DNA from: Terramyces sp. JEL0728
Taxonomy: Eukaryota > Chytridiomycota > Chytridiomycetes > Rhizophydiales > Terramycetaceae
Assembly (NCBI GenBank): GCA_027603945.1
Contig: JADIIU010000126.1
Span: 1-36,357, forward strand
Length of the DNA stretch: 36,357 bases
Direction: 5' to 3'
In this document: positions 1 to 36,357 of the stretch, in pieces
Layout: each line of letters begins with the position of its first letter
Numbering within the stretch: the first letter of the stretch is position 1
Notes under the pieces: model-generated
Told to the model about the DNA's origin: nothing
The model's database searches: none
The model's input: the letters and a program-made list of their open reading frames with translations, nothing else
Translations under genes and position numbers: made by a program

Positions 1-100
1 TGATTTTTTTGGTTGTACAATTTAATATTTGTGAAACTTTGAAACCCCCAATTATCTGTCAGAATTTCTCAACTTTAAAAATTTTCAGTCCTTCATCACA

Positions 101-585
101 ATGTTCAGACCAACCTTGTTGAAAAGAATTCCAGTTATTCCAAGATTCAGACAAAATCACACCACCGCTCATTCACTCAGCGCACTAGAAACTCGTTGGA
201 GCAAGCTTCCAGAGGCAGAAAAGGGAGCCATTGCAGACTCGTTAGCTGAAGCGCAAAAGGGAGACTGGAAGAAATTAACTTTAGACCAAAAAAGAGCTGG
301 TAATTAGATTTAATGATAGCTTATTATATTGCTTATGGATCATTTGGAAACCGTTCTCCCAACGATCCAACTTTATCAAAAAGAGTTGGTGCTTGGGTAG
401 TCTTTTTCCTTGGTGTCGGTATGTTCCTTTGGTTCCAATCTAGCAAATGTAACGTTCTTTTAATCATAGTGCTTCCTAACTTGCGCACTCAAACCCCAGA
501 ATGGAAGGCGGCTACTGAATCTCTATCCATTGAACAGAAACAGAACCCATTCTCTGGCGTCTATGCAAAGGAATTGAAGAAATAA
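101..585 (+). CDS. COX4: Cytochrome c oxidase subunit IV (COX4/Cox5-like), mitochondrial
   Basis: Nuclear-encoded subunit of respiratory complex IV in the mitochondrial inner membrane. The spliced protein is 147 residues, a normal length for the family. It starts with a basic, acid-free presequence (MFRPTLLKRIPVIPRFRQ). The family signature follows: DWKKLTLDQKRAAYYIAYG near residue 60, one membrane helix (GAWVVFFLGVGMFLWF), then a C-terminal TPEWKAA segment. Two introns are inferred: 300-319 (20 nt), which restores KRAAYYIAYG, and 449-469 (21 nt), which gives SSKLLPNLRTQTPEW. The second intron is a multiple of three and has no in-frame stop, so its retention would only insert seven residues. 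NXT1 follows 35 nt downstream on the same strand. Identity is firm. The second intron is less certain than the first because the frame stays open without it. Confidence 0.93.
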
Positions 586-620
586 AGCGTTCAACTTTTT
601 TTGATTTTTTTGAAATTCAA

Positions 621-1035
621 ATGGATCCTCAAGTTCAGTTCAACTAACATAGGTTATCGACATTGCATGCAGGGCCGCAGATAAATTTGTAGCTTCATTT
701 TACAAAACTATGGATAAATCGAGGGGCGACTTCTCCAGCTTTTATAACGAGCAGTCTATTCTGCTGTGGAACGGAAATCCTTACCAAGCTCTGCAAATAA
801 TTCAATTTTTGGATCAACTACCGATAACTAAACATGAAATACTATCGTATGATTCGCAGCCGATTATATTTTCAAATCAAATGAGTTTACTTGTCTCAGT
901 TTCTGGCTTGGTAACATTTGAAGGAGATAAACCAAAGACATTTTCTCAAACTTTTGAATTAACCAAATTACAACAGCACTGTAACTCTTTCGTAATGTAG
1001 ATTTCATATCCAGCGACACCTTCCGCTTTGTCTAA
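621..1035 (+). CDS. NXT1: NTF2-related export protein NXT1 (p15)
   Basis: The NTF2-fold partner of the mRNA export receptor NXF1 (TAP/Mex67), acting at nuclear pores. The spliced product is 124 residues. It matches the NXT1 pattern along its length: CRAADKFVASFYKTMDK near the start, LLWNGNPYQAL, a central SLLVSVSGLVTFEGDK strand pair, and the end YFISSDTFRFV, which parallels the SDCFRF ending of animal p15. Two 20-nt introns are needed: 633-652, which leaves a first coding exon of only 12 nt (Met-Asp-Pro-Gln), and 981-1000, which removes a false stop and restores the conserved C-terminus. The first intron is supported by the recovered CRAA motif. It lies between COX4 and the SGF73-like gene on the same strand, with gaps of 35 and 80 nt. 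Confidence 0.9.
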
Positions 1036-1115
1036 TAAATAATATTATTGCTTCAAGACAATGTCCAGTTTGTAGCGGACAGTAATTTCAATTTGTGTTG
1101 GTCCAAATTTCTTTA

Positions 1116-1873
1116 ATGTCATTTCAAATCAAAAATAACGAGCAAAAGACCTGGACTCAAATCATGCCTCAGGCATTAATCGGGCCAGATTTCGAATCGA
1201 GTATCCTTTCGAAAAGGTAATTTGCACTGAAATAGCGATCAATATCGAATATCTTTGGATGATGAAATGCCAATAGTTTCTTGTAATTCATGCTCCAAAC
1301 CTCTATTGCCATCCGCACTGCTAAAACACCTGGAGAGCTGTATCGGGCTTACTCAGGAGCCTTCAAAGAAGAAGATTGAGATAATTGTAAAGAAGCGAAA
1401 GCTACCTTCAGACCAAGCCAAAGTTTCCAAACCAGACAAGGAGGTGAAGCGAGCAAAAGGTTATTCTACACTAATCTCCAGTAGCAGCAGCAATCAATCT
1501 GGATATCCAATGCGGAGCTTTGCTTGAAAATGGGACTCAGTGTATGCGAACAATCAGCTGCAAAGTACATTCAGTAAATGTAAAAAGGGCAGTGCTGGGT
1601 CGTTCGAATACTTATGATATCCTGTATCAAGAACACGGAAATAAGGCTGCCAAGAAAGCGGCTGCTGCCCAAGCTCAGGCCGCGCTTTCCAATTCCAATT
1701 CAGCTCCACTCATATCTGTTAATACTTTTACGCCAGAGGAGGATATATTGAAGATCATCAATATCATACAACAAAATGAACCTGCACCCCAAGCAATATA
1801 CCAGCCGTTCTCCATGAAATTGTGGTTGAAGGAAAAGAACTTGGCTTCCATCATGGAAGTATTTCAAAGATAG
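1116..1873 (+). CDS. SGF73: SAGA deubiquitinase-module subunit, SGF73/ataxin-7-like (SCA7 domain)
   Basis: Likely the protein that tethers the histone H2B deubiquitinase module to the SAGA coactivator. The spliced product is 238 residues. A first zinc-binding patch, CNSCSKPLLPSALLKHLESC, sits near residues 55-75, as in yeast Sgf73 and ataxin-7. The SCA7 domain follows a basic linker: CGALLENGTQCMRTISCKVH, then KRAVLGRS. The Cys and His ligands are present. An Ala/Gln-rich stretch (KKAAAAQAQAA) comes next. Introns are 1217-1235 (19 nt), which joins an upstream exon containing a TWTQIMPQA segment, and 1460-1481 (22 nt), which brings the SCA7 domain into frame. The second intron has alternative AGs a few bases downstream (CAGTAGCAG), so its exact 3' end could shift by 3 nt. 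The stop is 16 nt from the convergent CNOT1 stop. Confidence 0.87.
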
Positions 1874-1889
1874 TAACATCAAATATATT

Positions 1890-4800
1890 TTATTGGGGTG
1901 TTGGCATAGAATGATTCATAGACTTTGCTACATTTTGGAATAATCTCTCAATCTCAGGCGGGGATTTGATAAATTTAGAGTCCCAAAAAGCATACTTTGG
2001 ATTCTTGATTAGTTCGATAAATGTAATCAAAAGTCCATATGGATGCGGTCTGGTGGCGATTAAGCGTTCAATCAATACCCTACGATTAGTAAAAATCACC
2101 TTGTGATTTGCTCCTTCATTATTTCTTGGTTAGCTTCGGAAAATAGATACAATAACACACAGCTAAAGTAGTGTGTTTGACTGTTTGGATAGCGCAAGTG
2201 ACTTGAAATGGCGCTCAAGAACAAGTAGCGGCCATCTGAGTCTAAATCTACCAACAGCTGTTGGAAAATATCCATTGCAACATTATTCGAAACTGGCGGA
2301 GGGCCTTGAATGTTCTTTGCTTGCGCTTGGTTAATAGCCTCCACGCCAACGTAAAATACCAAGCTATTAATCAGCGAAATGTTGTATTTCGGCAAAGAGG
2401 GAGAGTTATTGAGTAATACTGAGCTAATACGTCCAAGGAATGATACTGGGGTCCTAGTCTCCAGGTATGTATCTAGCTCCTGTTTAATATTGCTATCAAT
2501 TAGACATTGGGTATAATCCGATAAAATTTGTGGATTTTGATTCATTTCTGGAAGTAGATCTACTTTAAGATTTGGTGTAAATGGATCTGGTAATCGCATA
2601 TCTCTAGGGTATGCACTTAAAATCAAGTTCTTCAATTGAACACATGTGTACGGCAACACATCAATGAAACTAAAGTGATATCCACTTAAAAATTCCGGAT
2701 AGTCATGCAGTAGTACAAGCAATACACGCAAAGTAGCTCGATAGAGAGATTTTGAAGTGTCGTTCAATTGCCCCGACTGAAGAACTGGTGCCAAAAAGGT
2801 CAGCAACGCAATCATCACCTTCTGGTAATATGGCCAATACTAGATTATTTATAGACTACCTTTTGATTATCATATGAGAGCAATGGACCCATTAAATCAC
2901 GATGTGAAATGAGCTGGATCCATGAAAACAAAAATCCTGGCAACATTGAAGGTTTCAGCGAATAAAGAGTGTTGCAAATATGTGAGAGAAGAGGAGCGTA
3001 GATTTCGCCCAATTCGGCAGCAAATTCTTTAGCTTGGTCAATCAACGAATTAAATATCCTAAAGAATGGTTTTTGATTAAATATCGACTCAATGTTTTCG
3101 TGAGCGTTGACAGTTTCCAAGCAGATTATCCCCAGCGTTTTTGTAAGGAACGGTTTCCTTTCACTATTTTCTGAAATTTTCAAGATCGCCATAATAACAA
3201 AGCACGCAAATGCATCTATTGAAAGGTACGCGTTTTCTGGGGAGGCTGGTTGTTGGTTGAATAACGATACACATATTTCAATGCAAGTTCTTAGGAAAGT
3301 CGCCATACTGTTATCCGCTTTCATGAAACTAATGCTAAAGAACTAACATAAGACACACTTTACCTCTTCAATGTATTCAGCCCTTGCTTTGACACTCGAC
3401 GACGGATGAGAATAGACATGCACCCATTCTTCAAACACCATTGCTAGCAAACTCTTGAACGCTGCGTCCGTTGAGATTGACCTTTTTAACCTGCCAAGGG
3501 AAGTGTAACTGCTGATGTCTTGTAAAAAGCCTTTGATTCGATCTACATTGGCACCTCTGCCATCAATAGATTTAATTGCATTGATAGTGTACAAGAAATC
3601 TGTAGTTCCAACGACATTGTTGGAAACCAGAATTTCTCTTATCAAAGATATTGCAAAGAAAATCGATCCTGAAGATCCAGCATCTATCATCTGCCCAAGC
3701 CTGTTGTCAATATCGGAGCAAGTAAGTATTTGAGCGTTAATCAAAGCAATCGTAATTCTAGTGTCGTATTTTCTTTGATCGTCGCCATACAAGAACCATT
3801 CCTTTAATTCACGGGAAAGCACTTTGGCTCCATCGATTAATTTTCTGAGTATAAATACATAAACTTCGCAGGCTAGAGATGATTTGTTTGCGAAAAGCAT
3901 TTGTACAACTTTTTCGCCACACAATAGACAGCATTCATCGGCGTTAGCAGACTGAGAAAGAATATAAGAGATTTGCCCCAAAGCTGTTTTAATAGGATGT
4001 TGATTTGGTAATAGGTCAAAGGTCGAGCTTGCATTTTCGGTGATATGTAGGTCCAATTCAGTCATGATAATGGTAAACTTTTGCAAAATTTGCTCCGGCG
4101 GTAGGATTTCATATTGAATAGGAACACTGGCGAGTCCTTCACCTCTGATTTCTTGTCGAGGTAACTGTGGGCGGAGACGTTCAGCTTCTTCAATAAAGTC
4201 AGTATTACCTGGGTTGCTGTTTATAAATGGAATACGCATAAATGCTTCATAAACGCTCAATTGGTTTGGACTGAGCCCGCCAGGTCTTGGCTGAAGTCCC
4301 TCTGGCAAGCCATTCAGAAACCTAGTGGAATTAAAGGCAGAAGGATCAAAGAACTGTTGCCCAGACCGCTGTTCTCTGTGTTTTCTTCTGTTTACAAACG
4401 ACAATGCCAAAGTCTCATCAATTTCTGGGATAGACTTTTCAGCAGCAGCTTTTTCCATCACCGAACAAGCAAGATCAAGATTATCAGAAACAATAATAAA
4501 GATAATTTGTTCAGGAACGGTTTGTTCAGTGTATCCATTTGCCATCAAAAGAGTTTTCAAGTTGCTGATCATGCTAATCTTCAATGGTTCCCTAGAGGAC
4601 ACAGATGCAAGACTTCCAGCTAAACTCTGAACCATATACTGTGCCGATTTCCGCATCTTTTCTTCGTTTGGCTCAAGAGCAAAGTCTTTTGTTACTATTT
4701 CCCTTGTAGCAATTATTGCAATAGTGACACTTCTTTCAACAACTGGCGAGCGGATTACTTCTTGAATAGACTTGTCGATCGCAATATGCACAATTCGTTT

Positions 4801-7641
4801 TAAAGTAGGCTGGGAATTGAACAAGGTGATGTTTGGATTGAAAGTTATGAATGAAGCAAGGTTTGGGTAACCAATGCCAATACCATCATCCTCCTGCACA
4901 GATCTATTAACGCTTGCATCGAATCCTGGCTGGCGATAGGCTTCATTTTCAGATTCTCTTCGAGATCCGCTTTGGATCCTCTTTCGCAATATTTCGGTAG
5001 GCTTGATGTCTAGATGAGTAGTTTGGGTACCTTTGATATCCAGCTTCAAATTTTTGCATAATACTTCAATCTCAAACTTTAGATTTAGTTTGAGTTCGGC
5101 AAAATGATATAATTCTGCCAGTAAACGCATAATAGCCATCAACCAAGGGTTCGGAGGTCTGAACACCTTGCTTCCACTACACTGTTCCAAGACTTTGCAC
5201 ACGAATGGAATCACAACGATTAGTCTCTTTAACTCGTACCCTTCCATCAGCAATTCCTATTATTAATCTCTTTTTACCTTGAACGCCAAGTTGTTGTGTT
5301 TGATCGGCTTGTTCCTCGCTAACGAGATTGTGCCAAGCCATGCCCCCAAGTTCTTCAAGAAAGATCTTTCCTGGGAGGAATTGAGAGTCTTTTCGCTATT
5401 AAGCAAGCCACGTATACTAGAGAGAGTTTCGTGGAGGACGATGGGATATATTTGTGGAATTTTCAAGTTATCCATAAAGTCCAAGTATATTGCTTGGTTG
5501 TTTGGTTCAACGCTGACTCTTTTCACCACAATGTAATTGCAAAACCACCTCAAGTGGCTAAACTTGAGAATTTCCAGCAAATCTGCAACCTTTGAAGGAA
5601 TGTTTGTCAGCGTTACATTATTTACCACAAACAAAATGTTGTCGCGCACTGCTTCGCTCGGGACTTCGAAATGTCCAACCTCACTTTCGTTAATAATCCC
5701 ATATAGTTGAAGTGCAGAGAAAATTCCATCTTGCTGAATTGGCCGTTGAAATCCGTTATCAACAGCTGCATTTGGGTTTCCAGGTGTAGTTTGTCTTTGA
5801 ACATTTTTAATAAAATGGATTATTTTTGGATGTGCTTGATGTAAATGTTCAATCTGCAACAACAAAGAACAGTATTGGCTCCATTCAGGCAGCCTTCCCT
5901 GGAATTGTGCAAGTGCAGAAATACCGAACTGGAACAGCTTTGATCCAACAGGCTGTCGCAAGGCTTCCAACACATACCGCAATGCAATTCCAAGCGATAC
6001 TGAGGTTACGATTTGGTTTTGAATCAGCACTCCAAACAATATACTGGTGATGATCAATTCACGATCTGGATATCTTGAAAAGAATTTGTATTCGTCAAAT
6101 AAATTGTGAATCATGCATTTAAACGTTTCCTGGTCTCTAATATTCGGAGATTTCTTCAAGATTTGAAGTAATTCTATTACCTGTGGGATGGAAAGTTCGC
6201 CTTTATAGATCTTTTCGTAAAATGCATTGGTTTCTTCTTCGATATCGGGGGGAAATATCGCAACTTCTACTTCTTGTGCGTCCCCTCTTGGGAAGAGCTG
6301 AGCACAAGCATTAAAGATTTTTTCTCTATAATCTTGGTTTTCAGGAGACATTTGACTAAGTTAATAGTAGCAAACCTGCTATTTGCGTGCAAGACCTTAA
6401 GAAAAGTTGTTACCACATCTGGCGAAAGCAAAACTGTTTGGGGAATATCCGACCGACCATGTTGAGCAGCGGTGATCTTGTCATTCAAAAATTCCAAACA
6501 AGCTCGAACAAAGAGTTCCCCCCCTTCCCGGATATGGTCTTGAAGCCATTTCTCCAAGTTTAGATATTCTCTTCTAGATGACAATGCAGCAAGATCAATA
6601 GCAAAAGCATATCGCTTAGTTTCTAAAATCTGGGATAATGCTTTTAACTCTTGTGCAACATCCAATATTCTGGAAAGAGAAGAGCCGTCTGTTGAATATA
6701 ATGCAACCATCCCTTCAATAATCACGGCAGGATATGTGTCCCAAACCTTTGGTAGCACTATTGGAGCGTTCGCGTTGCCAGAAATGAGTGCAATAACCAG
6801 TTTCCGAGATAGATCTTCCACAAACCCACTCCTTGGCAACTACAATTAAAATAGCTTACATTGAACGATAAAATTGCCAGTAGTAAAATTTCCGGTGCCT
6901 GTTCAAATGCAAGATCAATTAAAGCATGGCATTCCTTCAAATCGCTGTAATCCAGCACAATTCTGCATAAATCCAAACTATTCCAACAGGATTGAATGCA
7001 AGAATTAAAAAAGAATCGGGTTGTAGCGTTCAAGGGGAAAGTTTCTTTAGAAACAACATGTCGGGTTACATGCTTACTGAGTGTGAACAATTCAGGGGTG
7101 ACCTTAACTACATGAGTTAGAAAGCTCAGCTGTGCTTTTCTATTTTCCCATCTATCCAGAAATATATTTGTAGGAAAGTTATTTAATTCCTGTGGTTAGG
7201 TACAATTACTGGCACCACGGCTTTGCAAGCTTTAAGCAATACAGACACATTATCCAGAGTTTTAAAGTTGGCTTCCGGATTATCCAAGTATCTTAAAACC
7301 TTATTCCAATCAAGTTTCGTGCTCTAAAGATCAGAATCGGTTACCATTTTAAACACCAGCGGAAAGAATAAATCCACATTCCACGTTTTCATTTGCGACA
7401 GCATTTGCTCACTAGCTTCATCCAAGATTCCCGAAGTCAAAGAGTGGAGTGTTGGATTGTCGGGTAAGCCAGAACAGGTCTGTATCATCATCATCAAAAC
7501 ATTTGCAACATCCTTGTCGTTAATTTTCATATGAGCATTCGAGGGATATATTCCAAGCTGCTCCAATACGGCTAAAATCACGTTTGAAGAATATGTAGCC
7601 CCATATCCCAAATCCTTGAGATAGAGATGTAACGACACCAT
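1890..7641 (-). CDS. CNOT1: CCR4-NOT transcription complex scaffold NOT1/CNOT1
   Basis: Scaffold of the cytoplasmic CCR4-NOT deadenylase complex, which shortens mRNA poly(A) tails. Nine exons give 1862 residues. Recognisable parts in order: an N-terminal helical repeat beginning [25 protein letters not shown] and [20 protein letters not shown] (about 290-330); the MIF4G end near 640-760; the CNOT9-binding DUF3819 region (about 930-1040, with [13 protein letters not shown]); and the NOT1 C-terminal domain (about 1400-1862), ending [18 protein letters not shown] and [13 protein letters not shown]. Introns (20-21 nt) lie at 2080-2099, 2840-2859, 3343-3363, 5257-5277, 6356-6375, 6840-6859, 7190-7209 and 7324-7344. 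The start is the first in-frame ATG after an upstream in-frame TGA. This start omits roughly the first 200 residues of human CNOT1, so the N-terminus is genuinely short or an upstream exon was missed. Little room exists for one, since NAA10 starts 29 nt away on the other strand. Confidence 0.95.
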
Positions 7642-7670
7642 TTGAGATTTGAAAAAAAGTTTTCGACTCA
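7642..7670. promoter_or_regulatory. 29-nt shared upstream region of divergent CNOT1 and NAA10
   Basis: The start codons of two divergent genes are separated by only 29 bases. Any core promoter and both 5' untranslated regions must fit here or extend into the neighbouring coding sequence. The stretch is A/T-rich with an A-tract. I see no clear TATA box. Both start codons are supported by homology: the NAA10 N-terminus fits the family exactly, and the CNOT1 start is the first ATG of an open frame. Confidence 0.45.
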
Positions 7671-8173
7671 ATGATCACAATTCGTTCTGCTACTGCTAAT
7701 GTATATCAAAAGATAATACTAGGATATGATAGAGATGCAAAATTGCAACTTGCATAATTTACCGGAAAATTACAGTATGAAATATTACATATATCACTTG
7801 ATTTCTTGGCCGCAGCTTTCGTTTGTAGCAGAAAACAATGGCAGGATTGTTGGATATGTGTTGGCAAAAATGGAAGAAGATTTATCTCTTGAACCTCACG
7901 GTCATATTACTTCATTGTCAGTTATGAGATCCTGGAGACGCCTTGGAATAGCGCAAGTACTTGCTACTAACAAAGAAATTAATGACCCAAGCACAAGTCG
8001 CAATGAAAGAGAATTTCAAGGCTAATTTTGTGTCTTTACATGTGCGTAAAAGTAATAGAGCAGCCCTTTCATTGTACCGTGATAATCTGGAATTCAAGTT
8101 GCATGAAGTGGAAAAGGGATATTACGCTGATGGCGAAGTACTATTTACTAATTCTAGGATGCTTTGGCAATGA
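7671..8173 (+). CDS. NAA10: N-alpha-acetyltransferase catalytic subunit NAA10/ARD1 (NatA)
   Basis: Catalytic subunit of the ribosome-associated NatA complex, which acetylates N-terminal Ser, Ala, Thr and similar residues exposed after Met removal. The spliced protein is 153 residues, close to the conserved catalytic core. Conserved blocks are [53 protein letters not shown], the acetyl-CoA binding [23 protein letters not shown] and GYYADGE. Introns are 7701-7722 (22 nt), after the 10-codon first exon [10 protein letters not shown], and 7957-7975 (19 nt), which restores [12 protein letters not shown]. The first intron is chosen because [20 protein letters not shown] reproduces the family N-terminus exactly. 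It lacks the long acidic tail of animal NAA10. Confidence 0.95.
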
Positions 8174-8229
8174 GAAAACAACTATAATAAATCTAAAATT
8201 TTCTTAATTTTTTTGATCTCTAATCTCCA

Positions 8230-8600
8230 ATGTCTTCGATAGTTGATGCCAAACCTAAATCAGAAATGACTGAAGCTGAATTGCTGGCTTTGGAAGAAGC
8301 AGAATTCCAATCTGGACCGCTGTCTCTCTTGACTCAGGTAAATCCCACTAACAGCAGTCTGTCAAGAACCACAATCAGATATTAATATTTTGTAGAAATA
8401 ATAGAAAATTGTTGGCGAGAATCAAGGCATTCGATCGACATTGTAATATGGTATTGGAGAATGTGAAGGAAATGTGGACTGAAACCCCAAAAGTCAACAA
8501 AGGGCAAAAGAAAGCAAAGCTTGTCAATAAGGAAAGATTTATTTCTCAATTGTTTTTAAGAGGAGATTCGGTAATTTTGGTTCTGAGACACACCGCGTAA
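8230..8600 (+). CDS. SNRPD2: Small nuclear ribonucleoprotein SmD2
   Basis: Core Sm-ring protein of the spliceosomal U1, U2, U4 and U5 snRNPs. The spliced protein is 116 residues. It matches SmD2 across its length: [11 protein letters not shown] and [13 protein letters not shown] at the N-terminus; Sm motif 1 in [25 protein letters not shown]; and Sm motif 2 in [13 protein letters not shown]. One intron at 8338-8357 (20 nt) ends in a tandem CAGCAG acceptor. Using the second AG gives LTQSV as in other SmD2 proteins; the first would add a Gln. The protein ends shortly after the last strand. The stop lies 21 nt from the convergent NAD synthetase stop. Confidence 0.95.
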
Positions 8601-8621
8601 TAAATCGTTGAATAAACCAAT

Positions 8622-10800
8622 TTATTTCATTTCTTTGTCGATCTTTTCAAATTGCCACGACCACCCTTCATACAAGAACGGTCGGAGATCAAATCTATTG
8701 TCGTCTGGGGAGTAGCTTGACATATGGTAAGATGGTGGCAAAACGGTTGTTTTGTGTCTATTGATGCCGTAGTAAAAAAAGAATCTCTTTACTTTAGCAG
8801 CAATCTAGATTAGTAATATTTACTTCCACAGGATTCAATATTGCTCCCCAATCATTCAAAAGCCTCTTGAACATGGAATACGGGCCCAATTTGTTGATCT
8901 TTCGTAACAGCCCAAAAGTAGATAGTTCCGAGTATGTCATCCCCATATCTACCTCATCTGTTTGAACATAATCTGCAGTTATTGGCTCAAGTTCTGCCGT
9001 TGGGGGTGCTTCAATAAATTCTGATAACAGCTCAAACCCAGGTTGTTTTTGCATGTGCTTGATAAATTCAACCAGATCTACTTTGCTGATTCCACCTATC
9101 GGGTTGAGATCAGCGCTAGAACAGTCGTATTTGGTCAGGTAGCCACGAAGTCTACAGTTATTCAAAAAGTACGTCTCATCAACATTTGAAGAACCCAAGA
9201 CTAGCAAAGAGCCGTTCCTGCCCCTGGTCCACAATAATAATTGAGCAAGCAGGTACGCCAGAACCATACGAGACCGAGCTTGGATATTCTGCAAAGCCAA
9301 ATTTTCGGTTACACTTCCACCATGAACTTTAAATGCCGGTTTCTTTTGCGTTATAGTTTCAAATAGCAACAAAAATGATTGAATTATTCCATCGATATTC
9401 ACATCCAAGTGGTAGCTAGGTTAAAAACAATTACCTTCCGATTCGGTTTGCTAAATCTTTGGCTCTCTTTCGAGTCTCAGGCCCAGAGTTTTCTGTACCC
9501 ATATAGCAGGTGTGAAACATCAGCCCGCAGATTTCTTGGGGACTTTTTGGAACAAATTCTTCATCCCCTACGACTTTTCTTATGTCTCCCAACACCAAAG
9601 AATCTTGTGAACTTGAAATTACCTTTTTCTACAACAGCTTTCTTGTATACCATTTCGCACATTGAATACACGATTAGTGCAGTCGAGCAACTATCGATTC
9701 CCCCACTTAACGGCAAGAAGTAACCACTTTGTTTTGAACGCCGCAAGTAGTCCCATAGCCAGCAAGCAGGCCCATACTGAATTTCCTCGCTCGGTGTAAG
9801 GAATTTTATATTAATTGGATCAGTAAATCTCGTCTGTTTAGTTTCTAAATTGATTTTGGTATGGATTTTTGGAATCGAATCTGCTTGAGCGGCTTGCATT
9901 CCTCTACTCACTATCCCGCCTCTGAAGGATTTGATTTCATCAAGATCAATTGTTGCAGATATAACTTCGACATCGTTCAAAGAAAACTGTGAGGCTTGAG
10001 CTAAAATCTTTCCATTCAAAATAATCAGCGCTGAACCGTCATAATAGACACGTTCACCATCACATCCCTGCTGGTTTGCATACAAGTATACCCCTCCGCA
10101 CTTTAACGTGGCTTCTCTAATAAGCTCAACTCTCCTGGACAATTTCTGGAATTCATGATGACTTGCACTTCCATTTGTGAATATCTCTACGCCATTCAAT
10201 GAGAGATTGATATGGGGGCTTTTTAGACGAAGCATACCTTGCTGGAGTGAATAACTCTTCACACAACTCTGTTCCAATTGAGGTGCTAGTTTAGAATAAT
10301 CTGTACTTGGCTGTTGAAATTATCCCTTCCCCAATCGGGACAGTTTCTTGTCCAATGACCTGTCGAATAACATTTGGCAACTTGAATTCTTCAACGACAT
10401 TGGGTTTCATCCAAGGCGTGAACCATCTCATTTCTCTGTAATTTCCATCGTTCGCTAAATATTTCTTTGGCCTAATAAGCAGAATTTCCTTGTTGTAGAA
10501 TATCACGCGGCAATTATACCTTACTCCACAGTGAATTACAGGCATCCCCACATCCCCCATAATATTTTGACACTCTGGCGCTTGTAGCAGTTCCGCTAAC
10601 ACCTCAAAAGAATGCGTAATGGTGTCCTGTTCCAAAAAGTGGTCATTGCAGCCGTATCCTGTTATTTCCAATTCTGGTCCTAATCTAAAGGTCGAGCCTT
10701 GTTCCTTTGCAATTTTGAAACTCTCTCTAGTCCGTTTTAAATTTCCCTTAAAATCCAATGCCCATTGATTTAAAGAGCAGCTTGAGATTGTAATTTTCAT
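8622..10800 (-). CDS. QNS1: Glutamine-dependent NAD+ synthetase
   Basis: Makes NAD+ from nicotinic acid adenine dinucleotide, ATP and glutamine-derived ammonia. Six exons give 693 residues. The N-terminal nitrilase-type glutaminase keeps its Glu-Lys-Cys triad: [12 protein letters not shown] near residue 40, [12 protein letters not shown] near 113, and [12 protein letters not shown] near 175. The C-terminal synthetase keeps the PP-loop LPLSGGIDS near 350, [19 protein letters not shown], and GSSNVDE. The end carries [13 protein letters not shown] and [13 protein letters not shown]. Introns are 8805-8823, 9416-9434, 9604-9622 and 10219-10237 (each 19 nt) and 10286-10306 (21 nt). The last two flank a 48-nt exon that carries the catalytic Cys. 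The start ATG matches the conserved [13 protein letters not shown]-terminus and is 11 nt from the divergent cardiolipin synthase start. Confidence 0.96.
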
Positions 10801-10811
10801 TCTTCAAAAAA
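10801..10811. promoter_or_regulatory. 11-nt gap between divergent NAD synthetase and cardiolipin synthase starts
   Basis: Only 11 bases, mostly A on the + strand, separate the two opposed start codons. Either the transcripts start inside the opposing coding sequence or they have almost no leaders. A later in-frame Met in the cardiolipin synthase reading frame (10842) would widen the gap to about 41 nt. Confidence 0.4.
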
Positions 10812-11605
10812 ATGTTTAGAGGATGTTTGGCAAGAATAGGAATGGAACGCAGGGTAAATGTATGCAAGTTCAGAAGGAATACCCAGCCACTACTCTGGAG
10901 CGTCAATAATTGCCATATTGTTAAATACAAGCATTTTTCTTTGGGCAGCAGCAACATCAGGAGATTTACAACCGAGAAAGACTTGAATGACTATCGAGCA
11001 ATTTACAATATCCCCAATGCACTTACAATATCCCGAATACTGATATCGCCTTTCATCGGGCACTTGATTATGAACCATTCGTTCGATACAGCGCTTCATT
11101 TATTAGTCATTGCAGGATTTACAGATTTCCTTGATGGCTATATTGCCCGCAAGTTCAATATGAAGACATCCTGGGGCAGTGTGCTTGATCCTGCTGCAGA
11201 TAAGATCCTAATGACAACTTTGGCAGTATCGCTGATGTACTCCAACTGTCTATCACTTGGTTTAGGAGGACTAATTATCGGAAGAGATGTTTTTTTGATG
11301 CTTAGAACTTTTTACATGAGATATCAATCGTTAGAACCACCAGTAACTCTTTCCTAACCTAGAAAACGTGGAATAGATATTGGGATGTGAATACATCTAC
11401 TGCTGAAATCAAACCAACTGCAATATCGAAACTAAACACATTCTTGCAGTTGGGCCTGATGTGTCTTAGTTTGACAGGCACCGTGTATGGATTCGCAGAC
11501 CATATCTTGATGGACTGTTTACGATACGCGGTGGCAGCCACTACAGTCGTCTCATTTGGGCAGTATGTATTCCTCAAAGATACTGTTCGATTAATAAAAA
11601 AATAG
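10812..11605 (+). CDS. CRLS1: Cardiolipin synthase (CDP-alcohol phosphatidyltransferase, CRLS1 type)
   Basis: Eukaryotic-type cardiolipin synthase, joining CDP-diacylglycerol to phosphatidylglycerol in the mitochondrial inner membrane. The spliced protein is 257 residues. About 70 Arg/Lys-rich residues without recognised domain form a plausible mitochondrial presequence. The catalytic CDP-alcohol motif is intact: DFLDGYIAR, then a spaced GSVLDPAADK, giving D-x2-DG-x2-AR-x8-G-x3-D-x3-D. Further conserved parts are IPNALTISRI before it and AEIKPTAISKLNTFLQL after it, with hydrophobic segments between. One intron, 11343-11362 (20 nt), joins FYMRYQSLEPP to KTWNRYWDV. The start used is the first ATG; the internal Met at codon 11 is an alternative. 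Confidence 0.93.
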
Positions 11606-11613
11606 TTTGCGAA

Positions 11614-11811
11614 ATGACGTGTATTAAGAATAAGAAGGAGGAGCAAACTGCGCCAAGAATAGAAGTTCGTCCGCTATTAGAAAAGAAGGAAGGCAGCGAA
11701 GATACTTTGAAGATGGAAGAGTACGAAAATGGCCATTTGGCACTTGTGAAATTATTAGCATTTGAGCCAATTGCTTTGGAAAACTTTGCAGCGAGTATCA
11801 TGGCAGAATAA
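11614..11811 (+). CDS. Small hypothetical protein (65 aa)
   Basis: A short, charged reading frame squeezed between the cardiolipin synthase stop (8 nt upstream) and the convergent AP-3 sigma stop (10 nt downstream). The product is rich in Lys and Glu in its first half (KNKKEEQTAPRIEVRPLLEK) and has a helical, more hydrophobic second half (ALVKLLAFEPIALENFAAS). No signal peptide, membrane helix or known domain is visible, and no intron is needed. Since this genome leaves almost no unused space, a real small gene is more likely than chance. I do not recognise it. Confidence 0.55.
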   Translation: MTCIKNKKEEQTAPRIEVRPLLEKKEGSEDTLKMEEYENGHLALVKLLAFEPIALENFAASIMAE

Positions 11812-11821
11812 AATTATATTA

Positions 11822-12325
11822 TTAACGATGACGAGCTCTTGATTTGCCTAATTGAACTCCTGACGATATTGTCTCTTGGTTCACCTCCAACACCAGTCCA
11901 CCAGAGATTACCTCTGAGAGTATTGTCATTACATCGTCCGGTCTGAATATGAGATCCAACTCGCATACATTTGTAAAAGATGCATCCAGTGCTTCAACAA
12001 AGACCTTTTTAAACTATAGTTACTTGTATCAGATCCAGTATTCCAAGTTCACTTTCAGATGAATCTACGACAAACACGAAATACAAAGCTGGATTAAGAA
12101 TAAATACTAGCATAATGCTGATTGTTAGGGATTCATTACTCTATAAACGATGGCTGTGTCTGGCTGTTCTCCGGGGAGGAAATTGCAAGCGTGCTCCGGC
12201 CTTGTACTGACAAGACGGTGAATCTCTTTTAATTTCTCGTGCTGCGTTGCAATATCCACCTGATTATACCAATTCATCAGCCTTGGTTTGCCGTCATTGT
12301 TGAATATTAAAACTGCCAAAATCAT
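11822..12325 (-). CDS. AP3S: AP-3 complex subunit sigma
   Basis: Small subunit of the AP-3 adaptor, which sorts cargo from endosomes/Golgi to lysosome-related or vacuolar compartments. The spliced protein is 147 residues. It has the sigma-adaptin longin fold: MILAVLIFNNDGKPRLMNWY at the start, then the AP-3-type HYATLYFVFVVDSSESELGILDLIQVFVEALD and FTNVCELDLIF. Introns are 12118-12139 (22 nt), 12089-12107 (19 nt) and 12005-12023 (19 nt). The first two flank a 10-nt exon (12108-12117) coding for HYA, which is essential to restore the family motif. It lacks the long C-terminal tail of animal AP-3 sigma. Confidence 0.94.
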
Positions 12326-12371
12326 GATTTGAAAAACTAATTTTCAATCACAAGACTGCGAATTTAAGCTC

Positions 12372-12482
12372 ATGATATCTGAGCAATCTCATATACCACA
12401 AAACATTATTACTTTGCATTCATGCGATGCTGCCAAACAATGCTTCATTGTTGAAAACTCTTTAAACGATATTCATTGTTGA
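12372..12482 (+). other. Short open frame upstream of the MORN5-like gene (36 codons), possible uORF
   Basis: An ATG-initiated frame of 36 residues fills most of the 167-nt gap before the MORN5-like gene and ends 10 nt before that gene's start. It has no recognisable domain. It could be an upstream reading frame in the leader, or chance. No splice site was found that would join it to the downstream gene. Confidence 0.2.
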
Positions 12483-12492
12483 AATCTTCTCA

Positions 12493-13072
12493 ATGGCATT
12501 TTGCAACTCACCATTTGAGGCTACTGTTGTAAACAAGAGGTAATAAAAACTAAGGCAGGATTGAAGGTCACGGAAAGTACACATTTGAAAACGGAAGCCA
12601 GTACAAGGGACAGTAGTTACTAATTAACGTAGATTCAAAGACGGCCAGTAATTGTTTCTAATAAGATTTCACGGTAAGGGAACAGTATACTTTCCAGATG
12701 GGGGGAAATTGGATGCGGATTGGAATTATGGAATCGCCTCTAATGTAAACCCAATTAATCCAGGAAAAATTCACCTTTGATGACGGATTAGTTTACAAGA
12801 AAGAGGATTGGGACTATTGCACCGAAAAAGACAGGAGATTTTATCAGGAAAGGATTAATGGGTTCTTGCCTGGACAGCGTCTGACAAATCTCAAATTGGC
12901 ACCTGTTATTCCTATTACTACGAAAGATCACGGATACTGCTACTATGATGATAGCGAGCAACAAATATACAATTTTGATGGAGAAAGATTGAGGAAGCCT
13001 GACGAAGGGGAAGATAATTGGATAAAGTCAAAAATGTATACTAGCCGCGATCCTGGCCAAATGGTTGAATAA
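12493..13072 (+). CDS. MORN5: MORN repeat protein, MORN5-like
   Basis: MORN5 is a small protein linked to sperm tail and cilia in animals. Five exons give 167 residues. MORN-type repeats occupy the first half: GHGKYTFENGSQYKGQFKDG, FHGKGTVYFPDG, and a degenerate KFTFDDGLVY. They are followed by the MORN5-specific C-terminal part: WDYCTEKDRRFYQERINGF, then GYCYYDDSEQQIYNF and DNWIKSKM, matching the CDGYDRRFYTEI..GYYDCGDGFYN arrangement of animal MORN5. Introns are 12540-12558 (19), 12613-12632 (20), 12648-12665 (18, the shortest in the window) and 12745-12763 (19). A 15-nt exon lies at 12633-12647. The first MORN repeat of animal homologues looks shortened. Family assignment is good; a flagellar role is inferred. 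Confidence 0.88.
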
Positions 13073-13133
13073 ATGATGATTTTAGTATTAATTTTCGTGT
13101 TTGTTTTCTGGCAGCTTCTTTTTTTTTCGACAA

Positions 13134-14685
<1,552 letters not shown>

Positions 14686-14844
14686 TCGGATAGTTATTGG
14701 TAAAATAAATTAATCTCTTTCCCTGAATATGGTTTTCCAGTGATGCGATGTCAAACTGCCAGATCAGCCCGACCTCATAGGCAGTAGATCCTTCTTATAA
14801 TCTGCAAAACCAAATAGTAAAATTAGATTATATATTACGTTATA
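14686..14844. other. 159-nt gap between RUVBL2 and CHY-finger gene, unassigned
   Basis: Convergent 3' ends flank this gap, which is longer than the usual 10-30 nt at convergent pairs here. The minus strand has an open frame (AYEVGLIWQFDIASLEN) that runs into antisense RUVBL2 but has no start. A short inverted repeat, ACTGCC at 14755-14760 with GGCAGT at 14780-14785, could fold as a hairpin. I cannot assign a gene. Confidence 0.3.
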
Positions 14845-15280
14845 CTATCCTAATCGGTCAGCCATCAAATCCTCTTCAATCAACTGAATTTGTCTTTCTC
14901 TATAATCTCTCATCATTCTTGGATCGTCGCCTTCAACACCAATCCCCTAATATTAACAAATTTTACCATATGAGGTGTCTTTGCGTCGAGAACATAGTGG
15001 TTGTCGCAGTGTGGACAATATTCATCCACCTCATCGTATTCACTAACTTAGCAAAATCGTACGTCATATCCTTTCTAAAAGTCTTTTTGCATTTCTTGCA
15101 TGCCATCACCAACTCCATGGCTTTTTTGAGTTTGTGAGGTGGTATGGACTGCTCTTCATGGCACTCTGGGCAGTCAAACCATTTCTTGCAGCACGGAGCT
15201 CTAATTGATACCTGGTTAATATCTATCTACTTGGGCGTTTAAAACATGTTTGCCTGAATTAAAAAAGTCGACTTACACAT
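14845..15280 (-). CDS. CHY-type zinc finger protein
   Basis: A small zinc-binding protein of the CHY-finger family, 117 residues after splicing. It begins almost directly with the finger: CKHVLNAQVSIRAPCCKKWFDC (Cys-x-His and Cys-Cys ligands), PECHEE, ACKKCKKTFRKDM and YCPHCDNHYVLDAKTP, so most paired ligands are present. An acidic/basic helical tail follows (GDDPRMMRDYRERQIQ). Introns are 14947-14966 (20), 15043-15062 (20), 15212-15230 (19) and 15254-15276 (23, the longest in the window). The first coding exon is then only four bases (ATG plus one base), and the second is 23 nt. This start is chosen because the frame upstream is closed by a TAG with no other ATG. Precise function is unknown; relatives include a mitochondrial Tim13 helper and RCHY1. 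Confidence 0.85.
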
Positions 15281-15365
15281 TGGAGATTGGGAAAAAATCA
15301 GCGTGAGAAATTCCTAGTTGGGGCTTGCAACAGGCTAGATCTGAATACAAATTAGAGAATATCGT

Positions 15366-15869
15366 TTATTCAACAGGTATCCAAATCTCAGTCACCAACT
15401 CATTTACAGGAGTAGAGTGCATGTCATTCAAGTAGAGCTCGAATGGCATGGAATCAATCGTGCAGTTCATTTTCCTGCCAGATTTGACAAGCTCCGCTTT
15501 TGCGCTATCCCATGAAGCGTAAATGCGATCATAACCGCCGATATGCTTGTAGACTAGCCACTCTCCTGCTTTGATCTTTCTGACATGGAGAGTATCTTTT
15601 CCAGCTCCACCATACTCGGAAATGCTAGCCTTTACTCCTTCAGGGTTTGTAATGAGGTAGCCTGGTTCATAATAGCAAGGTCCAGGCTGTTTTGGGTCGG
15701 AAGGAGAGAAGGCCATTAGTTTTGATACTTTTGGATTTGATTGCTTGATGAATGGAAGCAAATGTTCATCGGCTTGCTTGAATGCCAAATCAAATCGAAA
15801 GTTTGAAACAACTTGGCGAGATACCAGCGCAAATGTATCTTGGTTTTGTGTTTTGAATTCAAACGACAT
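15366..15869 (-). CDS. GyrI-like small-molecule-binding domain protein
   Basis: A stand-alone GyrI/SbmC-type domain of 167 residues, the fold used as effector-binding domain in bacterial AraC/MerR regulators. Typical features are seen: FSPSDPKQPGPCYYEPGYLI, the KIKAGEWLVYKHIGGYDRIYASWDSAKAEL block (compare the family pattern GxYAVFRHxGPYDxL), and the end PFELYLNDMHSTPVNELVTEIWIPV. No DNA-binding domain is attached. It is intronless in a gene set where most genes have introns. Its bacterial character makes old horizontal transfer possible, though related domains are known in eukaryotes. The ligand is unknown. The gene is followed 85 nt downstream by the CHY gene on the same strand. Confidence 0.85.
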   Translation of the reverse strand: MSFEFKTQNQDTFALVSRQVVSNFRFDLAFKQADEHLLPFIKQSNPKVSKLMAFSPSDPKQPGPCYYEPGYLITNPEGVKASISEYGGAGKDTLHVRKIKAGEWLVYKHIGGYDRIYASWDSAKAELVKSGRKMNCTIDSMPFELYLNDMHSTPVNELVTEIWIPVE

Positions 15870-16005
15870 TTTGAAGTGGATTCAAATTTTCAAAGTGAAT
15901 GAAAATGAATCATGGTCATTGGCTCAAAGAAGTTCATATATACAGCTACCTGGCTCACAAGTTGATCAATTATATAGCGTTTGCTTGAATAAAAAATTGT
16001 GTATT

Positions 16006-17085
16006 TTAATGTGTAGGCAAATCCTTGAACATGTGCAAGACGTCTGTCAAGGATAAAACACCAGAAAGAGCGTCCATTCCATCGCCAGTTACCCATACCC
16101 TGTGTATCTTTTTGGATTGCAGTTCTTTGATCGCCTTTTCCAAAGTAACATCATATTTAACTTGAGAAAGCTGGTCCGCCATCAAACCTTTCTGGTTTCT
16201 TCTTTCGCTTTCCAAATATTCGAATACAGGCTTGTTCAATTTCGCCATGTTTTTTATATTTAATCCACGTAAATCAGATGCTGACAAGTTTGCTATTAAT
16301 TCTCCATTTTTGTTGATTACTGGAACTGCTTGCAAGTTGTCCATATACATTGTCTTTAATCCATGGAGAGCAGTTTGACTTTCCAAGACAGCAACAATTG
16401 GAGCTTTGTTTTGGCCTAATAATATCGAAACTGTTCCAACTTGAATATTGAGGATTGGTTCCAGGATTTCCTTTGGCAGAACAGTAGAATTGACCAGAAA
16501 TGAAACTAAATCAGTTTGTGAAACCAAAGAAATCGAGGCAGTTAGAGGAATAGGTCCGAATACCGATTCCATCAAGATATCAGAATCAACTACGAGGACA
16601 CGGTGCTGCTTGGAAGTAGTTAGTGCAGAAAGCAATTCGGATACAGGATCGGTCGAGTAAAACATCCATGGCGCAAGAGATTCCGCAGAAGACCCAAGAG
16701 CCTTTTCAATCGGTGTATTGAAAAACTCGCAGGCATCCTTTCTTTCGATATAATCAAACAGGTTGGACTCTTGGAAATCCTTCTTGGAATCAAATATTTC
16801 TTCAAAAACAGCAAAAGACAAGATGTCGTAAACTGACAAGATCCCAATATAGATGTTGTCGCCTGTTTGTTTGTCGACCGTGTAGATAGGAGCGGACAAG
16901 ATGTTGGAGTTGTTTAAAGCTTTCAGGAACACTTGGATTGCAGTTTTGGCTTCAAATGATACCAAAGGGCTGAAAGTCGTTTTCCTTTTGTGAGCCAGGA
17001 CTTTGGCAATCTTTACATCGGACAGGAAAGAGTAGGCTTTCTTTGAGGCCTTTTCTACGTGTTGGTTGAGCATTTCAGTAGCCAT
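16006..17085 (-). CDS. Protein with four CBS domains (AMPK-gamma/SDS23-like)
   Basis: A 359-residue protein made of CBS repeats, modules that usually bind adenine nucleotides. Segments consistent with four CBS motifs are: SAPIYTVDKQTGDNIYIGIL with SVYDILSF (about 60-90); HRVLVVDSD with SLVSQTDLVSFL (about 155-195); LQAVPVINKNGELIANLSAS with DLRGL (about 250-275); and IHRVWVTGDGMDALSGVLS with LTDVLHMF (about 325-350). This is the layout of AMPK gamma (Snf4) and fungal Sds23. Which of the two is meant cannot be settled by eye. No intron is needed across 1080 nt, unusual beside its neighbours. The start ATG begins MATEMLNQHVEKASKKAYSF, fitting a helical leader before the first repeat. Confidence 0.88.
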   Translation of the reverse strand: MATEMLNQHVEKASKKAYSFLSDVKIAKVLAHKRKTTFSPLVSFEAKTAIQVFLKALNNSNILSAPIYTVDKQTGDNIYIGILSVYDILSFAVFEEIFDSKKDFQESNLFDYIERKDACEFFNTPIEKALGSSAESLAPWMFYSTDPVSELLSALTTSKQHRVLVVDSDILMESVFGPIPLTASISLVSQTDLVSFLVNSTVLPKEILEPILNIQVGTVSILLGQNKAPIVAVLESQTALHGLKTMYMDNLQAVPVINKNGELIANLSASDLRGLNIKNMAKLNKPVFEYLESERRNQKGLMADQLSQVKYDVTLEKAIKELQSKKIHRVWVTGDGMDALSGVLSLTDVLHMFKDLPTH

Positions 17086-17351
17086 TCCTTTCTTTGTTTT
17101 ATATATTTTTTGCTAAATTTGACTAACCATGACACAACATGACTTTAGCATTGGCCAAGCCAGCCATAACAAATCCTGAGCACACATCATTGAGAGCGCG
17201 ATCTTCTATCTCCTTGCGGCGAGGAGCACGTATTAATCGTGACCACCTACTAAAACAATATCCAGAGCACAGCTGCTTATACCAAGAATCAAAAGCAAAC
17301 TTTCTGAAAGACAATTGATATGCTCTGAAAAAAATCTTGAAAAAAAACAAA
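17086..17351. other. 266-nt gap before DRG1 with unassigned open frames
   Basis: One of the longer gaps in the window. The + strand has a 59-codon ATG frame at 17139-17318 (LRARSSISLRRGARINRDHL within it). The minus strand has a protein-like stretch (RRKEIEDRALNDVCSGF) ending near 17123, but with no upstream ATG. Neither matches a family I know. The two overlap, so at most one is real. The region would also hold divergent promoters for the CBS gene and DRG1. Confidence 0.3.
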
Positions 17352-18514
17352 ATGTCGACGATTTTGGAAAAGATTAAGGATATTGAAAATGAAATGGCAA
17401 AGACCCAAAAGAACAAGGCGACTTCATATCACTTGGGAACATTAAAAGCAAAATTGGCGAAACTTCGAAGAGAGTTGTTGATGCCTTCAAGCGGCGGAGG
17501 TGGTCCAGGTGTTGGGTTTGATGTTGCAAAGACTGGTGTTGCTCGAGTTGGGTTTGTTGGTTTCCCTTCAGTTGGAAAGTCAACTTTGATGTCAAAACTA
17601 ACCGGAACCCACTCAGAAGTTGGTGCATACGAGTTCACGACTCTTACAACAGTGCCTGGAGTTATTCAATACAAAGGGGCGAAAATCCAGATGCTTGATT
17701 TGCCTGGTATTATCGAAGGTATTTGCATGCTCATCTAGGCGCAAAGGATGGGAAAGGCAGAGGTAGGCAGGTTATTGCTGTTGCTAGAACTTGCTCTTTA
17801 ATTTTCATTGTCCTGGATGTTTTGAAACCATTAGGAGATAAAAGAGTTATTGAAAGGGAATTGGAAGGATTTGGAATCAGATTAAACAAGAAACCACCTG
17901 CTATTACTCTCAGAAAAAAGGAAAAGGGAGGGATTAACATCACCGCAACCGATAAATTAACAAATATTTCAAAGGATGTAATCAAAGCTATTTGCTCAGA
18001 ATACAAGATTCACAATGCAGATATTTCAATCAGATGCGATCCAACCGAAGATGAATTCATTGATGTATTGGAAGGCAATCGTATTTATATCCCGTGTCTT
18101 TATGTACTGAACAAAATCGATCAGGTAATCGCCAATTAATTAGATTTCAATTCAAGAATTGGATATCATTTACAAAATCCCCCACTCTGTGCCAATTTCA
18201 TCTCACCACGAATGGAACTTTGATGACTTGCTTGAAATGGTAATTAGCAGTAACTGTAGATGTGGCAATACTTGGACCTCTGCCGTATTTACACCAAACC
18301 AAAAGGGAGACTGCCGGATTATGAGCAGCCTGTTGTTTTGACCAAGGAAAAGAATTCAGTAGAAGATTTTTGTAATGCCATTCATAGAGGGATTTTAAAG
18401 GATTTCAAGAATGCTATAGTATGGGGCTCAAGTGTCAAGCATCCTGGGCAGAAAGTTGGAAAGGAGCATGCCCTCAACGACGAAGATGTAGTGCAAATTA
18501 TCAAGAAAATCTAA
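17352..18514 (+). CDS. DRG1: Developmentally regulated GTP-binding protein DRG1
   Basis: Conserved OBG-family GTPase that associates with translating ribosomes together with its partner DFRP1 (Tma46/LEREPO4). The spliced product is 367 residues, the family length. Motifs: N-terminal helical [20 protein letters not shown]1 [11 protein letters not shown]2 region [11 protein letters not shown]3 [21 protein letters not shown], the S5D2L insert with [12 protein letters not shown]4 LNKID, and a C-terminal TGS domain from [15 protein letters not shown] to the end ([12 protein letters not shown]). Introns are 17719-17738 (20), 18125-18143 (19) and 18240-18259 (20), each placed where the human sequence continues without a break. 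Confidence 0.97.
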
Positions 18515-18547
18515 TATATTCCAATCATCTCTAATACCTTTTAATTC

Positions 18548-20500
18548 ATGAAAGTTGCGTCATTCCATTTACGCGATTGTTTTAGCTGTCCCAGCATGAA
18601 GAATCAAAAAGCCCACCGTTCAGTAATAGAAGCTACAGCGGCGCATGACGCATTTCTTGCCAAAGTAGAATTCGTTTAATTGTAGATTGGCTCCAAAATT
18701 GGCATAGTTTCCAAGGATGGGACTTTATCCAAGCATCTTTCTGCCAGATCTGAAAATACCCCCCTTTTAAAACCATTCAGACAGCGCAGCTTGCCCATAG
18801 TCGCAAGGAGATTCCTGCCTAAGCAAAGCGACAAGAAAAAGAAGCACGTACCGGCTTACTTTGATAAGTATTCTCCAAATACAGAAACCACAAAAAAACC
18901 ATTGGTAGCGAGATCCGATACAGTAGTCGTGGAATCACTATCACCAGGAAAGCTTTCAGTTTCACTTTTGCAAGAGCCAGAGGATATTTACTCGATTGCA
19001 GGGTATGAGAAGGAATGCGAAGTAATACCCAAAGAAACCACTATACAAGAGAAACAATACCGCAAAATTAAATCCCTGCCAATCAATGTTCCGAAAGAAA
19101 AGTCATTACTCGAAAATACCGTACTGCAAAAGATATCCGAGTGGAGTGTGCTAGATGTACAGCTACTTCGTGATATTACACGAATTGTTGAACCCATAGT
19201 GGCAGGGGATATTCTCTATGACTATTTCAACGACCAATCGGCCGGAGTTGCAGAAGACAGGGATTATTGCAAAGAAAAGATCCCGCCGCCGTCCAGTAAA
19301 ATTATGACCAGCATTGAGGAATCAAGTTTTGATCTCTCACCATCATTAAAATCTGCAGGGTTTTTATTCATGTCTCATGAAGTACGAGAGTCTATTGGCT
19401 CAAAATATTCAGCCGATCACAAAATGGATGATAGAGGAGACTTTAGCAATAAGAACAAGTTGTTTGCCAATCCAAAATCGCTTCCAGAGACTCCTCAGCA
19501 TTATCCATTTATGAGAAACCTCCCTCCTTCAATACCTGCAGATCCTTACAACGCAAGCTATTCGAAAACAAAGAAATTTACCAATACAGCAGTATCCGTA
19601 TCATTGCTGAGCAGAGAATCAACCCCAAAACCCAAGTTATCCAGCAAGGAACAGGACAAGCCCCAGGCTTCATGCGTAGTGAGGTTAGACAACAGTCTCC
19701 TGGAGCGAAATAAAATCTATGATATGGATGATCAATATGATTCCAGCCATAATTTCGATAGTGACTTTATGTGGGATAGAGAGATTTCTTCGAATATATA
19801 TGAAGAACAGGATATTGAATCTCCAGACGAATATCAGCAGGAAGATGCATCTAGTAAATCTGGCGAACTGGAAGACGAAATGTCAAACAGCAACGAAAGA
19901 GTTGATGATCTCCCGAGAACTTCTTCTTGCTCCTCCAGAAAGAAGGAAAGGTTTACCCCAAGCTTTTTTCCGAAAGAAGTTAATTTAAGTAGTTTAGGGC
20001 CGGATAAGGAAAACGAAGCCTACATTTCAAAGGTAACCTCTGCTAATATAGTTGGGCAAAGTCGTAAAACAAAAAGAGTATGGAGACAGAATACGAAAGC
20101 TTATGTTGGCAAAATGCAAATTGCAAGCCTCGACTTCCAAAGTTCGAGAACCAGATAAATCGCCCATCGAAGATAAAATAACAAAGCTGCCAACATTGGT
20201 GTCAAAATCAACGGAGATCGCAAATAAACTGGCGGGAAACTTGTCAAAATCGCAAAAAGTAACCTGTTGGTAATGTAGATGAAGTTTTACGCGTCAAACA
20301 TCAAGAAACCAGATTTAATTCTAAAGAAATCATCAAAATCACTAAGTGATGTACACACAGGAACAAAACTGCCTCCTATAGGAAAAAGACGGTGCAACTC
20401 GGTTCCATCCATTTCCCCTGATTTGGATTGGTTGGATAGCAAGCATAACTCTGACGTGACTACCGCTGAAAATATTCGCAAATCATTTAAAAACATGTAA
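18548..20500 (+). CDS. Long low-complexity orphan protein (630 aa)
   Basis: I do not recognise this protein. Four exons (introns 18665-18685, 20033-20051 and 20259-20278; 21, 19 and 20 nt) join into one uninterrupted 630-residue frame; each intron has the usual GTA start and branch motif. The product is hydrophilic and rich in Ser, Lys, Glu, Asp and Pro, with no membrane segment or signal peptide. The start, MKVASFHLRDCFSCPSM, has two nearby Cys. Ordered-looking patches are KISEWSVLDVQLLRDITRI and AGDILYDYF (about 190-215). Acidic runs (SPDEYQQEDASSKSGELEDE) and basic runs alternate. The end is KKSSKSLSDVHTG then LPPIGKRRCNSVPS. It sits 33 nt after DRG1 and 90 nt before the axonemal DNALI1 gene. 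A cytoskeletal or flagellar scaffold role would be pure inference. Confidence 0.7.
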
Positions 20501-20590
20501 ATACCACTTGTATATTACTGATTAACAAATAAAATAATTAGAAGCGTCCGTTTGCTTGATCGCGTCATCTCATTTTATCTAAAATTTATA

Positions 20591-21471
20591 ATGACCCCAG
20601 GACATTCGTTAGTTAGATACGACAATCCAGTATTAGTATCCAGAAGTGATGTTGCAGCACCTGTAAAAGCTCCAGGAGGAGCGAAAGGAGCACATGGAGC
20701 AGACCATAAAAAAGGAGGTCCTTCAGGGTCGAAAAAGCTTCCGCCTGTAGAAGATAAAGGAAGAGCAAAAACACCTAGCCAAACTGAGGATATTTTGAAT
20801 TCGATTTTGCCGCCAAGGTTCCAAAGACACTAACATCAGAGAATGGGACGAAGCTGGGCAACTTTGGATTCAAAAAGTATCAAGCACTCCTGCAACCAGA
20901 TTAGATGTGATTAATTTACAAGTATTAAAGCAATAACACAGGAACAATTGGATCATATCTTGCAAAAACGCCAAGCGCGTGAGACGGGTATCTGCCCAGT
21001 CAGAAGAGAGCTATACAGCCAATGTTTCGGTAATCCAAATTTTACCAAGACGAATTGATTCGGCAAGTAACAATTAGTTGTCAGGAACGCGGATTGTTGC
21101 TGTTGAGAGTCAGAGATGAAATTAGAATGTCAATTGCTGCCTACCAAACTCTATATGAAAGCAGTGTCGCTTTTGGAATGAGAAAAGCACTTCAAGCCGA
21201 ACAAGGAAAGTCCGATATGGAAACAAAAGTATTTTTTGCTCACATAGATCAAAGAGTTGGAAGATGAAAAGAGACAGCTAGAACAAAGTGTACTAGAATT
21301 AAAAGCTAAATGTGAGGCTATTGAAAAAAGGGAAGGCGAAAGAAGAGCGATGGAGGAACGCAAACACGCAGAAGAAATTGCATTCCTCAAGAAAACCAAC
21401 GTCCAACTCAAGGTAACTTTTGCTTATCCAAGACTCAATTGGAGGGTATTCTTAGTCCGCAAAAGAAGTAA
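20591..21471 (+). CDS. DNALI1: Axonemal dynein light intermediate chain DNALI1 (p28)
   Basis: Inner-arm dynein light chain of motile cilia and flagella (Chlamydomonas p28), needed for single-headed inner-arm dyneins. The spliced protein is 259 residues, the usual size. After a Gly/Lys/Ala-rich variable N-terminus (LVRYDNPVLVSRSD is conserved) come ILNSILPPREW, QLWIQKVSSTPATRLDVINL, QARETGICPVRRELYSQCF, DELIRQVTISCQERGLLLLR, EIRMSIAAYQTLYESSVAFG and a C-terminal coiled coil ending QLEGILSPQKK. Introns are 20818-20839 (22), 20922-20941 (20), 21030-21049 (20), 21229-21247 (19) and 21413-21432 (20). This is the strongest evidence in the window that the organism builds a motile flagellum. Confidence 0.97.
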
Positions 21472-21561
21472 TTTAATGTTCCGATTTATTGAAAATAAAC
21501 CTATTTCTTTTAATTGGATTTGGCTATGCTAGAATAGTTCAGCATGTATGTATTCCTACAG

Positions 21562-22371
21562 CTAACTAGTTTTATTAATTAATATATCATTTTCTAGCCT
21601 GTAACTTTGTATAACAGATGAATATGAAGCAACTACACTGGATTGCGGTTGAATGCTGGACCTCTGAACCCGGACATAATTCACTTCCATAAACGTCGAA
21701 GCGCTGAAAACCTTTGACAAGAACCTGTTGGATATCAGCAGTGTTAATATATCAAGCGTCCAACATGCATATATAGGGCCACCTCCGATTTGAGGGGTAA
21801 CGATCGACCAGACACACGAAAGAACAAACAAGGACGCCGAAGCCGGAATTAGAACTAGAATTCCAAGGTGCATTAGATTATGGCTGGCCATTGTCTCTCG
21901 AATCTTCATAAACAGGAAACAGTGATAGAAAAAATCTGTCAATGCCAAGACTGCATTTCCAACCGCGAATACAAACAATGAGTTAGCTGTACTGGTATAT
22001 AGATTAGCTATTCCATATATGGGAACAATGATATAGCATATTGGTATTATCAGCATCCCCCATATATATTTTCTTGCAAAGTCTGAATACAGAAACACGA
22101 TAAATCGTCTGATGTATGAGATTTCCAATAATATCGTTGAAAAGAAATCCGCCAAGCTTGCAGTAATGCTTACCGTTCGATAATATGTGGATAGAGTGTC
22201 CGTTTCGCGATGGAGCAGATTTTTGGCAAAGCAATACACAAACGCACTGATAACTGCTGTGAAAATGGCCACCTGTATGAATTTTCGTTGGTATAGCTTT
22301 TCATAGTCTATTAAACCCAATGCTACTCCAATATTTAGAAAACTAATGTAATAGAATATTTTTTGAGACAT
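21562..22371 (-). CDS. Seven-transmembrane protein, tandem paralogue 1
   Basis: An intronless 269-residue polytopic membrane protein with about seven hydrophobic segments, for example FLNIGVALGLIDY near the N-terminus, FIQVAIFTAVISAFVYCF, MLIIPICYIIVPIYGIA, LFVFAVGNAVLALTDFF, LGILVLIPASASLFVLSCVW and CWTLDILTLLISNRFL, then a short Ser-rich cytosolic-type tail. It is a paralogue of the gene at 22810-23763: they share FLNIG-GL-DYEKL near the start, WTLDI before the last helix end, and similar spacing of helices. The 7-TM layout could fit a receptor, but no known receptor signature is seen. Function unknown. Confidence 0.78.
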   Translation of the reverse strand: MSQKIFYYISFLNIGVALGLIDYEKLYQRKFIQVAIFTAVISAFVYCFAKNLLHRETDTLSTYYRTVSITASLADFFSTILLEISYIRRFIVFLYSDFARKYIWGMLIIPICYIIVPIYGIANLYTSTANSLFVFAVGNAVLALTDFFYHCFLFMKIRETMASHNLMHLGILVLIPASASLFVLSCVWSIVTPQIGGGPIYACWTLDILTLLISNRFLSKVFSASTFMEVNYVRVQRSSIQPQSSVVASYSSVIQSYRLENDILINKTS

Positions 22372-22809
22372 TCACATTGAAAAATGACGTGAATGGAATG
22401 ACTGATAAAGCAGCGGGACAATAGCGCCGTATCAAGATACAATTTATTAGACTCGCTCTTTCATGCACTGATTTCAGACTGGTAGGGTTGAAGACAGAGC
22501 ATATAACAAAGGTGTATTAAGCGAAAAATTATCCTCTGTCCTACCAAAATTCTGGATACACATCGGCACATTTCATGAGAAACAGTTGCCTAATTAAACA
22601 AAGCTAATTTTTGAATATCAGGTGCCAAACAGCTGTCCCATACCAAATTGCCATTTCCATTTCCGCAGAATCAGGATGTAAGAGCACAATGGGAACCATC
22701 CCAAAGCACCGGACAATCTCAAAGTGTTAAACTGGATACTAGCATTACTGCGCAATTATAGAAAAAGTTAAATTTATTCAAATGAAGTTTGCCGTGTGTT
22801 GGTGTGCAT
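22372..22809. other. 438-nt gap between the 7-TM paralogues with coding-like fragments
   Basis: The longest gap without a firm gene. On the + strand, frames ending at 22761 read like protein (QLSHTKLPFPFPQNQDVRAQ and then WEPSQSTGQSQS); upstream, around 22532-22610, another fragment reads NYPLSYQNSGYTSAHFMRN. Short GT-AG pieces of intron size exist (22431-22452, for example), but I could not join everything into one frame without a stop or an outsized intron. It may be a small gene with introns I could not place, or a decayed one. Nothing else recognised. Confidence 0.3.
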
Positions 22810-23763
22810 TCAAAGTACCTGTGATTTCCTATCACTCAAAATTGACTGACTATTTGGAGTGTTTGGAGACGCAATATGTATACTATCCCGTTCTCTGCTG
22901 GTTTTAATCGGGGTTGGTTGAATAGGAGTCGCAGCTACTTTCCTATCCTTGATGGATGCTGTGCGCAACAGCTTTTCACGTTTAGCAGAGTGTCGGAAAA
23001 CACTGTCCCTCTGGCTCAGCTGTGGCAGGCTGGACACTTCTCTGCTGATAGGAAACCCAAATTCCTGACTGTATGTTTTCTTCAAATTTAAAATTCTGGC
23101 TATAGTTTTGTTGATAAGTATCAGCAGTATAATATCCAAAGTCCAAAAGAAATATATCAGCGCATATCCAATTCTAGGTTGAAGTACCATCCAAAAACTA
23201 GCGATTGCGAGTAGAAATCCATTCAGTATGTATATCCTCATTTTCATTAATTTGTACACGAATTTGTCAGGAAAGTTCCTCTTCAAGGCCAACCCAACTG
23301 TAGTATGAGCGTATAGATTGATTGCAGCTACAATGCAGTTTGATACTGCATACAGAATCAAAAAAATGTCGTCATCTACAATTCTATTGGTCTGCAGAAT
23401 GGCTAGCACAGGTATTGCAAAGTAGACTATGGCCAATGTAGCCAAAAATTTTACAAAAATCCAGCTGTCTCTTTGCACGTCAAAAACCTTGATAGAGTAG
23501 TAATATACGATGGCAAGACCTGCTGTTGCAAGATAGTTTCCAAGAAATCCAACAAGGTATAGCGCAGAGTTGAATATACGGCGATCGGCAAAATAATTCA
23601 GTGCCATTATGTACTGTGCCAGGCAAAATTGAAATGATCCATAGAGTGCGACTAATAAAATTGCTGGTAATATTTTCTTGCTGAACAACTTTTCGTAGTC
23701 GACCAAACCAAAAGATATTCCAATATTCAGAAAGCAAAGCGGATACAGAAAATTTAACGACAT
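22810..23763 (-). CDS. Seven-transmembrane protein, tandem paralogue 2
   Basis: An intronless 317-residue membrane protein and the better-preserved sister of the gene at 21562-22371. The N-terminal FLNIGISFGLVDYEKLF, about seven hydrophobic helices (such as ILPAILLVALYGSFQF, IFVKFLATLAIVYFAIPV and IYILNGFLLAIASFWMVL) and FFWTLDIILLILINKTIA are followed by a longer polar tail (FPISREVSSLPQLSQRDSVF and then basic/Ser/Pro-rich sequence). The tail has several Arg-x-x-Ser sites and looks cytosolic. Family and ligand are unknown. Lack of introns in all copies of this family, in a genome full of them, suggests a separate origin or recent spread. Confidence 0.8.
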   Translation of the reverse strand: MSLNFLYPLCFLNIGISFGLVDYEKLFSKKILPAILLVALYGSFQFCLAQYIMALNYFADRRIFNSALYLVGFLGNYLATAGLAIVYYYSIKVFDVQRDSWIFVKFLATLAIVYFAIPVLAILQTNRIVDDDIFLILYAVSNCIVAAINLYAHTTVGLALKRNFPDKFVYKLMKMRIYILNGFLLAIASFWMVLQPRIGYALIYFFWTLDIILLILINKTIARILNLKKTYSQEFGFPISREVSSLPQLSQRDSVFRHSAKREKLLRTASIKDRKVAATPIQPTPIKTSRERDSIHIASPNTPNSQSILSDRKSQVL

Positions 23764-23950
23764 AATCTGGCTAAAATCGCGGACATTTTCGACAATGCAT
23801 GTTTGATTTTGATATTACATCAGCGTCAGTAATTTTATTGGTTGAATATCTGACAAATAGGTCCTGATTTCAATAATAACAGAGATTTTTGCATATTAGT
23901 AAGCATAAACGGCTTTGGACTGAAATTGATGTCTCGATCGTGAATGAGGA

Positions 23951-24227
23951 TCAGTTGAAGTTTGCGTTTTCTTTCAGAGCCTGTTGAATTGTTTCATCAG
24001 TTGGATTCTCTCCTTGAGTGTGAATTGCAGACGCTTCTCTGCTCAAGGGAAAGTCCAACCCTTCAAGATAATTACTTTGAATATTACCTTGTTGATCATA
24101 TCAGTCTGGACAAGGCAAAATTAAAGTGAAGCAAGTAATAAATATTTCTTGTCCATTCGTTCTCGTGATTAATCAACCCTTCGTAAAGCAAGAGGGTATA
24201 GAATATCCAAACTGCAACTTTGTCCAA
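23951..24227 (-). pseudogene. Decayed third copy of the 7-TM family
   Basis: Two fragments in different frames resemble the two intact neighbours. The 5' part reads VWIFYTLLLYEGLINHENEW, matching the FLNIG-GLIDYEK N-terminal region. The 3' part reads SNYLEGLDFPLSREASAIHT, matching FGFPISREVSS in the tail of paralogue 2, and continues to a stop at 23951. The six middle helices are missing, the halves are out of frame, a TGA closes the first, and no start ATG is present. It therefore looks like an internally deleted remnant of a third tandem copy. The short alignments leave some doubt. Confidence 0.6.
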
Positions 24228-24311
24228 ATTGAATAATTCTAATAGCTAATCTCCGAATATTATATTACATCACTATCGGGCTTTTTTAGCGTGTGTTTTC
24301 CTTTTCATCAA

Positions 24312-24881
24312 ATGTCTGTACTGTTGATTATCCATACACAAAAAGGGATAATGAATCCCACATTCGCAAAAACAGAAATACTGAACCGGATATCCAATTT
24401 TGCTTCTGATGCGAGGAAACAAGGATTGCCAGTGATATTCTTGCGGGAAGAAGAGTCAGCGCCAGGAGCGCAGTTTGCTAAAAATACTTATAGTTGGGAA
24501 TTCGCGAATGAATTAATGCCAGAGGCAGATGATATCATCATTGGCGGGGAAGCTTACGACACATTTCATGAAACTGAATTACTAGGGTACTTGATAAAGG
24601 TCGGCTGCAAGCATATTTATGTTTGTGGAGCATTATCGGAATTCTGCATCGAATCGTCCATCAGAAGAGCTCCTACCTTGGGGTTTGACGTTACCCTTGT
24701 TGGCGACTGCCACACAACGGAAGATAACGGAGTACTGTCGCCGGAAATGACAATCAAATATGTCAACCATGTCAATAATGGCTACTGCGTAGTTACCAGA
24801 GGAATGGAATATAAAATTGTAGTGCAAAACGCATCCGAGATTGTGCTAATGCCTCCAGCGCCAAAGCTACCGCTACAATAA
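24312..24881 (+). CDS. Isochorismatase-like cysteine hydrolase fold, catalytic residues altered
   Basis: A 189-residue intronless protein with the isochorismatase/nicotinamidase fold. It has the N-terminal strand SVLLIIHTQKG, GLPVIFLREEE, a long middle helix, and the nucleophile region VCGALSEFCIESSIRRA, then FDVTLVGDCHTT. The Cys nucleophile is present. The first catalytic residue, the Asp of the usual LLIIDxQ, is His here (codon CAT). The catalytic Lys of the usual VIxK is replaced by Gly in DIIIGGEAYDTF. A three-residue catalytic triad is thus reduced to one. It may be a pseudoenzyme or may use a changed chemistry. An upstream GTG would add seven residues, but the ATG fits the family start. 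Confidence 0.87.
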   Translation: MSVLLIIHTQKGIMNPTFAKTEILNRISNFASDARKQGLPVIFLREEESAPGAQFAKNTYSWEFANELMPEADDIIIGGEAYDTFHETELLGYLIKVGCKHIYVCGALSEFCIESSIRRAPTLGFDVTLVGDCHTTEDNGVLSPEMTIKYVNHVNNGYCVVTRGMEYKIVVQNASEIVLMPPAPKLPLQ

Positions 24882-25025
24882 TTAAATAATAAACTATATT
24901 CACTTGCATCTATCTGCTTTGGTTGTACGACTATTATTGTTTTCCCGCTTCTTCTTTTGTACACTGGCACGTGATCATCTTCCCATTTCAAAAAGTGGTT
25001 AGGAAATTCTTTGCACCTCTTAGAC

Positions 25026-26407
25026 ATGTCTATCGGATTACTGATACTATACGTACTCTCCGTACTAGTTACTGGATTGTTAGCGCTTACCTCCCTCGCA
25101 CACACAAAGATATTCCATTCACTTAAAAATGCACAACAGCTTGCGATAATTTCCTCAATAGTAACCGAGTATTCTGTCTACATCCTCTCCAGCAAACTAA
25201 TGATGTTATACGAAATGGACTCGTCGTACTTTGATTCCACAATAATGACTATTATTTACAGACTCGATATCGTTATTACCCTCAGTTTCTGGGCGTTTTT
25301 CCTCCAATCAGTATTTTCTCGCCATCCTATTTATGAACAGACAAAATTCATGAGGAACGAAACCTCCACCATCCCACCTTCTATTTTTACGTAAGATTTT
25401 GCTAATGCAGCGTATCTTTTTGGTTTAGATTCAACAATCCGTTCTGGGATGCCAGAAATATCTTGTTCCAGGATAATATTCTTTATGCCACTGAACAAGA
25501 GGTATTGGAAGCCTCCAAGAACAGCCCAAGAGCGAAAACTCAGTTATCTTTGGATATCCACCAGCACCCTTCATTCCCAAGAAACAGACCAGTTGTGGTA
25601 CTTTTGCTTTCATAGTAGATTTACATTCACGGAGGAAATTGGAAAGAAGGATCCAAAGAAGAAAGACCTCCTCTCGTTTCTTATTTGACTTTGAAAAAGT
25701 ATGTTCTCGTCTCAATCAATCACCGCTTGGCTCCGTTTGTTGACATCAATGAACAGCTAATTGATGTCAAGAGAGCCATTAGATGGACCAGACAGAATAT
25801 TCATAAATTTGGCGGAGATCCTTCGTTCATTGCTATTTGTGGTGGTTCTAGTGGTGCCCATTTAGCTACTATGGCTGCATTTACCCAAAATGAAAAACGC
25901 TACCAACCAGGATTTGAAGATGTAGATACCTCTATACAAGCCGTGGTTTCCCTTGGGGGCTACTTTGATGTAACCCACAGCTGGGGATACAAATTTGAAT
26001 CGTCTTTCAGAAAATCTGTTGCCAAGTCAGAAGATATGGAAGTATCCCGCAGATTTTCTCCAACTTGGATCTTGAAAGAAGCTGAAGCAAACAAAACAAG
26101 AGTTGCTGCGACCGAAGAAGATAAACTTGGCCCGGTTTTCCCACCAATGATGATTATTCAGTAAGCATATATTCATATTAGTGGCAAAAATGATTCTCTG
26201 GCCCCAATCAAACATGTTCGCGATTTCAAGAAAGAGTTCTCTATCGCTGCCAAGAAAGGCTCCCACATTACGTATATTGAACTGCCTTGTGCGAATCACT
26301 ATTTTTACAGATGGTCTTCACCTAGATCTCACACGCTAGCCTATGGCATAGAGCCTTTCATCAGATCCTTTTATGAAAAGCATCTCGAAGCAGTCAAATC
26401 CCAATAA
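25026..26407 (+). CDS. Membrane-anchored alpha/beta hydrolase (HSL/esterase type)
   Basis: A 439-residue protein with hydrophobic segments in the first 100 residues (IGLLILYVLSVLVTGLLAL, a middle one, and IVITLSFWAFFLQSVF) and a C-terminal hydrolase. The catalytic domain shows the oxyanion motif YIHGGNW (about 187), NHRLAP, the nucleophile GGSSGAH (about 260; G-x-S-x-G), Asp in HGKNDS (about 369) and His in CANHYF (about 404). That completes a Ser-Asp-His triad. Introns are 25391-25410 (20), 25598-25618 (21) and 26161-26181 (21). The second ends TAGTAG; only the second AG avoids a stop codon. It resembles membrane-bound carboxylesterases and steryl-acetyl hydrolases; the substrate is not known. 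Confidence 0.88.
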
Positions 26408-26436
26408 ACCTCATGCTTGCCAATAAAATAATTTTA

Positions 26437-27333
26437 TTATAAAACATCTCTCTTTTTTGCTGTTCTTTGGTACGGACGATATACCCATTCTGTATCTGCT
26501 TCAGTTATATCCACTGTTCCAAGTTTAATCTGATATGCTAAAATTAATAATGCTTACCTTGCATTTCAAATCTAGGCCCAACTTCCACTAATTGCACTTC
26601 GTTTTCCAACTTGTAATACACATGATGCCTGAATGAAATGAAATCTGAGGAATTGGCGAATGTCATCACTCTCTTTGAATCTTCCTTTGGAACAGGAAAC
26701 AAGTATTTCAAGATGTTCTTCACCTACATTAAAATAATTTACCCTACTGCCAAGTTTAGAAGAGAACTTGTCAAATATCAAATGTGGATATTGCTCCGAC
26801 ACAGTACCTCTATCCGGAATATCATGGCGAAGTACTACATTATGGAGCGTAAAGTGTATAGTAGGTCCGTGTGGAAAATGTGATATAACCATTCCATCAG
26901 GCTGCCCTCTGTGTTCATGCAAAATAATCAAGTCAGTAGCATCGCTCTTTCTACAAGCTTCGACAATATCCCCAATTACGTAGTTGCCTCTATTCATTCT
27001 TTGTGAATTTGGGAACATTAGTTTCATTTCTTTTGCAAACTGTGTCAACCTTGAGCTTGGATCGCGGGAAGTTGTAATTAGCACTTTTGGGTCGACTTCC
27101 CCGGCTCTCGAGTATTCATCGTCTATATGGGTTTCTGGCTCTTGTTGCGCTTCGTCATAAATTAAATCTTTCTTTAGCTGCTGTGCTTCCTTTCTCAATT
27201 CGTTTGGTATTGTCTTTCCATCCTGTAAAGCTTGCTTGATGGCTTGCTTCTTTTCATATATTTGTCTGTCCTTTGATTCTAAAGCTTTGCGGTAAAGGTA
27301 TTCTCGCCTTTCTCTGGTTTGTCTTTTGTTCAT
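26437..27333 (-). CDS. IMP4: U3 snoRNP protein IMP4 (Brix domain)
   Basis: Component of the Mpp10-Imp3-Imp4 subcomplex of the SSU processome, which aids U3 snoRNA pairing with pre-rRNA in the nucleolus. The spliced protein is 285 residues, the usual length. A basic helical N-terminus ([20 protein letters not shown]) leads into the Brix domain: [120 protein letters not shown] and [17 protein letters not shown]. Introns are 26724-26742 (19) and 26538-26557 (20). The gap to the convergent hydrolase stop is 29 nt. Confidence 0.96.
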
Positions 27334-27364
27334 TTTGAAAAAAAGAAAAAAAATTCAAAATCAA
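27334..27364. promoter_or_regulatory. 31-nt divergent upstream region of IMP4 and mS34
   Basis: Two start codons point away from each other with 31 A-rich bases (+ strand) between them. Both start sites fit their protein families. No TATA-like or other motif stands out. Confidence 0.4.
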
Positions 27365-27705
27365 ATGGCAACTGTGATTAAACAGCTGTGGGGAATTCAC
27401 CCACCATTTCTCAAGCTAAGAACAAAGAAATCTTTGTCGCAGTTAATCCGCCATTTGCCAAAACAAGGGGTCGGATACAAAGTTCAGCCAACGGAATGGT
27501 TCAAGAAAGGAAAGGATGCCTACTATCAAATTACAAAATACGAGGTGCATATTGTTAACCGCAGGGTACAAATATTTACGGAATCAAAGTAAGAAACGGG
27601 CTACAAGAAGGCAACGAAGGGATTCTGCAAGAGAAATTCAATAACTGGGCATTCTACTCGACCAGAGAATTTATTGAAACACTAAAGACGAAATTAAGCA
27701 AATAA
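27365..27705 (+). CDS. MRPS34: Mitochondrial small ribosomal subunit protein mS34 (MRPS34-like)
   Basis: A 106-residue protein resembling mS34. The conserved core is SLSQLIRHLPKQGVGYKVQP, then TEWF and a YYQITKYEG strand (compare LPxFGxGRxVxRxxW with YxRITxV in animal MRPS34), followed by YGIKVRNGLQEG, the equivalent of the WGxLxxxG segment. The intron at 27545-27564 (20 nt) is required: without it the frame ends early and the GIKV block is lost. The protein is shorter than animal mS34. Assignment rests on a short region and is good but not certain. Confidence 0.75.
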
Positions 27706-27735
27706 ATATAATCTTTAAAATTTAGAGTGGAACTC

Positions 27736-27794
27736 CCTTGCGAGTCGGATTGCCAAGCACCGCGAGCCAGTTTGGTTTCGTGCAGACTCCAAGG
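27736..27794 (+). ncRNA. Possible structured RNA in the 181-nt gap 27706-27886
   Basis: The gap between mS34 and the next gene is more GC-rich than other gaps and can fold. CCTTG (27736-27740) and GAGTC (27742-27746) can pair with CAAGG (27790-27794) and GACTC (27785-27789). An inner stem GCAC (27757-27760) with GTGC (27780-27783) follows. A second weaker hairpin is possible around 27803-27841. I could not match it to tRNA, U1-U6, 5S, SRP or a clear C/D or H/ACA snoRNA. The + strand also has a start-less open frame here, so a missed exon is an alternative. Confidence 0.3.
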
Positions 27795-27886
27795 CAATTA
27801 CAGCCCGTTGGTGATCGGTAGGTTTCGTTATTGCACAATGGCTATATAATTTCACTGAGGAAAACCGTGCACTAAATCAACCATAA

Positions 27887-28492
27887 ATGACAATCAGCTT
27901 GACAAATTCTTTACAAATGTTCAGTTGCTTGCGGTTTTTCAATAAGCTACAGCTGATCCAAGCTCCAACCAGCGATGAAGATGCTCTATCCTCACAACAA
28001 CTTGAACACGACATGAAAATTAGCCAAATGCAGGTGCAAATTAGACTGCAAGAGCAGAATTTTGATTTGTTAAACAAGGAAAACTTGGAACAGCAAGACA
28101 CTATAGATCGCCTTCAAAAACAAGCTGATCTCTACAAGTATTCCCGAGACGCAGCTAGACTCCATGCTAGAAACCAAGAAAAAGAAATTCAAAAGTTAAA
28201 CTCTCTTGTCAGCGAATTCAAACAAGAATATAACGCTACTGGCCAGGTATTCCAGGAGCTTCAGCGTCAAATTTTTGAACTTCAAACAAAGTTGTCGCTC
28301 AACAAGAATTTGAAGGTTGTTGAGAAGGGAGACTCAATTGCCGTGTATACCAAGGAAGGAGTTCGAATGGTTCCTATCAAGATTCAATCTCCGGTAACTA
28401 ACCGCTGGATTGAATTCAATGGTCAACGGTACAAGAAATTACAAAAGGATGGTATCGTCGACAAGTATGGAAATCCAAGAAATCAAGTTTGA
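27887..28492 (+). CDS. Coiled-coil protein of unknown function (201 aa)
   Basis: I do not recognise this protein. After about 30 residues with a short hydrophobic patch (MFSCLRFFNKLQLI), a long heptad-type coiled coil spans about residues 35-150 (KISQMQVQIRLQEQNFDLLN, LEQQDTIDRLQKQADLY and QELQRQIFELQTKL). A small C-terminal part with beta character follows: VEKGDSIAVYTKEGVRMVPI, RWIEFNGQRYKKLQKDG and KYGNPRNQ. No intron is needed. It lies 37 nt before ALG9 on the same strand. The C-terminal part may be the conserved portion and would be the best search query. Confidence 0.7.
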   Translation: MTISLTNSLQMFSCLRFFNKLQLIQAPTSDEDALSSQQLEHDMKISQMQVQIRLQEQNFDLLNKENLEQQDTIDRLQKQADLYKYSRDAARLHARNQEKEIQKLNSLVSEFKQEYNATGQVFQELQRQIFELQTKLSLNKNLKVVEKGDSIAVYTKEGVRMVPIKIQSPVTNRWIEFNGQRYKKLQKDGIVDKYGNPRNQV

Positions 28493-28529
28493 ATAAAGTT
28501 GCGTTTTGTTTTCATTTTTCCTAATCACC

Positions 28530-30394
28530 ATGTTTAGTCTGACTTTGGTTTCGCTGATTATTACACGGTTAATAGCAGCGATATACTCGAATATGCAAGG
28601 TATATGACTATTAAATAGACTGCGATGAAGTTTTTAATTACTGGGAAGCGCTGCACTACAAGATTTATGGATATGGGTTAGAGACTTGGGAATACGCTCC
28701 ACAATACTCTCTCCGTTCATGGGCATACATTTCACTATACGGCTTATTAAACCAAGTTGCCGAGTTGATTACCCACAACAAGATTTTGGTATTTTATGGA
28801 ATTAGAATTTTGCTTGGATTAATCTGTGCAGTGATTGAATACAAATTCTCGCATTCAATAGGAGTTCATTTACATCCTAGAGTCGGGAAGCTTGTCAAAG
28901 TATTTTTGGTTATCAGTCCTGGAATGTATATATCTTCAACTGCGTTTTTGCCGTCCACTTTTGCAATGTATTTCATGACCATGGCTTACGGGATTATGTT
29001 TAGGCCAAAAAGTACTTTGAATATCTGGCTGTACATCTTCTGCACCACTGTCTCGGGGCTTTGGGGGTAAATTTCATTAATGCAGATGGCCGTTCAGCTT
29101 GGCATTGGCAGCGGTGTACATCATCCATCACTTTTTAGTTGGTGGTTTCTTTAGATACCTGTTTACTATGATTACCGGCACGTTTATCTCGCTATTTGTT
29201 TGTGTGGTAATTATATTTAATTTAGATGCCTTTGTTGTTGGTAGACTCTGAATATTACAAGAAATTCACTTTTGCGCCTTGGAACTTGTTAAAATACAAC
29301 GTATTCGAAAGCGATCGTGGGCCAGACTTGTATGGTATAGAGCCATGGTTTTTTTATCTGTCCAATGGAATTCTCAATTTCAACATTGTATTTATAGCAG
29401 CACTAGCAAGCCTACCGATAATCGTAACATTCATTAACTGCAGGTAGTTAGCAAATTCACTGAAATGAAACTTACTTTTCAGAGTTGGACTGAAGTTGTA
29501 ACATATCAGTTGCCATTCTATGCGTGGTTGGCTATTTTCAGCTTGCAGCCACACAAAGAAGAGAGATTTATGTATGTGGTATTTCCAATGATTTGCTTCA
29601 ACGCGGCTGTTGGTTTACACGCATTCCTGAATATTCTGCAGACAGTTATGCTTTATTTTGAAAAGATACGGGTAATCTTGAAATAACGCAGCAATTCACG
29701 TTCGGCACAATCTCAGTACTCAAGAATCTTTTTATATTTGTATTTACATTTATTTCAATTACTAGAATATTTGCGCAGCATCAGTTTTACAGTGCTCCTA
29801 TGAATGTATATGCTCATCTGGAATCCGCGCGGCCTCCTTTAGTTACCCTGGATGAATGGACAAAAGCAAACCAAACTTCCCAGCCATTTTATTCGAAAAG
29901 GGAATTGAATGTATGTGTTGGAAAAGAGTGGTATCGATTTCCATCCCATTACTTTATTCCGTATGGGATGAAACTACAGTTTATACGTAACCATTTCAAT
30001 GGATTGATTCCTGGATATTTCAAGCATGATAAGGTGGACTTGAGTGAAATGGAGAATATACAAATGTATGCTGAGCAAATGAAAAAATCATCTCGCTATT
30101 ATCATCATATACCCACAACAGTCAATGATTTGAACAAACCGGAACCAAGTTTATACGTATTTGGAGCTAATTTAGGCTGATATCTCGCAGTGCGATTATC
30201 TCGTAGACACTATTTCCGCCGATACCACTAATGAAGATCCAATTGAGCCATTTTACGGAAATAGAGTGGAGTGGAGCAAAGTGTTTTGCCAGCCTTTCTT
30301 AGATGCAAGCAAGACCAAATTCCCTGCTAGGGCATTTTACTTTGGAGGGGAAAAGGTCTGGTTAGATTATTGTCTGTATGTAAAAAATAGATAA
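28530..30394 (+). CDS. ALG9: Alpha-1,2-mannosyltransferase ALG9
   Basis: ER membrane mannosyltransferase that adds alpha-1,2-mannose from dolichol-P-mannose to the lumenal lipid-linked N-glycan precursor. Seven exons give 582 residues. The GT22 hallmark CDEVFNYWEALHY is near residue 25, followed by GLETWEYAPQYSLRSWAY, SSTAFLPSTFAMY, GWPFSLALAAVY, VDSEYYKKFTFAPWN, GPDLYGIEPWFFYLSNG, QPHKEERFMYVVFP, a lumenal VCVGKEWYRFPSHYFIP and CQPFLDASKT. Several hydrophobic helices lie between. Introns are 28600-28618, 29067-29085, 29207-29225 (19 each), 29424-29443, 29672-29691 (20 each) and 30157-30175 (19). Its stop is 10 nt from the convergent coiled-coil gene. Confidence 0.95.
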
Positions 30395-30404
30395 TACAAC
30401 AAGT

Positions 30405-33400
30405 TTATTGATAAGATCTTTTTGTTCTTGCCGATTTCTCTTCCCATTCTCCCATGTAATTCTTTTCGGTTTCTTCTTGTAGCTGTTGGTGGTTTTCTAG
30501 AACGATGAAATGGTGAAGAATATTTTCGGTTACTTCATTAACTGCTAGATTTCTGTATTCGATAAAACGACGTCGGTGAACATCTGCCGATTTCTTGCAT
30601 TGGATGGAAAATTTGCTGTAACGATCAACAACTTCTTTGAATGGAGTCTTTGTCAGTTCCAATGGTTCCAAAACCTGCCACTCAGAGGTTGGATCTAGAT
30701 TAACAGAAAATACCCCCTGGTTTAAAAGAAACATCAATGAAATCATCAAAAATGCCGGATGCATACACCGATAAGAATTGAATTCTGTCAAGGAAATCAA
30801 CTAGTGCCTTTTGGAATTCGTTTGAACATTCATCGCGTAAAGCTTGATAGCTCTGCAACAAATCCGCGGAAATTTGAGCAACCAGCAAATCCAGTCGTTC
30901 GATTTCCTGTATTCTCTCATACTTTGTGTTAATCAATTTGAGTTCTTTTTCGCACTTTTGCTTTTCATCTAAACATGTTTGTCTAGCTGCCACAAACCTG
31001 TTTGTTCCATTTTTCCATATTTTAGCCATTCTGTCGATTGTATTGATCCGGATTAGGTTTGTAACTTCAAGGATCGACTCTTCCACTCCCTGGCTAAATC
31101 TCTGCACATTTTCATGAAATTCTCGTTTATATTTAGTTTACCTTGAATTTTTGATTCTTTGAATTGGTTAGCTTCCTGCATAAAATCTGCAATAAAAGTC
31201 CTGTCGACCATGATTACAAATTCGACCATGTTGCTTGGAATAGCGTCGGTTTTCTTTATTTGATTATTTGCTATATGAATATCATACTTTTCGGTTACTG
31301 CTTTTTTCGCAGCGTCAATCCATCTTTTGAAAATAGCATTTAACCCGTTTTGTTCAGTTTGTACTTTGCAGATACCGAATAGTGCTTTATTTGCAGGAAG
31401 GTTTGGTTTTGGAATAATTTTTGCTGTGCTTATTCCTGCTCCTTTAAAGGAGATCTTTTCCTGTTTTTCTCTAGATACAGTACTAGCATTCGCATCTCGT
31501 TGTTGGCTAATTTGAACACTTGCCCTCTGTAAATCTGATTGACTGGATTTTGAATTTTTTCTTGAGAAAGTACGGCTTGATTCACTTCCTCTTGCTTCCA
31601 GAGTTGAATTTTTTCTGGATATTATTTCTCCATCAAACATTGGATTTGTAGTCACTGATTCAATATCTTGATTTTGCACATAGATATTCAAGTGCGGTCT
31701 AATTAAATAGCTAATACCTTTCTTTCCATGCATCCCATAGCTGAACAAGTGGTTTTTCCAAATCTGCGTTGTTCGTTAATGCATATGCGCAACACAAATA
31801 CTTTGCTAGCTGCGATGCTTCACGCTGAATATTTCTGGTCGACTCAAGCATATTTAGTATGTCGGTCCAGGTTTCTGTGGCCTTTGTTAAAACCAGGTAA
31901 TTATTAATAGTACTTGCAAAATCTGCTTGGATCTTGTTACATTTGATTTTCTATAGTTAGCTTTAATTGCCTCTCCTTTCATCAAATTTTTAATTTTTCT
32001 CCAGTTCAAGTGTACAAAATCCAAAAATATGTTGTCTTGTTCGTAACATTCGATATCATTCCGACACTGCTTTATTTGATTCGCTACATCTTTATGCAAT
32101 TTGTTCATTTCATCCTCCATACCATTCCTCCAATTGTCCAACACGGCAATAATCGTAGCCGCGTCGTAATCTCCTTGCTCTTTGATGAGCAACCATGCAC
32201 TTGAGTGATTACCTTGCGCTCTGGATCTGCCAATCATTTTTTTAGAAAGATCAAAATTGGCTATTGCGCTACCTAATTCTTCCTTTATGTCATCTTGGAA
32301 CATATCGACGAGAATTGAGAATTCCCTTTTCAAATTTTGTACTTGCAATGTAGATTTGCAGCTAGCGAGCCTGCTATTTGTCTCTTTCAGTGTAGAGTTC
32401 ATGAATTCTTTAAAAATTGCCAAAACATTCTTCAAGCTGTCAGTCAGTGTATTTCGGACGGTTTCTATGGCATTTATTATAAACGCAGCTTCATTTTCAT
32501 GGGCAACACCAATCCTGGACAGCTCCTCTTTCAATTACTCATTGCTTACCTATTCTAGCGGTACCAGCATTTTCTGTCGCAAGAATTTTTCGTAATTGGT
32601 TATTCATTGTTTGCATGCGAGCTTCCACTAACTGATTGGTTTTCGTTTCAATTTTGTTCTGGATTTTAGTTTTTGTTTCTTCCCATAGTTTGTTTGCCTC
32701 CAACATTATTCTTTTGGATAATTCTAATCTCTTTTTCTTGATTGGCTCAGGATCAAAAACATGAATCGTTACAATCGCATCGTCTTCGCTCTGATTTGCC
32801 AAATATCCCATATCCGATGAATCTTTGAAATCGTAGTTGTCAAATAATGTTAGAGCATTCGGGAGTTGGTGGGCAACTGCTCCATCTAATAGTGTATCCT
32901 TTCGCTGTGCGGCAGCAGCGCCATCAGATTTTGCTCGTTCTCTTGCGGGCACTTTTACTTGGTGCAACCTCTTCTTTGCATCAGCTTCATTTTGACTCTT
33001 TTGTTTAATGAATGCAGCTTGGTCTTGTTTCCATTCGTGTATTTTCTGCTGCCAGAATTGGTGCTCCAAAAACTTTACATTTGGATCAGCGGCGTTGTAT
33101 GTTTTCTCTTTAAACATTTTCCCAAGCTAAACTAAGTTTCAAATTACAATATCCTGGTACAAATGAAAGACATTTTCACCCCTATCCATGAACGAATTAA
33201 TTATTTCGATCGACTTCTTGAACCGCTCATGCACACCTATATTAAAGCCTCAATACTCTCCGCTAACACTTGATTATGCTCTTTAATCTTTTGCACTTTC
33301 TTTGGGATATTGCTTTCTTTGAATTCATTTTGCAGCGCCAGTAAATCTGCTTGAAATGTTTTTTCGGCAGTTTCCATTATTTTATCATAATGGATCGAAA

Positions 33401-34965
33401 CATCATTTAATTGTTTTGAAACTTCAATTTCAATGTCGATCAATTGTGCTTCAAAGAATCCTCTTTTTGTACAGGAAAGGCAACAAACGAATTCAATGAC
33501 CATTCCTCTAATAAACCGATTGGTTTTTGCTTTTGAAAGCAAAGAGATTGAAGCTCTCTTTCCTGTCTGAATTTCCTCATCTTTGGACATTGAATTTACA
33601 AACTTTATAATATCTGCCTCGCTTTCGGGATAGATCTAGTATGTCAGAAACAAATACCTCATGAAGTTTAGCATACCAGAAGCCGTATAATTTTGCCATA
33701 CAGGCATAGATTTCTTTTTCAATAAGATTCAATTTTGGCAGGAAATCTTGGATTGTATGACACTGAACTGTAACACCGATATCCATGTTCTTTATCCAGA
33801 TTTCATACAATTCCGAGAAATTATTTTCGTCGTATCTGTCCATTATTGCCAATAGCCGATTCAATCCAGTCTGTGCGTTGTCTCTAAACCTTGAATTGAA
33901 ATCACTATAAAATTGCCCGATATCTAACTTGTATACTTGACGTACTTGGGATTCAAATACTGGATAAATAAAGTCCCAACGAGCTTTCTGCCAAGTTGCG
34001 TCAGATATTTGAAACCTTTTTTGTGTTTTTTCGTTCATGACTTTCAGCAACTTGTGGAAATCATAAACGCATTCATAGATTGACTCTCTGTTGTTTAATA
34101 GGATTGTATTTATGGAGACGGACTCTTCCTTTAATATCAAATCGATTGCATCGTGCCTCTGGTAGTTTAACTTCTTTAATTGATCAGCAGCATTTAATAG
34201 GGTAGATCCAAGTTTTTTCGCTCTCTGATTTTCAATATCCTCCAAGCTCTTTTCTAAATCAATCAGCGCGTCCGACATTTTGGCTGAACGGACCTCAAAC
34301 ACGTATTTGATTGTTTTATACTTTTGAAGCGAATGTTTTGCTAAATCTATATCGATGGTCTTGATAGTGGTATTATTATCTATATGAGCTTGTTTTACAT
34401 TCAGCATAAGCCAACCAGCTGGCCAGATATGCGTCTAACGTGTTCTTGAAGTTTTCATTGTATTCTTGAGCAACTTTCTTCAACGTCTCTTGCATTGCGA
34501 ATATAATAGAGTTGTGCCTAATGTTAGAAGTGCATACCTTTCCAGCAGAGTCACTCTCTTTTTCCCAGCTTGCCATAATGCCTCCTTCAGTCCGCTTTCC
34601 GCTAATTGAGCCTGCTTCTTTTGGTCATCCTGTACAGTTGTTGCTTCGTTTAGCGGGTCATCTCCCATAATGATATCCAGCAATTTCATTTCCACGTCAT
34701 ATTCCAATGGTACCAACGGTGGAAATTCATCCAACTCTCTAGGATGGTGCCATATTAATGTATGAATTGACTTTGCGATTTTCCCTTCAACTCCTGTCAG
34801 ATTCGAACTATGAAGAAGATTGTGACCGCTATATGTACGAGGCAAATAATTTCTCCTGATTACAGTAGGCATATTCAGTAAATCTACCTTTTTGGTAACA
34901 GCTGGCTCCTCTTTTGGAGTATCTACTTCCTTTTTCTTTCCTTTCTTCCCTGACGCTGGCGGCAT
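30405..34965 (-). CDS. Large coiled-coil protein, CCDC180-like (DUF4455/DUF4456-type), probable flagellar protein
   Basis: Eleven exons give one continuous frame of 1452 residues, almost wholly helical with many heptad stretches, such as LKEALWQAGKKRVTLLER near the start, and FSILVDMFQDDIKEELGSAI and QADFASTINNYLVLTKATE in the middle. Charged clusters and the absence of membrane segments fit an axonemal or cytoskeletal filament. Size and organisation resemble CCDC180, a protein of ciliated organisms, but no single motif proves it. Introns are 30695-30713, 31122-31141, 31699-31717, 31951-31970 (GC-AG), 32528-32549, 33127-33147, 33237-33256, 33636-33657, 34380-34398 and 34518-34537 (19-22 nt). 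The start used is the ATG giving MPPASGKKGKKKEVD, which is typical for such proteins; an open frame extends upstream to about 35082 with hydrophobic, less likely sequence. Confidence 0.75.
31951..31970 (-). other. GC-AG intron in the large coiled-coil gene
   Basis: Two reading frames must be joined between GGA-GAG and AAA-ATC-AAA. No GT lies at a usable place, but a 20-nt piece beginning GCAATT, with CTAAC before the final TATAG, restores the frame (GEKIKCNKIQADF). Length and branch position match the other introns. GC-AG is the commonest minor variant of U2-type introns in eukaryotes. Confidence 0.75.
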
Positions 34966-35237
34966 AAAAGACAAAACGCGTTTTATTCCAAAGCACCTCA
35001 AGAGCAGCCGATATTTGCAATATATTTCATAAGTTGTAAAACGAAGAGTAAAGAAAATGTATATCCATGCAATTCCTTTCAAACCCAGCTCTTTCTGGAT
35101 TACAGGAATTGTTATAAGGACAAGTGGTCAATACTCGGCCGGCTTTCATCACAATCTCAAGACTGTACTTGTTACTGTCTTGCGCTAGTGTATTTCATAG
35201 ATCTAGAAAAGTTTAAACTGTTGGACAAATTTTTTTA
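34966..35237. other. 272-nt divergent gap; holds a 43-codon + strand frame (35057-35188)
   Basis: The upstream regions of the coiled-coil gene (minus) and RPA3 (plus) share this gap. On the + strand an ATG frame at 35057-35188 encodes 43 residues (IPFKPSSFWITGIVIRTSG inside). The composition is protein-like, but no family is recognised, and whether it is translated is unknown. No other feature was seen. Confidence 0.25.
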
Positions 35238-35591
35238 ATGAATCAACAATCTACACCGAGAATCAATTCCAATCAATTGGGAAGCTACATTGGAAGCATT
35301 GTTAGATTGGTAGGGACAGTGAAATCAGTACGTATCACTAATACAGAAAACTGACACTCAAGCAATCCTCGAAACCTCTGATAAGGGCCAAATTTCTATT
35401 TTGTTACAACAAGGATCAGAATGTAAGACGGGAGTAGTGGAAATACTTGGTATGGTTGAGGATATTGGAACTGTAAGAGAAATGGCTGTATCAAATTTCA
35501 ACCAGAATTATGGTTTTTGAACTTTAATTTAGATCCTGAAATCTATTCAGAAATGGTAAGATTAACTGCAAAATATACAGAAATATTTTAA
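35238..35591 (+). CDS. RPA3: Replication protein A 14-kDa subunit (RPA3)
   Basis: Smallest subunit of the single-strand DNA-binding RPA heterotrimer, a single OB-fold. The spliced product is 104 residues. It follows the RPA3 pattern: PRINSNQLGSYIGSIVRLVG, TSDKGQISILLQQGSE, VVEILGMVEDIGTVREMAV, SNFNQNYDLDPEIYSEMVRL and a final short helix. Introns are 35328-35346 (19) and 35513-35532 (20); the second brings the conserved FDxxxYNE-like DLDPEIYSEM into frame. Sequence similarity is typical for this poorly conserved subunit, but order and spacing agree well. Confidence 0.87.
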
Positions 35592-35771
35592 TAAACTGGC
35601 TTGTGGATTGTGTTTTGTTGGTCGTGGTGTTCTATGATGAGTAGCAATGACACAACCATCACCAAGAAGATTATAGTTTGAGCTAGCAGTATAATCCACT
35701 GTCGGCCTTGATTCAACTCTAACCAGAGTATATTGGATAGTTGAATGAGAATTAGACAATTCAATAGGCAT
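35562..35771 (-). other. 69-codon minus-strand open frame beyond the RPA3 3' end
   Basis: An ATG frame (MPIELSNSHSTIQYTLVRVE at its start) fills the space between RPA3 and the repeat-protein stop, overlapping the RPA3 3' end by 30 nt on the other strand. It could be a small gene or chance. I looked for a splice that would make it the last exon of the repeat protein and found none of the usual size. Confidence 0.2.
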
Positions 35772-35788
35772 TTATTTGTTAAATACAG

Positions 35789-36357
35789 CTAATTACATTC
35801 AGGAACATAATCATAGTCTTCCTTATGTTCTTTGTGGTGAGATGGCTTCTTTGCCTTGTAGTCATCATGTTTTGTGGTAGGCTTTGGTTTATATTCGTCG
35901 TGCTTAGGAGTTGGTTTTGGTTTGTAGTCATCATGCTTTGTGGTAGGTTTTGGTTTGTAGTCGTCATGTTTTGTGGTAGGTTTTGGTTTGTAGTCATCGT
36001 GTTTTGTGGTTGGCTTTGCCTTGTAGTCATCATGTTTTGTGGTAGGTTTTGGTTTGTAGTCGTCGTGCTTTGTGGTAGGCTTTGGTTTGTAGTCGTCGTG
36101 CTTTGTGGTTGGCTTTGCCTTGTAGTCATCATGTTTTGTGGTTGACTTTGGTTTGTAGTCGTCGTGCTTTGGTGCAGGAGGTACATAGCCGCCATAATGA
36201 GGAGCAGGTGGACTATATTCATCGTGCTTTGGAGCAGGAGGTTTGTAGTCGTCGTGCTTTGGAGCAGGAGGTACATAGCCGCCATAATGAGGAGCAGGTG
36301 GGCTATATTCATCGTGCTTTGGAGCAGGAGGTTTGTAGTCGTCGTGCTTTGGAGCAG
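35789..36357 (-). CDS. His/Asp/Tyr/Lys/Pro-rich tandem-repeat protein, 5' part outside the window
   Basis: The last 189 codons of a gene whose start lies past the window edge. The protein is built from two repeat types: two 30-residue units, each made of APKHDDYKPP, APKHDEYSPP and APHYGGYVPP, then about nine 10-residue units of the form TTKHDDYKPKP or TTKHDDYKAKP. It ends KKPSHHKEHKEDYDYVPECN. This frame is the real one because copies differ mostly at third codon positions (GAC/GAT, CAC/CAT, AAG/AAA, TAC/TAT). Regular His, Tyr, Asp and Lys suggest a metal-binding, adhesive or wall-associated extracellular protein, but no signal peptide can be checked here. Its function is unknown. Confidence 0.75.
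   Translation of the reverse strand, partial: APKHDDYKPPAPKHDEYSPPAPHYGGYVPPAPKHDDYKPPAPKHDEYSPPAPHYGGYVPPAPKHDDYKPKSTTKHDDYKAKPTTKHDDYKPKPTTKHDDYKPKPTTKHDDYKAKPTTKHDDYKPKPTTKHDDYKPKPTTKHDDYKPKPTPKHDEYKPKPTTKHDDYKAKKPSHHKEHKEDYDYVPECN
35840..36357 (-). repeat. Tandem coding repeats: 30-nt units and a 90-nt higher-order unit
   Basis: A 30-base period runs through about 35840-36165, coding one TTKHDDYKPK-type unit each. From about 36171 the unit is 90 nt (three related 30-nt blocks), seen as the recurrence of GTACATAGCC at 36181 and 36271. Because stops are absent from several frames, long spurious open frames appear on both strands. Confidence 0.9.

Follow-up and report, generated by a model that had tools for sequence, protein, structure and literature searches.

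Predicted spliceosomal introns of only 19-22 nucleotides in the chytrid Terramyces sp. JEL0728

Nearly all introns of the chytrid Terramyces sp. JEL0728 (Rhizophydiales, Terramycetaceae) would, as judged from genomic sequence, sit at a narrow length optimum of 19-22 nt, and we are close to certain that they are genuine U2-type spliceosomal introns. We infer their removal from reading frames, homology and a comparison of alleles. The whole stretch of DNA analyzed here, called the window below, is the 36,357-bp contig JADIIU010000126.1 of assembly GCA_027603945.1. A preliminary description had taken it for nuclear DNA of a fungus-like organism with flagella, which fits both its source, a chytrid, and the presence in the window of a flagellar gene, DNALI1 (axonemal dynein light chain). 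Ultra-short introns are already known, chiefly in the nucleomorphs of algae and in certain ciliates; their occurrence in a chytrid is the new part, and no description of tiny introns in a chytrid was found in the literature searched.

The window was rebuilt with 71 introns in some 24 genes, about three per gene, with lengths of 18 nt (1 intron), 19 nt (20), 20 nt (30), 21 nt (12), 22 nt (7) and 23 nt (1). Compared as length distributions, this is close to the preliminary description, which had 75 introns with counts of 1, 23, 31, 10, 9 and 1 from 18 to 23 nt. Dynamic programming restricted to 17-24 nt gave 65 of the 71, many of them on the basis of frame and codon bias alone, and the other six were placed by homology (9152-9172, 13137-13157, 13231-13252, 20922-20941, 21030-21049 and 31951-31970). 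The ends are GT-AG in 69 introns, GC-AG in one and apparently GT-TG in one; it is to be noted that GT..AG was imposed by the finder, and that four of the six homology-placed introns are GT-AG. The earlier set stands in its sizes and needs two corrections, GC-AG at 31951-31970 and an apparent GT-TG at 13231-13252.

Introns in the following account come from dynamic programming unless a placement by hand or homology is named. On the plus strand, the COX4-like gene (101-585) has introns of 20 nt (300-319) and 21 nt (449-469), and the SCA7-domain gene (1116-1873) has one of 19 nt (1217-1235, from frame and codon bias) and one of 22 nt (1460-1481). The NOT1 gene (1890-7641, minus strand) carries 20-nt introns at 2080-2099, 2840-2859, 6356-6375, 6840-6859 and 7190-7209 and 21-nt introns at 3343-3363, 5257-5277 and 7324-7344; when aligned with CNOT1 (8fy3_A), the junctions at 6356-6375, 6840-6859 and 7324-7344 are ungapped, and that at 7190-7209 has a gap of one residue. 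Again on the plus strand, the GNAT acetyltransferase gene (7870-8187) has introns of 19 nt (7957-7975) and 20 nt (8138-8157), and the gene for SmD2, a core snRNP protein (8230-8600), has one of 20 nt (8338-8357, ungapped against 1b34_B). In the NAD+ synthetase gene QNS1 (8622-10800, minus strand), ungapped junctions are found for the 19-nt introns 8805-8823, 9416-9434, 9604-9622 (with a one-residue gap five or six residues upstream) and 10219-10237 (where the deposited protein P0001 differs) and for the 21-nt intron 10286-10306. Its remaining 21-nt intron, 9152-9172, is in frame and free of stops, so that no frame test can detect it; it was placed against NAD+ synthetase 6ofb_A, relative to which its retention shows as a seven-residue insertion, and P0001 lacks the segment. 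The QNS1 protein of Boothiomyces has seven additional residues at the site of 8805-8823. Further along the plus strand are a 20-nt intron (11343-11362) in the CDP-alcohol phosphatidyltransferase gene (10812-11605) and, in the MORN-repeat gene (12493-13072), introns of 19 nt (12540-12558 and 12745-12763), 20 nt (12613-12632) and 18 nt (12648-12665), the last being the shortest of the window.

The RuvBL2 gene (13134-14685, plus strand) has, just behind its start ATG, a hand-placed 21-nt intron (13137-13157) that is in frame and stop-free, and that the deposited protein P0123 retains, reading MVNHELIK. The homology-placed 22-nt intron 13231-13252 ends in TG instead of AG, and once it is removed the junction is ungapped against RuvBL2 7aho_D, as are those of 13451-13472 and 14131-14152 (22 nt), 13670-13690 (21 nt), and 13892-13911 and 14522-14541 (20 nt). 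The CHY zinc-finger gene (14845-15280, minus strand, 5' end uncertain) has introns of 20 nt (14947-14966 and 15043-15062), 19 nt (15212-15230) and, close to the uncertain start, 23 nt (15254-15276). All junctions are ungapped in the DRG/Rbg1 GTPase gene (17352-18514, plus strand), with introns of 20 nt at 17719-17738 (against Rbg1 4a9a_A) and 18240-18259 and of 19 nt at 18125-18143, and likewise in DNALI1 (20591-21471, plus strand), with introns of 22 nt (20818-20839), 20 nt (20922-20941 and 21030-21049, both homology-placed, and 21413-21432) and 19 nt (21229-21247). Between these two lies an unnamed gene (18596-20500, plus strand) with introns of 21 nt (18665-18685), 19 nt (20033-20051) and 20 nt (20259-20278). 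The alpha/beta hydrolase gene (25026-26407, plus strand) has introns of 20 nt (25391-25410) and 21 nt (25598-25618 and 26161-26181); IMP4 (26437-27333, minus strand) has ungapped ones of 20 nt (26538-26557) and 19 nt (26724-26742); and a small plus-strand gene without a Pfam family (27365-27705) has one of 20 nt (27545-27564). The Alg9-like mannosyltransferase gene (28530-30394, plus strand) carries 19-nt introns at 28600-28618, 29067-29085, 29207-29225 and 30157-30175 and 20-nt introns at 29424-29443 and 29672-29691. The coiled-coil PF14643 gene (30405-34965, minus strand) has introns of 19 nt (30695-30713, 31699-31717 and 34380-34398), 20 nt (31122-31141, 33237-33256, 34518-34537 and the GC-AG intron 31951-31970, whose removal restores the frame of Boothiomyces P0242), 21 nt (33127-33147) and 22 nt (33636-33657 and 32528-32549, the latter with an alternative discussed below). 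A possible 20-nt intron in a frame of about 40 codons (35513-35532, plus strand, gene score 1) is the weakest.

Is this length peak more than chance and more than a peculiarity of one contig? For a wider survey, which the preliminary description had proposed, 291 kb out of the 15.0-Mb assembly was sampled, and gene finding recovers the short-intron pattern with its 18-23 nt peak in 46 loci from many contigs. A gene finder whose coding model came from unspliced ORFs only, with flat lengths of 10-80 nt and no knowledge of branch points, called 82 GT-AG introns at 18-23 nt in this sample, against 6-18 for 12 control dinucleotide pairs; an earlier motif-blind run gave 85 against 5-14. With a flat prior of 14-40 nt, 267 of 291 motif-aware calls and 162 of 213 motif-blind calls fell at 18-23 nt. 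When GTA..TAAY..AG was counted on both strands of 240,575 bases, with the mean of five first-order Markov sets as the expectation, 97 were observed against 32.8 expected at 19 nt, 113 against 32.8 at 20 nt, 63 against 32.8 at 21 nt and 51 against 37.2 at 22 nt, while 18 nt (28 against 27.8) and 23 nt (39 against 31.6) were near expectation and lengths of 24-60 nt gave 0.9 to 1.7 times expectation.

It is still conceivable that the intron population is mixed, and that a substantial longer class was overlooked because it is hard to detect from frame alone; we consider this improbable. Of the 262 calls from length-permissive gene finding, 32 were indeed longer (42-297 nt), but these show no mode, and the nine in the window, which are those inspected, all dissolve. 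Five are fusions of adjacent genes (11517-11605, 13036-13271, 15212-15407, 20497-20541 and 28465-28537), 18488-18685 fuses adjacent genes across the short intron 18665-18685, 20922-21084 and 29335-29447 skip exon sequence next to short introns, and 31882-31940 is a misread of the 20-nt GC-AG intron. The earlier statement that no longer intron was needed survives for these nine and is ambiguous at one site, 32528-32564, which can be read either with 22 nt of intron and five inserted residues or with an intron of 37 nt, both of which fit. At 24-80 nt, the finder trained on unspliced ORFs made 59 GT-AG calls, below every control pair (87-127); this shortage is partly expected because true short introns are already taken, and a small long class is compatible with it.

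The short introns share a constant layout, with an AAG|GTAATT-like 5' splice site, a CTAAY or TTAAY branch site, and YAG 4-5 nt past the branch A. GTA begins 146 of 160 motif-blind introns as compared with 594 of 2000 random GT..AG segments, and YTRAY is present in 115 of these 160 as compared with 231 of 2000; of the 162 introns in a second motif-blind set, 104 have YTAAY and 117 have YTRAY. In 152 of 162 motif-blind and 253 of 267 motif-aware introns the branch A is base 14-16 of the intron, mostly base 14-15, that is, 13-14 nt past the first intron base. The GTA starts and the TAAT or TAAC before AG described earlier are both borne out, the enrichment of the combined motif lying at 19-22 nt, and the spacing between 5' splice site and branch point, then put at about 12-14 nt, comes to 13-14 nt. 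The branch motif is complementary to GUAGUA of U2, and a U2 snRNA gene with GTAGTA is present, as are genes for PRP8, SmD2, ISY1 and a U2AF65-like protein, the last gene itself carrying four tiny introns; U2, PRP8 and U2AF had been singled out for inspection. A METTL16-type domain marks a candidate U6 methyltransferase gene. Genome searches did not find U1 and U6 snRNAs. Since U6 is indispensable for splicing, its absence, and that of U1, more likely reflects assembly or search than biology. No match was obtained for the N-terminal domain of U1-70K or for RED, which in human acts on short introns, in searches whose controls also stayed silent.

Could the segments be artefacts, namely assembly indels, pseudogenes, or chance GT..AG picked to join open frames? 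AT-rich DNA does let gene finding join frames at chance sites, and the control pairs also yield their 6-18 calls, but GT-AG exceeds them about 5 to 14 times, and the branch motif has a fixed place although the finder was ignorant of it. In displayed alignments of seven spliced proteins with solved structures, 25 of 26 junctions in these widely conserved genes are free of gaps (RuvBL2 6/6, QNS1 5/5, DRG 3/3, IMP4 2/2, DNALI1 5/5, SmD2 1/1 and NOT1 3/4), and 22 of the 25 introns concerned had been placed without homology, the exceptions being 13231-13252, 20922-20941 and 21030-21049; these junctions cover a minority of the window introns, most of which rest on frame and codon bias. Compared by hand, deposited proteins of three genes agree at 18 of 23 introns (P0001 5/6, P0123 5/7 and P0241 8/10). 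At the other five, they retain or skip pieces, so that annotation mishandles such genomes. Two allelic copies compared over 9.9 kb differ by seven indels, of which two are in 226 nt of predicted intron (both 21 versus 20 nt), five in 3,027 nt of intergenic sequence and none in 6,123 nt of exon. Substitutions number 1 in 226 nt of intron and 59 in 6,123 nt of exon, without an intron excess and in numbers too small to judge. Both the conserved genes and the two length-polymorphic alleles with intact exons contradict artefacts, which we regard as a very remote explanation.

Equally hard to credit is that the segments are kept in mRNA, where ribosomes would bypass them or shift frame across them, or that something other than a spliceosome takes them out. 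Examples of programmed bypassing and frameshifting are known, but here 71 segments in some 24 genes of an ordinary kind, about three per gene, would be concerned; they have GT..AG ends and a U2-complementary branch motif, and U2 and PRP8 are encoded in the genome. Self-splicing or other structured introns are rejected, because 19-22 nt is too small for a conserved folded core or ORF, and the window holds no Rfam family at gathering score.

If these are U2-type spliceosomal introns, each would contain little beyond its own splice signals, and introns would be defined by a near-fixed ruler. The branch site would pair with U2 while U6 and U5 dock the 5' splice site merely 13-14 nt away, in a presumed order of snRNP binding. 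Because donors are A-rich at +4 and G-poor at +5, docking would probably owe less to long U1 pairing than to U6 and to the pairing of U5 with the exon, and the METTL16-type enzyme might methylate U6. Annotated proteins suggest that tiny introns also exist in Boothiomyces and perhaps in Globomyces, where back-translation gives 27 nt. Did Terramycetaceae, and perhaps neighbouring Rhizophydiales (Globomyces), independently evolve a ruler-type spliceosome? In it, U6/U5 would be the main grip on the 5' splice site while U1 pairs little at +5, the branch A would be fixed at a distance of 13-14 nt, and the branching factors that extend into the active site would have undergone a remodelling parallel to that in Stentor. 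This is a speculative and rather doubtful proposal. The predicted ISY1 start (MAPKTLAQKQE...) is unaligned with solved ISY1 chains until residue 32 to 41, and the Stentor ISY1 N-terminus is reported as non-conserved (PMC9505925), which may be a faint hint of such remodelling; against it, the Pfam Isy1 profile matches from its position 12, and the gene's first exons are themselves uncertain.

Efficient splicing in human extracts required about 50 nt between 5' splice site and branch, and with 35 nt one substrate no longer underwent assembly (PMC6692369). A fungus splicing about three introns per gene across 13-14 nt would let biochemistry and cryo-EM address how small an intron the spliceosome can handle, and Terramyces, a relative of animals and yeasts, adds a lineage for testing explanations drawn from Stentor and nucleomorphs. 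The likeness to nucleomorphs and some ciliates pointed out earlier is apt. In the nucleomorph of Bigelowiella natans, most introns are 18-20 nt (PMC5014332, PMC12316389), a near-fixed length as in Terramyces, but this is a relict endosymbiont nucleus, not a fungal nucleus with a 15-Mb assembly. Stentor coeruleus, with introns of 15-16 nt in which base 10 or 11 is the branch A (PMC9505925), has a similar fixed-ruler layout, and its most frequent intron sequence begins with GUAAUU (PMC9505925), which the commonest Terramyces donor resembles; Terramyces introns are 4-5 nt longer, and have a clear CTAAY/TTAAY motif where that of Stentor is weak. Paramecium has ultra-short introns only, genome-wide, of about 25 nt (PMC5014332), longer than those of Terramyces and in a different supergroup. 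Type B introns of Trichomonas have a minimum of 23 nt (PMC12316389), but Trichomonas is intron-poor and has another class as well, of 56-196 nt, whereas Terramyces has many introns of one class. Cryptococcus, like Terramyces, is an intron-bearing fungus with spliceosomal introns, and these, with a mean of 63 bp (PMC8476143), are about three times longer.

Can introns of 18-23 nt, as claimed from the sequence alone in the preliminary description, be recognized independently of any gene model? Segments of the form GTA..TAAY..AG were counted by length on both strands of 240,575 bases (the window, stretch L001 and one 10-kb stretch from each of 20 other contigs of the assembly, which comprises 15.0 Mb in 231 contigs), and the expectation was the mean of five sets of first-order Markov sequences. 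At 19, 20, 21 and 22 nt, 97, 113, 63 and 51 segments were observed against 32.8, 32.8, 32.8 and 37.2 expected, with 28 against 27.8 at 18 nt, 39 against 31.6 at 23 nt, and 0.9-1.7 times the expectation at 24-60 nt. A gene finder fed with frame-specific base usage, stops and GT..AG, under a flat length prior of 10-80 nt, called 148 GT-AG introns across about 244 kb; 85 were of 18-23 nt, a range in which 12 control dinucleotide pairs (GC/AG, GT/AC, CT/AG and GT/TT among them) gave 5-14; at 24-80 nt, GT-AG gave 56 and the controls 94-128. As GT-AG gene models had served to train the coding model of this run, the control was repeated with a model from unspliced ORFs on 46 loci (290,791 bases), giving 82 GT-AG introns against 6-18 at 18-23 nt and 59 against 87-127 at 24-80 nt. 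With an excess of GT-AG in the former range and none in the latter, a single intron class stands out clearly. A second class of longer introns finds no support in the control-pair runs or in inspection of the window calls. As for the statement that no longer intron was needed anywhere, the counts at 24-80 nt lie below the controls, with no sign of a large longer class; a few longer introns may exist, and at 32528-32564 in the PF14643 gene the intron may be of 22 or of 37 nt. A codon-only gene finder with an intron limit of 300 nt linked exons by false long introns, and a frame-specific Markov model was substituted for it.

Under a flat prior of 14-40 nt on the 46 loci, 267 of 291 calls fell within 18-23 nt when the finder knew the branch-point motif (motif-aware) and 162 of 213 when it did not (motif-blind), the latter being of 18 (3), 19 (48), 20 (67), 21 (31), 22 (13) and 23 nt (0). 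This run repeated, without overlapping loci, an earlier motif-aware anatomy run in which some loci had been counted twice (L050-L052, and the overlap of L031 and L033); it still includes the near-identical pairs L040/L041 and L045/L047, recognized by shared 60-mers, which may be recent paralogues or alleles. Genes were left uncounted when scoring at most 30 in the first frame-specific Markov runs, the first control-pair run, an early anatomy run and the control-pair part of the 46-locus run, at most 20 in one further run, and at most 15 in the length-permissive, anatomy, motif-versus-random and 46-locus runs.

Within the window, a run limited to 17-24 nt placed 65 introns and homology six more, and these 71 are of 18 (1), 19 (20), 20 (30), 21 (12), 22 (7) and 23 nt (1); each of nine rebuilt gene models ends in a single terminal stop. 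The 75 introns counted previously, of 18 (1), 19 (23), 20 (31), 21 (10), 22 (9) and 23 nt (1), agree with this as a distribution of lengths, the level at which the two sets were compared. One homology-placed intron, of 21 nt at 9152-9172 in QNS1 (NAD+ synthetase, reverse strand), begins GTAC, ends AACTGTAG, is stop-free and is unreachable by any frame-based method. A QNS1 query retaining it shows a seven-residue insertion against the solved NAD+ synthetase 6ofb, and the same seven residues are absent from the deposited Terramyces protein P0001. In RuvBL2, the intron at 13137-13157 follows the start ATG immediately, is in frame and has no stop, and for this reason the deposited protein P0123 starts MVNHELIK; that at 13231-13252, whose removal homology requires, ends CTCTG, that is, GT-TG, explained either by a base error or by an uncommon 3' splice site. 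P0123 is without 15 residues at this place, instead of having that intron removed. The others placed by homology are at 20922-20941 and 21030-21049 in DNALI1 and, as a GC-AG intron of 20 nt (GCAATTAAAGCTAACTATAG), at 31951-31970 in the PF14643 gene.

When seven spliced proteins were aligned to solved structures, 25 of the 26 displayed junctions were ungapped: 6/6 in RuvBL2, 5/5 in QNS1, 3/3 in DRG/Rbg1, 2/2 in IMP4, 5/5 in DNALI1, 1/1 in SmD2 and 3/4 in NOT1, whose fourth junction has a gap of one residue. Homology had itself supplied three of these 25 placements (one in RuvBL2 and two in DNALI1), which leaves 22 that do not depend on it; in this alignment the QNS1 query kept the 21-nt intron, and in the protein database search the query had it removed. 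By hand comparison, the models agree with three deposited proteins at 18 of 23 introns (5/6 in P0001, 5/7 in P0123 and 8/10 in P0241, the protein of the PF14643 gene). Many of these segments are already spliced out in the deposited annotation, and the fact is therefore latent in public data. As for the deposited NAD+ synthetases, P0001 loses residues beside tiny introns, and P0002 of Boothiomyces seems to have introns retained as residues.

What should two copies of the same genes show if these segments were instead coding? Contigs C199 (stretch L034) and C111 (stretch L035), found within one assembly, are 98.6% identical across 9.9 kb and seem to be alleles, in which case the strain is probably heterozygous at least locally. 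Of their seven indels, five fall in intergenic DNA (3,027 nt) and two in predicted short introns (226 nt), with none in predicted exon (6,123 nt) or in long introns called by the model (520 nt); genes scoring below 8 were left unlabelled. Both intron indels are of a single base, turning a 21-nt into a 20-nt intron in two different genes with downstream frames intact; were the segments coding, one allele of each gene would carry a frameshift. Exons carry 59 substitutions, short introns 1, 'long introns' 5 and intergenic DNA 37, so that substitutions do not single out introns. The whole comparison covers one contig pair, with small counts. A second copy of the NOT1 region was sought and none was found, so that this test lies outside the window. 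By sequence evidence, the 18-23 nt introns are confirmed as real, and they are seen throughout the sample.

In the 162 motif-blind introns, A stands at +3 in 91% and at +4 in 60%; at +5, T (43%) is commoner than G (21%), T makes up 57% at +6, an exon-final G precedes 56% of the introns, and 25 start GTAATT. In an early anatomy run, +4 A and AAG preceding the donor were frequent. The branch A is at position 14 (77), 15 (63) or 16 (12) in 152 of the 162, with no motif in six; the distance from the 5' splice site is 13-14 nt, in line with the 12-14 nt first proposed. Of 160 introns in an earlier run, 115 contain YTRAY; GT..AG segments of 19-22 nt drawn at random from the same DNA contain it in 231 of 2,000 cases. 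In the motif-aware run with some loci counted twice, the branch A is mostly 4 or 5 nt from AG and intron G+C is 29.6%.

What machinery handles such introns? Of the components singled out for inspection in the preliminary description, these three are encoded: U2 snRNA (140 bits, GTAGTA retained), PRP8 (an open frame of 1,409 residues) and a U2AF65-like gene, whose model has four tiny introns and which matches 404 of 510 profile positions at a score under the curated cut-off, probably because the tiny introns break the gene. The window itself carries an SmD2 gene, from which one tiny intron must be removed. On contig C19 (stretch L036), a METTL16-type methyltransferase domain (PF05971), in a gene model with two tiny introns, marks a candidate U6 methyltransferase. 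Rfam models found neither U1 nor U6 snRNA in the assembly, though U2 is clear; two core-pattern searches for U6 found nothing, and two sub-cut-off Rfam U6 matches were rejected, being inside a protein-coding gene, in two alleles. No U1-70K was recognized by its RRM signature in sets of 8 and 13 loci, nor did profile searches find the U1-70K N-terminus or RED. Since U6 cannot be missing, these absences carry no conclusion; a U1-less genome was considered, and no claim of it is made, as U6 too escapes such a search. An ISY1 candidate aligns with solved ISY1 from residue 32 to 41 onward, and the match to the Pfam profile starts at profile position 12; the N-terminus of the candidate is uncertain, as the model requires exons of 1 and 3 nt. 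At this start, on the reverse strand of stretch L050 (contig C35), three intron-like segments nearly abut, with 1 and 3 nt between them.

By one report on human splicing, the 5' splice site and the branch must be about 50 nt apart, and a spacing of 35 nt prevented early assembly on one pre-mRNA (PMC6692369). Across 13-14 nt, U1 on the 5' splice site and U2 on the branch could hardly co-occupy the intron in the human manner; they might bind sequentially, or U1 might pair only briefly and weakly. U1 pairing favours G at +5. As this G is rare here, the donors fit brief or weak pairing of U1. From this, the +4 A, the AAG before the donor and the METTL16-type gene (compare PMC9803359), we infer that docking of the 5' splice site probably leans on U6 and on exon pairing by U5 more than on long pairing with U1.

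Terramyces belongs to Chytridiomycota (Rhizophydiales, Terramycetaceae), and the spliced NAD+ synthetase of the window is 99% identical to the deposited Terramyces protein, the next chytrid among the matches listed being Boothiomyces macroporosus at 86%. An aphelid or sanchytrid origin, considered at first, was abandoned in view of such protein matches. The window also encodes DNALI1, an axonemal dynein light chain, a gene that fits a fungus with flagellated zoospores. At 35789-36352, an open frame with many KHDDYKPKPTT-like repeat units continues past the window end. Do relatives share the introns? Among 29 aligned QNS1 proteins, from chytrids and their near kin and selected from 120 listed, residues common to at most four proteins make up the following insertions of at least four residues: Boothiomyces has two of 7 residues, Globomyces one of 9 and Synchytrium microbalum one of 23, and three other proteins have C-terminal tail pieces. 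Both Boothiomyces insertions are at Terramyces intron positions (9152-9172 and 8805-8823) and, from the protein only, can be back-translated by hand into 21-nt GT..AG segments that contain a branch motif; that of Globomyces, likewise from the protein and in an ambiguous alignment, back-translates as 27 nt. These insertions in the two genera look like introns retained by annotation. Tiny introns are thus probably no younger than Terramycetaceae, and short introns may reach beyond this family.

Introns of this kind are surprising for such a host. The literature search found no paper on JEL0728, and the matches listed, which leave most subscription journals outside, hold no description of a chytrid with such introns. 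In a survey that covered 644 fungal genomes, Cryptococcus, with a mean of 63 bp, is named for relatively short introns (PMC8476143). Ultra-short introns as a kind are already established, and the host is new as far as the literature was searched. Reports describe introns of 18-20 nt in nucleomorphs and of about 25 nt in Paramecium (PMC5014332), and one of 23 nt in Trichomonas (PMC12316389). Stentor introns are reported to be of 15-16 nt, and their branch A to lie at position 10 or 11 (PMC9505925); on that account, the layout is the same as in Terramyces, and the ruler is shorter in Stentor.
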